From Lysinibacillus pakistanensis (GTDB lineage Bacteria > Bacillota > Bacilli > Bacillales_A > Planococcaceae): DNA of 64,000 nt. Location: positions 2,478,501-2,542,500 of the forward strand of contig NZ_CP126101.1 in NCBI RefSeq assembly GCF_030123245.1, given 5' to 3'. How positions within the stretch are numbered: position 1 is the first letter of the stretch; each line of letters begins with the position of its first letter. Shown here in pieces: positions 1 through 64,000 of the stretch. The notes beneath the pieces are model-generated. The model had not been told where the DNA came from. It saw nothing but the letters and a program-made list of their open reading frames with translations, and ran no database searches. The position numbers and the translations under genes were made by a program.

Positions 1-195
1 AAAACGTGGTACAACTATAGGTGTATCTCCTTCATCTCTGATAAAATTGAAAGTTTGTTGGTCAATCTCATAGATATTCACTGGATCAATCTCCACACCT
101 TTTTCTGGAATTGTAATTTCATCTTCAACTAATAGGAAAAAGCGTTCGTTTCGAAAATTGAAAAGACCTCTCGCCCCAATTTCAAATGATGCCAT
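1..195 (-). CDS. Partial hypothetical protein, N-terminal part
   Basis: The reading frame opens on the minus strand at an ATG (complement of 193-195) preceded by a good AGGAGGTG ribosome site, and runs open off the left edge of the window. Sixty-five codons are visible. The protein begins MASFEIGARGLFNF and continues as an acidic, beta-rich-looking stretch without transmembrane segments or a signal peptide. I do not recognise the family. The start is well supported by the Shine-Dalgarno match and spacing; function is unknown because the C-terminus lies outside the window. Confidence 0.6.
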   Translation of the reverse strand, partial: MASFEIGARGLFNFRNERFFLLVEDEITIPEKGVEIDPVNIYEIDQQTFNFIRDEGDTPIVVPRF

Positions 196-373
196 TTTAT
201 ATTCACCTCCTATTCTATATAATATTTTATTCATATCAAATACAGTTGTTTGGACAATAAGGAAGGTGTATGAAGATATAGTAAATATTATTTTTTCACT
301 ACTTATAATTAGCCATGTTGTTTCTAGACCGAAGTCAATCCTATAGGGTACTTTTGAGTAAAGAAACTATAAA

Positions 374-398
374 AGGGTCACTTGTGATGGAGTGACCC
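374..398 (-). terminator. Rho-independent terminator
   Basis: An eight-base-pair stem (GGGTCACT/AGTGACCC) is followed on the minus strand by TTTTAT. It lies just past the stop codon of the minus-strand cysteine-rich gene and fits as its terminator. Confidence 0.6.
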
Positions 399-447
399 TC
401 AGTAACGAAATTCGGGAGGTGTAAGGCTAAATCAACTTACATTACTA

Positions 448-744
448 TTAATATGACGTGATATTATTTGGGGCGGAAGCAGGATATACATTTAATGAGG
501 GGCCAGGAGTCGTGAAAATAACTTTCTGCCCTAAAGTAGGTGGTGTAACTGGAGTTACACTGACAAACCTTATGGAACTGTTAAAAGATCCATATGCCAA
601 AGACTCCTCTGATGGATCAGAAAGTTGTAAACAGGTTGTGTCAATAGCCCTGAACGGTCTAACTTCAGTACAATTGAATTTTCCATTACTACACTGTTGA
701 CAACCACAACCTAATCGATGACATCCATTATTATTAAAATTCAT
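448..744 (-). CDS. Small cysteine-rich hypothetical protein
   Basis: This 98-residue protein starts at the ATG complementary to 742-744, which has a strong AGGAGGTG site just upstream; an in-frame extension of 15 residues would include the ribosome site and is rejected. The N-terminus is Asn- and Cys-rich (MNFNNNGCHRLGCGCQQC), and the rest is Ser/Thr/Pro-rich and probably beta-structured. Small Cys-rich proteins of this kind are common among spore outer-layer and exosporium proteins of bacilli, but no family-defining motif was recognised, so a spore-surface role is only a guess. A terminator follows. Confidence 0.55.
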   Translation of the reverse strand: MNFNNNGCHRLGCGCQQCSNGKFNCTEVRPFRAIDTTCLQLSDPSEESLAYGSFNSSIRFVSVTPVTPPTLGQKVIFTTPGPSLNVYPASAPNNITSY

Positions 745-1198
745 ATTAACACCTCCTTTATTTAATATTTTATTCAAACTTGTAATCAAATGGATGTGTC
801 ACCCAACTATCTAAAGCTTGATAGAAGTGTTTAATTCAATAAGCAATAAATAGACCACTCCGTGATGGGTGGTCTTATGTGTGTTTGTAATTATTGGCGT
901 TGCAAAGTACACAAGAAAGGGATAGCCTTCCACATAGTTAATAGACCTGGAAGTTTAGATAATTGGCTTGAATGATAGACAGAAGAATAGAAATGAATAA
1001 AAAAATTCTTTAATTAAAGGCGGTAATCCTTAAAGTTCCCAGCTATCTTAATAACTTGAGAATATATTATTACTAGAAAATTAAAAGGAGCATTCCTGTT
1101 AGAAGGATTTTCAGGGGCTTGAAATCAGAAAAGCCCTCTTGTATGATGCATGAGTGTCAACAGCCATTGACCCACTATCACACAGGAGGACTCCTTTT
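745..1198. other. Gene-free stretch; IS110 5' flank
   Basis: No supported coding sequence. At 852-875 there is a nine-base-pair hairpin (AGACCACTC/GGGTGGTCT) that could terminate transcription in either direction. The last part, roughly 1020-1198, precedes the transposase start and should hold the non-coding left end of the IS110-like element. In the IS110 family this region can encode the bridge RNA that specifies target and donor DNA; I could not identify its loops from sequence alone. Confidence 0.35.
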
Positions 1199-2358
1199 AT
1201 GAATTCTAATAGGAACCAAAAGATTAATCAAGTCTCTGAAAAAACACTCGTCATCGGTATCGATATTGCCAAGCATACACATTATGCATGCGCGGTTGAT
1301 GAAAGAGGACGCGTGCTCCATAAATCGTTCCCTTTCTCGCAAACAAGAGAAGGTTTCGATGCTTTTTATGAAAGATTACTGGCTTTACGTGCTACCCATG
1401 AAAAAAGTGAAATTCTTGTCGGTTTCGAGCCCACAGGTCACTACTGGATGAATCTCGCTGCCTATCTGCAAGCACACGGAATTCCATTTATCATGGTGAA
1501 TCCTCATCATGTCAATCGTTCCAAAGAGCTAGATGACAATCTTCAAACAAGAATGACCAAAAGGATGCGCTCGTCATTGCACGTTTAATGCGAGATGGAC
1601 GGTTTAGTTACCCACGTATTCTAGAAGGCGTGGAAGCTGAATTGCGTAATGGTACAACCTTGCGTGCCAAAATCCAAGAAGATGTAAATGCCTTACAAAA
1701 TCGAATGATCCGTTGGTTAGATCGCTTTTTTCCTGAGTTTACACAGGTATTTAAAAACTTCGGGAAAATGGCGTATGCGGCGCTTGAAAAGACACCACTG
1801 CCGATGGACATTCAAGGGAAAACGCCAGAAGAATTATTACTTTTATACCGCCAAGTAGATGGGATGAAAAGTCCACAGCTACCAAAGGCAAAACAATTAG
1901 TCGAGGTGGCACAAAGCTCGATTGGACTGACAGAAGGCTTAGTGATGGCACGCATTGAAATCGCTACACTACTTTCCCAGTATCAATTGATGCAAGCTCA
2001 GCTTGATGAATTAACAGCCCAGCTGATAGAACTGGCAAAACAAATGACGGATTATGCGTATTTAGCATCAGTACCTGGAATCGGAGACGTAACAATTGTC
2101 GAGCTGCTTTCCGAAGTTGGTTCTCTTACACAATATGAGCATCCACGCCAATTAATCAAACTAGCGGGACTCACATTACGTGAAAACTCTTCTGGACAGC
2201 ATAAAGGAAAAAAACGGATTTCTAAGCGTGGTAGAAGATCGATTGTCGTGCTCTGTGGAAAGTTACTGAAGATTTTACACACCTTGTGCAAGAAGAAAGT
2301 ACATTTTGATGTGAGCCAAATGATGAAAGACCTTTATTGTCTCGGAGAGGCAGCCTAA
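1199..2358 (+). pseudogene. IS110-family transposase, frameshifted and internally deleted
   Basis: The first part (from ATG 1199, after AGGAGG) carries the DEDD-type N-terminal domain, with VIGIDIAKHTHY and LVGFEPTGHYW. At about 1549-1553 the frame is lost: the family motif around Thr-Lys-Asn-Asp-x-Lys-Asp-Ala is restored if one A is added to the run in caaacaagaatg. The second part (to 2358) has the C-terminal Transposase_20 domain with SVPGIGDVTIVELL and HKGKKRISKRGRR. After RGRR the protein jumps directly to SIVVLCGKLLKIL, a segment normally about 40 residues further on, which suggests an in-frame deletion that would remove the conserved serine region. Total length, about 386 codons, is short of the usual 420-430. 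The element is almost certainly inactive by itself. Confidence 0.8.
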
Positions 2359-2525
2359 GCAATCAGAACTCGACCTCTAACAGAAGGATGACACGGAGAA
2401 GCCGGCATTATTTTCACCATAAGACTACGAGTCCCTTAAGGAGCATCGCCAGCCTCTGCCTTATGAATAGACCGAACGAAGGAATGTATGCGCTAGACGC
2501 CAAGAGACATGGGAGGGTACGTCGT

Positions 2526-2702
2526 CATCCTGACATTCAAGTAGTTTCTGAAGGTAAAGTTATACAAGATAGTAATCTCATTACTTCTGGTGGTGTCTCT
2601 TCAGGCATTAATATGGGGTTATATCTTGTGGAGAAAACAATTGGAAAAACAGCATCTGAAAGAACAGCTACAACTATTGAATTCGAATACAAATCACATT
2701 AA
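2526..2702 (+). pseudogene. C-terminal fragment of a DJ-1/PfpI-family protein
   Basis: The fragment reads HPDIQVVSEGKVIQDSN, then LITSGGVSSGINMGLYLVE, ending in EFEYKSH before TAA. The SGGVSSGIxMxLYLVE pattern is characteristic of the C-terminal part of DJ-1/PfpI (ThiJ, isonitrile hydratase-like) proteins. About 55 residues of a protein normally near 200 remain, and the nucleophile-cysteine half is absent. The cut coincides with the right side of the IS110 relic, so the insertion or a later deletion removed the 5' part. No matching N-terminal piece was found on the other side of the IS. Confidence 0.6.
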
Positions 2703-2730
2703 TTGTTGAAATAACGGGTGCTTCGTATTA

Positions 2731-2868
2731 TAAGGGACTGTCCCAAAAGAGGGTTTTTAACCAAAAATAAATAAAAAGCGAAAGGAAGAAACGTTGTTAA
2801 ATCAACGTTTCTTCCTTTTCAATTTCATGTGATTTTACTACAAAAGAGACTTATGGGACAGCCCCTTA
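2731..2868. mobile_element. MITE-like element with 19-bp terminal inverted repeats
   Basis: The ends 2731-2749 (TAAGGGACTGTCCCAAAAG) and 2850-2868 are imperfect inverted repeats matching at 17 of 19 positions. There is no coding capacity inside. The GGGACTGTCCC end is of the type seen in IS1182-like elements. The interior holds a perfect 15-bp hairpin at 2782-2817 (AAGGAAGAAACGTTG arm). A non-autonomous miniature transposable element is the simplest reading. Confidence 0.6.
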
Positions 2869-2910
2869 TTTGTATAGGAATTAAGGGTAGTTCGGGTGCA
2901 TGGGACAATG

Positions 2911-3050
2911 ATCCTGTCACTGGAAATTCATTCCGTTACTTGTGCTTTGTCTTGTTTGGTGATTGTTCCTTGTTTTGAACTAAGGCATTCAACTTTCTAA
3001 ATACGCATTTTCCATTTCAAATTTTTAAATTCGTGCTTCCAATGCCTCGA
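2911..3050 (-). pseudogene. IS3-family orfA relic
   Basis: Translating the minus strand in two frames gives KFEMENAYLE, then KLNALVQNKEQSPNKTKHK, a stop, and NEFPVTG. This is the C-terminal leucine-zipper region of IS3/IS150-type OrfA, where ENAYLKKLxALVQ is typical. At least one frameshift and two stop codons break it, and no orfB is present. The remainder of 2870-3270 shows no other recognisable gene. Confidence 0.5.
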
Positions 3051-3279
3051 CAAATCTGGTGCTTACTTTTATTGTTCCTCTGACTCTTTTTTCATGGATG
3101 GACGCCTCTTTTTACGATGATAGCGATAATGAATTGGGTATTACAGGATATACTAAAATCTTTAGTATATAAAGAACTTTCAGAACTATATGCCCGACTC
3201 CATTCATTTTTTTGCTAGTTTTTGTTGTTACGAAAGCATAGCGAAAATTTTGTTGATTTTGAAATTAATTGACCTGCTT

Positions 3280-3560
3280 CATTGTAGAAGAGGCATTAAT
3301 AAAAATAAGTAGTGATTTTTTGAAAGAATATGTTCATGAATTAAAAGGGGAAAAATGGGATGGAAAAAATATAAGGTTCAAAGTGCCAGATTTAAATTAA
3401 TGGCGGAACTTACGAAAAAGGAGATGGATTTATTCAAAGAATATTAATTGTAATGGATGTACCTAATACTTTTAGATTTTCTTTAAAAAACGAAGTCTAT
3501 AGCTATGAAGGTGGTGCTTGTAATTATGTTGCAGTTTTTTAAGAGGTCCAGAATTGCGGG
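3280..3560 (+). pseudogene. Decayed gene of unknown family
   Basis: Two consecutive plus-strand pieces look protein-like: one contains SSDFLKEYVHELKGEKWDG and FKVPDLN, then stops; the next, one frame over, contains GGTYEKGDGFIQRILIVMD and RFSLKNEVYSYEGGACNY, then stops. Codon use is consistent with a former gene, but no start, ribosome site or intact frame remains. I cannot assign a family. Confidence 0.3.
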
Positions 3561-3721
3561 AAATGGGAGATGACTTTATCGTAACAACTAGGAAACACAG
3601 AGCAAGAATTACGATGTTTAGGTGATTGACATTTATAAATGCAAATAAAAAACTGCACAATTGCCAACGCAACAGCTCGAATTGTTAGCAAAACTTTGTC
3701 AAAAGGAAAGTATATTGAGAA

Positions 3722-3752
3722 AACAAAAAACCGACAAAGGTTGCCGGTTTTG
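3722..3752 (-). terminator. Terminator of the SASP gene
   Basis: On the minus strand a stem (AAAACCG...CGGTTTT) is followed by a T run, about 20 bases beyond the gamma-SASP stop codon. Confidence 0.6.
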
Positions 3753-3771
3753 GGTGATGCTTTATTTAAAT

Positions 3772-4140
3772 TTATTTTGTATTGTTTTCGTTTGAAAATC
3801 GACCAGAAGCCAATTTTTTGTTAGCTTCTGCTTGTTGGATTTGTTGTCTAATTTGATTAACATCAGTCTCGTTTCCGAATTCTTCGTTCAACGTGTTCCT
3901 TGAACCAGAAGCCAATTTTTTGTTAGCTTCTGCTTGTTGGATTTGTTGTCTAATTTGATTGACATCTGTCTCGTTTCCGAATTCTTCGTTCAACGTGTTC
4001 CTTGAACCAGAAGCTTGTTTTTTGTTAGCTTCTGCTTGTTGGATTTGTTGTTTAATTTGATTAACATCAGTCTCATTTCCAAATTCTACATTCATTGCAT
4101 TTGGAATTTTTGAGTTAAAGTTTTGATTGTTGTTTGCCAT
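3772..4140 (-). CDS. sspE: Gamma-type small acid-soluble spore protein
   Basis: The 122-residue protein is Gln/Asn-rich and lacks hydrophobic segments. It contains three copies of EFGNETDVNQI followed by QQIQQAEANKK, the pattern of gamma-type SASPs, amino-acid reserves that are cut by the Gpr protease at EF-containing sites during germination. The second and third repeats are 34 residues (102 bp) long and nearly identical in DNA, pointing to a recent tandem duplication; the first is more diverged. The start has a strong AGGAGGTGA site. Expression in the forespore under sigma-G is expected from the family, but I did not define the promoter. The gene is monocistronic with its own terminator. 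Confidence 0.88.
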   Translation of the reverse strand: MANNNQNFNSKIPNAMNVEFGNETDVNQIKQQIQQAEANKKQASGSRNTLNEEFGNETDVNQIRQQIQQAEANKKLASGSRNTLNEEFGNETDVNQIRQQIQQAEANKKLASGRFSNENNTK

Positions 4141-4424
4141 TGAAAATCACCTCCTGAAATTAGTTTGTACAGAAGGTGCTTTAGTATCCGTAAATTTTTT
4201 AACCAAATTTTATTTAGTATCATTTGTTTAGAAAAAATAAGAATCACTCGTAAAAGTAGTGACCCTAAGCAAATAATATGCTTATTTAACTTTTTTTTAT
4301 AGTTTCTATTCCTTTTAAAATAAAAAAGCTCCAAAAAAAACTAATATCAAATTCCAATCGGGTACAATTCATTGGAGGTATAACAGTTAAAGGACTTCAA
4401 GAAAGGTCTTTCATTCTAAAGTTA

Positions 4425-4819
4425 ACATAATAATATTGGGTGAATCCCTCGCACAACCACTTTAATTTCAAGTTTTCCACGTAAAGGGCGTTCTCCTAAT
4501 AAATAATCGCCTGTAGATTTAACATGTAGGATTCCAGTTAAACAAAGCCAATGTAAACGAAAAAGCAAAAGTAAGGTAACTTTTAAAACATTCCTCTAAA
4601 AAATCCATAAAACCCCATGTTCATTGGGATAGCCCAGATAAAGAAACCTAATAGGACAATGGGGAATACAAGACTTTTATAGATTTTATAAGGCAGAATT
4701 TTACTGAAAATAGCTGCTTAAATCCCGACACAAACAAATGGTACAACAATTAGTAACATCATTGATGGGATGAAATATAGTAGACGTACTCCGATAGGAA
4801 ACCAAGAAAATATATCCAT
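4425..4819 (-). pseudogene. Decayed small membrane-protein gene
   Basis: From the ATG complementary to 4817-4819 the minus strand encodes MDIFSWFPIGVRLLYFIPSM and a further hydrophobic stretch, then a TAA, and continues in the same frame with SKILPYKIYKSLVFPIVLLG and more hydrophobic sequence to a stop at 4583-4585. Further on, in another frame, KSTGDYLLGERPLRGKLEIK is readable down to about 4435. This looks like one gene broken by a stop and a frameshift. The rest of the gap between 4141 and 4934 shows nothing else. Confidence 0.4.
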
Positions 4820-4881
4820 ATTGATACCTACATTCTAAGTAAATAAAAGATTTGATGAACCTGCAAATAAAAAATTTGATG

Positions 4882-4907
4882 AAAAAAAATCCCCAGTTTA
4901 TCTGGGG
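4882..4907 (-). terminator. Terminator of the DUF3231 gene
   Basis: A CCCCAG/CTGGGG stem followed on the minus strand by ATTTTTTTTC lies 28 bases past the stop codon of the minus-strand gene. Confidence 0.8.
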
Positions 4908-4934
4908 AGACGGTTTGTCAGGTTTTAATTAATA

Positions 4935-5444
4935 TTATTTTTCAGGATAAACTACATGCATTGGTGGTGGAACTAACCAACCTTTCGTTTTATTAAGACG
5001 TAACAATTTTGCACCAAGTTGTGCTTTACCAGTGTGGAATTGTGCGTACATGAGTGCAATATCCTCTCTAGTTGACATACCCATAACTTGGCTACATGTT
5101 ACTAATCCAGCAGCAAGGTCACCAGTTAGGGCAGCGCTAATTTCAGGATCATTAAATCTTGCACCGGGGGGTATATCTTCAATTCGTGCTACCGGTCTCT
5201 CTGGTGGTGCAGGCGGTAAAGCAACACCGTTAGTTTTTAAAATCTTTTCTAACTGTTTTGTTTCTTCTCTGCAAGTGTCGATGATATCTTCGATTACTTT
5301 TCTTAAATCTTCATCACCTGCATGATTATAAAACGTTTGATAGCCAGCGATAAAGCCATAATTTACTGTAAGATGTGTCCAAATACTAAATACTTCTCCG
5401 TAATGTAATGGCTCATCTTTAGGATTTCCACTAAGTATGCCCAT
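4935..5444 (-). CDS. DUF3231 family protein (ferritin-like, spore-coat related)
   Basis: The 169-residue protein begins MGILSGNPKDEPLHYGEVFS and contains YQTFYNHAGDEDL, LPPAPPERP and ARFNDPEISAAL, the hallmark segments of a single DUF3231 domain. The family is predicted to form a helical bundle related to CotF-type spore-coat and ferritin-like proteins; many members have two domains of about 160 residues, this one has one. The biochemical role is unknown. The gene is monocistronic, with a clear terminator. A long leader (5445-5640) with several GATAATT-type repeats lies upstream, without a recognisable gene. Confidence 0.75.
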   Translation of the reverse strand: MGILSGNPKDEPLHYGEVFSIWTHLTVNYGFIAGYQTFYNHAGDEDLRKVIEDIIDTCREETKQLEKILKTNGVALPPAPPERPVARIEDIPPGARFNDPEISAALTGDLAAGLVTCSQVMGMSTREDIALMYAQFHTGKAQLGAKLLRLNKTKGWLVPPPMHVVYPEK

Positions 5445-5721
5445 GCTTGTACATCCTCTCTTTTTTTAAATTCTTACATGGATAGTATGAGTGAAATAAG
5501 AAAAACAATTCATTTGATATTGAAATTGATATGCAAGAAGAGTGAAACAGGTATATTTGTGAAAATTTTTCGGTAAATCATTGATAATTCTCGATAATTT
5601 TGGATAATTGGGCGATAAATTATCCTAATTAAAGTGGAAGGAGCTGTCAACAGATAAAAAATACTAACTAGAAAATCTGAAAATATAAACTTTATATCTT
5701 TTGAATTGAATCACTTTATAT

Positions 5722-5756
5722 ATATCGTTCCATACGATATAATCGTTCTAAACGAT
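5722..5756. promoter_or_regulatory. Tandem palindromic operator of the MarR regulator
   Basis: Two copies of ATCGT-N5-ACGAT lie at 5724-5738 and 5742-5756, 18 bp apart centre to centre. A TATAAT -10 hexamer (5738-5743) sits between and partly inside them. A bound MarR dimer pair would occlude the promoter, so autorepression is likely. Confidence 0.6.
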
Positions 5757-5777
5757 ATATTAAAAAGGGGTTATTTG

Positions 5778-6176
5778 ATGATTCAGGATATGAATAATTA
5801 TTTTACAACCATATATTATCATCTACATACAACACATGAAGATGTCATTTCCCATCAAAGCGTGCGAATTTTACAGATGATTCAAAAGGAAGATGAAGTT
5901 ACTGTTCGGGATATCGCAGGATTACTGAATATTTCTCAGAATACAGCCTCCGAGCATATTAAAAAACTTGAACGGAATGGCTGGGTGAAGAAGGAAAGGG
6001 CTGTTGATGATCAACGCAAAGTCATGCTTCATTTAACAGCAGAGGGGCTTGTGATTGTCAAAAAAAATACCGAATTAGATGCTCATAAACTTCAACATGC
6101 GTTACATCAATTATCAGAAGAAGAACGACAAACCATTTTGCAGGCATTTTGTTTATTAAGCGAGGTGTCGAAATAA
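5778..6176 (+). CDS. MarR-family transcriptional regulator
   Basis: A 132-residue winged-helix regulator starting at ATG 5778 after an AAAAGGGG site; an upstream ATG at 5706 would read through the operator and is rejected. The DNA-binding region contains VRDIAGLLNISQNTASEHIK (recognition helix) and the wing ERAVDDQRKVMLHLTAEG, typical of MarR. Ligand is unknown. Its stop codon overlaps the start of the membrane protein that follows, so the two are translationally coupled and the membrane protein is the likely regulated target, together with the regulator itself through the tandem palindromes upstream. Confidence 0.82.
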   Translation: MIQDMNNYFTTIYYHLHTTHEDVISHQSVRILQMIQKEDEVTVRDIAGLLNISQNTASEHIKKLERNGWVKKERAVDDQRKVMLHLTAEGLVIVKKNTELDAHKLQHALHQLSEEERQTILQAFCLLSEVSK

Positions 6177-6523
6177 TGTACACGTTTGTTAAAATTCTTA
6201 GCTCTGCAGCAATTATTGGAATCGTTACAGAGGTAGCCAGAAGATTTCCTACGTATGGTGGTATTATTGCCGCACTACCTCTTGTTAGTATTTTAAGTAT
6301 TATATGGCTCACAGTACAAAGTGAATCGAGCGAACATATTCAGCGTTTTATGGTCGGTGTTCTCGTTGGACTACCAGCTACGATGGTGATGCTCTTTGTG
6401 ATATACATGGCGATGAAATCATCCATTCATATCGTGTTTGCCATAGGATTAGGCGTTGTTTCATGGGTCCTATTTTTGGGCATCCAAAAAGCATTAGCTG
6501 GTGTATTTCATATTTCGATTTAG
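6176..6523 (+). CDS. DUF3147-like small integral membrane protein
   Basis: 115 residues with four predicted membrane segments (about 3-20, 27-47, 58-80, 87-107). The motif RRFPTYGGIIAALPLVSILS between the first two segments resembles DUF3147 proteins, which have no established function. The ATG shares its A with the stop codon of the MarR gene (6174-6176), so translation is coupled. Linkage to a MarR repressor suggests a stress- or compound-responsive role. Confidence 0.6.
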   Translation: MYTFVKILSSAAIIGIVTEVARRFPTYGGIIAALPLVSILSIIWLTVQSESSEHIQRFMVGVLVGLPATMVMLFVIYMAMKSSIHIVFAIGLGVVSWVLFLGIQKALAGVFHISI

Positions 6524-6537
6524 TGAGGAGTTAAAAA

Positions 6538-7023
6538 ATGACAATTGTCTCGATTCAACAATTACCCCAAAAAGAAGTATTGCAGTTTTTTAAGGAACAT
6601 TGGGGAACGACAGAAATGGTTATATCTAGTGGTATTTATGACTGTAGCAAACTAGATGGCTTTGCATACGTAGAGGCCCAACAGAAGATAACTGGTCTTG
6701 TGACATATATTTTACGTGGAGAAGAGTGTGAAATTATTTCCCTAGATAGTACTGTGGAAGGTAAAGGTATTGGTTCTTCACTTGTCCAAGCTGTAGAACA
6801 ACAGGCTTTTGCGAATAACTGTACAAAGATCACTATTATCACAACGAATGATAATTTACATGCATTAAAATTTTATCAAAAACGTGGCTATTTTTTAGTA
6901 GAAATCCTACAAAATGCTGTCGCACAAGCAAGACTTTATAAGCCTGAAATTCCCCTTGTCGGTGATGACGGTATTCCAATACGGGATGAATTAAGACTGC
7001 AAAAACAATCTGTCTCTTACTAA
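6538..7023 (+). CDS. GNAT-family N-acetyltransferase
   Basis: 161 residues with the acetyl-CoA pyrophosphate-binding signature VEGKGIGSSLVQAVEQQA around residues 79-96 and the downstream motif NDNLHALKFYQKRGY. GNAT enzymes acetylate amines; the substrate cannot be inferred. It lies 14 bases after the membrane protein with a GAGGAG site, so it may be the third gene of the MarR operon. A terminator overlaps its 3' end. Confidence 0.8.
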   Translation: MTIVSIQQLPQKEVLQFFKEHWGTTEMVISSGIYDCSKLDGFAYVEAQQKITGLVTYILRGEECEIISLDSTVEGKGIGSSLVQAVEQQAFANNCTKITIITTNDNLHALKFYQKRGYFLVEILQNAVAQARLYKPEIPLVGDDGIPIRDELRLQKQSVSY

Positions 7024-7036
7024 GGCAGATTGTTTT
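7002..7036 (+). terminator. Terminator overlapping the GNAT 3' end
   Basis: AACAATCTG and CAGATTGTT form the stem, followed by a T run. The left arm lies within the last codons of the acetyltransferase gene. Confidence 0.7.
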
Positions 7037-7133
7037 TATCTTCATTCACACCAAGCTGAAATTGATATTGGAGGTTTTCCAGTAGAGAATTTATCGTTAT
7101 ACTTGATTGGGAAACAGGAAAGTGAGGAAAGAA

Positions 7134-7601
7134 ATGAAAAAAATTCTATTTGTTTTTTTATTTAGCGTACTTGTGGTGGGAGCGGCATTCATCATTTATG
7201 TAAAAAGTAATCCGCCACTTACAATTAGTGCCTATACAAGCCTTAAAGATAATCCAACGGTCAAAATAATTGAACTAGAGAATAAAGGATTACAGGAAAT
7301 ACAGCTTCAACAGGTCCTAATTAACGATAAAATACCTGAAAAAATAGAGCTTGTTGTCAGTAAGTCTGCACCGTTTGAAGCAGAGATGGAAATGGAGAAT
7401 GATCCGAACATTACATTTTATAAATTAGGGCAGATTACTATTTTCCCTAGTCAATTTATAGATCGACAGGGATTAGGAAAGCAGCCTCAGCATTATGCTG
7501 TGAGAATGGAGGCAGCTGATATGAAAACGATAACGGTAAAGTATACATATTTAAAAATTCCATTTACGCTTAAAGCTGCATTGCAAACGAATAAAAAATA
7601 A
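7134..7601 (+). CDS. Hypothetical membrane-anchored extracytoplasmic protein
   Basis: 155 residues from ATG 7134 after a GAGGAAAG site. Residues 1-22 form an uncleaved-looking membrane anchor (KKILFVFLFSVLVVGAAF), and the remainder is a soluble, beta-rich domain that would face outside. There is no lipobox cysteine. I do not recognise the family. It stands alone between the acetyltransferase terminator and amj. Confidence 0.6.
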   Translation: MKKILFVFLFSVLVVGAAFIIYVKSNPPLTISAYTSLKDNPTVKIIELENKGLQEIQLQQVLINDKIPEKIELVVSKSAPFEAEMEMENDPNITFYKLGQITIFPSQFIDRQGLGKQPQHYAVRMEAADMKTITVKYTYLKIPFTLKAALQTNKK

Positions 7602-7791
7602 TATTATCCAAGTGATTTTATCAATTTGCTCTTTACTCCTGACTAGTAAAGGGTAAATCAATGAGCATCTTCATTCTTCTGGTTGATGATAAAGGAACAT
7701 ATTACAGTGGATTTCGTAAAATATGAATAGAGGGGCAACACAAATTACAAACATGTGAATCGTTTAATCATTGAAAAGAAGGGTAAGAAAC

Positions 7792-8607
7792 TTGGACATT
7801 TTAACTGAAAAATTGATTGTTATCGCATTATTTATACTTATTATTCATTCGATTGAAACATTAGCCTATGCAGTTAGATTGTCAGGTGCCAGAGTAAAAT
7901 TATTAGCCTCAGCCTTATCCTTATTTAATGTTATGGTTATGGTATCTAGACTGGCTAATATGATGCAGCAGCCCTTTACAGGTAGCTTAATTGATACCGC
8001 ACCAGGGGCAGATACGCTAGCCTTCGTTGAGCAGCAATTTCGAGTGATAATTGGCTTTGCTTCACTAGGTACATTAGTAGGCATACTGCTTTTACCTACA
8101 TTTGTGGCTCTATTTTCAAGGGCCATTATCCATTTATCAGAGGAAAGGGGTTCCATTCCAGCATTATTCAAGAAAAGCTTGAAAATGGAGTATATCAAAA
8201 GAGGCTTCAAACATATTCATATGCCAAGTTTTGCATACTTGAAAGGGATTAGTTGGCGTGATATTCCCTTTAAATTATTCATTATCAATGTACTAATTAC
8301 TGCGATCTATACAATTGGGGTTTTGTCTGCTTTATACGCAGCACTTCTTGCTCCTGAAAGACATGCAACGGCTATGATGTCATCTGGACTAATTAATGGT
8401 GTGGCAACAATCTTATTAATTATTTTTATTGACCCTAAGATTTCCATTCTTGCAGATGATGTTATCAATCAAAGAGGCAGTTATTTAAGCCTTAAACGAG
8501 CTTCTGTGATGATGATGGGTTCAAGATTATTAGGAACAATTTTGGCACAGCTCCTATTTATCCCAGGGGCAAAATATATCGCATGGTTTACCCAATTTAT
8601 GACATAG
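7792..8607 (+). CDS. amj: Lipid II flippase Amj family protein
   Basis: 271 residues, close to the usual length of Amj (formerly YdaH). Seen: about six hydrophobic segments, the N-terminus MDILTEKLIVIALFILIIHS, then ETLAYAVRLSGARVK, and a loop NMMQQPFTGSLID, all typical of this family. Amj moves the peptidoglycan precursor lipid II across the membrane and in B. subtilis backs up MurJ, being induced through sigma-M when MurJ fails. The start is TTG at 7792, behind AAGAAGGGTAAG; a TTG 21 bases earlier lacks a ribosome site. No sigma-M promoter was identified in the 190-bp upstream gap. Confidence 0.82.
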   Translation: MDILTEKLIVIALFILIIHSIETLAYAVRLSGARVKLLASALSLFNVMVMVSRLANMMQQPFTGSLIDTAPGADTLAFVEQQFRVIIGFASLGTLVGILLLPTFVALFSRAIIHLSEERGSIPALFKKSLKMEYIKRGFKHIHMPSFAYLKGISWRDIPFKLFIINVLITAIYTIGVLSALYAALLAPERHATAMMSSGLINGVATILLIIFIDPKISILADDVINQRGSYLSLKRASVMMMGSRLLGTILAQLLFIPGAKYIAWFTQFMT

Positions 8608-8837
8608 TTGATTTAGTATACTAACATAATTATTAAGTGAACTCAGAAGGCAATTGATGCTCATGAGCCTTATAGAAAAAACGGGAAATAAAGAATGGCA
8701 AAATTATATTGTATATAATGATTCCTTTGATGCCTCGCAGTGATCCACATTGCTATTTCTGTGTACAAAGACAGCACTATTCTTTACCAATTGCTACAAG
8801 GATTTAAAAAAGCTTGGCAAAAATTTTTTTTCAAATA

Positions 8838-8866
8838 TTGACAAGTTATACAATGTTCGATTATAG
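8838..8866 (+). promoter_or_regulatory. Sigma-A promoter of the thrS leader
   Basis: TTGACA (8838-8843), a 17-bp spacer, and TTATAG (8861-8866), placed immediately before the T-box leader. Confidence 0.6.
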
Positions 8867-8869
8867 TAG

Positions 8870-9140
8870 TTAACAATTTCATCAAACTATGAAATTGGCG
8901 ATGATAAGGACACGAGAGTTGATAGCGATTCACAGAGAGGGAGGCATGTGCTGAAAGCTTCCTAATGCAGCAATTAAATCTTACTACCTTTGAGCCGTGC
9001 TTGGAAACTTGCACCGTTATTGCAACGTTACTGCAAATCAATGAGCCACTAGCAAAGTTAGTGGGAATTTGGGTGGAACCACGGGTAATGAACACATACT
9101 CGTCCCTTTTATGGGGCGGATATGTGTTTTTTTATTTTTT
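8870..9140 (+). promoter_or_regulatory. T-box riboswitch, threonine-specific
   Basis: The conserved T-box GGGTGGAACCACGGG lies at 9071-9085, followed by a terminator hairpin (9091-9127, AACACATAC...GTATGTGTT-like arms with a T run). Upstream, the stem I start AAGGACACGAGAGTTGA is recognisable around 8900-8925. In the specifier region two Thr codons are visible, ACT (8983-8985) and ACC (8986-8988). Uncharged tRNA-Thr should pair with the specifier and the T-box to form the antiterminator and turn on thrS. Which of the two codons is read needs structure modelling. Confidence 0.88.
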
Positions 9141-9187
9141 AATCAGTGTCTTTTAGAACCTGATTATTCAAAAAAGGAGCAGAGAAT

Positions 9188-11104
9188 ATGTCAAATCAAG
9201 TTATTAACATTCAATTTCCAGATGGTCAACAGCAAGTATTTACAAAGGGTGTAACACTAACCGAAATTGCACAAACAATAAGCCCAGCTTTACGTAAAAA
9301 AGCAATTGCAGGGAGTGCTAACGGAACCATCATTGATTTGACGCGCCCAATTGTGGAAGATACACAAATTGCCCTCTATGATGCAAGCTCAAAGGAAGGG
9401 ATTAACGTAATTCGTCATTCAACAGCCCATTTATTAGCTCAAGCAGTGAAGCGTCTGTACCCTGATGCTCGCTTTGGCATCGGCCCTGTTATTGACAATG
9501 GGTTTTATTATGATATCGATCTAGCCCATCCTCTTGTGCCAGCTGATTTAATACAAATCGAAAAAATGATGAAGAAAATTGTACAAGAAAATAGTTCGAT
9601 ACTGCGAAGAGAGGTTACACGCAAAGAGGCACAGCAGCTCTTTGCCCATGATGCGTTAAAGCTAGAGCTATTAGCGGATATACCAGAGCATGAAAAAGTG
9701 ACAGTTTATGAGCAGGGAGAATTTTATGATTTATGTCGTGGGCCACATGTACCTTCTACAGGTAAATTACAGCACTTTAAATTAATGCATGTTTCTGGCG
9801 CATATTGGCGTGGTGATAGTAAAAATCAGATGCTTCAGCGTATTTATGGTGTAGCGTTTGCCTCAAAAGAAGAATTAGCACAATACTTTGTTTTTTTAGA
9901 AGAAGCAGAGAAGCGAAACCATCGTAAGTTAGGAAAAGAACTAGAATTATTTATGTTTTCAGAGGAAGCACCAGGTATGCCGTTTTATTTAGCAAATGGT
10001 CAAATCATTCGCAATGAACTAGAATCTTATTTACGACAGTTGCAAGCGAAATATGATTATCATGAGGTACGGACACCATTGATGATGAATCAACGCCTTT
10101 GGGAGCAGTCGGGACACTGGGATCACTATAAAGACAATATGTATTTTACACATGTAGATGACCAAAGCTTCGCACTAAAGCCCATGAATTGTCCCGGTCA
10201 CATGCTGATTTTTAAAAATGACTTACATTCATATAGAGACTTACCAATTCGTATGGCTGAATTTGGTCAAGTACACCGGCATGAATTTAGTGGTGCATTA
10301 AATGGACTTTTACGAGTGCGTACTTTTTGCCAGGACGATGCTCATATTTTTGCCACACCTCAACAAATCGAGAAAGAAATTGCACTGGCTCTAAAAATTA
10401 TTGATGAGGTATATCAGGTTTTTGGCTTCCAGTACGATATTGAATTATCTACACGTCCTGCTGATTTTATGGGTGATTTGGAGCTATGGGATCAAGCGGA
10501 AGAAGCACTAGAAAACGTTCTTAATCATTTAGGCTTGCCATTTACAATCAATGAAGGCGATGGTGCGTTCTATGGACCGAAAATTGATATTCATATTAAA
10601 GATGCTATTCATCGCAGTCATCAATGTGCAACAGTTCAGCTTGATTTCCAACTACCTGAGAAATTTGATTTAACGTATATCAATGAGCAAAATGAAAAAG
10701 TAAGACCAGTTGTTATTCATCGGGCTGTATTTGGCTCTATTGATCGCTTTTTGGGGATATTAATTGAACATTTTGGAGGGGTGTTCCCTACATGGCTTGC
10801 ACCCAAGCAGGTACAGATAATTGGTGTAGCAGATCAACACCAAGAATACGTCCAGGAAGTAGTGGAGGCTTTACAAAAGGAACAAATTCGTGTCGGTATC
10901 GATAATCGTTCAGAAAAGCTTGGTAAGAAAATTCGTGAGGCTCAAATGAAAAAAATACCGTATATTTTAGTACTTGGTGACCGCGAAAAGGATCAACAGT
11001 ATGTTACTATTCGTAAACACGGTGAACAATCCTTACATGAAATGCCATTGTTACAATTTATGGACAATATCAAAAAAGAGATAAAGCAAAAAGCAATTTT
11101 GTAA
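9188..11104 (+). CDS. thrS: Threonyl-tRNA synthetase
   Basis: 638 residues, full length. Domain order: TGS (1-60), the editing domain with the HSTAHLLAQAVKRLYPDA motif (about 77-95) and the DLCRGPHVP motif, the class II catalytic core with MNCPGHM, FGQVHRHE and the VIHRAVFGSIDRF motif 3, and a C-terminal anticodon-binding domain. It charges tRNA-Thr in the cytoplasm. The start follows AAAAGGAG. A T-box leader controls it. Bacilli often have two ThrRS genes, thrS and thrZ; which of the two this is cannot be decided from the window. Confidence 0.95.
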   Translation: MSNQVINIQFPDGQQQVFTKGVTLTEIAQTISPALRKKAIAGSANGTIIDLTRPIVEDTQIALYDASSKEGINVIRHSTAHLLAQAVKRLYPDARFGIGPVIDNGFYYDIDLAHPLVPADLIQIEKMMKKIVQENSSILRREVTRKEAQQLFAHDALKLELLADIPEHEKVTVYEQGEFYDLCRGPHVPSTGKLQHFKLMHVSGAYWRGDSKNQMLQRIYGVAFASKEELAQYFVFLEEAEKRNHRKLGKELELFMFSEEAPGMPFYLANGQIIRNELESYLRQLQAKYDYHEVRTPLMMNQRLWEQSGHWDHYKDNMYFTHVDDQSFALKPMNCPGHMLIFKNDLHSYRDLPIRMAEFGQVHRHEFSGALNGLLRVRTFCQDDAHIFATPQQIEKEIALALKIIDEVYQVFGFQYDIELSTRPADFMGDLELWDQAEEALENVLNHLGLPFTINEGDGAFYGPKIDIHIKDAIHRSHQCATVQLDFQLPEKFDLTYINEQNEKVRPVVIHRAVFGSIDRFLGILIEHFGGVFPTWLAPKQVQIIGVADQHQEYVQEVVEALQKEQIRVGIDNRSEKLGKKIREAQMKKIPYILVLGDREKDQQYVTIRKHGEQSLHEMPLLQFMDNIKKEIKQKAIL

Positions 11105-11123
11105 AGTCTATACCTTAAAGGTG

Positions 11124-11185
11124 TAGCTCGACTTCTAGGCACTTTATTATGAATCAAATCGATTACTGTGCTTAGAGTCGAGCTA
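11124..11185. repeat. Long imperfect hairpin after thrS
   Basis: TAGCTCGACTTCTAGGCAC and GTGCTTAGAGTCGAGCTA form an imperfect 18-bp inverted repeat separated by about 25 bases. No T run follows on either strand, so it is not a classic terminator, though it may protect or end the thrS transcript. Confidence 0.5.
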
Positions 11186-11333
11186 ACTTATGACCGAGGG
11201 TAATTTTAAGCGAGAAAATTTGAATTTTTTGTTAAAACATTTACAGAATTTACTTGAAAAATCCATTATTTCATCATATTTGCTACTATTTCTTAATTTT
11301 TAAGCATACAATAAAATATGACGAGTATTTAAA

Positions 11334-11807
11334 TTATGGAACAATACGATTGTGTGGATTGTAAAGGCTGTTTCCTAATAAGATGGTTTGTGTCTCAGCG
11401 TCAATGATAAAATATTTATGATAGGTTTCCTGTTCTGTTTGTCTAAAGGATGCTAAAAAATATACTTGTCGATTGGGATGAATAAAAGTATGTTGAGTGA
11501 GGTCTATTTTTTTACCTATTAAATTTGTTTTTAAATGAAATGTTTCTATAGCCTTCGGTATGTCTTTAAAGGCTATCTTTTGACGAATGTTCAAGCTAGC
11601 ATCAGAATATTCCTCATAAAGTGCTGAATTAATTTGTTGATAAAAATCGTCCTCATTTTGCAATGACTGATACTGATTATTTGGATACTTATAGGAAGTA
11701 GCTACAATAGGTGTACAAAGTGTAGTTGCTGTGTTTTCTACTGAATGCCGAGGCTGCTGTAGTAAAAAGCTTGAAACAAACATCAAGGACATAAACAATA
11801 CCTGCAT
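11334..11807 (-). CDS. Hypothetical secreted protein
   Basis: About 157 residues. The N-terminus MQVLFMSLMFVSSFLLQQ is a probable signal peptide or anchor. The mature part is hydrophilic and mixed, with no motif I recognise. AGGAGG lies four bases before a first ATG and seven before the second (complement of 11805-11807); the second has better spacing. It is monocistronic, converging with thrS. Confidence 0.55.
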   Translation of the reverse strand: MQVLFMSLMFVSSFLLQQPRHSVENTATTLCTPIVATSYKYPNNQYQSLQNEDDFYQQINSALYEEYSDASLNIRQKIAFKDIPKAIETFHLKTNLIGKKIDLTQHTFIHPNRQVYFLASFRQTEQETYHKYFIIDAETQTILLGNSLYNPHNRIVP

Positions 11808-11945
11808 CATTTGGCCTCCTTTTATAAATTAGATTTCCCAATTACTTGTTATGTATACGTATCATGACAATAACATCAGTATTTGGATTGAACTTTATAA
11901 AAGGAACCTAATACAGGTTTAGAACAACATGTTTAATATTGCTGG

Positions 11946-12116
11946 TTAGGAAACTTGCGCTTGTTTTGAATATCTATTTAGTAATATATCCAATTCTTGA
12001 CTACAATCTACAACAATAGGATGGGTGAAACCTAAATCCTTTGCCTTTCTATACATTCTTCTTCTCTTCATTTCGATTTTCACCCTCAAGAATTGTTTAA
12101 GCGATAATTGTACCAA
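11946..12116 (-). CDS. Spo0E-family aspartyl-phosphate phosphatase
   Basis: A 56-residue protein starting at TTG (complement of 12114-12116), eight bases after AGGAGG. The sequence IEMKRRRMYRKAKDLGF, a short linker, then DCSQELDILLNRYSK matches the Spo0E helical-hairpin family, whose SQELD motif is the catalytic signature. Family members dephosphorylate Spo0A~P and so delay sporulation, or act on other response regulators. The alternative start codon probably explains why simple ATG-based calling would miss it. No co-transcribed gene is evident. Confidence 0.75.
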   Translation of the reverse strand: MVQLSLKQFLRVKIEMKRRRMYRKAKDLGFTHPIVVDCSQELDILLNRYSKQAQVS

Positions 12117-12850
12117 GATACTTTCCTCCTAAATTTTTTCTCCATTTTCCTGTCATAAAATCTATATGACCTCGATTCAACTTTCTCATTGTATACCACA
12201 TAAAATAAAAAATATGTCATATTGTGTTTAGTAAGCTAAATTCGTAATTTAGTCATAGAAGGGCTTCTTAATTCGGAGAGGGGGTTGGAATACTAAATTT
12301 TCCGGTTGAATCTTTTCGCCTATTTTAATTTACTTTAATTGTAATATGCATAAAGTTAAATACCTTGAATCCAAAGAAGTCAAGGCTGGATACGTATAGC
12401 TTTTAAAAAAAAATTTAGATTTCAATTAACTAAATTTGTATCTTTTTTACTATTGCGATTACCAATCGCTATAGTAATACTTTCCATTCATTTTTCTCGA
12501 ATTTCGTATCTTGTCGCAATTTATCAAATAAACCTTTTTGCTGTTTTTTGCTGAGGAAATTATCAATTATTCGGATAATTGTTGGGGATTTTCGAAAATT
12601 AGAGTAATATGAAGAAAGATATTTGAAGAGAATTCGTGTGATAAACTATTTTATTACTAGAAAAGGCTAAAGGTGAACGGATTATAGTGACTATAGTCTT
12701 CAAGGAAGAAAATCAATAATGATGTAGATATTAAAGGAAAGAACGCATCAAAATATGTAAACGCCCACACTGTTTGATGTGGGCGTTTATTACTTATCTT
12801 AATGAGTCCATTCTCCTCGTAATAGACCATATAATACTAAATCATAAAAC
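12117..12850. other. Intergenic region with a strong hairpin
   Basis: No coding sequence was supported over about 730 bp, which is very AT-rich. At 12759-12788 an 11-bp perfect stem (AAACGCCCACA arm) with an eight-base loop probably terminates the minus-strand acetyltransferase transcript that ends at 12851. Confidence 0.5.
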
Positions 12851-13349
12851 TTACCGAATCGGAAAAATCTCATTTCTTAAAATACCTTCTTTTGAAAAGC
12901 CACATTTTTCATAGGATCGAATAGCTGCTGTATTAAAGCTGAAAACCTGTAGTTTAATTTTATTGATAGCAATATAGTTAAAAATAAAATCGATAAGGGT
13001 TTTCATAGCATCGGTTCCCAATCCTTTACCCTGCCATTGCTCGCCAATCGAAATCCCTACAAAGCATGTACTGTTTTGCCAATTAATTGAAAATACAGCG
13101 CATGTACCAATAAGCTCATTTGTAGATTTTTCAAATATGCCGAAAAAAAAAATCTTCCTTCTTTGCACTAATACTTTGGAAGAATGAAGAATGATCCTCG
13201 AAGGTTTTTGGAAAGGGGATTTCGTCATTAGCAAATAATAACGACTTTTTTTCACCTTCAATTTTGACAAATGCTTCTAAGTCAGACGAAGTCATGTGCT
13301 GTAAAGTAATTGATTGACCTGTAAGAAAGTTTTTCATGTAATGATCCAT
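12851..13349 (-). pseudogene. GNAT acetyltransferase (RimJ/RimL-like) interrupted at a T10 tract
   Basis: The 5' part begins MDHYMKNFLTGQSITLQHM behind GGGAG and runs to SISAKKEDFFF, then goes out of frame. The 3' part continues GIFEKSTNELIGTCAVFSI, then the acetyl-CoA motif GEQWQGKGLGTDAMKTL and SYEKCGFSKEGILRNE, ending at 12851. The two join perfectly if one base is removed from the run of ten A (T on the coding strand) at 13143-13152. It is either a recent pseudogene, a slippage-prone phase-variable gene, or a sequencing error. The intact protein would be about 165 residues and would acetylate an amine. Confidence 0.75.
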
Positions 13350-13660
13350 TTGTGTTCTCCCTTGCTCAAGGGCTGCAGTTAGAATGACATCCCTTGATTG
13401 ATTAGTTGAATAACCAAAACGTCTACTGCACTTTCCGCACTCATTGGCACAACTCCTTCTAATAGAATACTTTTATAGTAGCATTTTTAGAGATTGGGAG
13501 AAATAAATATTTAAATAAGAAGGATTTTAATCTTGAATTTCATCAATAGCCCATCTATCAATAGTTCAAATTTCTGATGGTGTTTGCAAATAGAGTATTT
13601 TACAATGGATTAAAAGAAAATTCCAAATTATTACGAACATAACGAAAAGAGGGGAATTTA
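13350..13660. other. Intergenic region, nothing distinctive
   Basis: Divergent gap between the minus-strand acetyltransferase and the SUKH operon. A possible short minus-strand remnant is present, but no gene, repeat or clear regulatory site was found beyond presumed promoters. Confidence 0.4.
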
Positions 13661-14251
13661 ATGCGTTTCCATACACCTTATTTTAATGGCTTGATGACCT
13701 TTTTACCTGAAGAGGAGCAAAACCAACTACAACAAGCAAAAGGAGCAACAGATTCTCAAATTCAAGCCTTATTAGGTCTATTTCCTAGTTGTCCAGAATC
13801 ATTGATTAAACTACTACAGGATATTAATGGAACCTATTTTTGTAAGCATGGAGAAGCAACGATTTGTGTCCTAGTATTAGGCTCAGATCTAGGTGAATAT
13901 CCATATTATTTAAAGTCTATTGAGCAAATGATAAAAGATAACCAAGTAGTGAATAGTGAAAGTATTTATGAACGTTATCAGGACTTTTTAGAGTATGTTG
14001 AAGTGGATGATAGAATTCAGATGCATATACCATTAAATAAACATTTATGCTTTGCGGATTGTATGAATAATGGTGGCACTTCTAGCTTATATATAGATTT
14101 TTATCCAAATGATGGCGGACAGGTTGGACAGGTCGTTCGATATGTTCATGATCCAGATAGCTATGAGGTTATTGCACCGTCCTTTGACGACTATTTACAA
14201 CAGCTAATAGATGGAGGGTTTGAATTTACAGCAATCTATGAGGAGGAATAG
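13661..14251 (+). CDS. SMI1/KNR4 (SUKH-1) family protein
   Basis: 196 residues. The C-terminal half carries LYIDFYPNDGGQVGQVVRYV, then HDPDSYEVIAPSFDDYLQQL, the typical end of SMI1/KNR4 domains. SUKH proteins often act as immunity proteins to secreted nuclease or other polymorphic toxins, but stand-alone copies also have housekeeping or unknown roles; no toxin gene lies next to it. The ATG follows AGAGGGGAA. It opens a three-gene operon with two acetyltransferases: the next start is 16 bases downstream. Confidence 0.75.
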   Translation: MRFHTPYFNGLMTFLPEEEQNQLQQAKGATDSQIQALLGLFPSCPESLIKLLQDINGTYFCKHGEATICVLVLGSDLGEYPYYLKSIEQMIKDNQVVNSESIYERYQDFLEYVEVDDRIQMHIPLNKHLCFADCMNNGGTSSLYIDFYPNDGGQVGQVVRYVHDPDSYEVIAPSFDDYLQQLIDGGFEFTAIYEEE

Positions 14252-14267
14252 GAGGGAGGGTATCTTG

Positions 14268-14741
14268 ATGAGATTAAAATTTTATGAGACGTGTGATGAT
14301 CACTTAATTGAGCGATATACGATTACACCAGAGCAGCTACGGTTTACGAAGTCTCCAAAAGAAAGTATTGAACTGGCAAAACAGGACAAAAATCGTCATG
14401 CCATATTGGTGCTTGCTGAAGATAAGCTAGTTACTTTCTTTATACTCCATGAAAAAGATGGGGTAAAGCCATATTCAACAAATAAAGCTGCCTTGTTAAT
14501 TCGCTCCTTTTCTACTGATTATCATGAGCAAGGGAAAGGCTATGCAAAAGCAGCATTACAGCTCTTACCAGACTTTGTTCAGGAGCATTTTCCTCATATT
14601 AATGAGTTGGTGCTAGGCGTTAATGTCCCAAACATATCTGCACAGGCACTTTATACTAAATGTGGCTTTGTTGATGAGGGAAGGCAAGTACTAGGATTTA
14701 ATGATGAGCTTATCGTAATGAGTTATGATATCGAAAGGTGA
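14268..14741 (+). CDS. GNAT-family N-acetyltransferase
   Basis: 157 residues from ATG 14268 behind GGAGGGAGGG. Contains the motif A stretch STDYHEQGKGYAKAALQLLP and the motif B segment NVPNISAQALYTKCGFVDEG. Substrate unknown. Its stop TGA lies five bases before the next start, so the three genes 13661-15169 are probably co-transcribed. Confidence 0.8.
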   Translation: MRLKFYETCDDHLIERYTITPEQLRFTKSPKESIELAKQDKNRHAILVLAEDKLVTFFILHEKDGVKPYSTNKAALLIRSFSTDYHEQGKGYAKAALQLLPDFVQEHFPHINELVLGVNVPNISAQALYTKCGFVDEGRQVLGFNDELIVMSYDIER

Positions 14742-14746
14742 AACGA

Positions 14747-15169
14747 ATGTCATTAGTAATGAACGCAAGGATAGAGCAATTGGATGAAATATGTGCGATA
14801 GATCAAGAAATCATAGGTGATTTTTCAAGAAGTGAACAGATTAGGATAGCTATTCAGGAAAACCGCTGTATCATCAAGCAAAATGAACATGGGATTGCAG
14901 GTTTTCTAATATTTACAAATGATTTTTTTGAACATAGCTTTATCAGCTTAGTAATAGTAAAGCCATCTGAACGGAGAAGGGGAGTTGCAGCCTCTTTGAT
15001 AGAAGCTTATGTAGAAATAGCTATCACGCCGAAGATTTTTTCTTCCACTAATCAATCAAATACGGCTATGCATCAAGTATTTGAGAAGACGGGCTTTATA
15101 AAAAGTGGAATTATTGAGAATTTGGACGAGGGAGATCCGGAAATTATTTATGTAAAATTAAGTACATAA
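14747..15169 (+). CDS. GNAT-family N-acetyltransferase
   Basis: 140 residues starting at ATG 14747 after AAAGGTG; a GTG at 14738 overlapping the previous stop is less likely. Motif A is VKPSERRRGVAASLIEAYVE, with R-R-x-G-V-A binding acetyl-CoA, and motif B is SNTAMHQVFEKTGFIKSG. The protein is slightly short for the family. It ends the SUKH-GNAT-GNAT operon, followed by a bidirectional terminator. Confidence 0.75.
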   Translation: MSLVMNARIEQLDEICAIDQEIIGDFSRSEQIRIAIQENRCIIKQNEHGIAGFLIFTNDFFEHSFISLVIVKPSERRRGVAASLIEAYVEIAITPKIFSSTNQSNTAMHQVFEKTGFIKSGIIENLDEGDPEIIYVKLST

Positions 15170-15177
15170 AGTATGAA

Positions 15178-15217
15178 AGGTCTCGAAGAAGAATTACTGC
15201 GAGACCTCCAAATTTTT
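15178..15217. terminator. Bidirectional terminator
   Basis: AGGTCTCG/CGAGACCT stem between convergent genes, with a T run at 15213-15217 on the plus strand. Confidence 0.7.
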
Positions 15218-15221
15218 ATGA

Positions 15222-15959
15222 TTATTTTTTTGCTCGAATAACTAAAAAGGAAGGGCGACGAAGTTCTTTTTCTAGAGAGGGAAGTTTCTCTACTGCTTCT
15301 AAATCAGGAAGCGGCTCTAACAGTTTTTCAATAGTGAAGCCATGTGCAATTAATGAATTGATGATCGTAGAGATACATCGATGATATTTAACTACACCAT
15401 CCACAAACCAGGTTTGCTCACGTAAGCCCTCATCCTGATAATTGTCAATCGCATAATGATTTCTATTGCCGTTAGCATCATAAATCCAATTATCCACCAT
15501 TGTTTTCCTAGCTGTTGCGATGGGATGTTCTATGGAAAAAATAAAGATACCATTTGAACGAAGTATGCTTGCAATTTTACTGATCACTGCATCAAAATTT
15601 TCAATGTAATGCAAGGAAAGGGAGCTTGTAATACAATCGAAGCTTTCTGGAGCTACATGATAATCCTCAATTGCATACAATCTGTAGTCGATCTTTGGGT
15701 GAGCATATTCACGTCGTGCGATAGCCAGCATATTTCTAGAGACATCAATGGCAGTAACATGTTTTGCTTGGTTTTCAATACAATAATACGCGAATTCGCC
15801 CATTCCACAGCCAATATCAAGCATCTGTAAATTCTGAAGATTCGGCAGTAAGGATTTTATCGCGGGTTGCTCGAGCAAATTATTATAATTATAAGGTGTT
15901 TGACGTAACGCTTGATAGTGATGGAAAAATTCAGGATTGTCATAAATATTTTGCTTCAT
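15222..15959 (-). CDS. Class I SAM-dependent methyltransferase
   Basis: 245 residues. SAM-binding motif I is MLDIGCGMGEFAYYC (about 46-60), motif II AIDVSRNMLAIARRE, and a post-motif SFDCITSSLSLHYIEN, the layout of UbiE/BioC-type small-molecule methyltransferases. The substrate cannot be inferred. The gene is solitary and preceded by the perfect palindrome at 15980-15993. Confidence 0.8.
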   Translation of the reverse strand: MKQNIYDNPEFFHHYQALRQTPYNYNNLLEQPAIKSLLPNLQNLQMLDIGCGMGEFAYYCIENQAKHVTAIDVSRNMLAIARREYAHPKIDYRLYAIEDYHVAPESFDCITSSLSLHYIENFDAVISKIASILRSNGIFIFSIEHPIATARKTMVDNWIYDANGNRNHYAIDNYQDEGLREQTWFVDGVVKYHRCISTIINSLIAHGFTIEKLLEPLPDLEAVEKLPSLEKELRRPSFLVIRAKK

Positions 15960-15979
15960 GTAAAGCCTCCACTTGTTTT

Positions 15980-15993
15980 ACATAACGTTATGT
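15980..15993. promoter_or_regulatory. Perfect 14-bp palindrome ahead of the methyltransferase
   Basis: ACATAACGTTATGT lies 21 bases upstream of the minus-strand start codon. It has the form of a TetR- or MarR-type operator; the regulator is not identified here. The rest of the 324-bp gap to ccsB contains a hairpin with an AATAGATG arm and a long T run (about 16098-16145) but no gene. Confidence 0.4.
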
Positions 15994-16283
15994 AGTATTT
16001 GCGCATATTCATTGTCTCATAGCTATGAAATTAGAAATAGACTTTTTATTCTATTTTTAGTAAGATATAGATAGAGGCATGTCAACTTTAATAATTTCAA
16101 CTATCATCTATTTACATATGAATAGATGGTTTATTTTTTTTTATTTTGCGACATAAATTCGTAACAATTTGCAAAAATTAAAATATTTGATGGCATATGT
16201 TGGCACTTCTTTTTATGAATGACGTTCTTTTTATTGGGAGCAGTATTACCGTTTCCTAAAAAAGACGTTGGGGGATTTTTAAA

Positions 16284-17453
16284 GTGAGTACAGAAACATT
16301 ATTAAACCTAAGCAGTAATTCATTGTTCATTGCCTTTATTTTATTGCTAATTGCTATTTTACCGATTGGACTAGCGGTAAAATCGAAAAGAAAAATGTTT
16401 GGCAAAGTCGGATTACTACTAACCTATAGTGCCTTTACTTTACAATTAGTTTATTTTATTTTAAGGTGGATTGCTGTAGATCATGCACCAGTAAGTAATA
16501 TGTATGAGTTTATGACGTTTTTTGGCATCATGCTTACAGGAAGCTATTTAATTATTCATTTGCTGTATAAACAAATCGTAGTGGGCTTGTTTACTATTCC
16601 AGTTTCCTTAATTATTCTTGGATATGGAAGCGTTTTCACAAAGGAAGTTTCACCGCTTGTACCATCTTTACAAAGTCATTGGCTAACAATTCATGTGATG
16701 ACCGTGGCCTTTTCAAGTGCCATCTTATCGATTTCGTTTGCAACAGGAATTATCTATTTATTAAGAACATTAGACGTTACAAAGAAATCAATTAGTACCT
16801 TTGCTTTAGAATTTGTTATGTATTGTCTTATTGTTGTAATAGGCTTTATTGGTGTGTCTACATACTTCAATCTCACATCAGATACTGTGAAGGTTCATTT
16901 TGAAAATTCACAAGGAAAAGAAGAAACAGCCGATTATACAATGATGCCACTTATTGTCAATGATGCTGCTTTAACCACTGATGGAGAACAAATAGGTGTT
17001 TTACAGATTACAAACAAGGTTGATGCGAAGAAATTAAACTCTATTGTATGGGCATTTCTAGTGGGAACGATACTATATGTGGTACTTACACTAATTGCAA
17101 GAAGGCCATTAATCGTTTTATTAAAGCCATTAACAAATCGCGTACAACCAGCTTTAATGGACGAAATTACATATCGGGCTGTGGTCATAGGCTTTCCATT
17201 GTTTGCTCTAGGAGGACTATTATTTGCTATGATTTGGGCACAAATTGCTTGGAGCAGATACTGGGGCTGGGACCCTAAAGAAGTATGGGCGCTCATCACA
17301 TTTTTATTTTATGCTGCCTTCCTTCATTTTCGACTATCAAAGGGGTGGGAGGGTGAAAAAACAGCTTGGTTAGCAATTATTGGCTTTGGCATTATCGTCT
17401 TTAATCAAGTATTTGTAAATCTAGTGATCGCTGGTCTACATTCGTATGCATAA
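16284..17453 (+). CDS. resC: Cytochrome c biogenesis protein CcsB/ResC family
   Basis: 389 residues, as expected for ResC/CcsA. It has about eight membrane segments and the haem-handling WWD-type motif, here WGWDPKEVWALITF, near residue 330, with conserved histidines around the flanking loops (residues near SHWLTIHVM and LHFRLSKGW). The protein exports haem and, with ResB, attaches it to apocytochrome c outside the membrane. The start is GTG at 16284 after GGGGGA. The partner resB and the thiol-disulfide protein resA are not adjacent, so this is a stand-alone copy followed by a small membrane protein. Confidence 0.85.
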   Translation: MSTETLLNLSSNSLFIAFILLLIAILPIGLAVKSKRKMFGKVGLLLTYSAFTLQLVYFILRWIAVDHAPVSNMYEFMTFFGIMLTGSYLIIHLLYKQIVVGLFTIPVSLIILGYGSVFTKEVSPLVPSLQSHWLTIHVMTVAFSSAILSISFATGIIYLLRTLDVTKKSISTFALEFVMYCLIVVIGFIGVSTYFNLTSDTVKVHFENSQGKEETADYTMMPLIVNDAALTTDGEQIGVLQITNKVDAKKLNSIVWAFLVGTILYVVLTLIARRPLIVLLKPLTNRVQPALMDEITYRAVVIGFPLFALGGLLFAMIWAQIAWSRYWGWDPKEVWALITFLFYAAFLHFRLSKGWEGEKTAWLAIIGFGIIVFNQVFVNLVIAGLHSYA

Positions 17454-17464
17454 GGAGCTGAGAA

Positions 17465-17896
17465 ATGAGTTATTTTCTTAAGCTAAATCTAGTGAGTATC
17501 TATTATGGACTAATGTTCGTTATTTCGATTGAATTACAGGTGAATTATTATCGAATGTTAAGACTAACTGGATGGAAAGGGCAGCAGATTGATATTTTTT
17601 TATTTCTGGTTCACGCAATCGGTTGGATAGCAGGGAGTATTATTCTGTATAAACTAACAGCTAAATGGCTTGCTCGTCGCCGATTAGTGTATGTAACAAC
17701 TATTCTTTGGCTACCATATTCAATCATCTTTACCTTTCTATTTGCAAGTATTTTTCCAATCACCAATCAAGGCGATTCACCAGCACCTGTGCAAGGATTA
17801 ATCCTTTTTGCAATGATCTTTTCATTTCCGTTTTATATTGCTATTTTAAATTTCCTGTGTCGTTTTTTAAGTGCTGATAATGCACAGAGGTTATAA
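17465..17896 (+). CDS. Hypothetical four-helix membrane protein
   Basis: 143 residues with predicted membrane segments near 10-28, 45-62, 78-100 and 112-135, and a basic loop KWLARRRLVY. No family was recognised. It lies 11 bases after ccsB with an AAGGAG site, so the two are likely co-transcribed. Confidence 0.6.
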   Translation: MSYFLKLNLVSIYYGLMFVISIELQVNYYRMLRLTGWKGQQIDIFLFLVHAIGWIAGSIILYKLTAKWLARRRLVYVTTILWLPYSIIFTFLFASIFPITNQGDSPAPVQGLILFAMIFSFPFYIAILNFLCRFLSADNAQRL

Positions 17897-17905
17897 CATT
17901 AAAAA

Positions 17906-17932
17906 AGAGACATCCAAACCAAGGATGTCTCT
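17906..17932 (-). terminator. Terminator of the cold-shock gene
   Basis: AGAGACATCC/GGATGTCTCT stem with a T run on the minus strand; it may also stop the convergent ccsB transcript. Confidence 0.75.
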
Positions 17933-17964
17933 TGAATATTTGCATTTAAATGCTAAAGCTTACA

Positions 17965-18165
17965 TTAAATCTTTACAACATTAGTTGCTTGTGGTCCACG
18001 GTTTCCTTCTTCTACGCCGAATTCCACTTTTTGACCTTCTTCTAAAGTTTTAAAGCCATCCGATTGAATAGCAGAAAAATGTACAAATACATCATTTCCG
18101 CCTTCAACTGCGATAAAGCCAAACCCTTTTTCTGCGTTAAACCATTTTACTGTACCTTGTGTCAT
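17965..18165 (-). CDS. Cold-shock protein (CspA/CspB family)
   Basis: 66 residues, the standard length. RNP1 is KGFGFIAV and RNP2 is VFVHFSAI; the N-terminus is [14 protein letters not shown]. Such proteins bind single-stranded RNA and DNA and act as RNA chaperones after temperature downshift. The ATG (complement of 18163-18165) follows GGGAGGGTG. The long leader upstream contains an 11-bp inverted repeat that may fold in a temperature-dependent way. Confidence 0.93.
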
Positions 18166-18220
18166 GTGAACACCCTCCCAAAAAAATTCAACAATCATAT
18201 TCCTTCCATCGCTTGCAAAG

Positions 18221-18265
18221 AATCACGTATTAAAAAGTTCGTATTATCCTTTTGAATACGTGATT
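18221..18265 (-). promoter_or_regulatory. Inverted repeat in the cold-shock leader
   Basis: AATCACGTATT and AATACGTGATT are perfect 11-bp inverted repeats separated by 23 bases, 56 bases upstream of the csp start. Structured 5' leaders are known to control csp mRNAs; this one is a candidate. Confidence 0.4.
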
Positions 18266-18401
18266 TTAATGGCATTAAAGAAGTAATGTAATTATTATTT
18301 TCATTATATAACAGTTTTATACATTTATCCAGTATATTCCGTTTTTAGTAAGAAAAAATTTACATTTGTAGAAAATAGATAAAATTTTATATTTACTCTC
18401 G

Positions 18402-19028
18402 CTAGTCAATCCACGCTTTCTCTTTTGCTACAATTACTGCCTCCGCTCTTGATTCTACATTCAGCTTAACAAATAATTTAGATAAATAGTTTTCAACTGT
18501 TCTCTGTGTTACGCCAATGGCAGAAGCAATGGCTTTATTCGTACAGCCCTGTGCGACAAGCTGTAAAATTTCTTGTTCTTTGTCACTCAGTAAAACTTCC
18601 TGATGTCTATTTGGCATATTCATGCGCTGCTGAACGAAATCCAAAAAATCTGCTGATAGTAGAATTTCACCTCTTAACGCAGCTAGAATAGTTTGTATCA
18701 CTTGCTCTTTAGTGGCTAACTTTGAGAGTAGACCGTCAATTTTTTTCTCTACCAGTAATTCGTAATAATCGGAAAGCTCGTATCCTGTATACAGTAAGAT
18801 GATGGCTTCGGGGTGTTTTTTCTTAATCATCTCAGAAAGCTGAATACCATTAATCGGTTTCATATTAATATCGATTAAAAATAATTGAAAAGCTTGAGCA
18901 TCCATTCTTGCTAATACCGCTTCACAATTCTGCTCTGTGTCTATATTAACATCCGTTAAATCCTGTAATAACGTTTTCGTACCATCTAAAACGACAGGAT
19001 GGTCATCTACAATAAGAATATTAATCAT
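18402..19028 (-). CDS. NarL/LuxR-family response regulator
   Basis: 208 residues from the ATG complementary to 19026-19028. The receiver domain starts MINILIVDDHPVVLDG, with the phospho-acceptor Asp in FLIDINM, and the LuxR-type helix-turn-helix is LSDKEQEILQLVAQGCTNKA, then VTQRTVENYLSKLFVKLNV. The start overlaps the stop of the histidine kinase gene by eight bases, so this is the cognate partner. The likely operators lie in the kinase's divergent promoter region, where TTTCGG half-sites resemble the ComA-type inverted repeat with a 4-bp spacer. Confidence 0.88.
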   Translation of the reverse strand: MINILIVDDHPVVLDGTKTLLQDLTDVNIDTEQNCEAVLARMDAQAFQLFLIDINMKPINGIQLSEMIKKKHPEAIILLYTGYELSDYYELLVEKKIDGLLSKLATKEQVIQTILAALRGEILLSADFLDFVQQRMNMPNRHQEVLLSDKEQEILQLVAQGCTNKAIASAIGVTQRTVENYLSKLFVKLNVESRAEAVIVAKEKAWID

Positions 19029-21213
19029 ACGAATCCCCGTCCTCTTGAATTTGAATATATATATGCATTCCTTCATTATGATTGGAGGCAATGTTGATCT
19101 CACCATTAAATGCGCGAACACGCTCACGAATACCGTTTATACCCATGGAAGCTGATGATTGCATTAAATCTTCGATATTACAGCCAATTCCATTATCATC
19201 GTAATATAGGATAAAACCATGTTGAATGGCTTGTAACTTTAATGATACCTCAGTGGCCTCAGCATGCTTTATCGCATTATTTAACAGTTCCTGTACTAGG
19301 CGATAAACAACTAAATGTAAGGTGACGTCCTGAAATTGGACACGTTCTATATGTGCATTTAATAAAAAATCTGCCCGAATTTTGACTTTTTGTATTAATT
19401 TTTTTAAAGCCATCTGTAATCCAAATGTGTCAAGTAAAGGAGGGCTTAGATTTTCGCAATATTCCCGTAAATCTTTTGTGGCATTCAGCAATTGCTCTCG
19501 AATATCTAATACCTTTTCTTTTTTTATAATCGATGTTCCAGCAAGCACATCTAGCTCTCTCGCTAAATGAAGCTGTTCCTGTAAAATGGTGTCATGTAAT
19601 TCTTGCGCTAAAATACTTTTTTCTTTTTCGATAATATTCCACAATAATTTATCGAGCCAAGGTAGCTGTGTATCATTGGCATCCTGTATTTGTTGGATTT
19701 CTTGCACTAAATCTTCAATAAGCTTCAGATTATCAATAAACATGGAGACATAAAGTGAAAGTAACTCAAGCCAAAGTAGCTCTTCTTTTTGCAGGGAGTG
19801 TCTTATTTTTAAAACGACCTTTTCTTCACCAGCATCGTGTAGCAACAGTTGAATTGTGCCCATTTTTTCAATAATCTCACCGCGAACGAATGGTACAACT
19901 TCTGTCTCGGTAGTAATCAAAAAGGCTGTTGTACCAAGTTTTTCGGTAATTTCATATTTGAATAGATTTAATAATTCTTGTTGATTTTTTGCTTTTCCCA
20001 TTCTGTTAACTGCAGCATATAAATTATGTACATAATTACCAGTGGAAGAAAAAATAATTTTTCGGTATTTAAAATCAAGCTGCTCTTTTATATAGAAGCT
20101 TGCTATGATAACAAGAAAAATAAGAATAAAGATACTTGTCATTGTAACAAGTGAAATATCCTTTGAAAATATTAAGGCTATGCTTGAAGTCAGTATTACG
20201 GCACTAAAAAAAGCAAGGGTAGAATAATACCGAAATCGAGATAATTGATATTCAATATCGAATAGTCGCTCATTCACTTGAATGAAAATAAAGGAGAATG
20301 GAATAAATAATAAAAATAGTGCAGCAAACTCCGCATGTAAAATGGGTTCATGACCCAATATTTCTGGTATTACAAAAAAAAGTAAAAAAGGTAAGAATGG
20401 TGTAATAAAGGCAATAGCAATTAGCCGGATTTTTGCTAGTTTTGTTCGTAAATAACTTGTAAGTAATATATAGATAGCATAAAGGACAAGTCCAACAAAT
20501 AGACCTAAAATAATAAAGGCAGTTAATTCTCTCAAACCTCGATTAAATAGTACATAGACATAACAACAAAGAACCGCAAGTGGAAGGACATAAAGCCATT
20601 TCGTATCAAGATATCGCCATTCTATATGTAAGTAGCGGAAATACAATTGTAAAAAGTGAATTAAAAGTACTAAACATAAAATGATGCCTATCCCTATTAC
20701 TAGCATACCAATAAGATCTCCTCTTCCGGAAGCACCTGTACTAATATAAGCTAAAGAGCAGGTTAATAAAAATAGTGTTAATAGTTTCGTTTTTTTGTCT
20801 TTTTTATTATTTTTCCATAAATAGAAAGAAACCCCTAAGGAGAGTAAGAAATAAAATATTGGAAAAATAATTTGCAAAAATAATTCCTCAGGTATATCTT
20901 GATGCTGAATTGTTATGGTATGAACAACGCCACTAGGCTTAATAAATGTTAACTCTTTGGCACTTCTTGCGACTGAGTGAAATTGAATGGAACTATTTTC
21001 TTGTGCAGGTTCTTTGTCGATTGTCAGTAAAATATCACCCGTTTCAACATTTTGTTGCTGTGCCCAATCAGGATAATAGAGATCAGCAATAACTAGTTGC
21101 CCACTAGATGCGTCCACCAAAATACCAATAAAAGGTGCCTTTATTGTTACTGCAAGTACATAAATTCCTAGTACTAAATATGCAATGAAAATACTATATG
21201 TCCATTTAATCAT
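19021..21213 (-). CDS. ComP-like sensor histidine kinase
   Basis: 730 residues. The N-terminus has a membrane segment (8-28), then an extracytoplasmic PDZ-like segment with WAQQQNVETGDILLTIDKEP, followed by about eight further membrane segments (roughly 115-380), a GAF-like region, and a HisKA_3 dimerisation helix with the phospho-acceptor in LAQELHDTILQEQLHLARE. The HATPase has NNAIKHAEA and DDNGIGCN. This architecture is that of the ComP quorum-sensing kinase of bacilli. No comQ or comX-like gene is adjacent, so the ligand is unknown. It is co-transcribed with the overlapping LuxR-type regulator. Confidence 0.82.
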   Translation of the reverse strand: MIKWTYSIFIAYLVLGIYVLAVTIKAPFIGILVDASSGQLVIADLYYPDWAQQQNVETGDILLTIDKEPAQENSSIQFHSVARSAKELTFIKPSGVVHTITIQHQDIPEELFLQIIFPIFYFLLSLGVSFYLWKNNKKDKKTKLLTLFLLTCSLAYISTGASGRGDLIGMLVIGIGIILCLVLLIHFLQLYFRYLHIEWRYLDTKWLYVLPLAVLCCYVYVLFNRGLRELTAFIILGLFVGLVLYAIYILLTSYLRTKLAKIRLIAIAFITPFLPFLLFFVIPEILGHEPILHAEFAALFLLFIPFSFIFIQVNERLFDIEYQLSRFRYYSTLAFFSAVILTSSIALIFSKDISLVTMTSIFILIFLVIIASFYIKEQLDFKYRKIIFSSTGNYVHNLYAAVNRMGKAKNQQELLNLFKYEITEKLGTTAFLITTETEVVPFVRGEIIEKMGTIQLLLHDAGEEKVVLKIRHSLQKEELLWLELLSLYVSMFIDNLKLIEDLVQEIQQIQDANDTQLPWLDKLLWNIIEKEKSILAQELHDTILQEQLHLARELDVLAGTSIIKKEKVLDIREQLLNATKDLREYCENLSPPLLDTFGLQMALKKLIQKVKIRADFLLNAHIERVQFQDVTLHLVVYRLVQELLNNAIKHAEATEVSLKLQAIQHGFILYYDDNGIGCNIEDLMQSSASMGINGIRERVRAFNGEINIASNHNEGMHIYIQIQEDGDSYD

Positions 21214-21303
21214 CTAACTCTCTCATTTATTTTCATCGAATAATCTCCGTTTCATCAAATAGTATGCTATATATTATCCATAATAAATGATCATTATGGA
21301 ATA

Positions 21304-21366
21304 CCGAAATCAGCTCTTTCGGAAAACCACTATTGCTTTTTCGGAATAACGAAATAGTCTTTTCGG
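21304..21366. promoter_or_regulatory. Phased TTTCGG repeats between divergent genes
   Basis: TTTCGG occurs at 21317-21322, 21339-21344 and 21361-21366, at exact 22-bp intervals. The middle copy is part of TTTCGGAATAACGAAA (21339-21354), an inverted repeat with a 4-bp spacer like a ComA box, and the first pairs with CCGAAA at 21304-21309. Two helical turns between sites suggests cooperative binding on one face by the adjacent LuxR-type regulator. Confidence 0.55.
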
Positions 21367-21420
21367 TAAAAGCTATGATAGTGTAAATCTAGCATATGTG
21401 ACGGAAAGGGGGAGCATTGC

Positions 21421-22338
21421 GTGAAAAAGTGCGGATTGTCACTAATCCTGTTTTTCCTAGTCGCCATAATGTTGTATCCAATGACAGCTATTGCTAATGC
21501 CTTTGAAAAAGATAAGGTTGAAGTTGATATTTGCATTATCGGAAGTGATAATCATTTTGTTTATAAAATACCTAAGCGATTACATAAAGATAAGCCTTAT
21601 GTTGAGATGAGAAATAAGATTGAATCCACATTAGCAAGTCATTGGAAGGTAGAAGATGCTCATTATGAAGCGAACCAGTCAGAAGTTGCGTATACTTTCT
21701 TCATTCAAGATTTATTTCAAGAAAAGCAAAGTGGGCAAATGAAAGTAGCAATTCCATATAGTATCCTAGTAGGAATGTTTGGTGAAGATGAAGCCATTGA
21801 ATTACGTATTTTAGCTAGTAAATTAACGAATTGGAAAGTCAATGCAAATGATTGGGCAGCATTCGGGTTCGTAGCACCTCTCACGCTTTTAAGTGATCAG
21901 GAATATGTCTATGAGGGAGCTGTCTACGAGCTTTTACAGCAGCGGGTAGGCCATTTTGATGGAACCGTCATGAAAGGTCAATTGGTGCTCAATAGCGTTA
22001 TCTATTTTAGTTTTATTTTAGTGCAATTATTGACTTGTATAATAATGTCAAGACGCTTGAAAAAGAGAATCATTAAAGATCCAGAAAATATGCATCAGTT
22101 CCGAAAGTTAAATTATCTGTATCAAATCATCCCATTAATGGTAATCATTGCGCAAATTGTATTTTTAGTGATGTCTGGGCTGTTGACTGCATTTGGTCTT
22201 TATTTTAATCCAGGCATTGATTTATTATTTATTGTTGGACCGATTTTATTGAATATTATTTTGCTGCCTACATTTTTCGTTACAACTGAAAGTGAAATCT
22301 CTAAAGAGTTAAATAATTTCTTAGATTCAGGTATGTAA
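21421..22338 (+). CDS. Hypothetical membrane protein divergent from the ComP-like kinase
   Basis: 305 residues starting at GTG 21421 after GGGGGAG. A signal peptide (MKKCGLSLILFFLVAIM, cut near ALANA-like AIANA) precedes an extracytoplasmic domain of about 160 residues, and the C-terminal third has three membrane segments with a basic cytoplasmic loop SRRLKKRIIKDP. I do not recognise the family. Its promoter region carries the phased TTTCGG sites, so it is the best candidate target of the two-component system next door. Confidence 0.65.
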   Translation: MKKCGLSLILFFLVAIMLYPMTAIANAFEKDKVEVDICIIGSDNHFVYKIPKRLHKDKPYVEMRNKIESTLASHWKVEDAHYEANQSEVAYTFFIQDLFQEKQSGQMKVAIPYSILVGMFGEDEAIELRILASKLTNWKVNANDWAAFGFVAPLTLLSDQEYVYEGAVYELLQQRVGHFDGTVMKGQLVLNSVIYFSFILVQLLTCIIMSRRLKKRIIKDPENMHQFRKLNYLYQIIPLMVIIAQIVFLVMSGLLTAFGLYFNPGIDLLFIVGPILLNIILLPTFFVTTESEISKELNNFLDSGM

Positions 22339-22431
22339 ATATTGAAGTTGTTTTTTCTTTTTGCCCGACCAAATAGGGTTATTAGATGTTATAATGGTCA
22401 ACAGCAAACGTGAAGGAGCTGTTGAGAAACG

Positions 22432-23409
22432 ATGACGCATCCAGAAACTGCGTATTTACATTTACTACAACATATATTAGAGAATGGCATTAAAAAGGAA
22501 GATCGTACAGGGACAGGGACATATAGTGTATTTGGCCATCAAATGCGTTTTGATCTCAGTAAGGGCTTTCCGCTGTTAACGACAAAACGTATTCCGTTTA
22601 AACTTGTGGCTAGTGAGTTACTTTGGTTTATTAAAGGTGATACTAATATTCGATATCTATTACAGAATAATAATCATATTTGGGATGAGTGGGCCTTTAA
22701 AAAATGGATTGAATCTGATGACTATTCTGGTCCTGATATGACCGATTTTGGTAGACGGTGTTTAATAGATGAATCATTTAACGTGATTTATCAAAAAGAA
22801 CTGGCATCATTTTGTGAGCGTGTATTATCAGACGATGAATTTGCACGCAAATATGGGGAACTGGGGAATGTCTACGGCAAGCAATGGCGCAATTGGACAA
22901 CATCTACAGGGGAGAGCCTTGATCAATTGCAGGATGTAATCCATCAAATTAAACATAATCCTGATTCAAGACGTATCATTGTCAATGCTTGGAATCCAGA
23001 AGATGTGATTGATGCAGGAGCAAAGGGCAGTAAAGCGGCATTACCTCCATGTCATGTGATGTTCCAATTTTATGTAGCTGATGGTAAGTTGAGCTGTCAA
23101 TTGATGCAAAGAAGTCTGGATACACTATTAGGTTGTCCATTTAATATTGCTTCCTACGCATTATTGACACATTTAATTGCGCATGAGTGTGGATTAGAAG
23201 TTGGCGAGTTTATTCATAGCATTGGGGATGCTCATATATATATAAATCACGTGGAGCAAGTAAAAGAGCAGCTTTCTCGTGATCCAAAGGACCTACCAAC
23301 CTTGAAAATTAATCCGAATAAAACGTCAATTTTTGATATAGAGCTTGAAGATTTAACAATTGAGGGCTATAACCCGCATCCAGCAATTAAAGCACCCATA
23401 GCCGTATAA
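22432..23409 (+). CDS. thyA: Thymidylate synthase
   Basis: 325 residues. Motifs: [19 protein letters not shown], the catalytic cysteine in [33 protein letters not shown] and the C-terminal [11 protein letters not shown]. An insertion around residues 85-145 puts it in the longer ThyA class found in lactobacilli and many bacilli. It makes dTMP from dUMP using methylene-tetrahydrofolate. The next gene in many bacilli is dihydrofolate reductase; here folA is 33 kb away (56613). A terminator follows directly. Confidence 0.95.
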
Positions 23410-23414
23410 CTATA

Positions 23415-23446
23415 ACAGCAGCCGATTTGGTTGCTGTTTTTTTTAG
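23415..23446 (+). terminator. thyA terminator
   Basis: ACAGCAGCC/GGTTGCTGT stem followed by eight T, starting six bases after the thyA stop codon. Confidence 0.85.
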
Positions 23447-23610
23447 AATTTAATTTTCCTGAAAAAGGTAAAATATTAGAATAATTCACCAAATGTTTCA
23501 AAAGAGAGTTTTCCAATATATTGAATATGGCAATTATAGGATATATACTAAAATTAGTTTAAGTACTAAGAAATCTTTAGGGTTCAAATAAAAATGTAGA
23601 GGTGAATAGT

Positions 23611-23808
23611 ATGAGGAAATCAATGGTGTTTCAAATAGATGAAAGAGGAGAAAAACAACGTAGAAGGAAGTTGACTATCCATTCACCTCAACCAGAAAAA
23701 AATGCTATTGAACAACATGAGCAATCCTACATCTCTACAAAATTAACACAGGAGCAAATTAAGAAAATGATGCAGGTAATTGATGAAATTCGTCTTAGAC
23801 GATTATGA
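23611..23808 (+). CDS. Hypothetical small basic protein
   Basis: 65 residues from ATG 23611, eight bases after AGAGGTG. Highly charged, with an Arg/Lys cluster EKQRRRKLT near residue 15 and a C-terminal helix. No membrane segment or known motif. The ribosome site and separate promoter region support it as a real gene. Confidence 0.5.
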   Translation: MRKSMVFQIDERGEKQRRRKLTIHSPQPEKNAIEQHEQSYISTKLTQEQIKKMMQVIDEIRLRRL

Positions 23809-23820
23809 TATATTATAAAT

Positions 23821-23842
23821 AAAGCGCTTTCTAAGCTATAAT
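23821..23842 (+). promoter_or_regulatory. Possible cre-like palindrome with -10 box
   Basis: AAAGCGCTTT (23821-23830) is a perfect palindrome resembling the core of a catabolite-responsive element, and TATAAT follows at 23837-23842, ahead of a small gene. The match to the CcpA consensus is partial. Confidence 0.3.
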
Positions 23843-23861
23843 AGCCTAGGAGGTGTTTTAG

Positions 23862-24068
23862 ATGAACGTAATATTTGTAGAAACATTTACAGGTACAGAG
23901 CTTTTACAAATGGTGTCACAGGATGTAGCAGGCATATTAGCAGCAGCACAAGGAGAGAGTGTAACATTCCCATTAGGTCACTTTAAGTATGAATTTCATA
24001 ACCTAGATTTTTATGAGGAAGACGGAGAAATCCGACAAGAGCTAGTTATTTACGTAAAGAAAATTTAA
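23862..24068 (+). CDS. Hypothetical small acidic protein
   Basis: 68 residues, acidic, no membrane segments, behind a strong TAGGAGGTG site. The sequence includes GTELLQMVSQDVAGILAAAQ and an acidic C-terminal strand pair. No family recognised. Confidence 0.55.
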   Translation: MNVIFVETFTGTELLQMVSQDVAGILAAAQGESVTFPLGHFKYEFHNLDFYEEDGEIRQELVIYVKKI

Positions 24069-24180
24069 TGCTGAACTTCAATCTGTTTTTTTATTCGAGA
24101 GAAAAGAATAAGATGCATTTTAAACGGAAAAAATAAAAACAGGTGTTAAATAAAGCAATTTTCTTGCCTTTTTTGATACC

Positions 24181-24199
24181 TGTAACTATAATAGTTACA
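24181..24199. promoter_or_regulatory. Operator of the Rrf2 regulator gene
   Basis: TGTAACTATAATAGTTACA is a perfect 19-bp palindrome 17 bases before the regulator start. Almost the same sequence precedes the ywnB-like gene, so both should be bound by the same protein. Confidence 0.75.
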
Positions 24200-24215
24200 A
24201 CAGGTGGTGATACAT

Positions 24216-24629
24216 ATGGTGAACAGTCGATTTTCGGTAGCGATCCATATACTTTCGCTCATTGCAACAACATCTGATAAAAGTCAGCTAACCTCTGATT
24301 TTATGGCAGGAAGTGTCAATACCAATCCAGTTGTAGTAAGACGCATGATTGGTACCCTCAAAAAAGCAGGATTGCTGTCATCACAAACAGGCATAGCTGG
24401 TTATGAGCTATTAGTAGAGCCAAGAGATTTAACATTATTGGCTATCTATCAGGCAATTGATGGGCCCGAGCAACTTTTTGCGATTCATGATGAGCCAAAT
24501 CCAGCCTGTATGGTAGGGCGAAAAATCCAACATACGTTGGAGGGGGTTTATACATCTATTTGGAATGCAATGGAAGAACAGTTACAAGCACAAACTTTAC
24601 AGGATGTGCTAGATCAACTTCGTCTTTAA
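24216..24629 (+). CDS. ywnA: Rrf2-family transcriptional regulator (YwnA-like)
   Basis: 137 residues from ATG 24216, with GGTGGTGA upstream. The winged-helix domain reads SRFSVAIHILSLIATT, then TNPVVVRRMIGTLKKAGLL, typical of Rrf2. Only one cysteine is visible (NPACMVGRK), so an iron-sulfur cluster as in IscR/NsrR with three cysteines is unlikely. It lies immediately upstream of an NAD(P)-binding protein gene, as ywnA-ywnB in B. subtilis, and both genes carry the same 19-bp palindrome, implying autoregulation and local control. Confidence 0.8.
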   Translation: MVNSRFSVAIHILSLIATTSDKSQLTSDFMAGSVNTNPVVVRRMIGTLKKAGLLSSQTGIAGYELLVEPRDLTLLAIYQAIDGPEQLFAIHDEPNPACMVGRKIQHTLEGVYTSIWNAMEEQLQAQTLQDVLDQLRL

Positions 24630-24655
24630 ACGAAGTCGATCTTTTGTACTCTACC

Positions 24656-24674
24656 TGTAACTTAAATAGTTACA
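24656..24674. promoter_or_regulatory. Operator of the ywnB-like gene
   Basis: TGTAACTTAAATAGTTACA differs from the operator at 24181-24199 at two central positions only, and lies 24 bases before the start of the next gene. Confidence 0.75.
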
Positions 24675-24698
24675 ACTATAAACTAGGAGGAACACATA

Positions 24699-25328
24699 AT
24701 GAAAATTGGTGTAATTGGAGCAACAGGGAAGGCAGGACAAAGAATAGTAGAGGAAGCATTACAACGTGGTCATGAAGTAACAGCCATCGTACGCTCTGCA
24801 TCGAAAGTAGCAGCTAATATCCCTGTTATGGAGAAAGACGTATTTGCCTTAACGCAAGAGGATGTAAAAGGCTTTGATGTTGTTATTAATGCATTTGGCG
24901 CTCCGTTTGGTCAGGAAGAATTACATGTAAAAGTAGGTCGTCATTTAATTGATATTCTAACTGGCATAGATACAAAATTATTTGTTGTTGGTGGAGCGGG
25001 CAGTTTGTTTGTAGACCCAGAAAAAACTACGCGCGTAATGGATACACCAGACTTTCCTGAAATGTTTTATGCAACAGCTAAAAACCAAGGTGAAAATCTA
25101 CTTGATTTACAACAATCTGCAATTACTTGGACATTTTTAAGTCCATCTGCATTCTTTGATCCAGAAGGTCCAAGAACAGGAAGCTACAAAGCAGGTGCTG
25201 ACCATTTATTAGTGAATGCTGCTGGTGAAAGCTATGTAAGCTATGCGGATTATGCAATAGCTGTAATAGATGAAATTGAAAATCCAACTCATAAAAATAG
25301 TCGTTTTACTGTAACTTCAGATAAATAA
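24699..25328 (+). CDS. ywnB: NAD(P)-binding Rossmann-fold oxidoreductase (YwnB-like)
   Basis: 209 residues. The N-terminal dinucleotide-binding motif is IGVIGATGKAGQRIVEEAL (G-x-x-G-x-x-G), followed by RGHEVTAIVRS, and an atypical-SDR middle region with NAFGAP and GAGSLF. It belongs to the NAD(P)H-binding NmrA/BlvR-like family; substrate unknown. AGGAGG lies upstream of the ATG. Paired operators indicate control by the adjacent Rrf2 protein. Confidence 0.82.
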   Translation: MKIGVIGATGKAGQRIVEEALQRGHEVTAIVRSASKVAANIPVMEKDVFALTQEDVKGFDVVINAFGAPFGQEELHVKVGRHLIDILTGIDTKLFVVGGAGSLFVDPEKTTRVMDTPDFPEMFYATAKNQGENLLDLQQSAITWTFLSPSAFFDPEGPRTGSYKAGADHLLVNAAGESYVSYADYAIAVIDEIENPTHKNSRFTVTSDK

Positions 25329-25551
25329 AAAAGAAAGTGCGGGATTTATTGGAGAGGTTTTTACTTGCTTCTTTTTTATGACATTCACCACTTAAAGCGG
25401 AAAAATGGACCGAGCGTATAGAATGCGCTCGGTTTTTAGCGAATAATTTACTTTTTTAAAGGATTTTTTTATTTTACAGAAAAATGACTGTTTACAATCC
25501 GCCATTAATTAGCTACTATCAAGTGTGAGTATTGCATAAAAGGAGACGACA

Positions 25552-26973
25552 ATGATGTCAACACAACGTATAGAAAAAGATTTTTTAGGTGAACGAGTAT
25601 TACCAGCAAATGCTTATTATGGGATTCAAACGCTACGTGCGACTGAAAACTTTCCTATTACAGGCTACACAATTCACTCTGCTTTAATTAAAGCAATGGG
25701 GATTGTTAAAAAAGCAGCAGCATTGGGCAATATGGAAGTACACCTATTATCAAAAGAAATTGGTGAGGCAATTGTCGAAGCAGCACAAGAAGTGATAGAT
25801 GGAAAATGGGATGCAGAATTTATTGTAGACCCAATCCAGGGCGGTGCAGGTACATCGATCAACATGAATGCCAATGAAGTAATTGCAAACCGTGCCCTAG
25901 AAATTTTAGGGAAAGAAAAAGGGGACTATCAATCAATCAGTCCAAATAGCCATGTGAATATGTCCCAATCAACAAATGATGCTTTCCCAACAGCTATTCA
26001 TATTGCTGTTTTAAATTTAATAGATGAATTACTGCTAACGATGGATAATATGCAAGCGGTATTCCACCAAAAAGCAGAGCAATTTGCGCATGTAATTAAG
26101 ATGGGACGAACACATTTACAAGACGCAGTGCCAATTCGATTAGGACAAGAGTTCGAAGCTTACTGCCGTGTGATCAACCGTGATATTGTACGTATCCGTC
26201 AAACTCGCCCAAATTTATATGATGTGAATATGGGCGCGACAGCAGTTGGTACAGGTTTAAATGCATTCCCGGATTACATTAAGTCTGTCGATGAGCATCT
26301 TGCTGAAATTTCAGGATTACCGTTAAAAGGTGCAACTCATTTAGTAGACGCTACACAAAATACGGATGCTTATACAGAAGTGTCTGGTGCATTAAAAATC
26401 TGTATGATTAACATGTCTAAAATTGCGAATGACCTTCGCTTAATGGCTTCAGGGCCACGTGCCGGCTTAGGAGAGATTATCTTACCCGCTCGCCAACCGG
26501 GATCTTCCATTATGCCAGGTAAGGTAAATCCAGTAATGCCAGAAGTTTTAAATCAAGTTGCCTTCCAGGTAATCGGCAATGATCAAACAATTTCTCTAGC
26601 ATCTGAAGCAGGTCAATTAGAATTAAACGTGATGGAGCCTGTTTTAGTATTTAACCTAATTCAATCCATTAGCATTATGAATAATGTATTCCGTGCGTTT
26701 ACTGAAAACTGTTTAAAAGATATTGAAGCAAATGAAGAGCGTATGAAGGAGTATGTAGAGAAAAGTGTTGGTGTCCTAACGGCTGTTAATCCACATATCG
26801 GCTATGAAGTGGCTGCTCGTCTAGCACGTGAAGCAATCCTATCAGGTCGTTCAATTCGTGATTTATGTTTGGAAGCTGGCGTACTAACAACTGAACAATT
26901 AGATTTAATTTTAGACCCTTATGAAATGACACACCCTGGTATTGCAGGATCAAGCATTATGAAATTGAAATAA
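25552..26973 (+). CDS. aspA: Aspartate ammonia-lyase
   Basis: 473 residues, full length. Family signature GSSIMPGKVNPVMPE holds the catalytic serine; NSHVNMSQSTNDAFPTA and GRTHLQDAVPIRLGQEF complete the active site. The enzyme deaminates L-aspartate to fumarate and ammonia in the cytoplasm, as a tetramer. Fumarase class II is similar, but the TRATENFPI-like start (TLRATENFPITGY) and the length point to aspartase. It is monocistronic with an AAGGAG site and a strong terminator. Confidence 0.9.
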   Translation: MMSTQRIEKDFLGERVLPANAYYGIQTLRATENFPITGYTIHSALIKAMGIVKKAAALGNMEVHLLSKEIGEAIVEAAQEVIDGKWDAEFIVDPIQGGAGTSINMNANEVIANRALEILGKEKGDYQSISPNSHVNMSQSTNDAFPTAIHIAVLNLIDELLLTMDNMQAVFHQKAEQFAHVIKMGRTHLQDAVPIRLGQEFEAYCRVINRDIVRIRQTRPNLYDVNMGATAVGTGLNAFPDYIKSVDEHLAEISGLPLKGATHLVDATQNTDAYTEVSGALKICMINMSKIANDLRLMASGPRAGLGEIILPARQPGSSIMPGKVNPVMPEVLNQVAFQVIGNDQTISLASEAGQLELNVMEPVLVFNLIQSISIMNNVFRAFTENCLKDIEANEERMKEYVEKSVGVLTAVNPHIGYEVAARLAREAILSGRSIRDLCLEAGVLTTEQLDLILDPYEMTHPGIAGSSIMKLK

Positions 26974-26985
26974 TAGATTTTAGAG

Positions 26986-27015
26986 AGCACTTTGCCAAGC
27001 GTAAAGTGCTTTTTT
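26986..27015 (+). terminator. aspA terminator
   Basis: AGCACTTT/AAAGTGCT stem followed by TTTTTT, 13 bases past the stop codon. Confidence 0.85.
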
Positions 27016-27049
27016 ATCTTGATTCAGCACATTTTAACTGTACAAAAAG

Positions 27050-27300
27050 CGAAGAGTCATACACAGAATACTCCCACCTCTATAGGTGGCGAGTTGAATG
27101 AGATTTTTTTCTTTTCAGTGCGGTACAAATACCCGCTGTAATAGAAAAACTAGGGCTAAGAACTTCATATTTTGTTAGAACTCCTTAGTGACCAACATCA
27201 CGTTGGCCTAAACCCCTGATAGATGTCAAAGTTATTGAAGAGGTGCTTTTCGAGTGAGCTCGAAAAATCCAGACACAATTGCACTGTGATGTAATTGTTA
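27050..27300 (-). other. Structured gene-free stretch, possible IS200/IS605 end relic
   Basis: Between aspA and the chemoreceptor there is no gene. On the minus strand, a region with several hairpins (27225-27250 AACGTGATGTTGG type, TTTCGAGC/GCTCGAAA near 27250-27265) ends in CGCCACCTATAGAGGTGG near 27075-27095. A stable hairpin of that kind with a pyrimidine run next to it is typical of the right end and guide-RNA region of IS605/tnpB elements. No tnpA or tnpB remains. The assignment is tentative. Confidence 0.25.
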
Positions 27301-27401
27301 TGACTTAATTCTTACAATAGAGGGGCCTTTTTCTGTGAATCGAAGGAAAATTCAACTATAATAACTACATTGGAATATTATTATAGTAGGGGGAAATTAG
27401 T

Positions 27402-28646
27402 ATGAGTTTAGGAAAAAGAAGTATAATTGGTTTTTCTGCTTTAAATGTTCTTATGATTATTATTTTAGTCATAGACCTAGCAAATGTTACATCATTGGAT
27501 TGGTTATCCACATTATTAACAATACTAGGGATTGCAATGACACTTTCCTATATTGTCTATGTACAGTATAAAATTATTAAACCCATCAACCAATTAGCAG
27601 CATCTGCTCAGGCAATTGCAGAGGGAAATTTGCATACTGCTCCTATTGAAGTGAATTCCAATGATGAAATTTCATCGTTAACAAAAGCATTCTTAGAGAT
27701 GAAAGAACAATTACAAATTATCACACAAAAAATTGCCAATAGCTCTTCAGACTTATCTACCAGTATAGAGGAGCTATCTGCCAGTACAAATGAAATTACG
27801 ATGGCTGTTGATGAAGTCGATTCTCAAATGGAAAAAACATCAGATAGACTTAAGCATGTAGCGCAATCGGCCAATGAAAGTGCGGTGGCAATGCAAGAAA
27901 CAGCTGATGGCATTGAACGAATAACTGTGGCAACACAAGATGTTTTTGACCATGCAAAGGAAGCGAATGATGTTGCCGGTAACGGTGCAGAAATTTTACA
28001 TGTGGCTAAAAATCAGATGCAATTTATCTCGAACTCAACTGAAAAAACAAGTCAATTAATGCAACAGTTAACAAATAAAATGATGGATATTAAATCCATG
28101 ATTGATATGATAACAACCATTACAGATCAAACGAATTTACTAGCATTAAATGCAGCGATTGAAGCAGCACGGGCTGGGGAGCATGGTCAGGGTTTTGCGG
28201 TGGTAGCAGAGGAAGTTCGTAAATTGGCAGAGCAATCCAAACATTCAGCACATCAAATTGTTGAGCTAGTAGTTGGAATTGAAAATGATACAACACAGGT
28301 TGCATCATCAGTTGAAGAGGATTTAAAAAATGTTCAGCAAGGTGTCTATGTCATTGATGAAGCTACAAAATCATTTGGTACGATATCTCAACATGTAAGT
28401 AAAATGACGAGTCAACTGGAGGATATATCTGCTACGGCTGAGGAGCTTTCAGGTAGTGCTATTGAAGTAACGAAATCAGTTATGACAATTGCTTCTGGAA
28501 TGGATAATTTATCACATTATACAGAAGTTGTTCTACAATCAGTAGATGAGCAAAGTGCCTCCATGCAAGCAGTCAATACAGTATCACAAGATTTATGTGT
28601 GCAAGCAGAAAATTTACAAAAGCTTACACAGCGATTCAAGGCATAA
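27402..28646 (+). CDS. Methyl-accepting chemotaxis protein without a sensor domain
   Basis: 414 residues. Two membrane segments (about 8-26 and 34-52) are separated by only about eight residues, so there is no extracellular ligand domain. A HAMP domain follows (YKIIKPINQLAASAQAIAEG), then the MCP signalling domain with the hairpin tip [20 protein letters not shown], then [18 protein letters not shown]. It should couple to CheA/CheW; input could be membrane state or a partner protein. The ATG has GGGGGAAA upstream. Confidence 0.9.
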   Translation: MSLGKRSIIGFSALNVLMIIILVIDLANVTSLDWLSTLLTILGIAMTLSYIVYVQYKIIKPINQLAASAQAIAEGNLHTAPIEVNSNDEISSLTKAFLEMKEQLQIITQKIANSSSDLSTSIEELSASTNEITMAVDEVDSQMEKTSDRLKHVAQSANESAVAMQETADGIERITVATQDVFDHAKEANDVAGNGAEILHVAKNQMQFISNSTEKTSQLMQQLTNKMMDIKSMIDMITTITDQTNLLALNAAIEAARAGEHGQGFAVVAEEVRKLAEQSKHSAHQIVELVVGIENDTTQVASSVEEDLKNVQQGVYVIDEATKSFGTISQHVSKMTSQLEDISATAEELSGSAIEVTKSVMTIASGMDNLSHYTEVVLQSVDEQSASMQAVNTVSQDLCVQAENLQKLTQRFKA

Positions 28647-28754
28647 TCATGTAATCTTAGAAAAAAATCAAATAACCCACATGTTTAAGAAGCATGAATT
28701 GTTGATACTTTGTACATGACAATTTAGCAAAGACGTTATAAATAATATGGAACA

Positions 28755-28794
28755 AAGCCTAGGCTCAAAATTAATGTTGAGCCTAGGCTTTTTG
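28755..28794 (+). terminator. Terminator after the chemoreceptor
   Basis: A perfect 14-bp stem (AAGCCTAGGCTCAA arm) followed by TTTTTG, about 110 bases downstream of the chemoreceptor gene. Confidence 0.8.
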
Positions 28795-28814
28795 TGTTTC
28801 CGTTAAAATTTGGC

Positions 28815-29170
28815 TTAAATCGATCTTTTATAAGCATGCATTGCCGAAGTATATTGGAATATTTTAGGGTTGACTAGTCCCTTACGTAAATCCATCATCC
28901 CTAATTGTCCCATTCTTTTTTCAATAAAGGAATCAACCAACTACCACTTGGAGCACCTTGTAAGACTTATATTTGATCGGATGATAACACTGAAACTTTA
29001 TTAGCTTCAATAGGTTCTTTTGCATGTTCTATTGTTTCTTGAAAAGCTTTCGTATCAACTCTATACATATTTTCGCCAACTTTTTCAGTAAAACCTTTGT
29101 ATCCGTATGCTCCTCGAAGGATTGCTAACCTTTTACTCATATCTTCCATAGAAACCATTTTTAAATACAT
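28815..29170 (-). pseudogene. Decayed gene of unknown family
   Basis: The minus strand encodes MVSMEDMSKRLAILRGAYGY, then GENMYRVDTKAFQETIEHAK and SVLSSDQI, where a stop intervenes. In the same frame past the stop VLQGAPSGSW is readable, then after a frameshift SFIEKRMGQLGMMDLRKGLV and QYTSAMHAYKRSI to a stop at 28815. A single gene of about 115 codons broken by a stop and a frameshift explains this. No family recognised. Confidence 0.5.
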
Positions 29171-29309
29171 CTCCCTTCAAAGGATTCCTAAATTATAATT
29201 GTGGATAATATTTAAAGTTCTTTCAGAGGTATACTTGTGATGCTATTTGATCAATATAGAAAGCTGTTAATCGTGGTGCTGGATCTCTTAAGATTGGATA
29301 AATTCCTCT

Positions 29310-29504
29310 TTAACTTTTAGCAGCCTCATCTAAAGTTACTTGTTTAATAGTCCAATCAGGATGTTTTGTTTTTAAATTTTCAATTAATGAATCTACCTCA
29401 ATCATATCTTTTTCTACTTCTGAAGCTTCAGCTGTATTTAGCCCCAACAAACCACTTGTTAAAATTCCAACAGCTAGTAAATATTCTTCATATGTACATT
29501 TCAT
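29310..29504 (-). CDS. Possible small secreted protein
   Basis: 64 residues. YLLAVGILTSGLLGLNTAEA resembles a signal peptide ending in A-x-A, with a hydrophilic, acidic mature part ending QVTLDEAAKS. The expected Lys-rich start is missing and no ribosome site precedes the ATG, so the N-terminus may be damaged. It is the last chromosomal gene before the integrated element. Confidence 0.3.
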   Translation of the reverse strand: MKCTYEEYLLAVGILTSGLLGLNTAEASEVEKDMIEVDSLIENLKTKHPDWTIKQVTLDEAAKS

Positions 29505-29687
29505 TTTTGATTTTTGTTTTATAAGGATATTATCGGGTAAATGTAAAAACATAAATATATTACCTTAATTTGATAAATTTATATTCTTTTCGATATAATT
29601 AAAAAAATTGGTAAAAATAGACGTGATAAAACAATGAATAAGTATTTTAGTAACTATCCCTTCTTAATTAAGGTAGTTTTTTTCATT

Positions 29688-29716
29688 TTGACAATTAATA
29701 GAATACATATTACAAT
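29688..29716 (+). promoter_or_regulatory. Host promoter of the B12 riboswitch (left side)
   Basis: TTGACA (29688-29693), exactly 17 bp, TACAAT (29711-29716): a near-perfect sigma-A promoter 67 bp before the direct repeat, thus in chromosomal DNA. It was presumably the original promoter of the host riboswitch locus; now it reads into the integrase end of the element. Confidence 0.8.
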
Positions 29717-29782
29717 TTAGTTTGATAGTCGGTAAGGAATATTTACGCTGCTATTTCCGACATCTTTAAAATGGCTTAATTA

Positions 29783-29987
29783 ACAACTGAATAGCGTGTA
29801 ATAATAGGTGTAAATTGCGTGCAATTTACTGAAAAGGGAAGTCGGTGCAAATCCGACACTGTCCCGCAACTGTAAATGTGAGCGACTTTTCAAATACCAC
29901 TGTTTTCAACGGGAAGGGGAAAAGAAGCAATGACCATAAGTCAGGATACCTGCCTATTATGAGTACACACCATAACCCTACGAGGAA
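29783..29987. repeat. attL: left copy of the 205-bp direct repeat
   Basis: Identical to 45498-45702 over all 205 bp by direct comparison; the flanking bases differ (29782 A against 45497 G; 29988 A against 45703 T). It contains the full cobalamin aptamer and ends exactly after GAGGAA, the proposed antiterminator strand. The crossover point within it cannot be located. Confidence 0.95.
29799..29962 (+). promoter_or_regulatory. Cobalamin riboswitch aptamer (attL copy)
   Basis: P1 is formed by TAATAATAGG (29799-29808) and CCTATTATGA (29953-29962). Conserved core AAGTCGGTGCAAATCCGAC with CCCGCAACTGTAAA, and the B12 box AGTCAGGATACCTGCC at 29939-29954. Downstream lies the integrase, with a terminator just before it. 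Confidence 0.93.
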
Positions 29988-30104
29988 AGCATTTTTATTA
30001 GGAATGGTGATGTGCTACAAACGCTGGCATGTCAATGTTTTAGAGTATATACATATTGAAATTTAGGATAGTGGGGTCATATAGCCACCATTCTAATTAA
30101 CGAG

Positions 30105-30150
30105 GACACTTTCTTTAGATTAATGAATCTAAACGGGGGGTGTCTTTTTT
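30105..30150 (+). terminator. Terminator directly before the integrase, probable riboswitch platform
   Basis: GACACTTTC pairs with GGGGGTGTC (three G-U pairs), continuing into TTAGATT/AATCTAA, followed by TTTTTT and at once the integrase GTG. The integrase ribosome site (GGGGGGTG) lies in the 3' arm. AGGAAAG at 29983-29989, at the end of the repeat, can pair with CTTTCTT (30109-30115) in the 5' arm, giving a plausible antiterminator for a cobalamin-off switch. Confidence 0.6.
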
Positions 30151-31065
30151 GTGATATTAAAATTTGCTATACAAGATTTTTTAGACGAAAAGGAACTGCA
30201 AAATCTAAGTAAATATACATTGCAAAGTTACAAGGCTTTTTTTAGAGAATTTAAAAGATGGTTATATGAAAAAGAGATAGTTGACGTAGATGATATTACA
30301 CCTTCTGTTATCAAAAGTTATCTACTTTATTGTAAAAATGAACGTGGAAACTCAGCGCCTACCATAAATACAAAGTTGAAACACTTGAGAGCTTTTTTTA
30401 ATCATTTACAAGATAATGAGTTTTTATTGAAAAATCCAATAATCAAAATAAGCAGGATGAAAGAAGATACTCAAATTGAAGTATTTACTGATGCCCATAT
30501 TAGAAAAATGCTGGCATATTACAGGAGAACAAAAGGAAAGGATAAGCAATTTATAGCGTTTAGAAATAGCTGCATTATCACAACGTTACTCGGCACGGGA
30601 ATACGCATCGGAGAGTTATTAAATTTACAGTGGTCGGATATTGATTCAGTAAACTACTTAATGACTATCTATGGTAAAAATCGTAGACAAGAAACTGTCC
30701 CGCTTACATCAAAGGTGTTACAAGAGTTACTGGAATATAAGCTTTTTTGTGAAAGGCACTTTGGTACATTATCAAATTTTGTGTTTGTAAAGTATATCAA
30801 TACACAAATGACTTACGATTCTATTAAAAATATGTTTAAAAAGTTACAAGAAGTAATGAACTTTAGTGATGTTCGACTTTCTGCACATACGTTTAGACAT
30901 ACTTTTAGTCACCGATTTTTGATGTCGGGTGGAGACGTTTTCACGCTTCAAAAAATTTTAAGACACAAAAATCTCAGTATGACAGAAAAGTACCTTGCGC
31001 TATGGGGAACGGCACTACACGAACAGAATGAGAAATACAATCCGTTGAATGATTTTGACTTATAG
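30151..31065 (+). CDS. int: Tyrosine recombinase / integrase of the satellite
   Basis: 304 residues. An N-terminal SAM-like core-binding domain (about 5-90, with LSKYTLQSYKAFFREFKRWL) precedes the catalytic domain with R152 (TGIRIGELLNL), K176, H246-x-x-R249 (HTFRHTFSHRF), H272 (LRHKNLSM) and the nucleophile Y281 (TEKYLAL). All catalytic residues are present. It is XerC/D-like in length. The start is GTG, abutting the T run of the terminator hairpin. It should catalyse recombination in the riboswitch repeat. A terminator follows at 31078-31108. Confidence 0.92.
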   Translation: MILKFAIQDFLDEKELQNLSKYTLQSYKAFFREFKRWLYEKEIVDVDDITPSVIKSYLLYCKNERGNSAPTINTKLKHLRAFFNHLQDNEFLLKNPIIKISRMKEDTQIEVFTDAHIRKMLAYYRRTKGKDKQFIAFRNSCIITTLLGTGIRIGELLNLQWSDIDSVNYLMTIYGKNRRQETVPLTSKVLQELLEYKLFCERHFGTLSNFVFVKYINTQMTYDSIKNMFKKLQEVMNFSDVRLSAHTFRHTFSHRFLMSGGDVFTLQKILRHKNLSMTEKYLALWGTALHEQNEKYNPLNDFDL

Positions 31066-31077
31066 ATAAAAGAAAAA

Positions 31078-31108
31078 GCCTAGCGCTCACAACGCTAGAC
31101 CTTTCTTA
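31078..31108 (+). terminator. Integrase terminator
   Basis: CTAGCG/CGCTAG stem with a seven-base loop, followed by ACCTTTCTTATT, just past the integrase stop codon. Confidence 0.6.
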
Positions 31109-31110
31109 TT

Positions 31111-31690
31111 CCGATTTAACACAAATATGCCCGCCAGCATAAGTGTTTCACTCACAACTAAAAATGAGCGATTAAATATGCCTTCATTCTACTTCAAAAA
31201 AATTAGAATGTCAAAGGCCTGTTTTCCTATTGTCTTTTTTAGGAACGCTCACTGACGAGAAGCCGTTAAGCGTCATTAAAAAACACGTCAGGTTACGCCG
31301 AGCCAACGCAGTAAATTCGGCTAGGACACATTATGCGAGTTCCTTGTTTTTCGCAGTGTCTGAATGTGGTTGACGCACATAATCGGTCAGGAGTGGAAGA
31401 TCTGAGTGGCTACGGTCACACAGGGTACATCACATAACGCAATTTTATGACAAATCATAATCCAGTGTAACTATCGGGGGCAGAAGTAGATTAGTAGATG
31501 TATCGATTCGAAAGGATCACGATTAAACAAGGGCATACAATACGGATACCTTAATTGAGGATTCATGGAATCGGCTGTCTATGTTAGTTGATTCTTTTTT
31601 TGAGTCTCTAACGTAGGCAACCGAAATTAGCACCAAGCCGTTTTCCTTATCTCGGCTTCATGATGTTTGAAGTAGCTAATAAAAGTCAAG
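31111..31690. ncRNA. Candidate large structured non-coding RNA
   Basis: About 580 bp without a convincing ORF, distinctly richer in G+C than its neighbours. Several nested hairpins are visible around 31250-31400: AACGCT...AGCGT enclosing TGACG/CGTTA; GCCGA/TCGGC; and GGACAC/GTGTCT enclosing TGCGA/TCGCA. Large ornate RNAs such as GOLLD and ROOL are known from phages and related elements. Membership in those families is not shown; strand is not determined, though hairpins were read on the plus strand. Confidence 0.35.
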
Positions 31691-31699
31691 AAATTTGTA

Positions 31700-32053
31700 T
31701 TATTTAAACGCTATTTCTATAAAAATAATATAGGCATCGGTCAGTATAAAGAATATACCAAATATTAAAAGTAATAAGCCTATATATAATAAAACTGTCC
31801 AATAAGAAGAATCAGTCTTTACATAGTGTTTAAAAGCCCAAATAGCAAGACCAAAAATATAACCATTTAAAGTTATAAAGAAGGAGGTTAAGATGAATAA
31901 GACCCCAATTTGAAAAACAGTAACGTTAGTTAAAAAATTTTGCGTTACATTTAACACAGTCAACAAAGATATGCCTGAAAGGGTAGTCAAACTAGCGAAA
32001 AAATTGATCTTATCAATCCTTTTTAAATCTTTAAATTCATTAAAAAAATTCAT
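31700..32053 (-). CDS. Hypothetical three-helix membrane protein
   Basis: 117 residues with hydrophobic segments near 17-35, 45-70 and 84-115. The N-terminus is charged (FNEFKDLKRIDKINF). No ribosome site as strong as its neighbours was seen (only a purine-rich GGCGGT context). No family recognised. Small membrane proteins in this position of satellites can be superinfection-exclusion or defence proteins, but nothing here proves it. Confidence 0.5.
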   Translation of the reverse strand: MNFFNEFKDLKRIDKINFFASLTTLSGISLLTVLNVTQNFLTNVTVFQIGVLFILTSFFITLNGYIFGLAIWAFKHYVKTDSSYWTVLLYIGLLLLIFGIFFILTDAYIIFIEIAFK

Positions 32054-32752
32054 AATCTACCGCCTAATTGTGAAAATGATATAAGAATTATTTATATTTT
32101 ACCATTTTAATAACAAGAAAATAAGTGCTTTTATGTTGTAATTTGAACAGGGCGGCGCACTCAACGCGACGGTGACATCAGCCGAACCGGATTATCTTTC
32201 TTGTTCCTTAACATCGCTCTTTCAGCCTTGTTTTGCGAACAAGGTAGATAATTTTGCGGTCAGCCTTCCGCTCTAGTTCAATCAGCCAAAATTATAATAA
32301 AAAGTAAATAGATTTATACCAAAAATGTAAGAAATATAGAATCTATTATTAACAAAAGAATGTACTATTTGATAATGGGGGGGGTGATTTCGTGGAGAAA
32401 TGGAACGAAAAAGTTGTTGAGCTACTTGTAGATTTAAATAGTCTAAAAAGGGCGGAAAGAGTCATAAGTAAATAGTCAAGAAATAAATACTATCGAAGAA
32501 TTTTCGATAGGGACATTTATAAGTGAAAAAACCACCTATTAAGCAGAAAATTTATATTTAATATTTTAGATGATTTTATAAAATTAGCAGTTGAAGATTA
32601 TTTTAAGGAAAGAATCTATTTATAATTAATAAGCAAAGCTAGGGAAAAATAATAGATTGCTCTTTATTACTTTATAAGATTTTAGTTAGGGATTAATTTG
32701 AAAGTAAGTTATAATTTGTATGTTAAAATAATTTTAGAAAGGAGGTAATATA
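32054..32752. other. Gene-free region with a GC-rich hairpin block
   Basis: A GC-rich island at about 32150-32285 contains a long closed structure: CCGGATTATCT pairs with AGATAATTTTGCGG-type sequence around an inner hairpin CCTTGTTTTGCGAACAAGG. After it, AT-rich DNA includes a start-less frame reading WNEKVVELLVDLNSLKRAER, a possible fragment resembling the start of the protein at 33701. No gene is supported. Confidence 0.35.
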
Positions 32753-32938
32753 ATGACAGAAAAAAAACCTTATCAAAATAATAGAGAACAAAAGCGAGAT
32801 TATAGGGAAGATTATAGAGAACATTATAATGAAAAAATAGAAAAAGGCAGTAATTATGAAGCGTTAAGAGAACATGATAATAGTAGTCTTGTAAGCTTAT
32901 TGAGCCAAATTGAATCTGAAAAAGATAAGAAAAAATGA
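32753..32938 (+). CDS. Small highly charged protein
   Basis: 61 residues, rich in Glu, Lys, Arg and Tyr (NREQKRDYREDYREHYNEKI), probably helical and cytosolic. AAGGAGG precedes the ATG with good spacing. Its stop overlaps the start of the next gene (ATGA), so the two form a coupled pair. No family recognised. A pair of a small charged cytosolic protein and a membrane-anchored protein could be an accessory (defence or toxin-antitoxin) module, by position only. Confidence 0.6.
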   Translation: MTEKKPYQNNREQKRDYREDYREHYNEKIEKGSNYEALREHDNSSLVSLLSQIESEKDKKK

Positions 32939-33465
32939 GCGACATTATCGCAGTAATTGGAGGATTAAGTAGTTTTGTATCTTTAATTTTGGCTGGAGTA
33001 ATAGCTTGGATTGGTGTTAGTCAATCAAAAAAGAAAGACACTGATAGATTTTATGAATATTTAGAAATAATGATTAATTTAAAAATGGAGCTTGAAATTG
33101 CGTTAGCATCATATGTCTCTCAAGATGACTTAGAAGCTTTTAACAATTTAAATACAAGATACACAGCTTTTGTAAACTACTTAGATTATTTTTCGGCGAA
33201 AATAATAAATCAGAATTTATTTAACAACAAAGCATTTAAACAATTCCAAGGTGAAACCCATCAAGGTTTAAAAGAATGGGCGATAATACAGTTAAGAATT
33301 TATGGGATAATAGAAGAATTGAAATTTAATAAATTTGGAATAACTTCATCTTCAACTACAAGAAAATCTAATCTAAGGAACACTTATAAACTATTAAAGC
33401 TTACTCTTCCTAGTAAGGATTATGAAGAGATACAAGATTCATGTAGGAAGTATGGATTATTTTAA
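32935..33465 (+). CDS. Membrane-anchored hypothetical protein
   Basis: 176 residues. One membrane segment at about 5-27 (VIGGLSSFVSLILAGVIAWI), then a helical cytosolic domain beginning SKKKDTDRFYEYLEIMINLK. No catalytic motif was recognised. The four-base overlap with the preceding small gene shows translational coupling. Confidence 0.6.
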   Translation: MSDIIAVIGGLSSFVSLILAGVIAWIGVSQSKKKDTDRFYEYLEIMINLKMELEIALASYVSQDDLEAFNNLNTRYTAFVNYLDYFSAKIINQNLFNNKAFKQFQGETHQGLKEWAIIQLRIYGIIEELKFNKFGITSSSTTRKSNLRNTYKLLKLTLPSKDYEEIQDSCRKYGLF

Positions 33466-33700
33466 ATTAATTACTTGAGGCTTTTTTAGAATTATTTTTA
33501 TATTCTATATAAAAATAAAAAGCATTTCTAAGTAGTTGGCCCCCGTTTCAACGAATTTAATTACGGTTTTTCATTTTATGTAATGCCGTTAATATTTCCT
33601 TATGCGAGAAGAAATCCCCTAATGAAATATATTTGACAACAATATTATTGAAAAAAATAGCAGGATCATAAATAGAATATCTATAAAGGAGTTAATATAT

Positions 33701-34123
33701 ATGGTAAAGGATAATTGGGTTGAAAAGCTTAGCGAAAAAGTAATAGATGCAAACAGAGTTGATGAATTTTCGGATGTTCAAAACGTTGTGAGTTATGTAG
33801 ACGAAATAATCCAGTCTACATTTAATATTGATAAATTAGAAGGAAAAAACTTTAGATATAGTAAAACCAATAAATCTATCCAGTTGTCGATCTTTGATAA
33901 ACAGTTGAGTATATTTGCTCAAGAATATGAAGAATTGGTAGCAATAAAGGTCGGGAGTGTAAGTAATCCTAATGATATTAAAGTTGTTGGTGTAATCACT
34001 ATGTATGATGGTAGCTTCAATTATCCAGAGGGTATTAAAAAGGAAAAATTTAATAAATGGCATATAGAGAGTATATTAAAGGAAAACTTTCAAATAAGAG
34101 AAGAAGTATTTAGTTTTGAATAA
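33701..34123 (+). CDS. Hypothetical protein of the satellite
   Basis: 140 residues, mixed alpha/beta, no membrane segments. It begins MVKDNWVEKLSEKVIDANRV, with AAAGGAG ten bases before the ATG. No family recognised. It stands alone, converging on the repressor gene, with a terminator downstream. Confidence 0.5.
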   Translation: MVKDNWVEKLSEKVIDANRVDEFSDVQNVVSYVDEIIQSTFNIDKLEGKNFRYSKTNKSIQLSIFDKQLSIFAQEYEELVAIKVGSVSNPNDIKVVGVITMYDGSFNYPEGIKKEKFNKWHIESILKENFQIREEVFSFE

Positions 34124-34133
34124 AATTATTTAA

Positions 34134-34166
34134 ACGCCTAGTAAATTTAAACTAGGCGTCTTTTTT
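34134..34166 (+). terminator. Terminator between convergent genes
   Basis: ACGCCTAGT/ACTAGGCGT stem with a T run; the right part overlaps the last codons of the minus-strand repressor gene. Confidence 0.8.
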
Positions 34167-34514
34167 GTCGTTATCGAAAACAATATCATAAGGGTTACCG
34201 CCGGACATAATTTCACTCTCCGGTAAAAATGATAATAGTTGAGTTATATCAGTTATATTCATCGCTGCAGCAATTTTTTCTAGCGTTGGTATGTGTAGTC
34301 GCTCAATATTACCTCGACATAACTGACTGATTGTTGCTTGTCGAACTCCACTCATATCAGCAAGCTGCTGTTGAGTTAATCCACGTTCTTTCATTCGAGC
34401 CTTTAAATGAAAAATAATATGAACCGGATCATATTCTGGCTCATCATTATCATCTTGTGCATATAAGGCTTTTAATGCTTCTTCACCTGTTAAATAATCA
34501 CTCACTTTATTCAC
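34152..34514 (-). CDS. XRE-family repressor of the satellite
   Basis: 120 residues. The helix-turn-helix occupies about 35-90: LKARMKERGLTQQQLADMSG, then VRQATISQLCRGNIERL and LEKIAAAMNITDITQLL. The N-terminal 30 residues are acidic. It is transcribed away from the gene at 34675, with three related operators between them, the layout of a phage CI-type or SaPI Stl-type switch. In satellites a helper-phage protein commonly relieves such a repressor; the inducer here is unknown. Confidence 0.85.
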   Translation of the reverse strand: MNKVSDYLTGEEALKALYAQDDNDEPEYDPVHIIFHLKARMKERGLTQQQLADMSGVRQATISQLCRGNIERLHIPTLEKIAAAMNITDITQLLSFLPESEIMSGGNPYDIVFDNDKKDA

Positions 34515-34539
34515 CTCAATTAAAGCTTACCATACTTTT

Positions 34540-34649
34540 ATACGTTTATGCGAATAAAATGTTGACATGTGATATTTTTAAAGTTATTATACTCTTAAGC
34601 GTATGAAATGACGCATATTTTTTTCTAAAAGTTATACTCTTAAACGTAT
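34540..34649. promoter_or_regulatory. Three-operator switch region with a divergent promoter
   Basis: Operators: ATACGTTTATGCGAAT (34540-34555), ATACTCTTAAGCGTAT (34589-34604, near-perfect palindrome) and ATACTCTTAAACGTAT (34634-34649). A rightward promoter TTGACA (34562-34567), 17 bp, TATTAT (34585-34590) overlaps the second operator. Repressor bound there would block rightward transcription of the lytic-type genes. Confidence 0.75.
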
Positions 34650-34674
34650 AAAAGGATATCAGGAGGTTGGTAAA

Positions 34675-35094
34675 ATGGTCAAAATTGTAAAAGAAGGACA
34701 CTGGTTATCTGAAAATGGTTTATGGGGCATTGAATATCGTGTAGTGCTGATTAAAAAAACTGGTACGTATTCACAAGAAATATGGGTAACTCGACGTAAT
34801 ATAAAAGGGAAACACGTTCGTACAAAGAAAGTGGTTCCGCGCTATGTTAAAGAAATGATAGATAAATATAGTAGAAAGTGTAAAGAGTGTGTTGCTCGAT
34901 TAGTTGAGGTTAGAGAGGTACAGGTACTTACTGCAAAGGCCGAAAATAATTCTTGGCAAACTGTGCTTACTCTAGGTGAAAGTGAGAATAAGATATTTTA
35001 TTTAAACGAGTCTACTTATGTTATAAGAAACGACTTCTACAATGCATTAATTGTCAATGAAAGGGAGCATTGTTTGTTGGAGGTGGTTTTATGA
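34675..35094 (+). CDS. First rightward gene of the satellite switch, unknown
   Basis: 139 residues, basic N-terminal half (HWLSENGLWGIEYRVVLIKK, then RRNIKGKHVRTKKVVP) and a pair of cysteines (KCKECVARL) in the middle. No family recognised. AGGAGG precedes the ATG. It is first in the operon controlled by the three-operator region, the position of the Cro/Str or induction gene in other satellites, but no helix-turn-helix is evident. Its stop overlaps a small downstream ORF. Confidence 0.6.
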   Translation: MVKIVKEGHWLSENGLWGIEYRVVLIKKTGTYSQEIWVTRRNIKGKHVRTKKVVPRYVKEMIDKYSRKCKECVARLVEVREVQVLTAKAENNSWQTVLTLGESENKIFYLNESTYVIRNDFYNALIVNEREHCLLEVVL

Positions 35095-35189
35095 AGGAAA
35101 AGTTAATGAGACAAGCTCCTGTGACTGCAAAATCGTACACAAAAGCATACCTACGATTATTAACGCAAGCTGTTTTCAATAGTTGGTAG
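35091..35189 (+). CDS. Very small protein, coupled to the previous gene
   Basis: 32 residues, basic, ending YLRLLTQAVFNSW. The ATG overlaps the upstream TGA (ATGA) and GGAGGTGG lies just before it inside the previous gene. Its TAG in turn overlaps a TTG start of the next small ORF. No family. Confidence 0.4.
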   Translation: MKEKLMRQAPVTAKSYTKAYLRLLTQAVFNSW

Positions 35190-35320
35190 TTCCTCAAAAA
35201 AAGTTTGATGCGTTCTTCTTTGGACCGAATGGAGAAGAAGGAGAACTTAGAAAGTGGTATTACGGAACGATAGCATTCTCGATTGCAGTAGTTTTGTTTA
35301 TATATGGGATGAAAAATTAA
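35183..35320 (+). CDS. Possible small single-span membrane protein
   Basis: 45 residues from TTG 35183, with a charged N-terminal half (FFFGPNGEEGELRKWYYGT) and one membrane segment (AFSIAVVLFIYGM). It overlaps the previous stop codon and has no independent ribosome site, so it relies on coupling. Tentative. The 267 bp that follow, to 35587, contain no gene I can support. Confidence 0.35.
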   Translation: MVVPQKKFDAFFFGPNGEEGELRKWYYGTIAFSIAVVLFIYGMKN

Positions 35321-35587
35321 TTTTCGTAAAAGTGTACGGATCAGGAAATGTTTCTATATTAGATAAGTAGAAAGGATAAATATTAAGTTGTCACAAAATC
35401 GATATAAAAAGGCTTTCTGAAAGTGCGCCAAACGGAAATTTTTTGTATATAAGTCAGTAGGAATAATTTTATAAAAAGTGATATCAAATTAAGATTTTAC
35501 CGGGCAGTAGGTAGTAGGAGGCAATTCCGTCGAGCGGTCGGCGTTTATATACCAAATAAAAACTAATTAACTAAGGGAGAGATTATT

Positions 35588-36199
35588 ATGTTATTCGAAA
35601 AAGCATTTTTAGTAAAAGAAGTTAAAGGCGGTAATTTTGCAATTGTGACTGCAGTAAGCAAGTCAAAAGCAATTATCCAGGGCGTAGAGGCTTTCCGATG
35701 TGAAAAAAGTGACGTAGAGATATTTGATTTTAATAAGTTAGGGAGAATGGGAAAAGATTTCATGCAAGTTTTGAAGTTATATACTCACATGAAGGTATTG
35801 GGTGAGCATAGTGGGGAAATTGGAGATGTATTTCTAAATCAAAATGACATCCTCCATAGAATGATTAACGGTAACGAGCCATCGTGGGTGTTAAAATTAG
35901 AGGTTAAATCTTTAGATGAGAAGCTACAACAGCTTCGTGATATTCCGATTCTTAATAAAAAAATACGTATTGATCGAAATGATATCATCAAGGGTTTCAC
36001 TGTAATTAATGATAGATTACTTAGTCTGGACTATGAAGAAGCTGCATATTATCTAGCTTTAACTCAAAGACTAATTGGTTTATTTTTCAGCAAAGTAACA
36101 CCGGAAATAGATGGGTTCTTGGAGAAGATGTCAGGACTTATCTCAAAACTTAGCGCATCCCAAATCGAATTATTAGAGCAAATGGAAATACTTGCATGA
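35588..36199 (+). CDS. Hypothetical protein of the satellite
   Basis: 203 residues, mostly helical, no membrane segments, no family recognised. It begins MLFEKAFLVKEVKGGNFAIV, behind AAGGGAGAG. Its stop overlaps the start of the next small gene (ATGA). It opens the replication-type operon with the Rep-like protein. Confidence 0.55.
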   Translation: MLFEKAFLVKEVKGGNFAIVTAVSKSKAIIQGVEAFRCEKSDVEIFDFNKLGRMGKDFMQVLKLYTHMKVLGEHSGEIGDVFLNQNDILHRMINGNEPSWVLKLEVKSLDEKLQQLRDIPILNKKIRIDRNDIIKGFTVINDRLLSLDYEEAAYYLALTQRLIGLFFSKVTPEIDGFLEKMSGLISKLSASQIELLEQMEILA

Positions 36200-36363
36200 A
36201 AACGAAAGCTATCCGATCACTACGGCTTGCCAACGAGCTTGCCGCTAGTGGTCATCGCATATTACGTACAGAACCTTGCCGTAATTTACCTGGCTATCAA
36301 GTGTTTATCTTTGAAGATTCGCCCGCATTACAAGCGATATTGACACACTCAAGCAGACGATAA
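36196..36363 (+). CDS. Small DUF5659-like protein
   Basis: 55 residues: an N-terminal helix SLRLANELAASGHRILRTEP, then a strand NLPGYQVFIFEDSPALQAIL. This helix-strand-strand layout resembles the small DUF5659 proteins found in mobile elements; function unknown. Coupled to the preceding gene by an ATGA overlap and missed by length cut-offs. Confidence 0.5.
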   Translation: MKTKAIRSLRLANELAASGHRILRTEPCRNLPGYQVFIFEDSPALQAILTHSSRR

Positions 36364-36409
36364 TGATGATCCGCAGCCAATCTATTAAACTGCTAAAGGA
36401 GAAGATAAT

Positions 36410-36895
36410 GTGACGGAAACTATAAAAGATGTACAAAAGGCTTTGCCTTACGACTATGATGGCGGTTGGGTAGCTGTTCAAAATGCTGTTTTAACCGTTT
36501 ACACGTTACACCCGGATTTTAAAGCAACGACTTTGTTAGTTTACGCGTATTTGTTAAAGAACTATAACATCGGGCGGCGATACAGTTGGCCTTCGTTTGA
36601 CGCGATGGAAATAGATTTAAATATAAGTCGTGGTACTATATCCGCAGCCACTCAAACGTTATGTGATTTAGGTATGATTAATATTTTTAAGCGTGGTTCG
36701 CGTGGTAGCCATGCTTATACATTCAATGTGTTGATTGATGACGAGGTAGAGTTTATCACACGATTCCCGGATGCGATTCCGAATTACGAGAAGAAGTTGG
36801 CTAAGGTCGAGCGTATCGATGCGAAAAAAGCTGCATTTGATAAGTTGATTCCGGTACGTGGTCAAGATATTGAATTGTCACAGTCTGATTTTTAG
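36410..36895 (+). CDS. Winged-helix replication-initiation-like protein
   Basis: 161 residues starting at GTG 36410 after AAAGGAGAAG. A winged helix-turn-helix is visible at about 40-110: TLLVYAYLLKNYNIGRRYSW, then ISRGTISAATQTLCDLGMIN and the wing IFKRGSRGSHAYTF, as in HTH_36 and DnaD/RepA-type N-terminal domains of small plasmids and satellites. Directly downstream lie three iteron-like repeats, which supports a role in replication initiation. It may instead be a transcription factor. Confidence 0.6.
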   Translation: MTETIKDVQKALPYDYDGGWVAVQNAVLTVYTLHPDFKATTLLVYAYLLKNYNIGRRYSWPSFDAMEIDLNISRGTISAATQTLCDLGMINIFKRGSRGSHAYTFNVLIDDEVEFITRFPDAIPNYEKKLAKVERIDAKKAAFDKLIPVRGQDIELSQSDF

Positions 36896-36923
36896 ACCTC
36901 GACTATCTCGTTTATTAGTATAT

Positions 36924-36998
36924 ATAAAGACTTAACGATAAAGACCTAATGTATAAAGATTTAAAGATATTCCGCTATTTGCAAAAAGACGCAAATAG
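36924..36998 (+). other. Iteron-like repeats, candidate replication origin
   Basis: Three adjacent direct repeats: ATAAAGACTTAACG (36924-36937), ATAAAGACCTAATGT (36938-36952), ATAAAGATTTAAAG (36953-36966). Immediately after is the inverted repeat CTATTTGC/GCAAATAG (36975-36998), in an AT-rich gap of 217 bp between the Rep-like gene and the next one. Confidence 0.5.
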
Positions 36999-37112
36999 AC
37001 GGGCTAGTAATATCGCTAAATATATTATTGATTGTAGATATAAGAGAGATAGAGCAAAAGAAGCCTCGCAGTCTAAATTTTAGACTATGAGAATAACCGA
37101 GGAGGACAGCCA

Positions 37113-38075
37113 ATGACGAAATCAGTCGCAGCTAAAATGAGAGCCAGTAAAACAACGTTCGCACTAATCGAATATGCAAAAGCTGACGGAATCACTATAA
37201 CGTATGAAAATGTTTATCCAGGCTCTATTTACACACATAAAATTATCCAGGCGTACCACTACGTCAAGACTAGCGAAGATATGCCTAAATCTAAAAATCC
37301 GTCAATACTTGAGCGGTTTGCAAATGTAGATGACGTACCACTAAAAACTGCGAAGGTTACAACGTTGGAAGGGATGGCTAGAGAGTTCGGCAAATTATCG
37401 GAGCACCTAGATCGTAAGAGTATTCAAGCAAATCCGCCTGTTAACGATAAGGCTTACGTTGAGCGATCCGAATTTACAATTACGGATTTATACAACGATT
37501 TAATGTCGAAGATTGAATGGTCGCTATTTCGGTATATGGCGTTGATTTACACGTTTGGATTCGATGCGTTGCCGTATTATTCTACCGTACTAGATTACTC
37601 GTATTACGTCCACGAGCGTAAGAAGTTTCGTAGATGTAAGTACATGTTTTGCCTGAACATGTTTGCTATTGAAGGCGATAACTTACGCGATACGAAATCA
37701 AAGCGAGTAGATAGCCGATTCTGCTGTGATGCATGTCGCAAAGCCTCACATGATGCGAAAAAACGATTTAAACGCACAGGCTCGTATTTGCCGGTTGAAT
37801 ATTATGTGCCTATTTATGGTGAGTCGGTGGATGATCGATATAGACTTCATGAGGAAACGCAGCCATCCTATAAGGTTGAAACGGAGATAATGAAGAAGAA
37901 GCCTATGTTCAAAGCAAAACTGAAAAATGAAAGTTACGAGCATGGAGAAATGGTCAAATATAAAACGTTGGCCGAAGCTAAACAAGCCCAAATAATTGCA
38001 GAAAAAGTTGATAATATAGCCGTTTATCGTCAGATTATCCGTCGTACGAACCCCTATATTAGTGAAGGGCAATAG
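37113..38075 (+). CDS. Zinc-ribbon-containing hypothetical protein
   Basis: 320 residues from ATG 37113 after GAGGAGGA. A central module CKYMFCLNMF ... RFCCDACRKASHDAKKRF (about 195-235) has the C-x4-C ... C-x2-C spacing of a zinc finger followed by a basic helix, as in nucleic-acid-binding phage and plasmid proteins. The N-terminal 100 residues may be another DNA-binding region. Its place after the origin suggests replication or regulation. No named family recognised. Confidence 0.55.
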   Translation: MTKSVAAKMRASKTTFALIEYAKADGITITYENVYPGSIYTHKIIQAYHYVKTSEDMPKSKNPSILERFANVDDVPLKTAKVTTLEGMAREFGKLSEHLDRKSIQANPPVNDKAYVERSEFTITDLYNDLMSKIEWSLFRYMALIYTFGFDALPYYSTVLDYSYYVHERKKFRRCKYMFCLNMFAIEGDNLRDTKSKRVDSRFCCDACRKASHDAKKRFKRTGSYLPVEYYVPIYGESVDDRYRLHEETQPSYKVETEIMKKKPMFKAKLKNESYEHGEMVKYKTLAEAKQAQIIAEKVDNIAVYRQIIRRTNPYISEGQ

Positions 38076-38137
38076 CCCATTTTATTTTAAGCACCTAGTG
38101 TCAAAATTAAACAACTAAATACAAAGGAGGACAAGTG

Positions 38138-38380
38138 ATGAAACCGCACATGATTAAGGCATTGCGATCGTATTACGGTTTGACGCAAGGAGAGTTCGCT
38201 TCACAGGTCGGCTTCGCTCGAACAACAATTAGTGAAGTGGAGAACATGCGGAAATATCCGTCTGCAGCGTTGTTAGCCGCTATCACTCGACAGTTTGAAA
38301 TTACAGATGAGTTTGTAGCTTTTTTGCGTGATTTCGAAAAAATAAATGGAATTATCCATAATTACACATTAACAAATTAA
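38138..38380 (+). CDS. Small XRE-family DNA-binding protein
   Basis: 80 residues, nearly all helix-turn-helix: IKALRSYYGLTQGEFASQVG, then FARTTISEVENMRKYPSAAL. ATG 38138 follows AAAGGAGGA with seven bases spacing. Probably a transcriptional regulator of the late satellite genes downstream. Confidence 0.75.
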   Translation: MKPHMIKALRSYYGLTQGEFASQVGFARTTISEVENMRKYPSAALLAAITRQFEITDEFVAFLRDFEKINGIIHNYTLTN

Positions 38381-38427
38381 AAGTCAAAAGTAAAGCATTT
38401 TAACTCATAAAATATACAGCGAAGGGG

Positions 38428-38700
38428 ATGACTGCTATCACAGCAGAACTTTGGAGACAAACAGATTCATCGTTCGCACTCTATGTAGACACGGTGCATG
38501 AACGTGAAATCCGCAACATTAAACGATCACGCGATTGGGATATTACAGCGACATATCAAAAGAACGGAAAACTCATTGGTTTACAGTGGCGTGTGCCTGA
38601 ATCGAACTATCGAGCAGCGAAACGTATTGAAAAGCGTATCAACGAGGGTGTACATGATTCTGCGATAGAGCCTTCATTTTGGCGTGAAGAAAGTGGCTAG
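38428..38700 (+). CDS. Hypothetical small basic protein
   Basis: 90 residues, basic, with REIRNIKRSRDWDITATYQK and a C-terminal WREESG. GAAGGGG is immediately before the ATG. No family recognised. Confidence 0.45.
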   Translation: MTAITAELWRQTDSSFALYVDTVHEREIRNIKRSRDWDITATYQKNGKLIGLQWRVPESNYRAAKRIEKRINEGVHDSAIEPSFWREESG

Positions 38701-38801
38701 GATAAATACTATTAACTTTTAAATTTAACGTCTAATTTAAAGGCGTTATAACGAGTTTATGTCAATATACGTATCAAATTTTAAGGGGTGTTGGTTAAGG
38801 A

Positions 38802-38975
38802 ATGCAGATATATTACAGCAATGATAGCGGTGAGCATTGCGTTTACATCGACGAAGGTGAGCGACAACGCCGCATATTTTTACCACCGGAAGTAGCTACG
38901 CTTGATGCTCGATATTTTGTGCAATCAGAGGCAGCTAATTACGTAATTCAACAGCTTTTAAAAGGCGACGATTAG
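38802..38975 (+). CDS. Hypothetical small protein
   Basis: 57 residues: MQIYYSNDSGEHCVYIDEGE, then RRIFLPPEVATLDARYFVQS and a helix to the end. The next gene starts at the base after its TAG, so they are coupled. It is too short for many gene callers. No family recognised. Confidence 0.5.
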   Translation: MQIYYSNDSGEHCVYIDEGERQRRIFLPPEVATLDARYFVQSEAANYVIQQLLKGDD

Positions 38976-39401
38976 ATGCGCTTTGCCTTGCTATCAATCG
39001 TTGCCTTGCGAGAGGTTCCGTTCCTGTCACTATTAATTTACGAAACTGACGAACGGGGCATATCTACTCTAATTGGCGAAATTTCAAAGCCTTATGACGA
39101 TTTGATCGACTTGCTAGACGATTTATATGCGTATGAAATAAACGAGCTGCAGACGGATAGTCAAGAGTTGTATCACGACTTAATGAGCGCTCAGTATCCA
39201 GTGATTTATCGGCGTGAAGTCGAAGGGACGCGTGAGCAGATTACCCGTTACGAGGAAATGTTAGTCGAATTATTCGAGTTGGACAAGCAAGACGAACAGC
39301 CAACGCCTGTTATTCCGATGTGGCGATTGTGGTGTATCGACAAGTTAGAAAATATTATTCAAATACTGAAAACAAAGGGGATAAAACTAGATGACAATTA
39401 A
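38976..39401 (+). CDS. Hypothetical acidic protein
   Basis: 141 residues, strongly acidic in the middle (YDDLIDLLDDLYAYEINELQ). Starts immediately after the previous stop and ends 11 bases inside the next gene. No family recognised; context is the late operon of the satellite. Confidence 0.5.
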   Translation: MRFALLSIVALREVPFLSLLIYETDERGISTLIGEISKPYDDLIDLLDDLYAYEINELQTDSQELYHDLMSAQYPVIYRREVEGTREQITRYEEMLVELFELDKQDEQPTPVIPMWRLWCIDKLENIIQILKTKGIKLDDN

Positions 39402-40068
39402 GACACACGAATTTAAATTATTGCAAGATTACAGAGAAGAAGGCGCTGTACGAGCAGAGAAACACCAGCAGTATCAAACAGACTTAGCAAATGCTCGCGC
39501 ACGTCTAAGTGAGTTGCAGACGCAGTATGAGGTTACGTTTACAGAAAGCGTTAAACAAGGTACAGATGCAACTGAGCAACTCACTAAAATTGACGATGAC
39601 ATCGCACTACAAAAAGAGGTTGTCATACGTCGGGAGCGCGATGCCCGTTTAGCACATGCAGCTATGCCCGAAGGTAAGATTTCGTCTGTAGACGTAGTCA
39701 ATGAATACGTAGATGTGTTTGTACCAAAAGTTAGAGCGGAGTATGAACCGATTGTCGATGCAAAATTAAAAATGGCGAGGGATTTGCTAATTAGCTGTAT
39801 TATTGATCACCGCGATGGTGAAGATGCTTACGGATATTTACGTGAAGAAATAGCTGAAATAACTAGAGCAAATCGTAGTCAAGGTAAAACGAGTGAGAGT
39901 CCGACAATAGCGCATCCAACAAGTACCGCGAAAGTTATGGGGAGACAAGGGGCTATAGGTGGAGTGCGTGAAGTAATCAATCAGATTAGTTTGTTTACAA
40001 ACGGCCATAAGCCCAACGATTTTGAATATATCGCAGAAGTACCAAAAAAGACTAAGGGAGCGAAATAA
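39391..40068 (+). CDS. Coiled-coil hypothetical protein
   Basis: 225 residues. Residues 1-90 are a probable coiled coil (YREEGAVRAEKHQQYQTDLA, then RARLSELQTQYEV). The C-terminal third is Thr/Ser/Gly-rich with a final helix. It lies upstream of the tape-measure gene; a scaffold- or tail-assembly-like role is possible but not shown. It overlaps the preceding gene by 11 bases. Confidence 0.5.
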   Translation: MTIKTHEFKLLQDYREEGAVRAEKHQQYQTDLANARARLSELQTQYEVTFTESVKQGTDATEQLTKIDDDIALQKEVVIRRERDARLAHAAMPEGKISSVDVVNEYVDVFVPKVRAEYEPIVDAKLKMARDLLISCIIDHRDGEDAYGYLREEIAEITRANRSQGKTSESPTIAHPTSTAKVMGRQGAIGGVREVINQISLFTNGHKPNDFEYIAEVPKKTKGAK

Positions 40069-40070
40069 TT

Positions 40071-40319
40071 ATGAGCAAATATAACGAACAAGTAGAAGCA
40101 TTACAGGCGCAGCAAGCGAAGGGTAAAGGTACTAATTTCCGCGCTTTAGAATATGGCTTAAAGCAGAAATTGCAAGACGGTACAATTCAGCAACAGGACG
40201 TAGCGATCGCATTACAAGTCGCAAGTGCAATTGGTTCGTTGAGTTCGCGTGTTTTATACGCAAACGTTAAACGAGCCGCACAACAGTCAGTGGAACAAAC
40301 GGAAAAGGTAGGTAGATAA
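40071..40319 (+). CDS. Small protein, paralogue of the next gene
   Basis: 82 residues. The C-terminal part DVAIALQVASAIGSLSSRVL and YANVKR align with DISAAMQMARVSGLDSDRVL and YAQIKR in the following protein, so the two arose by duplication. Three bases separate it from the previous stop. No family recognised. Confidence 0.6.
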   Translation: MSKYNEQVEALQAQQAKGKGTNFRALEYGLKQKLQDGTIQQQDVAIALQVASAIGSLSSRVLYANVKRAAQQSVEQTEKVGR

Positions 40320-40321
40320 TT

Positions 40322-40510
40322 ATGACAAATTACAATATCGTGCGTACAGAACTAACAAAACTTTTAGAGGCTGAAACAGTTACTCGTGAAGACATTTCTG
40401 CAGCAATGCAAATGGCTCGCGTATCAGGTTTAGATAGTGATCGAGTTCTATATGCACAAATTAAACGACAAGTTGAAGCAAATGAAGAAAAAGAATCAAC
40501 GACAAACTGA
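40322..40510 (+). CDS. Small protein, paralogue of the previous gene
   Basis: 62 residues, shorter at the N-terminus than its neighbour but sharing the helical core and the RVLYAQIKR end. Only three bases separate the two. Tandem duplicated small proteins just ahead of tail genes may be structural or anti-host, but no evidence decides. Confidence 0.55.
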   Translation: MTNYNIVRTELTKLLEAETVTREDISAAMQMARVSGLDSDRVLYAQIKRQVEANEEKESTTN

Positions 40511-40597
40511 ATACCGCAATATTAACGCAAAAGGCATGACGTTTTAATCGACGTTGTGTCTTTTTCTATTCATAAAACCACTAGGGGGATATAAGGG

Positions 40598-40918
40598 ATG
40601 GAATTAACTGCCGAACAACAACTAGCAATCATAAAAGATGCGGGCTTACTCGCAATTAACTCGTTGCCACCTAACTTTTTCAGAGCAAACGGTGGTCACA
40701 AAGATAGGATGAGAGAACTTGAATCATTAAAATTCCAACTTAATGGAGTTGTTGATCCTGAACTAACTAAGCTATCGAGCGATGTTAAAGAATCAATTGA
40801 ATTAGTAGTTAAATTTTTAAGGACAAATAAAGAGAAATTTAGAAAACAGGCTCTTAGACAAAGTGACGATGTTTTTGCGGAGATCATAAAAGTCTCCGAG
40901 CGTACTGGGGGCTTCTGA
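40598..40918 (+). CDS. Hypothetical helical protein before the tape measure
   Basis: 106 residues, helical, with LSSDVKESIELVVKFLRTNK. GGGGGAT precedes the ATG. Its TGA ends at 40918 and the tape-measure ATG follows one base later. In tailed phages this position holds the tail-assembly chaperone; sequence similarity to those was not recognised. Confidence 0.5.
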   Translation: MELTAEQQLAIIKDAGLLAINSLPPNFFRANGGHKDRMRELESLKFQLNGVVDPELTKLSSDVKESIELVVKFLRTNKEKFRKQALRQSDDVFAEIIKVSERTGGF

Positions 40919-40919
40919 T

Positions 40920-43139
40920 ATGGCCGTAAATTTGACAGCCGTGTTTCGTGTACGTGATCAAGGCACATCGCGTCTTAGACGAATCACTCAGATGATGGAG
41001 CAAATGAACCGTGCAAGCAGAACAACTGGCGATAGTATGTCGAGAGCGCAATCGGCAACCAACCGTTTTGGTGGTGCAGTTTCTTCGGCATCAAATCGTA
41101 TGGGTGGATTTGCAACTCGAGTTACTTCATTGCGCGTAGGTGCAAACGGACTTAGTGCGTCGTTACGTGGGATGCAATCCGCATTAATAGGGCTAGCTGG
41201 CGCATACGTAGGAGCGAACGGTGCTGCTAAATTGCTAAATTTGACAATTGGGGCTGCAGCAAACTACGAGCAAAATGCGATGGCCATTAGCGGTATGTTT
41301 GGCGATGATAAGCAAGCAAAAAAGTACCTTCAAATGGTTGAGAAGGCTGCAATTGATAGTCCGGTATTGAACAGTACGGATATGATGACAAACTCAAAAG
41401 CATTCATAGGAATCAGTAAGAACCTTGATGAATTAAAACAAGTTTGGGGACTAGTTGAACGTATACAGGCGCTTTCAGGCGTAGACACTCAACAGGCGGC
41501 TTTCTCAACAAAAGAGCTTATGCAAGGTGACTACGTTTCAATGTACGAGGCAGTCGGACTAGATAAAAAGGAATTGCAAAAAATCACTAAAATGGACGGC
41601 ATGTCTGCTAAGATGGCCGGTTTGGATAAATTATTAACCAAAATGGGCGTTACAGATGAAATGGTTAATAAGATGGGAAATACGACAAAAGGATTGTGGT
41701 CTCAACTCGAAGAGAAGTCACAAACGTTCTTCAGAAACATGGGAATGGAAAGTAATACAAAGCTAGGAGAATTTTTAAGGCGACTAAATAAAATGTTTGA
41801 CGGTCTTGATACGACATCTATCAGTAATAAATTGGGAGGGATGCTTGCTAAAGCCACAGACAAAGCGATTGCTTTATACGATATTTTCGTGAAATGGCGA
41901 ACACAAATAGCTTACGTAGCAGGAGCGATTGGTACGTTTGTAGCTGCGTTAGCTGTAGTAGGAACAATTTCTGCGTTGGCAAATCCAGTCTCGTTAATTG
42001 CTGCAGGAATAGCCGCAGCAGCAATCGGATTCAAAGCGCTTTATGACAATAGCGAAACCTTCCGTGGAGCTATCGACGGTATCGTCAGCAAAGTAAAAGA
42101 GCTATGGTCCGCATTTAAGGGCGGAGGTACAAGTGGGTTGATAAATGCGCTATTCCCACCGGATATTGCCAAACAAGTTAATTCTGTAGTAGACGGAATC
42201 AAGTCGAAAATGGCGGAACTGACAGAGGCCTTTAAGACAGGTGGCGTTGGCGGAGTTTTTGATAAAATTTTCGGAGAAGGTTCGTTCGAAACAATTAAAA
42301 CGAAGTTCGAAGAATTTAGAACGTATGCTACCGAAAAATTTAGTCAACTCAAAGGCGTTTTTGGGCGACTGAAAGAAACGTTCTCCCAAGCGTTTTCCAC
42401 TATCGCCGACATCATTTCGAATGTATGGACGATTATCGAGCCATACCTAAGTGGATTCTGGAATATCCTACAGGTCATCGGAGATATTGCGATGATTGTT
42501 TTCAACAACGTAATCGCTCCGGCAATCTCGTTCCTAGTACAGTTATTCTCGACGTTATGGGCAATCGCAAAACCAATTCTTACGGCTTTAGGAATTGCTT
42601 GGGAGGCTTTATCTACGATAATTAAATGGGCTTGGGATAACGTTTTATCTCCGTTAGTAGACTTCATCCTAACTGGCGTTAAGAATGCGTTCGATGCTTT
42701 CTCAGACGCTCTATCAGTCGTACAAGGGTGGTTCGAATCATTAAGCGGATGGGTTTCGACTGCATACGGACATGTAAAAGACTTTATCGGATTTATCTCT
42801 AGCGCTAAGCTGCCGAGCTGGATTAGTAACGGAATCAGCGCGGGCGTAAACTTCGTCGGAAATATAATCGGTGCTGGCGACGATAAAAAAGGCGGTAAGA
42901 AATCTCATTATAGTGGACTAGATTCCGTACCCTATGACGGATATTCAGCGCGTCTCCACAAAGGTGAACGCGTTTTAACTGCGCGAGAGAATCGAGAATA
43001 TTCGGAAGGAAACGGTTCGGGCAGCATTTCAATAGCAAAACTTGCGGATCAGATAACAGTGCGTGAAGATGCCGATATAAATCGTATTGCTGACGCACTT
43101 GTAGCGAAAATACTAGAGAAACGAGGGGTGAGCGGATGA
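40920..43139 (+). CDS. Phage tail tape-measure protein
   Basis: 739 residues. The N-terminus (MAVNLTAVFRVRDQGTSRLR, then a coiled coil rich in Ser/Gly/Arg) and the tape-measure domain at about 105-300 (NYEQNAMAISGMFGDDKQAK, TKELMQGDYVSMYEAVGLDK) are typical. Hydrophobic helices lie at about 335-375 and 525-560, and the C-terminus carries the SGLDSVPYDGYSARLHKGER motif common at the end of tape-measure proteins. The protein sets tail length in siphoviruses and myoviruses. It is the only intact tail gene on the element and ends by overlap with a stump of the next tail gene. Confidence 0.88.
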   Translation: MAVNLTAVFRVRDQGTSRLRRITQMMEQMNRASRTTGDSMSRAQSATNRFGGAVSSASNRMGGFATRVTSLRVGANGLSASLRGMQSALIGLAGAYVGANGAAKLLNLTIGAAANYEQNAMAISGMFGDDKQAKKYLQMVEKAAIDSPVLNSTDMMTNSKAFIGISKNLDELKQVWGLVERIQALSGVDTQQAAFSTKELMQGDYVSMYEAVGLDKKELQKITKMDGMSAKMAGLDKLLTKMGVTDEMVNKMGNTTKGLWSQLEEKSQTFFRNMGMESNTKLGEFLRRLNKMFDGLDTTSISNKLGGMLAKATDKAIALYDIFVKWRTQIAYVAGAIGTFVAALAVVGTISALANPVSLIAAGIAAAAIGFKALYDNSETFRGAIDGIVSKVKELWSAFKGGGTSGLINALFPPDIAKQVNSVVDGIKSKMAELTEAFKTGGVGGVFDKIFGEGSFETIKTKFEEFRTYATEKFSQLKGVFGRLKETFSQAFSTIADIISNVWTIIEPYLSGFWNILQVIGDIAMIVFNNVIAPAISFLVQLFSTLWAIAKPILTALGIAWEALSTIIKWAWDNVLSPLVDFILTGVKNAFDAFSDALSVVQGWFESLSGWVSTAYGHVKDFIGFISSAKLPSWISNGISAGVNFVGNIIGAGDDKKGGKKSHYSGLDSVPYDGYSARLHKGERVLTARENREYSEGNGSGSISIAKLADQITVREDADINRIADALVAKILEKRGVSG

Positions 43140-43222
43140 GCATAGAGTTTTGGCTTTCATATAATAATAATGCAGAAAGTATGCGATTACCTGTCAATCC
43201 TAACGGCATTAGTGTTTCGTAA
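43136..43222 (+). pseudogene. Stump of a baseplate/LysM-type tail gene (XkdP-like)
   Basis: 28 codons: MSIEFWLSYNNNAESMRLPV, then NPNGISVS and a stop. This matches the first residues of the phage protein that follows the tape measure in PBSX-like tails (xkdP type, LysM-containing), which is normally over 200 residues. The ATG overlaps the tape-measure TGA as in the intact arrangement. The rest is absent, so the satellite captured the tape-measure gene with a piece of its neighbour. Confidence 0.6.
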
Positions 43223-43300
43223 ATAATTTAAACAAACGGGCAGGCATCGGCTATTAAAGCGTTGCTTGTCTTTTCTATTACAGCGAAAGAAGGCGAGTAA

Positions 43301-43840
43301 ATGGGACGTTTTCTAACGATTGAGGAATTAAGAGAGCGGATTAAACAGCTAGACGAGGAAAAGGAAGCGAGAGACATTGAACAAGGTTATTGTATCTTAC
43401 AGCAACCTTCATATAAGCCAGTCGTAAGTGATGTTTGGGCAGAAGAAGCGTATTACAAGTATTTGCCCGAAATTAATATATTTCTTGAAGAATACGCATC
43501 ACTATTACTTGAAGTAAAAGAAGTTTTCACAGGCGATTCACCGAAGCTACTGGAATGGCAAGCGTTATTAGATATTGCGTCAGAATGTAAAGACAGCTCA
43601 CTACGATTTAAATGCTTATTTATATCGAAAGTTTTTCTAAAGGCAGCGATTGAAGGCAAGTCACAATTAGATTATGCGAAGTTGGCAGAGATGATTGCTA
43701 ATAGTATCAACGATTATCCTTACCACGTTTATTATAAAGAACGCTATGACGATGGTTATGGTGAAGATAAACAAGGGACATTTTATGAATATTACGCAAT
43801 GAAAAGGGAGGAATTAGCGGAATGGCTACGCGAACACTAA
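43301..43840 (+). CDS. Hypothetical acidic protein upstream of terS
   Basis: 179 residues, acidic and helical, beginning with a coiled coil LRERIKQLDEEKEARDIEQ. The C-terminus overlaps the terS-like gene by 19 bases. No family recognised; its coupling to the terminase gene hints at a packaging-related role. Confidence 0.5.
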   Translation: MGRFLTIEELRERIKQLDEEKEARDIEQGYCILQQPSYKPVVSDVWAEEAYYKYLPEINIFLEEYASLLLEVKEVFTGDSPKLLEWQALLDIASECKDSSLRFKCLFISKVFLKAAIEGKSQLDYAKLAEMIANSINDYPYHVYYKERYDDGYGEDKQGTFYEYYAMKREELAEWLREH

Positions 43841-44232
43841 ACGAAATCTTAAAGAAATTAACAGCGGAACAGGTGAGAGCTGCAAACTTACTATTTGAGA
43901 ATGATATTTTACCACCGAAGCAACGCCGTACTTTTGAGCAGATTGCTGACGAACTAGGAATCGAAGTACGTACGCTATATAACTGGCGGAAACTAGACGC
44001 TATGTTAGATTACAAAGTCGCTATGACCGATACTTATACTAAGGAACATCGAGCGCGTATCATGAATGCAGTCATCCGTGAATCCGAGTTAGGTAACGCT
44101 TCAATGACGAAGTTATTCATGCAGAATCAGGGGATGCTAATCGACCGAGTGGAATATGAGGATAAATCGGAAAAAGTTGACGAATCCGCAGTGGCGGCTA
44201 AGTTAGCAAGTTTCAGAGCAAAGCATAAATAG
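43822..44232 (+). CDS. terS: Small terminase subunit-like protein (phBC6A51 type)
   Basis: 136 residues. The N-terminal helix-turn-helix QRRTFEQIADELGIEVRTLY followed by NWRKLDAM, a central SELGNASMTKLFMQNQGMLI and a C-terminal basic tail are typical of phBC6A51-type terminase small subunits. TerS recognises the packaging site; satellites carry their own to redirect the helper's large terminase, which is absent here. The gene is followed by a strong terminator and an 0.8-kb gap, where a cos or pac site could lie. Confidence 0.75.
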   Translation: MATRTLNEILKKLTAEQVRAANLLFENDILPPKQRRTFEQIADELGIEVRTLYNWRKLDAMLDYKVAMTDTYTKEHRARIMNAVIRESELGNASMTKLFMQNQGMLIDRVEYEDKSEKVDESAVAAKLASFRAKHK

Positions 44233-44270
44233 CGATATATCAACGCTTTAGAGCGGAAAAGTATTATATT

Positions 44271-44309
44271 GGCGGTGGTTGGCTTCGGCTGACTGCCGTC
44301 TTTTTTTTT
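44271..44309 (+). terminator. Terminator after terS
   Basis: A GC-rich stem (GGCGGT...GCCGTC outer, GTTGGC/GCTGAC inner) with a TTCG tetraloop and nine T. Confidence 0.9.
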
Positions 44310-45083
44310 GCGTTAAAGTGGCGTTGATGCTTCCGTTTAATTCCGAAATACGGAGAAACATCGGGCAGAAGGCGCTGGTGGACGCGCTACCTTGAAAACA
44401 AATCGTTATCTGACAATTTAACCGTTATTTTATACAGCATTTTATGCAGTATTGTAACAGATGTTCAAACAAAGGTAGTCGCAAGAAATGCAGTATATCA
44501 ATGATGTATAAAATTGTGTATAGCTTGTTGTTGCACGGAAGTAGCGAAACGTTGTCGTATCAACAGTTTGACATTGCTTTTAGTTTACATAATCTTATAT
44601 TATCGGAAGTTGAAAACGAATATTTATTCATTCTATATTCAATGCGTTGATTCAACGTTAACAATTTCGAAAATCCCCCAAGCCGCCTACTTCCTACAGG
44701 CGCTTTCTACTGTCCGATAATTACAGATACCTTTTTTAAAACAAGCCTTTTTTTTGCGATGTCATAGGCATCGAGAATCGTTGAATTGGATAGTTGTACG
44801 TGTGGAATCGTCTGAAAGCTTCTTATTGTGAGGTTATATATGTTATTTATTCCTATTTTAGGAATAGTATTATCTAGATTTAACTTGCGTCAATTTTGCG
44901 TTAAAAAAAAGAGCGTAGGAATCCCCATGCCCGTAACTCGTTTTTTAAATTCTACATAAATAATAGCCCAAAATAAAAGTGCCGTAAATACCTTTTTAAA
45001 TAGTTTGTTAATAAGTCTCCAAAGCCTATTTTCATGCGATTTCTTTCCGTATATACTCCGAATTATAAATGGAGGTGATACGG
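44310..45083. other. Gene-free right region of the satellite
   Basis: No supported gene. Visible: a short hairpin TCCGAAATACGGA near 44341-44354, a palindrome ATTCCTATTTTAGGAAT (44849-44865), and frames around 44444-44720 without ribosome sites that I reject. It is a good place for a packaging (cos/pac) site or an antisense RNA, but none can be identified by eye. Confidence 0.35.
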
Positions 45084-45389
45084 ATGTTAAAAAAAAGACA
45101 TTCGGTTAAGGACGTATTAAAGAAGCTAAATATTACGGACAAAACATTAACTAGTTACGCAGATTTAATGTGTGAAGTAGACGATAATTTTGCTGATTCA
45201 TTGAATAAGGTTAGAAAGTATAGTGGTAAAGAAATCGAGGTTATTCAATATATGCTGCGTAGAAAATCCGAGGGGGTTTTGAAAGAGATGGCGCGAGATG
45301 AAGCTGCAGAAGTATATTACGATCAAACTAAACTCGATGAAGTGTTGAACGAATTTCAGAAGTTGATAGATAAAATAAAGCAACGATGA
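45084..45389 (+). CDS. MerR/excisionase-like small protein near attR
   Basis: 101 residues from ATG 45084, after AATGGAGGTGA. The N-terminal part KRHSVKDVLKKLNITDKTLT, then SYADLM looks like a MerR-type helix-turn-helix, followed by a basic helix and a C-terminal coiled coil (DEVLNEFQKLIDKIK). Its place next to attR suggests an excisionase or directionality factor, but the similarity is weak. Confidence 0.5.
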   Translation: MLKKRHSVKDVLKKLNITDKTLTSYADLMCEVDDNFADSLNKVRKYSGKEIEVIQYMLRRKSEGVLKEMARDEAAEVYYDQTKLDEVLNEFQKLIDKIKQR

Positions 45390-45422
45390 TTAGTATTAGT
45401 TGTTTGTAAAATGTTGTGATAA

Positions 45423-45451
45423 TTGACTTTTGATTCACACACATTTACAAT
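45423..45451 (+). promoter_or_regulatory. Element-borne outward promoter at the right end
   Basis: TTGACT (45423-45428), exactly 17 bp, TACAAT (45446-45451), 47 bp before the right direct repeat and thus within the element. It mirrors the host promoter at 29688-29716 and reads through the attR aptamer into the host gene. In the excised circle it would read into the integrase. Confidence 0.75.
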
Positions 45452-45497
45452 TGATTTTAATAATCTATAAGGAATGTGGAGTACACTCGATTCCTTG

Positions 45498-45702
45498 ACA
45501 ACTGAATAGCGTGTAATAATAGGTGTAAATTGCGTGCAATTTACTGAAAAGGGAAGTCGGTGCAAATCCGACACTGTCCCGCAACTGTAAATGTGAGCGA
45601 CTTTTCAAATACCACTGTTTTCAACGGGAAGGGGAAAAGAAGCAATGACCATAAGTCAGGATACCTGCCTATTATGAGTACACACCATAACCCTACGAGG
45701 AA
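45498..45702. repeat. attR: right copy of the 205-bp direct repeat
   Basis: Identical to 29783-29987. Just before it lies AAGGAAT...ATTCCTT, a hairpin resembling the GTCGG...CCGAC hairpin that precedes the left copy. Confidence 0.95.
45514..45677 (+). promoter_or_regulatory. Cobalamin riboswitch aptamer (attR copy, host gene)
   Basis: Same aptamer as the attL copy; B12 box at 45654-45669. GAGGAA at 45697-45702 is complementary to TTCCTC (45856-45861) in the 5' arm of the terminator at 45850-45885, so an antiterminator/terminator switch controlling the gene at 45933 is plausible. Confidence 0.93.
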
Positions 45703-45713
45703 TAGGAGGTGGC

Positions 45714-45845
45714 ATGTTGACAAAACAGAATGCTCTGTTTGTCACAGTACGTCAAACGCCCAAATTAAATAAAGGTATGTGGATGAGTTCCCATACATTT
45801 AGATTTGGGTATTGTTTGACCTTTTGTGATGAACGAAAACAATAA
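45714..45845 (+). CDS. Possible small leader ORF of the B12 riboswitch transcript
   Basis: 43 residues, MLTKQNALFVTVRQTPKLNK then a Cys- and aromatic-rich end. The ATG follows TAGGAGGT with ideal spacing, directly after the repeat. The start of the ORF forms a strong hairpin (TGACAAAACAGA/TCTGTTTGTCA, 45717-45745). Whether it is a real protein, a regulatory leader peptide or a gene remnant is open. Confidence 0.4.
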   Translation: MLTKQNALFVTVRQTPKLNKGMWMSSHTFRFGYCLTFCDERKQ

Positions 45846-45849
45846 ATTG

Positions 45850-45885
45850 AAGGGTTTCCTCTAATATGAAGGAAATCCTTTTTTT
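45850..45885 (+). terminator. Riboswitch terminator of the host B12 locus
   Basis: An 11-bp stem (AAGGGTTTCCT/AGGAAATCCTT, one G-U) and a seven-T run, 48 bases upstream of the next gene. Its 5' arm can pair instead with GAGGAA at the end of attR. Confidence 0.75.
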
Positions 45886-45932
45886 ACTGATGACTTCCGT
45901 TTTGAAAATATGTACGAAAAGAGGATGCACAT

Positions 45933-46694
45933 ATGACGAATATTCATGTATGGTCAGCACAGGAAACACACTTTGAGGATATGAAAATTTGTAAGCAGCC
46001 ACGCACTGAAGTTGCCAAGCAAGCAAAAACAAGAATGGTTGTGGAATCACTTGTTGATCAATTACTTGCAACCCGTCTTATTAGTAATCAGCGACTATTT
46101 GAACAAATTTTATATAACAAGGATATTATTTGGATTCAAAATGAGGAATTTAATGGACATCTTTTCGCAAGGGCAGAGATAACAGAGAACCTGAAAACGA
46201 AAACAAATAGCTTTATGATGTATATGCCAACAAATCCAATTGTGTATGAGGTGGATGGCGAACTTTATCATTTAATTACACGCATCGATTCAACCCGTTC
46301 CAAACCAAATCTAGAACGATTTTCTGTAGAGCCTAAGCCTGTATTAAGTGCTGCTCGTGTCAATGATTTATTGTGCTCGATTGTGATGCGCTTTTATGAA
46401 ACTTATTTGGAAGATTTATCATGGATTGCTCAGGATAACAAACTTATTAGTCTAGTGGAACGTGAGTATAAGCATTTTTTACAAGCCGTGAAGGAACTAA
46501 ATGATTATCATTTAAACTGGCATCCGCGTGGTAATGGTCATGAGCTATTGCTGCAATTAATTGATAATTTGCAACTTTTGAAAAGTAGACCAGGCAAAAT
46601 GTTAACAGACTTTTCGAATTCCCATAGCTATGCTGTTGTAGAACCTTCTTATCGCCTTTTCAAAGACACAAGGCAAAATGTACGGGCATTATAG
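45933..46694 (+). CDS. Hypothetical protein under cobalamin riboswitch control
   Basis: 253 residues, soluble, no signal peptide or membrane segment, starting after AAAGAGGATG. The central region (LFEQILYNKDIIWIQ, then YEVDGELYHLITRIDSTRSK) is mixed alpha/beta. A distant resemblance to N-terminal parts of IucA/IucC-type synthetases crossed my mind but the conserved His-rich motif is missing. Position behind an aptamer plus terminator implies expression when cobalamin is scarce, so it may serve B12 uptake, salvage or a B12-independent substitute. Function unknown. Confidence 0.65.
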   Translation: MTNIHVWSAQETHFEDMKICKQPRTEVAKQAKTRMVVESLVDQLLATRLISNQRLFEQILYNKDIIWIQNEEFNGHLFARAEITENLKTKTNSFMMYMPTNPIVYEVDGELYHLITRIDSTRSKPNLERFSVEPKPVLSAARVNDLLCSIVMRFYETYLEDLSWIAQDNKLISLVEREYKHFLQAVKELNDYHLNWHPRGNGHELLLQLIDNLQLLKSRPGKMLTDFSNSHSYAVVEPSYRLFKDTRQNVRAL

Positions 46695-46703
46695 AAAAAA
46701 CAG

Positions 46704-47040
46704 CAGCTCAGGTCAGTGAAAATTGCTCTAGTTAATCCAAGAACAACTCGGGTTCAAGATAAAACTGCTCATGTCAGCTCAAGAATAGCTCAGTTACATG
46801 GGAAACCCGCTCCGGTCATCCCAAAAATTGCTCGGGTACAGGTGAAACCCGCTCCGGTCATCTCAAAGATTGCTCGGGTAAAAGAGAAACCCGCTCTGGT
46901 CATCCAAAAAATTGCTCGGGTACGGGAGAAACCCGCTCCGGTCATCCAAAAAATTGCTCGGATACAAGGGAAACCCGCTCAGGCAAGTCAAAAAACTGCT
47001 CAGGTCAAGAAGAAATCCGCTCAGATTAATCAATATCCTC
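46704..47040. repeat. 21-bp tandem repeat array
   Basis: GCTC (once ACTC) recurs every 21 bp from 46725 to 47019 (15 units), plus one at 46706. Units alternate between AATTGCTCGGGTACAGGTGAA-like and ACCCGCTCCGGTCATCCCAAA-like (split here only by the period), giving a 42-bp higher-order repeat in the central part. The array starts within a few bases of the stop codon of the preceding gene. Confidence 0.85.
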
Positions 47041-47117
47041 TCAATACCAGAATTAATAGAATCTACAGTAAACAGGACATGGTATCAATTTCCCATGTCC
47101 TGTTTCTACTTTTCTAA
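46716..47117 (+). CDS. Doubtful heptad-repeat protein over the tandem array
   Basis: A GTG-started frame of 133 codons lies on the repeat and reads as heptads of K-I-A-R-V-x-x alternating with K-P-A-P-V-I-x, strongly basic, followed by a non-repeated end. GGTCAG upstream is a poor ribosome site. Since a 21-bp unit without stops stays open in several frames (another frame is open from 46912), openness is weak evidence. It may be coupled to the gene upstream, whose stop is 21 bases earlier. Confidence 0.25.
   Translation: MKIALVNPRTTRVQDKTAHVSSRIAQLHGKPAPVIPKIARVQVKPAPVISKIARVKEKPALVIQKIARVREKPAPVIQKIARIQGKPAQASQKTAQVKKKSAQINQYPLNTRINRIYSKQDMVSISHVLFLLF
47071..47104. terminator. Bidirectional terminator
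   Basis: A perfect 12-bp stem (AACAGGACATGG arm) with a ten-base loop and a short T run, between the convergent B12-locus and TetM-like genes. Confidence 0.75.
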
Positions 47118-47118
47118 A

Positions 47119-49059
47119 TTATTTGATACAATGCATTGCTGCTTGTGCCTCATACCATGGAACGGAATAGCCTTTTCCTTTTGCGCAAAAAATACTTGCG
47201 GATGTATATTCAGGATCGGCATTTTTATTGTAGCCGATTTGAGTAATAATTTCTTCCGTATTATGACACGCATCGTAGCCATCAAATTGTAGAGAAAGCA
47301 CACCCTTACCATTGGTGTAGGCCGCAAAGGTCGTACTATAACTCATAAATGTCGCGACAGGAGCACGACCAGTAATCATGACATCCTCTTCTGAAACAAT
47401 TGGAGGGTCAAATGTACCGGATGCTTGTTGAATATCTGTCATTATGCGGCCGATAAAATCGGTAGATGCTTTTAACTTAAAGCGGTAGTAGGGTTCCAGT
47501 AGGATGTTCTCCGCTTGCTCAAGCCCTTGCCGTAATGCTCGGAATGTGGCCTCGCGAAAATCGCCGCCGTCGGTATGCTTAATATGTGCACGCCCCGTTA
47601 AAAGCGTAAAACGAATATCAGTTACGGGAAAGCCTGTTAGTAATCCATGATGTTCGCGCTCGAATAAGTGCTTTTCAATCAGTCGTTGATGCCCAACGGA
47701 TAAATCGTCCGTATGACATGCATTGACAAATGTAATACCAGTACCGCGTGCACTTGGCTCCATTAATAAATGTACTTCTGCATAGTGCTTTAAAGGTTCG
47801 AAATGACCATATCCTGTAACAGTTGATGCAATTGTTTCCATATATAATATCTGTGGCTCCCCGAATGAAATGGCTAGTGAAAAACGCTTGTTTAGCACTT
47901 CAATAAGGACCTCAAGCTGGATAACCCCCATAATATGTACTTGAATTTCTTGAAATTTTTCATGCCAAATCACACGTAATGAAGGCTCTTCCGCTTCAAG
48001 GATACGAAAGATTTTTAAGACTTCCTTTATATGCTGGTCTCCCTTGTATTGTACTTTGGCCTGAAGAGTTGGCACTAACTCATAGGGCTGTGGGTTACTA
48101 GAGCTTCCGAGGATTGCACCAATATTTGCTAAACTAAGCCCTTTTACAGCAAAAATTTCGCCAGCTGTCACTTCCTGTACGGCTTCATAACGATGTCCGT
48201 TATATAACCTTATTTCCGTCACTTTTTCGGTTACGTCTCCAAAAGAAAACTCATCTCGAATATGCAAGGTTCCCTGTAATGCTTTAATAAAAGTTAAACG
48301 TTGATGGCCATCATGTCGAATTTTAAAGACTTCACCTTTAAATGGTGCAGCAGCATTGAAATGTGTTTCAGTAAGCAGCGGGAGTTGTGCAAGGAATTCC
48401 TTTATGCCGATATCTTTTAATGCTGAGCCAGTAAAGCACAAAAATGCCTTTTCCTGTTTAATCATCGCTTTGAGTTGGGCAAAACAGCTACCACTATCTA
48501 ATGTTTCATTAAGAAAAGCATCCAAAAGATTGTCATCACGTTCAGCTAGCCATTCCATTATGTTAGAAGGAATATAATCCGAATGGAACATTTCATTTAC
48601 TAGTAGTACATCCTTAGAGCAATCTTTTTGAAGCTGTGCCATAACATTATCCACTGCTGCACCTTCACGATCAATTTTATTGATAAAAAAGAAGGTTGGA
48701 ATATGATACTGACGTAATAGGTGCCAGACTGTTTCCGTATGCCCCTGTAAGCCCTCAACTGCACTAATCACAATGATGGCATAATCCATAACACGAATCG
48801 CACGCTCCATCTCAGGGGAGAAGTCGATGTGTCCAGGTGTATCGATTAATGTATAGGTATCGTTGCCAATTGTCATCCGACCTTGCTCAGCAAAAATTGT
48901 GATGCCACGTTGACGCTCCAACTCATGATTATCCAGAAATGTATCCTGATGATCCACCCGCCCACGAGCCTGAATACTTTTTGTATGAAATAATAATTGC
49001 TCTGAGAATGTTGTTTTTCCTGCATCCACATGAGCAAGGACTCCAATAGTTTTATGCAT
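47119..49059 (-). CDS. TetM/EF-G-like ribosomal protection GTPase
   Basis: 646 residues, the length of Tet(M)-type proteins. GTPase motifs: G1 AHVDAGKTTFSEQLL, G3 DTPGHIDFSPEMERA, G4 NKID; then EF-G-like domains II to V. Ribosomal protection proteins dislodge tetracycline from the 30S subunit. Chromosomal relatives in Bacillaceae can be diverged and may not confer resistance, so resistance is not asserted. The ATG (complement of 49057-49059) follows an AGAAACGAGG context. No attenuator peptide of the tetM type was recognised upstream. The gene is monocistronic and lies between two B12-controlled loci. Confidence 0.8.
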   Translation of the reverse strand: MHKTIGVLAHVDAGKTTFSEQLLFHTKSIQARGRVDHQDTFLDNHELERQRGITIFAEQGRMTIGNDTYTLIDTPGHIDFSPEMERAIRVMDYAIIVISAVEGLQGHTETVWHLLRQYHIPTFFFINKIDREGAAVDNVMAQLQKDCSKDVLLVNEMFHSDYIPSNIMEWLAERDDNLLDAFLNETLDSGSCFAQLKAMIKQEKAFLCFTGSALKDIGIKEFLAQLPLLTETHFNAAAPFKGEVFKIRHDGHQRLTFIKALQGTLHIRDEFSFGDVTEKVTEIRLYNGHRYEAVQEVTAGEIFAVKGLSLANIGAILGSSSNPQPYELVPTLQAKVQYKGDQHIKEVLKIFRILEAEEPSLRVIWHEKFQEIQVHIMGVIQLEVLIEVLNKRFSLAISFGEPQILYMETIASTVTGYGHFEPLKHYAEVHLLMEPSARGTGITFVNACHTDDLSVGHQRLIEKHLFEREHHGLLTGFPVTDIRFTLLTGRAHIKHTDGGDFREATFRALRQGLEQAENILLEPYYRFKLKASTDFIGRIMTDIQQASGTFDPPIVSEEDVMITGRAPVATFMSYSTTFAAYTNGKGVLSLQFDGYDACHNTEEIITQIGYNKNADPEYTSASIFCAKGKGYSVPWYEAQAAMHCIK

Positions 49060-49317
49060 AAAATAATCCTCGTTTCTCTAAATCCGTCCATTTCATTGTA
49101 ACAGAATTTTGTTGAATTCAAGAAATATGAATATGTCATAATTGTGCTCCAAATCAAATGATTATGAAAAATTATTAATGTAAAATAGTTCTCGATTATG
49201 TAAGAATAGTGCTATAATTATAAAAATAATTAGTAAATGGATTTTTTTGTGAGATTGCGAATGGAAATTTCTTTTGCTAGTCTATCAATAATATTTATAA
49301 CAAACAATAATACCTTT

Positions 49318-49479
49318 ATATTGGTGCAAATGGCCTTAGTCATTTGCTTAAAAGGGAAATCGGTGCAAATCCGATGCTGTCCCGCAACTGTAAATGGGGA
49401 GTCTATACAAAATGCCACTGTAATGACAATATGGGAAGGCGTATAGATGATGAACCTAAGCCAGGATACCTGCCAATAT
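49318..49479 (+). promoter_or_regulatory. Cobalamin riboswitch of the btuF-like gene
   Basis: P1 ATATTGG/CCAATAT, core AAATCGGTGCAAATCCGAT with CCCGCAACTGTAAA, and B12 box AGCCAGGATACCTGCC at 49459-49474. CCACGAGG (49495-49502) can pair with CCTCTTGG (49549-49556), with one mismatch, to form an antiterminator. Confidence 0.95.
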
Positions 49480-49548
49480 TATTCTTTACTTTAACCACGA
49501 GGATGGGGATAGTGAATCAGGTCAAAAGCCATTATTTCACTATGCGAA

Positions 49549-49574
49549 CCTCTTGGAAACAAGGGGATTTTTTT
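49549..49574 (+). terminator. Riboswitch terminator before the btuF-like gene
   Basis: CCTCTTG/CAAGGGG stem with a GAAA tetraloop, followed by ATTTTTTT. Formed when cobalamin is bound, it would stop transcription before the gene at 49676. Confidence 0.85.
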
Positions 49575-49675
49575 ATGCCCTTTTTCAATTTGTTACACAG
49601 TACATAACAAAAACATGGTAGCAAAGAAGTCAACGGATTTCTTACTATATATTTAACATCAAAGGAGAAAAGGAC

Positions 49676-50671
49676 ATGAAGAAATGGAACAGCATGTGGC
49701 TTGTCTTTGCACTTGCATTGATGGCTATTTTAGGAGCATGTAGTGCGAAGGAAGATAAAGAATCAGCGGCACAAGGGGAGAAGGTTGAACCATCACAAGC
49801 GGCAACGGCAGAAGTAACGATTGACAATAATGGGACAACACAGGTTTATAAAGAAGCACCCAAAAAAGCAATTAGCTTAAACCAACATGTGACAGAAATT
49901 ATGCTAGCTTTAGGCTTAGAGGATTCAATGGTTGGTACAGCCTATTTAGATGATAAAATTTATGAGCCTTTCCAAGCTGCTTACGATAAAGTGCCTGTAT
50001 TAGCTGACCAATATCCTACAAAGGAACAGGTTATTGATGCAGAGGCAGACTTTTTATATGGAGGATGGAAAAGCGCCTTTAGTGAAAAAGGTGTTGGTAC
50101 TCCTGAAGAGCTTGAGGCATTAGGAATTCACACATATCTACATACAGCCTCCAATATGACAAAGCCAACTTTAGAGAATATATTCATAGATATTCGTAAT
50201 ATCGCAAAAATATTCCGTGTCGAAGATCGTGGAGAAGCTTTGATTGATCAAATGACAAAAGATGTAGATAATATTCGTGCCAAATTGCCACAGGATGGCA
50301 AAGAGCTACCTGTTTTAGTTTTTGATAGCGGTGATAAGGAAGTCTTTACAGCAGCGCAAAACTTTATGAATGAGTTGGTAACGATTGCAGGGGGCAAAAA
50401 CATTTTTAGTGACGTGGAGTCAGGTTGGACAACTGTTTCAAAGGAAGATGCAGTTGCGCGTAATCCAGAGGTGATAGTTGTCATTGATTATGGAGAGACA
50501 TCTGCTGAGGAAAAAATTAATTTCTTAAAGAATGACCCAGCATTAAAAGAAACAGAAGCTGTGAAAAACGAACGTTTTGTTATTTTACCACTATCTGCAG
50601 CATCTGAAGGAGTCCGTGCCGCAGATGCAATTCAAATTTTGGCAAAAGGCTTTTACCCAGATAACTTTTAA
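49676..50671 (+). CDS. btuF: Cobalamin/iron-siderophore ABC substrate-binding lipoprotein (BtuF-like)
   Basis: 331 residues. Signal peptide with lipobox LGAC (Cys about 22), a Glu/Lys-rich linker, then a class III periplasmic-binding fold (Peripla_BP_2) with KKAISLNQHVTEIMLALGLE and a closing VIVVIDYGE segment. Binding proteins of this fold carry B12 or siderophores; the cobalamin riboswitch points to B12. The permease and ATPase genes are not adjacent, so it must share another transporter. A terminator separates it from the next gene. Confidence 0.82.
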   Translation: MKKWNSMWLVFALALMAILGACSAKEDKESAAQGEKVEPSQAATAEVTIDNNGTTQVYKEAPKKAISLNQHVTEIMLALGLEDSMVGTAYLDDKIYEPFQAAYDKVPVLADQYPTKEQVIDAEADFLYGGWKSAFSEKGVGTPEELEALGIHTYLHTASNMTKPTLENIFIDIRNIAKIFRVEDRGEALIDQMTKDVDNIRAKLPQDGKELPVLVFDSGDKEVFTAAQNFMNELVTIAGGKNIFSDVESGWTTVSKEDAVARNPEVIVVIDYGETSAEEKINFLKNDPALKETEAVKNERFVILPLSAASEGVRAADAIQILAKGFYPDNF

Positions 50672-50676
50672 AATTT

Positions 50677-50704
50677 GAGCTAGCTTTTTGCTGGCTCCTT
50701 TTTC
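50677..50704 (+). terminator. Terminator after the btuF-like gene
   Basis: GAGCTAGC/GCTGGCTC stem with TTTTT loop, then CTTTTTTC. Confidence 0.75.
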
Positions 50705-50721
50705 ATAAGGAGATATCATAC

Positions 50722-51393
50722 ATGAATGCATTTAATATGAACATACCAGAGAAAACCTTTGAAAAGCTAAATCATCAGGGAGAATTTACTCGCCTTGCGG
50801 TAAGTCCTGGAATTATTAATAAGCATTATACTCCAACACAATTTCAAATAATCGCAAAGGTCGTTGGAGACACAGGTGCTATTAAATACTCTGCATCCTA
50901 CAGTATATTATTATCCATTCCCACTGTTGGTCTAGGAGAAGCTATTAACGAGCTACAAAAAGCAGGACTATACGTAGCAAAGCAAGGTCCGATCGTTGCC
51001 ATGAAGGCATGTGATTTCTGTGATGGCGATAAAATGGAGGCGGCTCCTATAACAGAGCAATTATATGATTCATTAGAAGGGATGACAGTTCCTGCAAGAT
51101 TACGCTTAAATGTCAATGGCTGTGCTTCGGCTTGCTATAATGCTGTCTATGATGATATCGCCCTCATTTATCAAAAGGATAGCTTTGATGTTTATTTGGG
51201 AGCGGTGCCAATGGGGGCAAATGCTCAAGCGGGAACATTGTTTGCTAAACGAATTCCCGTTAACCAAATTGAAAGCTATCTCCATGCAATTATTTTACTC
51301 TACAAGGAACATGCTCGACCAAATGAACCTTTTTATAAATTTTATCGTAGAACAAAAACGGCTGACTATTGGGACATAGGCCTTGAATTCTAA
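50722..51393 (+). CDS. Nitrite/sulfite reductase-like domain protein
   Basis: 223 residues. A ferredoxin-like half domain (about 20-90) is followed by a [4Fe-4S]-sirohaem-type region with ACDFCDGDK and NVNGCASACYNAVYDD, giving the two-pair cysteine arrangement C-x2-C ... C-x3-C. Only one repeat is present, where full assimilatory reductases have two and 500 or more residues. Small proteins of this type occur next to cobalamin genes; a role in B12 or sirohaem metabolism is inference. It follows the btuF-like gene by 50 bases, past a terminator, with AAGGAG upstream. Confidence 0.7.
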   Translation: MNAFNMNIPEKTFEKLNHQGEFTRLAVSPGIINKHYTPTQFQIIAKVVGDTGAIKYSASYSILLSIPTVGLGEAINELQKAGLYVAKQGPIVAMKACDFCDGDKMEAAPITEQLYDSLEGMTVPARLRLNVNGCASACYNAVYDDIALIYQKDSFDVYLGAVPMGANAQAGTLFAKRIPVNQIESYLHAIILLYKEHARPNEPFYKFYRRTKTADYWDIGLEF

Positions 51394-51568
51394 AAACTAG
51401 TCTTATCAGTATGGTGTCACTTGTAAGAAGCCTCGTCATTGTAAAATACTTCTTCACATATAAAAGATTACATAGGCTTAAAAAACTTTTTCTTTTAAGC
51501 AGGGAAAATACTTAGTGTATCGAAATAAAATACTATGTAAGAATTTCAACAAGAAGGAGCGAATAGTT

Positions 51569-53551
51569 ATGAAACATGGGATTCAACCAGAAGATTTATA
51601 TCGATTAAAATCAGTATCAAATCCACAAGTTTCACCTGATGGAACAGAAGTTGTTTATGTAGAAACTTATATTGATGAAAAAAAGAATGACTATGTATCT
51701 AATTTATTTTATATAAATTTGACTGAAAAAAATCCTCTACAATGGACATTTGGTGATGATAAAACGAATTCACCTGTATGGTCATCTGATGGCAGCAAAA
51801 TTGCGTTTGTATCAACGAGAACTGGTAAGCCACAAATTTTTGTGCTTGCTAAAACAGGTGGAGAGGCCAAACAAGTTACGCATTGTAAAAACGGTGCGAC
51901 ATCACCTGTATGGTCTCCATGTGGTAAGAAAATTGCCTTCTCCGTAAAGCTTGGTAAAAATGAAGACATCTTTGATAAAGCAGAAGATGATAAGAAAGAG
52001 GAAAAAGAACTTAAACCACTTGAAGTAGACAACATGAAGTATAAATCAGATGCTGCTGGTTTTATCGATATGGATCAATATACTCACATTGCCATTGTCC
52101 ATCTTGAATCAGGGGAGCTGGAACAAGTGACGACAGGAAGCCATCATTTCCATTTGGATACATGGTCACCAAATGGAAAATATCTGGCTTATCTGGCTGA
52201 TTTAACAGAGGATGCAGATTTTTCTTTCTATAATGATATTTATTTATTGGATGTAGAAACGAAACAAACGCGCCAACTAACAGAAGGAACGGGGATGTTC
52301 TATCAAACTTCATGGTCGCCGAACAGTGGATACATCGCTTTTCTTGGAAGTGAGAGAGAATTTGAAAACGCAACACAAGCAAAGCTATGGATGTATGATT
52401 TGGAGCAGAGCAATTTAACAAATGTAACAAGTGATTTTGACGCTCCTGTCGGAGATTTTGTAGTCGGAGATTTTCTACAAGATGTAGTGGCTCCACGTGT
52501 CCAATGGATGAATGACAGTCATAGCTTTTACTTCCAAGTGACAGATCACGGAAATGCAGCCATTTATTTTGGAAATGTTGCTGGAGAAATATATCCAGCG
52601 ATTCATGATAATCAGTATGTCTATGGTTTTTCACTTGATTCACAAAATGATAAAGCAGTTGTTGCCATAAGTACTACAACAAATCCTGGTGATCTATTTT
52701 ACGTCAATTTAAAAACTGGTGAAAAGGAACAGCTCACTAAAGTTAACGAAGAGTTTTTAAGGTCAAGAATACTATCTGTTCCAGAAGCTATTGAATTTGA
52801 AGGGGCAGATGGCTGGAAAGTAAGCGGCTGGATAATGAAGCCCATCGGATATGAGGAGGGGGAAAAATATCCACTTATTCTTGAAATCCATGGTGGTCCG
52901 CACGCAATGTATGCCCATACCTATTTTAACGAATTTCAAATACTCGCTGCGCAAGGTTTTGCGGTACTATATACGAATCCTCGCGGTAGCCATGGCTACG
53001 GTCAAAAATTTGTTGATGCAGTCCGAGGTGATTATGGTGGCAATGATTATCAAGACCTTATGGCTGCTGTTGACTATGCATTGGAACAGTATGAATTTAT
53101 TGATCAAGACCGACTTGGCGTGACAGGAGGAAGCTATGGTGGATTTATGACTAACTGGATTGTTAGCCATACAAACCGTTTTAAAGCGGCTGTTACGCAA
53201 CGCTCCATCTCTAACTGGATTAGCTTTTACGGTGTAAGTGATATTGGCTATTACTTTACAGACTGGCAAATCCAAGCGGAACTAGACGATATTGAAAAGC
53301 TTTGGCATCATTCTCCGCTGAAATATGTGGACAATGTACAGACTCCACTGTTAATTTTACACAGCGAAAAAGACTATCGCTGCCCGATTGAACAGGCAGA
53401 GCAATTGTTTATCGCCTTAAAGCATCGTAAAAAAGAAACAAAATTTATTCGCTTCCCCGAATCCAATCACGAACTTTCAAGAAGCGGGAAACCAACGTTA
53501 AGAATGAATAGATTGGAATATATTCGAGATTGGTTTGTCAAATACCTATAA
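51569..53551 (+). CDS. S9 family peptidase (acylaminoacyl-peptidase/prolyl oligopeptidase-like)
   Basis: 660 residues from ATG 51569 after AGAAGGAGC; an upstream extension to 51515 lacks a site. The N-terminal half is a TolB-like beta-propeller (repeats such as TNSPVWSSDGSKIAFVSTR). The C-terminal alpha/beta hydrolase has the oxyanion region LILEIHGGPHAMYAH, the nucleophile in GVTGGSYGGFMTNW, Asp in LILHSEKDYRCP and His in PESNHELSRSG. The family cleaves N-acylated or short peptides in the cytoplasm; the B. subtilis relative is YuxL. Confidence 0.9.
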   Translation: MKHGIQPEDLYRLKSVSNPQVSPDGTEVVYVETYIDEKKNDYVSNLFYINLTEKNPLQWTFGDDKTNSPVWSSDGSKIAFVSTRTGKPQIFVLAKTGGEAKQVTHCKNGATSPVWSPCGKKIAFSVKLGKNEDIFDKAEDDKKEEKELKPLEVDNMKYKSDAAGFIDMDQYTHIAIVHLESGELEQVTTGSHHFHLDTWSPNGKYLAYLADLTEDADFSFYNDIYLLDVETKQTRQLTEGTGMFYQTSWSPNSGYIAFLGSEREFENATQAKLWMYDLEQSNLTNVTSDFDAPVGDFVVGDFLQDVVAPRVQWMNDSHSFYFQVTDHGNAAIYFGNVAGEIYPAIHDNQYVYGFSLDSQNDKAVVAISTTTNPGDLFYVNLKTGEKEQLTKVNEEFLRSRILSVPEAIEFEGADGWKVSGWIMKPIGYEEGEKYPLILEIHGGPHAMYAHTYFNEFQILAAQGFAVLYTNPRGSHGYGQKFVDAVRGDYGGNDYQDLMAAVDYALEQYEFIDQDRLGVTGGSYGGFMTNWIVSHTNRFKAAVTQRSISNWISFYGVSDIGYYFTDWQIQAELDDIEKLWHHSPLKYVDNVQTPLLILHSEKDYRCPIEQAEQLFIALKHRKKETKFIRFPESNHELSRSGKPTLRMNRLEYIRDWFVKYL

Positions 53552-53623
53552 GAAATAGAGGGTGGTGGCTTAAGGGCTAAAATAGCTTCTTAGGCCTCCT
53601 TTTTAAAGAAAAAAATTACTAAA

Positions 53624-54166
53624 CTATTGATTAATAATTCCATAAAATACTAAATCCTCGTATTTACCGTCTTTTATAATATGATCCTTTAATATTCCTT
53701 CTTGTGTCATACCAATTTTCTTCATTACTTTTCCAGAAGCAGGGTTTGTTGAAAAAAATCGTGCAAACACTTTGTGCAGTTTCTTTTCTTCAAAAGCGAA
53801 TTGTACGATTGACTGCGCTGCCTCTGTTGCATAGCCTTTTCCCCAATATTGCTCACCAATCCAATAGGCAATTTCTCCTTGATTAAAACGTTTGTTATTC
53901 GATAATGCAATTGCTCCATATAATTTGCCAGTTTCTTTATCAGTTACTGCAAATTCGTACGAAATATCCTCCATAAAATGATCGTAATGGCGTTCAATCC
54001 ATGACAACGCATCATTCAAACTATATGGATAGGGCAGGTACAATGTACTTTTATAAATATTATAGTTATTGCAAAGCTTTGCCACCGTTTCTGCGTCAGA
54101 TGCTTGAAATAATCGCAGGACTAGCCTTTCAGTTGTAATCATTAATTTTTCACGAATATACGCCAT
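53624..54166 (-). CDS. GNAT-family (RimJ/RimL-type) acetyltransferase
   Basis: 180 residues. TERLVLRLFQASDAETVAKL opens the RimJ/RimL-like domain; the acetyl-CoA motif is GEQYWGKGYATEAAQSIVQF and the end is NPASGKVMKKIGMTQEGILK. Acts on N-termini of ribosomal proteins or on small amines in the family. ATG after GGAGATG. Solitary, converging with the S9 peptidase gene. Confidence 0.82.
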   Translation of the reverse strand: MAYIREKLMITTERLVLRLFQASDAETVAKLCNNYNIYKSTLYLPYPYSLNDALSWIERHYDHFMEDISYEFAVTDKETGKLYGAIALSNNKRFNQGEIAYWIGEQYWGKGYATEAAQSIVQFAFEEKKLHKVFARFFSTNPASGKVMKKIGMTQEGILKDHIIKDGKYEDLVFYGIINQ

Positions 54167-54275
54167 TTAATCATCTCCAATTACCTATAATTTGTAAGTA
54201 CATTATATAATAAACAAGAAATTTATCCGAACAAAAAGACAGAATCATAGGGAGGTGATTCTGTCTCGATAGCAT

Positions 54276-55472
54276 TTAGTCCATTTTTTTTATAAAAACA
54301 ACCTTTAAGTAATTAAATTCGGGATATTCACGTGGTACACGGAAATCCTTCGGCAGGCTGTATTCCTCAACAATTTTATAGCGGGTATGCGTTTCCTTAA
54401 AGGCCTGATCAATAAAGCTTTTAAACTTTTTCATACCAAAGCTTGCGTTATTGGTTGAAGCAACGATAATACCATTTTTCTCTGTGATGGCAATTGTGTC
54501 AATTAACAATTTCGGATAGTCTTTCGCTGTTGAGAACGTTCTTTCCTTTGTCCGTGCAAAGCTGGGTGGATCTAAAACAACAAGATCATATTTCAAATGA
54601 TGACGCTGTGCATATTTAAAATAATTAAAAACATCCATTACTTTAATATCCTGTGATTCGTAGTCTATGTTATTGACACTAAATTGTTCAATTGTTTTGG
54701 CTAGACTGCGTTTTGCTACATCGACACTTGTCGTTTTAATTGCTCCACCAAGTATCGCCGCAACAGAAAATGCTCCAGTATAGGAGAACGTATTAAGCAT
54801 ATTCCTATGGTCTGCGTAGTGGTCACGAATCGCAAGCCTTACTTCTCGTTGATCGAGAAAAATACCTGTCATTGCGCCATCATTTAAATGAACAGCATAG
54901 CTCATGCCATTTTCCAAAATAATGATTGGGAATTCACCAGGAGTCCCCATAACAAAATCGTCTTGTTCCATATATTGCCCTTTAAGATCAAATCGCTTTT
55001 TCTCATAAATGGCTGTAAAGTTTACTGTCTCAGCAAGTGCTTCGTATATCATATCCTTCCATAAATAGATACCGGCACTATACCAGCTCACTAGATAGTA
55101 AGAATCGAAATAGTCAATGGTGATACCACCTATACCATCACCTTCACCATTAAAAATTCGAAAGGCTGTTGTATTAGGATCATCAAAGAAGTTCTGACGA
55201 TTTGCAAGTGCCTTTGTAAATTTTCTAATAAAAAAAGCTTTGTCTATTTTTTCGTTGACATCTGTTGTTAATACCCAACCAATGCCTTTATTTTGTATAC
55301 CATAGTAGCCTAAGCCAAGAAAACGTTGATGGCTATCCAGCAGTCTTAATAGGGAACCTTCTTCTTTAGGCAGTTGACCAACGTCAACAGCATCCTTTGA
55401 AATAAGAGGATAGCCTTTTTTTAATTGATCGGCAAAGGGGTTTTTAATTTGTAAAGCAATCGTTTGTGTCAT
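54276..55472 (-). CDS. Class I rRNA methyltransferase with PUA domain (RlmI/YwbD-like)
   Basis: 398 residues from the ATG complementary to 55470-55472, behind AAAGGATG; a longer frame to 55532 lacks a site. An N-terminal PUA-like domain (LQIKNPFADQLKKGYPLISK) precedes a central EEHEE-type domain and the SAM-binding fold with MLNTFSYTGAFSVAAILGGA and the LVVLDPPSFARTKE motif. Relatives methylate 23S rRNA (RlmI m5C in E. coli; the B. subtilis relative is YwbD). No active cysteine choice was made here, so m5C against m7G is not decided. Confidence 0.82.
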   Translation of the reverse strand: MTQTIALQIKNPFADQLKKGYPLISKDAVDVGQLPKEEGSLLRLLDSHQRFLGLGYYGIQNKGIGWVLTTDVNEKIDKAFFIRKFTKALANRQNFFDDPNTTAFRIFNGEGDGIGGITIDYFDSYYLVSWYSAGIYLWKDMIYEALAETVNFTAIYEKKRFDLKGQYMEQDDFVMGTPGEFPIIILENGMSYAVHLNDGAMTGIFLDQREVRLAIRDHYADHRNMLNTFSYTGAFSVAAILGGAIKTTSVDVAKRSLAKTIEQFSVNNIDYESQDIKVMDVFNYFKYAQRHHLKYDLVVLDPPSFARTKERTFSTAKDYPKLLIDTIAITEKNGIIVASTNNASFGMKKFKSFIDQAFKETHTRYKIVEEYSLPKDFRVPREYPEFNYLKVVFIKKMD

Positions 55473-55534
55473 GTTGTCATCCTTTAAAAAGCATTTTGCT
55501 CTATTATCGCACTCTTTTATGCTAATAGACAAAC

Positions 55535-56458
55535 TTATTTCATGAAACTAGCAATTTTTTCAGCTGTTTGTATTGTCGCTTCTTCAAAGAAGTTCATTTT
55601 GCTAAAATAGCTATGGATTAATCCAGTCATGTTGATATGCTCAACTGTTACGCCTGCATCGGCAAGTTTTTGTGCATATGCAAGACCCTCATCATAGAGA
55701 ACATCCGCTTCTGCGGCAATAATAATTGTTTTTGGTAAAACACTTACATCCTCAATCTGAAGCGGGGAGACAAGTGGATCTTTATAGTTTTGTCCATCTG
55801 TGTAATGCCCTGCAAACCATTGCATCCCTTGTTTGTCTAAACCATAATGTTCTCCATAAGCACTGTAGGATGCTGTTGTAAAATCTACATTTACGACTGG
55901 GTAAATAAGTGCCTGTGCTTGAATTGCTGGGCCATTTAATGTAGCTGCTAGATAGGCTACAACCGTTGCTAAGTTTCCACCTGCGCTATCACCAGCTACG
56001 CTTAAAGTTGTTGCATCTCCACCAAATTGCACAATGTTTTCGTAAACCCATACTAAACTGTCATAGGCATCGTGAAGCGGAATAGGGAATGGATATTCTG
56101 GCGCTAGACGATAATCAACAGATACAACAATTGCCTCAGCTTTTTCTGCCAATAGCTGGCACCCTGCATCAGAAGATTCTAAATTACCGAATACCCAACC
56201 ACCCCCATGATAATAAACAATGACTGGGAGTATTTTGTCAAAAGTAGGTTTATAAATACGAACCTCTATTTTTGCACCATCTCGGACAGTTATTTTTCTA
56301 TCTGTAATCGAAGCAAGCTGTGGAGCCTGTGTTGACTCCCATTTTGGTACTGCTCGAATAGCACGAGCCTCAGCAGGTGTTAAATCATAATACGGAATAG
56401 AAATGTTATTTGCTTCAATGTAGTGAATCGCCTCATTTGTTAGTTTTGTCATCATCAT
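55535..56458 (-). CDS. Alpha/beta hydrolase, hormone-sensitive lipase family
   Basis: 307 residues. The oxyanion motif HGGGWVFGN (about 84-92), the nucleophile in VAGDSAGGNLA, Asp in IIIAAEADVLYDEGL and His near GLIHSYFSK give a complete catalytic set for family IV carboxylesterases. Likely hydrolyses short-chain esters in the cytoplasm. Three consecutive ATGs follow GGATGG, so the exact start is uncertain by two codons. It lies upstream of the methyltransferase gene, 63 bases apart. Confidence 0.85.
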   Translation of the reverse strand: MMMTKLTNEAIHYIEANNISIPYYDLTPAEARAIRAVPKWESTQAPQLASITDRKITVRDGAKIEVRIYKPTFDKILPVIVYYHGGGWVFGNLESSDAGCQLLAEKAEAIVVSVDYRLAPEYPFPIPLHDAYDSLVWVYENIVQFGGDATTLSVAGDSAGGNLATVVAYLAATLNGPAIQAQALIYPVVNVDFTTASYSAYGEHYGLDKQGMQWFAGHYTDGQNYKDPLVSPLQIEDVSVLPKTIIIAAEADVLYDEGLAYAQKLADAGVTVEHINMTGLIHSYFSKMNFFEEATIQTAEKIASFMK

Positions 56459-56612
56459 CCATCCTTTTTATATTCGATAACTCTATTATAAACTATTCAT
56501 ATAATATTACTAGGATTTAATATCGAAAAATTTATGAATGAGCAGAAATATGCTAATTGTCACAGTAAAAATTGTTTATAATAAGATGAATGAAAGTATT
56601 TGGAGGGACAAG

Positions 56613-57089
56613 ATGATTTCTTTAATTGTGGCACATGATACTAATTATGTGATTGGTTATGAAAATGGTATGCCATGGCATTTACCTGGAGATTTACAAT
56701 ATTTTAAAAATAAAACAATGGGCAAGCCGATGATTATGGGTCGTAAAACATTTGAATCGATTGGCAGACCACTACCTGGTCGTCGAAATATCGTAATTTC
56801 TCGTGACGAAAGCTATCATGCAGAAGGGATTGAAACAGTCACAAGTTTAGAGGAAGCCCTTGTCCTTGCTGGTGATGTTCCGGAAATTATGATTATAGGA
56901 GGGGAGCAAATTTTCCGCCTATCGATGGCTATCGCAGATCGTTTGTATATTACAAAAATTAATCATTCTTTTAATGGGGATACCTATTTCCCGAAATATG
57001 AACAGGATTTTGTACAAGTATCCTCAGAAAAGCCAGAAACTACACCAGAGGGTTATACATTCGAATATCAGATTTTTGAACGTAAATAG
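56613..57089 (+). CDS. folA: Dihydrofolate reductase
   Basis: 158 residues from ATG 56613, following TGGAGGGA; an earlier in-frame ATG at 56538 lacks a site. Motifs: MISLIVAHDTNYVIGYENGM, PWHLPGDLQYFK, IMGRKTFESIGRPLPGR and IMIIGGEQIF. It reduces dihydrofolate to tetrahydrofolate, regenerating the cofactor oxidised by thymidylate synthase. In many bacilli it directly follows thyA; here it is 33 kb away. Confidence 0.95.
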   Translation: MISLIVAHDTNYVIGYENGMPWHLPGDLQYFKNKTMGKPMIMGRKTFESIGRPLPGRRNIVISRDESYHAEGIETVTSLEEALVLAGDVPEIMIIGGEQIFRLSMAIADRLYITKINHSFNGDTYFPKYEQDFVQVSSEKPETTPEGYTFEYQIFERK

Positions 57090-57239
57090 AGATTGGCTGA
57101 ATAGGTAAATCACTGTTAAAGTATTCCTAATGAATAGCATTAGAGATTTGGGTAATAACGAGTAAACGCATTGAACAAGATTGAGCTACAAAAAACCACC
57201 ATCAGAAAGGCTCGAGAATCTTGAAAATAAACCTAAGCT

Positions 57240-57704
57240 TTGAGAAAAAAGAAATATTTAAATAAAAATTATTATGACGATAGAAAGTATATAAATATTG
57301 GTTGTAAAGATAGGGGGATGGGTGCTCTGAATGTTCAATTAGGGAGCAGTAATTATTTTAGTGTATTAAAAAAAGATGGTTTTAATCGTTTATCGGATGA
57401 TTTATTTCTTAGAAACAATAAAAAGAAAGCAACGTATGAAATAAAAAAAGAAAATGGGTATATACGTCATATAGTAACGAAAGAAAATGGAGAAAAAGTA
57501 ATTATTAGAGAAGTGAAATTATCCAAGAAGGAAGAAAAAGAAGAGGCTTCTGGCGACATAAAAGATATGATTACGCAAAAATTAGCAAATCAATTGTTAA
57601 AATCATTAGAAGATACACAGAACCAACAGAAACTTCTTAAAACTGGTATAGCTGGTCAAAAGGAAAGAGAAAAACAAATCTTACAATACAGTATGAATAT
57701 ATAA
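57240..57704 (+). CDS. Hypothetical basic protein
   Basis: Up to 154 residues from a TTG at 57240; an internal ATG at 57318 (MGALNVQLGSSNYF) has a purine run too close to be ideal. The protein is Lys/Glu-rich with a predicted coiled coil near the C-terminus (KLANQLLKSLEDTQNQQK). No family recognised. Start uncertain. Confidence 0.45.
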   Translation: MRKKKYLNKNYYDDRKYINIGCKDRGMGALNVQLGSSNYFSVLKKDGFNRLSDDLFLRNNKKKATYEIKKENGYIRHIVTKENGEKVIIREVKLSKKEEKEEASGDIKDMITQKLANQLLKSLEDTQNQQKLLKTGIAGQKEREKQILQYSMNI

Positions 57705-57801
57705 TATTGTAAAAACCTAAATATTGATATTGAAGTATCATACTGCTGGTGCCCCAATATCAATGGATAAATGAATTTGGACAAACTATACATCAAGGTG
57801 A

Positions 57802-57838
57802 AAAATCGCTCCTTTATCAAAAAAGAGCGATTTTCATT
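57802..57838. terminator. Bidirectional terminator
   Basis: AAAATCGCTC/GAGCGATTTT stem between convergent genes, with T runs on both sides. Confidence 0.75.
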
Positions 57839-57846
57839 TTGAATAT

Positions 57847-58482
57847 TTATAAGTAAAAATAAACACAAGCATACATTGATCCACAGCCAGCTAATACAAA
57901 AAGATGCCAGATTGTATGATTGTAGGGAAGTGACCGCCAAGCGTAAAAAATGGCACCAATTGTATAAAAAAGCCCACCTGCTAACAGTAAAGCAAAGCCA
58001 TTAAATCCTAAGTAAAGGTAGATAGGCTTTATTGCAAAAATAATTAACCAACCCATACCGATATAAAAAATTAAAGAAAGTATTTCAAATCGATTAATAA
58101 AGAAGCATTTAAACAGAACACCTAATAGAGCAAGGGACCAAATAATACATAATAAGGTAATGCCTAAAGTGCCGCCAATCGCAATTAACAGAAAAGGTGT
58201 ATAGGTTCCTGCAATTAAAATATAAATAGAAGAATGATCAAGTATAGAGAAAAAGTATTTATATTTTTCAGGCATGCTATGTAGCAGTGTTGACATTAAA
58301 AATAAAATGATGACAGAGGCACCGAAAATACTAAAAGTTGTTATTTGAAGCGCTCCACCTGTTTGTACAGCCGCTAAAATAAGAACAATTAATGCTGGAA
58401 TACTAGCGATAAACCCAATACCATGCGTAATGGCATTCCACAATTCTTCTCTCCATGTTTTATAGTCAAATGAATCCATCAT
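57847..58482 (-). CDS. Hemolysin III / PAQR family membrane protein
   Basis: About 211 residues, seven membrane segments. Family motifs: WREELWNAITHGIGFIASIP, STLLHSMPEKYKYFFSILDH with SSIYILIAGTYTPF, and the C-terminal LPYNHTIWHLFVLAG; the His/Asp residues are those proposed to bind a metal in PAQR-type hydrolases. B. subtilis YplQ is the relative, also close to dfrA. Start at the ATG complementary to 58480-58482 behind AAAGGAG. Confidence 0.88.
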   Translation of the reverse strand: MMDSFDYKTWREELWNAITHGIGFIASIPALIVLILAAVQTGGALQITTFSIFGASVIILFLMSTLLHSMPEKYKYFFSILDHSSIYILIAGTYTPFLLIAIGGTLGITLLCIIWSLALLGVLFKCFFINRFEILSLIFYIGMGWLIIFAIKPIYLYLGFNGFALLLAGGLFYTIGAIFYAWRSLPYNHTIWHLFVLAGCGSMYACVYFYL

Positions 58483-58756
58483 TTTAAACACTCCTTTCGT
58501 TTGTATTTTTACTATACCCCAATAATTTTCATCCTACTATTTACATTTGTCATATCTTCAGTATCAAAAGTGTCATATAAATGTCTAAATCCATGAAGGA
58601 CATTGTTAGACAAGTACTCGACTAAGCGCTATAGTAGCAAAGGTAGCGTTTTCAAAATAAATATCATTGTATGATACCTAATGACAAATGTCATGTTTAC
58701 ATAATGTTTCATTAGTCTATATAATAAATTTTAATGAAGTAAAAGGATGTGTCGAA

Positions 58757-59599
58757 GTGGGACGAATTCATATTGTAACGGACTCAACTTGTGATTTAAC
58801 AAAGGAAGAAGTAGCGCAGCATGGCATACATATCGTGCCTTTAACGATTCAAATTGATGGGCAAACATATATAGATGGTGTTGATTTAGAACCACAGCCT
58901 TTTTTAGGTTTAATGAAAAATGCTAAAGATTTACCAAAAAGTTCCCAGCCTGCACCAGGGAAGTTTAAAGAATTGTACGATAAGCTAGGTCAAAATGGGG
59001 ATAAAATCATATCTATTCACATGACTGGCGGTATGAGCGGAACAGTTGAATCCGCTCGTCAGGCAGCACAATTGACAGACGCAGATGTCACAGTAATTGA
59101 TTCACGCTTTATTGCGATTGGACTAGCCATTCAATTACGTGAGGCGATTAAAATGCGAGATACAGGTGCTACTGTCGAGGAAATCGTGACACGTCTAGAA
59201 AAAGTGCGCGATAATACTTATTTATATGTTATTGTAGACACGTTGGAAAACTTAATTAAGGGCGGACGAATTGGTAAAGGAACAGGCTTTATCGGATCTT
59301 TACTCAATATCAAAGTAATTGCAAATTTAGAGGGTGGGGTATACAACCCTGTTTCTAAAGTTAGAAGCCATAAACAGGTTGTAAATTACTTATTTAAACA
59401 ATTTCAAGCTGATACTGCTGGTAAAACCGTAAAAGCAGTAGGAATCTCTCATGCTGATGGACTAATTACGATGGGTGAACCATTAAAAGGGTTGATTGAA
59501 GAAACAGGCTTTAATGACGTAGAAATTGCCTTTACATCACCTATTATCTCTACACATACTGGCCCTGGCGCGATTGGATTTATTTATTTTGCAGAATAA
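58757..59599 (+). CDS. DegV-family fatty-acid-binding protein
   Basis: 280 residues from GTG 58757 after AAAGGATG. The N-terminus GRIHIVTDSTCDLTKEEVAQ, the segment SSQPAPGKFKELY, then ISIHMTGGMSGTVESARQAA and the C-terminal THTGPGAIGFIYF are diagnostic. DegV/FakB-type proteins bind a fatty acid and present it to the kinase FakA for uptake into phospholipids; the kinase gene is not here. Confidence 0.9.
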   Translation: MGRIHIVTDSTCDLTKEEVAQHGIHIVPLTIQIDGQTYIDGVDLEPQPFLGLMKNAKDLPKSSQPAPGKFKELYDKLGQNGDKIISIHMTGGMSGTVESARQAAQLTDADVTVIDSRFIAIGLAIQLREAIKMRDTGATVEEIVTRLEKVRDNTYLYVIVDTLENLIKGGRIGKGTGFIGSLLNIKVIANLEGGVYNPVSKVRSHKQVVNYLFKQFQADTAGKTVKAVGISHADGLITMGEPLKGLIEETGFNDVEIAFTSPIISTHTGPGAIGFIYFAE

Positions 59600-59607
59600 T
59601 AGACGGG

Positions 59608-59645
59608 AGCTACTACATAAGTATTGTAGTGGCTTTTTATTTTTA
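59608..59645 (+). terminator. Terminator of the degV gene
   Basis: AGCTACTACA/TGTAGTGGCT stem followed by a T-rich tail, ten bases after the stop codon. Confidence 0.8.
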
Positions 59646-59774
59646 TAATGCAGGGAAAAGTAGGCATTACAGTAAAAAACACTTTTTTTATGGAATAGCT
59701 AGGTATCGTCACTTTTCATTGCAGTATGAACTATTCTATAATAGAAGAAACAGCAAATGATGGAAGGTGGTCAA

Positions 59775-60707
59775 ATGAGCATTTGGCGAATATTAATTTT
59801 GTCAATTTTGACCGTCTTAGTACTAAGTGGTTGTGCTATATCAATAGATGAACCGAATCCGCAAGCAGAGCCTGAAGGTGAGCAAGCAGGGACGGAACAA
59901 GATATGAAACAGGATGAGCAACAAACAGAAGACGAGGAAAAAACCTCTAAGAATATGTTGACGCAAATTTTTGAGCATTTTTTTGAGCCATCACCAGAGG
60001 ATTTACGGAAAATTGATGATGAAAACGCAAAACAACTACATTATTTGGCACTTGGAGATTCATTAACAGATGGTGTCGGTGATGAGTATAGTCAAGACGG
60101 TTTTGTAGGTAGATTAACAGATTCTTTGCAAGCTTGGCCCTCTATCTCTGATGTAGAGGTCGACAATAGGGGAAAAAGAGGAAGACGCAGTGATCAGCTA
60201 TTAAAATTAGTGAAAAAAGGGCATTATGATGAAGAGTTGCAAAATGCACAGCTTATTTCATTAACCATGGGCGGAAATGATGTTATGAAGGTAGTTAGAC
60301 AGGATTTGTTTAATTTGAAACGAGATGCTTTTGATAAAGAATTGCTGGCATATAAGGAACGCTATAGTAAAATCGTTGCTGGCATTCGTGCTAAAAATCC
60401 TACGGTGCCCTTATTGCTGATTGGTTTTTATAATCCATTCTCTATCGTGACAAATGAGGCCAATGAATTTGATACAATTATAACGGAGTGGAATAATGTC
60501 ATAAAAGACATAGCAAGTGAAGATACGAATGCCTGCTATATCTCGGTAGAGGATTTATTTGATTCAAACAAAGAGCTCGTATATCATACGGATTTCTTTC
60601 ATCCAAACGCAAAAGGCTATGAAAAAATGACGGAACGAATACTTGCAGCAATGGAGCAGTGTGGAATGGAACAAAAAATTAACAATGAAATAGGCTTCGA
60701 GGAGTGA
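59775..60707 (+). CDS. ypmR: GDSL/SGNH-family lipoprotein hydrolase (YpmR-like)
   Basis: 310 residues from ATG 59775, nine bases after GGAAGGTGG. Signal peptide with lipobox LSGC (Cys about 19), an acidic linker, then the SGNH hydrolase with block I LALGDSLTDGVGDEY, block III GGNDV and the catalytic dyad DFFHPNAKGYEKM. Surface-anchored esterase or lipase; substrate unknown. It stands in an operon with ypmS, 4 bases downstream, as in B. subtilis. Confidence 0.88.
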   Translation: MSIWRILILSILTVLVLSGCAISIDEPNPQAEPEGEQAGTEQDMKQDEQQTEDEEKTSKNMLTQIFEHFFEPSPEDLRKIDDENAKQLHYLALGDSLTDGVGDEYSQDGFVGRLTDSLQAWPSISDVEVDNRGKRGRRSDQLLKLVKKGHYDEELQNAQLISLTMGGNDVMKVVRQDLFNLKRDAFDKELLAYKERYSKIVAGIRAKNPTVPLLLIGFYNPFSIVTNEANEFDTIITEWNNVIKDIASEDTNACYISVEDLFDSNKELVYHTDFFHPNAKGYEKMTERILAAMEQCGMEQKINNEIGFEE

Positions 60708-60711
60708 CAAA

Positions 60712-61293
60712 ATGAATAAATGGAAAATCGCATTTTTCGCCTTAGCAGGCACAGTGCTGTTTGCAATCCTCCTCGTCGTGTATTTAACAACAAAACCAGT
60801 TGATGGAGTAATTGTAGCAAAGAGTTCAGAAGGTGAAAGTGAAGTAAAAGGGAATGTCCTCGTTGTTCAAACAACAACGAAGGAATTAGAATCAATATCG
60901 AAGAAATATTTAAAGGACGCTGCAAAAGGATCGCCTCTGCCATTGGATTTTACGATTGGTAATGATATTCAGCTAAGAAGTAAGCTAACCGTTTTTTATA
61001 CAGAAATCCCAATCACTATGAATTTTGATCCCATCGTTGATGACAAAGGGAATATTATCCTAAAGCAAACAGGTATGAATGTAGGGCTGTTGAATATTCC
61101 ACCTGAGACGACTATGAAAATTATGCGCGACTCGGTGGAATTTCCTTCTTGGATTACAGTAGATCCAAATAAGGCAGAAATTTATATTGATTTATCACGT
61201 ATTAATATAGCTTCTGGGTCTCGTATTCGAGCAAAAGAGTTAAATTTACCAAAAGATAAAATTTTATTGGAAATTATTGTTCCTGGTGAATAA
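60712..61293 (+). CDS. ypmS: YpmS family protein (DUF2140)
   Basis: 193 residues. N-terminal membrane anchor KIAFFALAGTVLFAILLVVY, then a beta-rich extracytoplasmic domain with the family segments LPLDFTIGNDIQLRSKLTVF and IPITMNFDP. Function unknown. The ATG lies six bases after GAGGAG, which overlaps the previous stop. Confidence 0.82.
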   Translation: MNKWKIAFFALAGTVLFAILLVVYLTTKPVDGVIVAKSSEGESEVKGNVLVVQTTTKELESISKKYLKDAAKGSPLPLDFTIGNDIQLRSKLTVFYTEIPITMNFDPIVDDKGNIILKQTGMNVGLLNIPPETTMKIMRDSVEFPSWITVDPNKAEIYIDLSRINIASGSRIRAKELNLPKDKILLEIIVPGE

Positions 61294-61305
61294 GGAGTGA
61301 CATGA

Positions 61306-61836
61306 ATGGTAAAGCAATATGCAACATTTGCAGGTGGTTGTTTTTGGTGTATGGTCAAGCCCTTTGACGAAACACCTGGAATTGAATCGGTGATTTCTGG
61401 TTATACGGGTGGACATGTTGTGAATCCGACATATGAACAAGTATGCTCTGAAACAACAGGACATGTGGAAGTAGTACAAATTACCTTTGACGATGAGCTC
61501 TATTCCTATGAGCAATTACTTGCAACATTTTGGACATTAATAGATCCTACAGATGTCGGTGGGCAATTTTATGATCGTGGGGAATCCTACACAACTGCCA
61601 TTTTTTATCATAATGAGGAGCAACGTGAATTAGCAGAACGTTCTAAAGCGGATTTAGAGGCATCTGGTAAATTTGATAAGCCGATTGCGGTGAAAATCTT
61701 ACCAGCAAGTACGTTTTATCCAGCTGAGGACTATCATCAATATTATTATAAGAAAAATCCAATGCACTACGAGCGCTATTCGATTGGTTCTGGTCGCAAA
61801 GCGTTTCAGGAGCAACACTGGGGGCGGGAAAAATGA
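61306..61836 (+). CDS. msrA: Peptide methionine sulfoxide reductase A
   Basis: 176 residues. The catalytic motif [11 protein letters not shown] has the nucleophilic Cys, and [20 protein letters not shown] with GHVEVVQ completes the active site. Reduces methionine-S-sulfoxide in proteins. AAGGAG precedes the start; the gene overlaps msrB by four bases, so they are coupled. Confidence 0.95.
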
Positions 61837-62261
61837 AAAAAGAACAACGCTTAAAAGAACTAACTGACATGCAATACTATGTAACACAAGAAAGTGGAAC
61901 AGAGCCACCGTTCCGTAATGAATATGATCAACACTTTGAAGATGGCATTTATGTCGATATCGTTTCAGGGAAACCGTTATTTAGCTCCCTCGATAAATTC
62001 GATTCAGGATGTGGTTGGCCAGCATTTGCAAAGCCAATTGAAAAAGAGGAAGTAACCGAGCATTTTGATACATCTCATGGAATGCGCCGAGTGGAGGTTC
62101 GCAGTAAGGATGCTGATTCACATTTAGGGCATGTTTTCCCTGATGGACCTACCGAGCTTGGAGGTTTACGCTATTGCATTAATTCAGCAGCTTTACGCTT
62201 TATACCAAAAGAGGATTTAGAAAAGGAAGGCTATACTGAATATCTTTCCTTGTTTAAATAA
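61833..62261 (+). CDS. msrB: Peptide methionine sulfoxide reductase B
   Basis: 142 residues. The segments [33 protein letters not shown] with the catalytic Cys, and AALRFIP are diagnostic. Reduces methionine-R-sulfoxide, the complement of MsrA. The usual CxxC zinc ligands are absent: SGCGWP and YCINS contain the only cysteines, so it is the zinc-free type. A terminator follows. Confidence 0.95.
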
Positions 62262-62264
62262 AGA

Positions 62265-62300
62265 AAACTCCTAGCATGAAGTTTTGCTGGGAGTTTTTTT
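62265..62300 (+). terminator. msr operon terminator
   Basis: AACTCCTAGCA and TGCTGGGAGTT-type stem (one G-U) followed by seven T. Confidence 0.85.
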
Positions 62301-62337
62301 GTCCTTATTATGTTATTGTTCCATTCCTTCAGGGCAA

Positions 62338-64000
62338 TTAAACCTTAAACTCACTCACTAAATTACGAAGGTAGTCTGCTTGTTGGGCGAGCTCTGCGGC
62401 GGCTGCATTAATTTCTTGCATGGAAGCGGAGCCTTGTGTTGCTGCTGCTGCGGAAGTAACTGTATTAGCAGCGGATTGTTCAGCATAGGCGTTAACGTGG
62501 ACAAACTCACTTGCTACAGCATTGCTATACTCAAGGGTTAATGAAATTTTTTCAGCCATTGCCGTAATAATGGAGGTAGTTTCCTGTGTATGCGATAAAA
62601 TATTGGCTAATGATTGATTTGTTTCATTTGTCACTTCTACTCCACGAATAACCGAAGTTACCCCCTCATAGTTTTGTGTAATAATAGAGGATACTTCATC
62701 CTGAATGGACGTTACAATTGTTGTGACTTCCTTCGCAGCACTTTGGGATTGCTCCGCTAACTTGCGAACTTCATCAGCTACAACTGCAAAGCCTCGTCCG
62801 TGCTCTCCAGCCCGTGCAGCTTCAATCGCAGCATTTAATGCCAGTAAATTCGTCTGTTCGGAAATAGCGGTGATTGTGCCAATGATTGATGTGATGTCTG
62901 CTGATTTTCGTCCCAGTGCCTCCACCGTTGTTGTAGTCGTGGCCATTGTTTCTTCAATTGCCTGCATCACTAGTGAAGATTGTTCAACTGAGCGACTGCC
63001 ATCATCAGCTGCTTGCTGCATTGCTAAGGATGCACGTTGGACAGCATTGGCTTGTTCATTTAAATGGTGCATGGAATGCTCAAGGTCACTCATTTTTTGC
63101 TGGGCACTATTCATGCTGGAAATGGTATTGTCACTATCGCTTGCAATGTCAGCTGTAGCATCAGCAATATCCTGAATAGTACGAGCATTTTCATCCGCTA
63201 ATGACATTAATTCCTGACTGCTACTAGAAACATGATCTGCAAGCTCACTCACACGTTTTATGAGATTAGATATAGATTCTATTAAAGTGTTGGTGGAAGA
63301 GGCAATCGTTGAAAATTCATCATGATTACGTACTTTAACGCGCCTTGTCAAATCGCCACCAGCCTGGGCAATATCCAGAATCGACTCGTTAATTGCATGT
63401 GTATTATTTTTTAATGATTTAAATAACATATAGCCAAATATGATGATAGCAATAAATCCGATTACTGAAATGATAAAGAAAGAAATAATAGAGACATTGA
63501 CTTGCTGGTTCAACGTATTTAATTTGGCTTTATTTGCTTCATCCATCACTGTATTGATGGATTCGATATTTTTATCAATATGCGTTTTCATCGTTTCGCC
63601 AACAGCGCCCATCATCAGCTTTCTTGCCTGCTCGAGTCCAAGCTCATCACGCATCGTCATGACTTTTTCAGAGTAATCGAGGTAATTTTTATAATATTGA
63701 CCAATTGCCTGCATATGTCCAAGCTCAAGCTCTCGATCTGAGAACTGATCTTCTAATTCCTTAATTTTTTTATTTATCGAGTCAATTTTCATATGGTATG
63801 AAGTAGAATAAGTGCCGTTACCAGTTATTAAATAGGTTTGCTCTAAATTTGTGAGCCTAGCAATTTCATAAGCAAGCTGATTAACTGTTAATTGCTCTTG
63901 GACATTTTTCTCAGTAAAATCATCCATTTGTCGCTGAAGATTACGTATATCGACATAAGACAATATACCCATTATTCCGTTAATGATAATTAGAAGTGTA
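62338..64000 (-). CDS. Methyl-accepting chemotaxis protein, N-terminus beyond the window
   Basis: At least 553 residues; the frame is open through the right edge, where [17 protein letters not shown] is the first membrane segment. A four-helix-bundle sensor (about 150 residues, [20 protein letters not shown]), a second membrane segment, a HAMP domain, and the signalling domain with [20 protein letters not shown] follow. The C-terminus ends [11 protein letters not shown] true start upstream is out of view. Confidence 0.92.

Follow-up and report, generated by a model that had tools for sequence, protein, structure and literature searches.

How can a mobile element use the regulatory leader of a gene as its attachment site and still leave such a leader in front of that gene? 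The question is raised by a locus of Lysinibacillus pakistanensis, within the 64,000-bp stretch of DNA analysed here (the window), at which two identical copies of a 205-bp direct repeat (29783-29987 and 45498-45702, both on the + strand) lie 15,715 bp apart. Comparison with RF00174 places a complete cobalamin (B12) riboswitch aptamer in each copy (29789-29971 and 45504-45686), scoring 124.8 bits (E 6.5e-31) against a curated threshold of 31.5 bits. The left copy (attL side) now stands 5' of an integrase gene and the right copy (attR side) 5' of a host gene; outside both repeat ends the two sides do not match each other, save for loosely similar upstream promoter stretches. The earlier note had described identical copies, each with an entire B12 aptamer, bounding a 15.7-kb unit with an intact tyrosine integrase beside one of them, and this anatomy is borne out, the aptamers being complete in sequence and presumably active. 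Direct attL/attR repeats with an integrase at one end mark the unit as an integrative element. A third B12 riboswitch occurs in the window at 49305-49491.

The integrase (30151-31065, + strand) is a XerC/D-like protein of 304 aa with a Phage_integrase domain (PF00589, 107 bits). R152, K176, H246, R249, H272 and Y281, which we take to be the catalytic residues (R-K-HxxR-H-Y) of a tyrosine integrase, are unchanged across a 17-row alignment, and domain and residues together identify the protein as a tyrosine recombinase. Its ribosome-binding site is overlapped by a hairpin (30102-30147, + strand; -19.5 kcal/mol, z -5.5), absent from the terminators listed by a consensus scan, which may insulate int against read-through.

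The host gene 3' of the right copy (45933-46694, + strand) starts at +435 from the repeat start and encodes a 253-aa protein with no match in Pfam or NCBIfam. The uninterrupted riboswitch locus that the earlier note had expected to exist was found in congeners: in 23 of 24 single-copy genomes, all from other species of the genus, the same gene lies directly 3' of the riboswitch, at +416 to +467. Among them, G020 still has a decayed element end 5' of its riboswitch. The left-flank chemotaxis gene stops 152-160 bp short of the riboswitch in G016, G019 and G021; in G004, which has the riboswitch closest in sequence to that of the window, the distance is 784 bp.

The riboswitch of this locus is also occupied in G025, G018 and, divided between two contigs, G027, by elements whose integrases are 97, 94 and 61% identical to that of the window; in G005 a 74% identical integrase accompanies a 246-bp exact repeat at a different B12 riboswitch; the earlier suggestion to look for related integrases beside B12 riboswitches elsewhere was thus fruitful. 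At all five occupied loci the integrase lies beside the left copy and identity ends within about 8 bp of CCTACGAGGA, and the left edge of identity is common to the four occupied copies of the window's locus. The product of the last element gene (45069-45389, + strand; 106 aa) has counterparts at the right ends of the elements in G018 (87%) and G025 (86%). Together, the uninterrupted congener sites and the integrase-bearing occupied loci support the claim of a single integration at a B12 riboswitch locus. An IMG/VR contig (G285) starts and finishes within the riboswitch, of which either end holds 127 bp, the two overlapping by 44 bp; this better fits the assembly collapse of an integrated copy's exact repeat than a circular form, and the contig was consequently not counted as a circle.

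The promoters 5' of the two copies are unlike each other. Upstream of the left copy lies promoter region P2 (29662-29782, + strand), with TTGACA-17-TACAAT at 29688-29716, and upstream of the right copy lies P1 (45402-45497, + strand), with TTGACT-17-TACAAT at 45423-45451. The P2 site agrees with the consensus at 11 of 12 positions, and with 1 site against a mean of 2.6 in shuffles its scan alone is not above chance, while that of P1 (2 sites against 2.2) is at chance level; both regions are also assigned by homology, P2 being homologous to the sequences upstream of the left copy of G025 and of the right copy of G027. The types swap sides between species: in G027 they are reversed relative to the window, and in G018 the left type is different again. 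Because the promoters differ and trade places, a promoter of the element's own seems to arrive along with its riboswitch, and we read P1 as the one that the element carried. The earlier proposal that the element carries a full aptamer copy stands, with the amendment that a promoter seemingly travels with it.

Since the repeat copies are identical, the crossover cannot be located from them, and candidate cores CCTACGAGGA (29977-29986 in the left copy and 45692-45701 in the right, + strand) were placed from the spacing of an arm-like motif in relatives. CCTACGAGGA is common to both B12 loci used by elements, and the core pattern behind a B12 box has 1-6 matches in each of 32 genus genomes. The motif, picked by eye and letter-for-letter identical to that of the tRNA user G444, lies 52-53 bp from CCTACGAGG (42 bp in G027), 42 bp from the SAM core in 4/4 cases and, for 5 of 11 tRNA rows, 54-55 bp from the tRNA core; in the other six tRNA rows and the six groEL rows, core and motif do not occur at the distance expected. 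In the window's genome (G000), G018, G025 and G285 the motif is no better than in shuffles, 513-951 of 1000 of which reach it, so that the core of the window's element is placed by homology with G005 and G027. The crossover may fall at the 3' edge of the leader, at CCTACGAGGA, rather than within the aptamer; of the integration inside a riboswitch that had been proposed, the riboswitch locus holds, and the point of exchange would move to this edge.

Dyads with a short centre resemble integrase cores, and a crossover within the aptamer, which would then be the core region, could have used the P5 hairpin (GTCGG-TGCAAAT-CCGAC). This dyad has a centre of 7 bp, is similar to the T arm of a tRNA and is, judged by eye, well conserved between both used B12 loci. 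We find this placement improbable, as the distance from the hairpin to int exceeds by >100 bp that between core and arm motif in the SAM and five tRNA relatives, and where tRNA repeats have a CTTGACAGG-type start (five cases), this start falls, by eye, at the anticodon loop and not at the T arm. Little credence is likewise given to an insertion upstream of P1, by which the element would have brought P2, riboswitch and int while the host kept P1 and its riboswitch, the repeat being carried along rather than serving as attachment site. Single copies in G004 and several other genomes are preceded by a P1-type promoter, and a natively P1-type G004 implies either an earlier replacement of the host promoter in the window or an insertion edge upstream of P1; however, the inverted types of G027 and the different left type of G018 argue against the latter, and G020, in which the element's right end is joined to P1 and its riboswitch, illustrates a route by which hosts could inherit P1.

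The identity of the copies has to be explained as well. Paired copies differ at 0/205 compared positions in the window's genome, 1/206 in G018, 0/206 in G027 and 0/153 in the part-masked G025, and the nearest copy from another genome differs at 3-9 of about 206 positions (G025 not being comparable). As paired copies are identical or nearly so and yet host-like, homogenisation with the host copy is the best account of the perfect match. Recent integration of an element already carrying the riboswitch of the same species would likewise yield identical copies without any conversion, but we regard it as unlikely, since it would have to hold for all five pairs (G000, G018, G025, G027 and G005), and the integrase-region DNA of the window is 92 and 87% alike to that of G025 and G018, against flanks only about 80-83 and 75-78% alike. 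That the pair arose by segmental duplication or from two unrelated insertions is scarcely credible: nothing beyond the bare repeat favours it, and the constant position of the integrase, the common edges and the uninterrupted sites contradict it.

Overall, we think it probable that a satellite-like element with a XerC/D-like integrase uses a B12 promoter-riboswitch leader as its attachment site and that the two copies are homogenised. The site would be the leader of a B12-regulated host transcription unit, and the right end of the element would carry a promoter of its own together with a full cobalamin riboswitch. Crossover by int, possibly at the conserved CCTACGAGGA, would place the host's old promoter-riboswitch 5' of int (attL) and that of the element 5' of the host gene (attR), which would thereby retain a B12-type leader, and RecA-type gene conversion between the copies would keep both identical and host-like. 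The element thus seems to replace the promoter and leader of the host gene rather than simply disrupt it. In G020 the new promoter seems to have stayed in place when the copy decayed, so that vitamin regulation may be undergoing re-wiring by mobile elements.

Relatives of the integrase extend this use of leaders to a second riboswitch class. A SAM-I leader is the landing site of four of them, and others land in tRNA genes or at a gene end (groEL). In the integrase tree, a change from tRNA genes to riboswitch leaders seems to have occurred twice; the 38 rows of the tree exclude G225 and G028:C21 (in-frame stop), L048 (partial) and L072, and include L046 and G297, apparently one record twice, on a zero branch, as well as two rows labelled 'unk' (G261 and L045) upstream of which groEL was found afterwards. 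Attachment-site assignments leave out G225, L048, G286 and G006; those made from the neighbourhood, without a repeat pair, are groEL in G261, L045 and G028:C21 and tRNA or tmRNA sites in G401, G594, G425 (by eye, from half a tRNA), G318, G308, G613, G498, G468, G323 and G279. An order-level search for relatives gave the same genomes as the family-level one. An FMN riboswitch near the 62% identical integrase of G006 was rejected as a further case: the integrase ORF is short (271 aa), the riboswitch stands about 890 bp off with a gene that we take to be ribU-like in between, and there is no second full copy of it.

Metabolite-sensing RNA leaders would accordingly serve as attachment sites much like tRNA genes, in two classes, B12 and SAM-I, apparently reached via two separate changes of integrase specificity, and this family offers a concrete route for tracing how an integrase changes its target class. 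A bolder proposal, that riboswitch leaders form a recurrent attachment-site class, with at least two transitions to it from tRNA genes, and that B12 level gates integrase expression and element movement, is conceivable but doubtful; gating is suggested because the carried riboswitch would precede int in both states, behind the host promoter when integrated and the element promoter when circular.

The gene content invites comparison with PICIs and other phage satellites, which the element resembles in its size of about 15 kb, its integrase, its HTH regulators (a Cro/C1-type one at 34152-34514, - strand, and another at 38135-38380, + strand), a replication-initiation or DnaD-like protein (36410-36895, + strand; weak matches) and a terminase small subunit-like protein (43822-44232, + strand; PHROGs, Pfam giving HTH_Tnp_1_2). 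The element differs from them in having a 739-aa tape-measure-like gene (40920-43139, + strand; 12 PHROGs matches, one labelled endolysin). PHROGs matches to head, portal or large terminase proteins were absent from the 20 of 24 picked ORFs scanned, so that a packaging gene is present without a full structural set and identification as a phage satellite is plausible. PADLOC gave no match at E 0.01 for nine element proteins. A DNA search of phage records with 29700-31065 found no match, and the 248 phage records with an integrase relative are all below 60% identity.

The earlier note knew of no described attachment site of this kind, a statement that has to be qualified. In a 2025 paper, GI-23 of Vibrio cholerae is placed in a cobalamin riboswitch (btuB; PMC12409358), and in the open-licence literature no other riboswitch site was found among the matches listed (including PMC7643969, PMC5644110, PMC8779076, PMC13239906, PMC12409358 and PMC9004378). 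GI-23 is, as here, a genomic island in a B12 riboswitch, in an unrelated host and likened by its published description; the passages on it are silent on repeats, a carried riboswitch, the integrase and other riboswitch classes. Other parallels are the elements at tRNA, tmRNA and gene-end sites, which share the integrase family, the attL/attR direct repeats and the carriage of part of the target. Relatives at tRNA genes and groEL bring along the 3' portion of an upstream gene, and the target gene is restored; in contrast, what the B12 and SAM-I elements bring is the 5' portion of a downstream gene, its promoter and leader, which at the B12 sites includes a complete aptamer.

The 205-bp repeat flanking the element is exact (29783-29987 and 45498-45702, with a spacing of 15,715 bp) and a full cobalamin aptamer, scoring 124.8 bits, lies inside each copy, which bears out the claim of the earlier note that two identical copies each hold an entire B12 aptamer. 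No tRNA gene was detected in the window by ARAGORN. Encoded at 30151-31065, the integrase belongs to the tyrosine recombinases; its best NCBIfam models, XerC and XerA/XerD, gave at most 150 bits, and since these scores fall under the curated cut-offs, it was considered a relative rather than a XerC.

The 205-bp query matched 45 of 61 genomes (E <= 0.001), many of the matches corresponding to other B12 riboswitches. Flanks were surveyed in 24 congeneric genomes that each have one strong copy, all from species other than that of the window. In 23 of them the 253-aa host gene (45933-46694 in the window) lies 416-467 bp beyond the start of the repeat, as compared with 435 bp for the window's right copy, the exception being G007 (2090 bp). 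The empty site proposed from the sequence is therefore found in other species as an uninterrupted riboswitch followed by the host gene, one of the 23 (G020) retaining a decayed element end upstream. The chemotaxis gene of the left flank ends 152-160 bp ahead of the riboswitch in G016, G019 and G021, 784 bp ahead in G004 and 1.2-6 kb away in G014, G022, G011, G031, G017 and G028; it was not found in the 3.4-7.8 kb of left flank searched in the other 14 genomes.

Integrase matches at E <= 1e-40 were identified in 17 of 261 genomes of the family, the nearest to the window's integrase being those of G025 (97%), G018 (94%), G005 (74%), G006 (62%, a short ORF) and G027 (61%). A cobalamin riboswitch adjoins the integrase in G025, G018, G005 and G027, the arrangement that the earlier note proposed to look for. 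The same locus as in the window is occupied in G018, G025 (copies partly masked) and G027 (copies split over two contigs), while G005 occupies another B12 riboswitch, where the exact repeat is 246 bp long and, by eye, takes in a promoter too. The anatomy of the B12 cases is absent in G006.

Within genomes, the two copies differ at 0 of 205 positions in the window's genome, 1 of 206 in G018 (at the edge), 0 of 206 in G027 and 0 of 153 unmasked positions in G025, whereas the nearest copy from another genome differs at 7 of 206 positions (window's genome to G004), 8 or 9 (G018) and 3 (G027 to G013); as the former differences are smaller, both copies track their host. Compared with the window, G025 and G018 show 92% and 87% identity in the DNA of the integrase region and about 80-83% and 75-78%, respectively, in the host flanks. 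These values suggest interspecies movement and then homogenisation of the copies, an inference tempered by the different rates at which genes evolve. Upstream, the promoter-type stretch P1 (45402-45497) adjoins the right copy in the window, G018 and G025 and the left copy in G027; P2 (29662-29782) adjoins the left copy in the window and G025 and the right copy in G027, and a third type precedes the left copy of G018. These types, together with G020, where the decayed right end of an element stands ahead of one full copy, are what would be expected if promoters were replaced through successive rounds of insertion and decay. Promoter hexamers of P1 and P2 were no more frequent than chance in consensus scans.

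Relatives further off show exact repeats at the groEL 3' end, the gene being recognised by eye from its Gly-Met tail; these measure 58-155 bp in G153, G162, G237, G113, G436 and L046/G297 (apparently one record) and 18 bp in L047. In G187, G095, G176 and G028 the repeats take in what looks like a promoter together with the opening bases of a SAM-I riboswitch and stop near CTTATCAAGAGAA (G176 has one mismatch); a full SAM riboswitch (89.8-94.1 bits) is present at the right copy, and scans covering the left copies found none there. The following gene is metA in G187, and its counterparts in the other three resemble it by translation. A class-level sample yielded integrase matches in 20 of 398 genomes and contributed 18 new genomes, 15 of which were searched for repeats: seven carry 39-100 bp repeats within tRNA genes, in five cases beginning at the anticodon loop, two have theirs at groEL, and no convincing pair was found in six. 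In a 38-row integrase tree, the B12 integrases group with the G006 remnant (100/100), neighboured by the tRNA/tmRNA-adjacent G498 (98/91), and the SAM integrases form a 100/100 group nested in the groEL-using group, whose neighbour is the tRNA user G520 (100/100). The midpoint root falls on a single, very long branch (G279) and several forks are unsettled, so that the tree suggests, as the likely reading, that riboswitch leaders were reached from tRNA genes on two separate occasions.

An arm-like motif, picked by eye and matching that of G444 exactly, stands 42 bp from the core in all four SAM rows and 54-55 bp from it in five of the 11 tRNA rows; in 6 B12 rows its distance to CCTACGAGG is 52-53 bp (42 in G027). 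The core match, the motif in place or a recognised int start is missing in six of the 11 tRNA rows, and the groEL rows (n = 6) have the motif at no fixed place. Among 15 rows shuffled 1000 times each, the motif was rare (0-38 per 1000) for G027, G005, all four SAM rows and four of the tRNA rows (by construction in G444), was reached in 138 shuffles for G594, and was common (513-951) for the window, G018, G025 and the IMG/VR contig G285. Because of the failing rows and this mixed control, the candidate crossover core at the 3' edge of the leader (29977-29986 and 45692-45701) is a working hypothesis. By pattern alone, B12-box-CCTACGAGGA occurs 1-6 times in every one of 32 genus genomes, against 0 in all for the reversed control, a spread that would allow one integrase clade to use several B12 loci.

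PHROGs was run on 20 of the 24 ORFs picked between the repeats, and the matches were to an integrase, two HTH regulators, a terminase small subunit, a tape-measure-like protein (one of its matches labelled endolysin) and, weakly, a replication/DnaD-like protein; large terminase, portal and capsid had no match among these 20, nor had nine element proteins in PADLOC. This content agrees with the phage satellite of the earlier note, and a decayed prophage may also account for it. Upstream of the right riboswitch copy of G005, ORFs resemble endolysin and holin by eye (L062 = G005:C1:2664000-2683000, 11540-12534), and this relative may be a full prophage.

In the integrated state the left repeat ends 163 bp ahead of int, whose ribosome-binding site is overlapped by a strong hairpin (-19.5 kcal/mol, z -5.5), with similar sequence by eye before int in G018, G025, G285 and G005. 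This hairpin, not among the terminators listed by a consensus scan, may shield int from read-through or belong to a switch. A short ORF-like stretch follows the left copies of the window, G018, G025 and G285 by eye; in the window an inverted repeat also follows and pairs with the leader end (29955-30060; -16.7 kcal/mol, z -3.7), and the fold of the right-copy counterpart is no more stable than its shuffles (z 0.18). Directly 3' of the right riboswitch, ahead of the 253-aa gene, lies a 43-aa ORF (45714-45845) whose start is conserved across the single-copy genomes compared, G007 excepted; a short ORF likewise follows the riboswitch at the other B12 locus of G005, by eye. Further downstream, at 46716-47117, a unit of 42 bp is repeated inside a Lys/Pro-rich repetitive ORF (five overlapping matches of 126 nt), and 47119-49059 encodes an EF-G-like protein that comes closest to the tetracycline ribosomal protection proteins (412.9 bits against a curated cut-off of 775). 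Because its gene occurs in all 24 single-copy genomes examined, it is probably a chromosomal homologue and not an acquired resistance gene.

The earlier note knew of no described attachment site of this kind. Among the matches listed in open-licence full texts there is one precedent, GI-23 of classical V. cholerae, placed in a cobalamin riboswitch according to PMC12409358; no other was found among them. Given this precedent, the element is assigned to the known site-restoring integrative kind rather than regarded as unprecedented, with riboswitch leaders of two classes (B12 and SAM-I) as targets and, in the B12 case, an entire promoter-aptamer unit that the element appears to carry.
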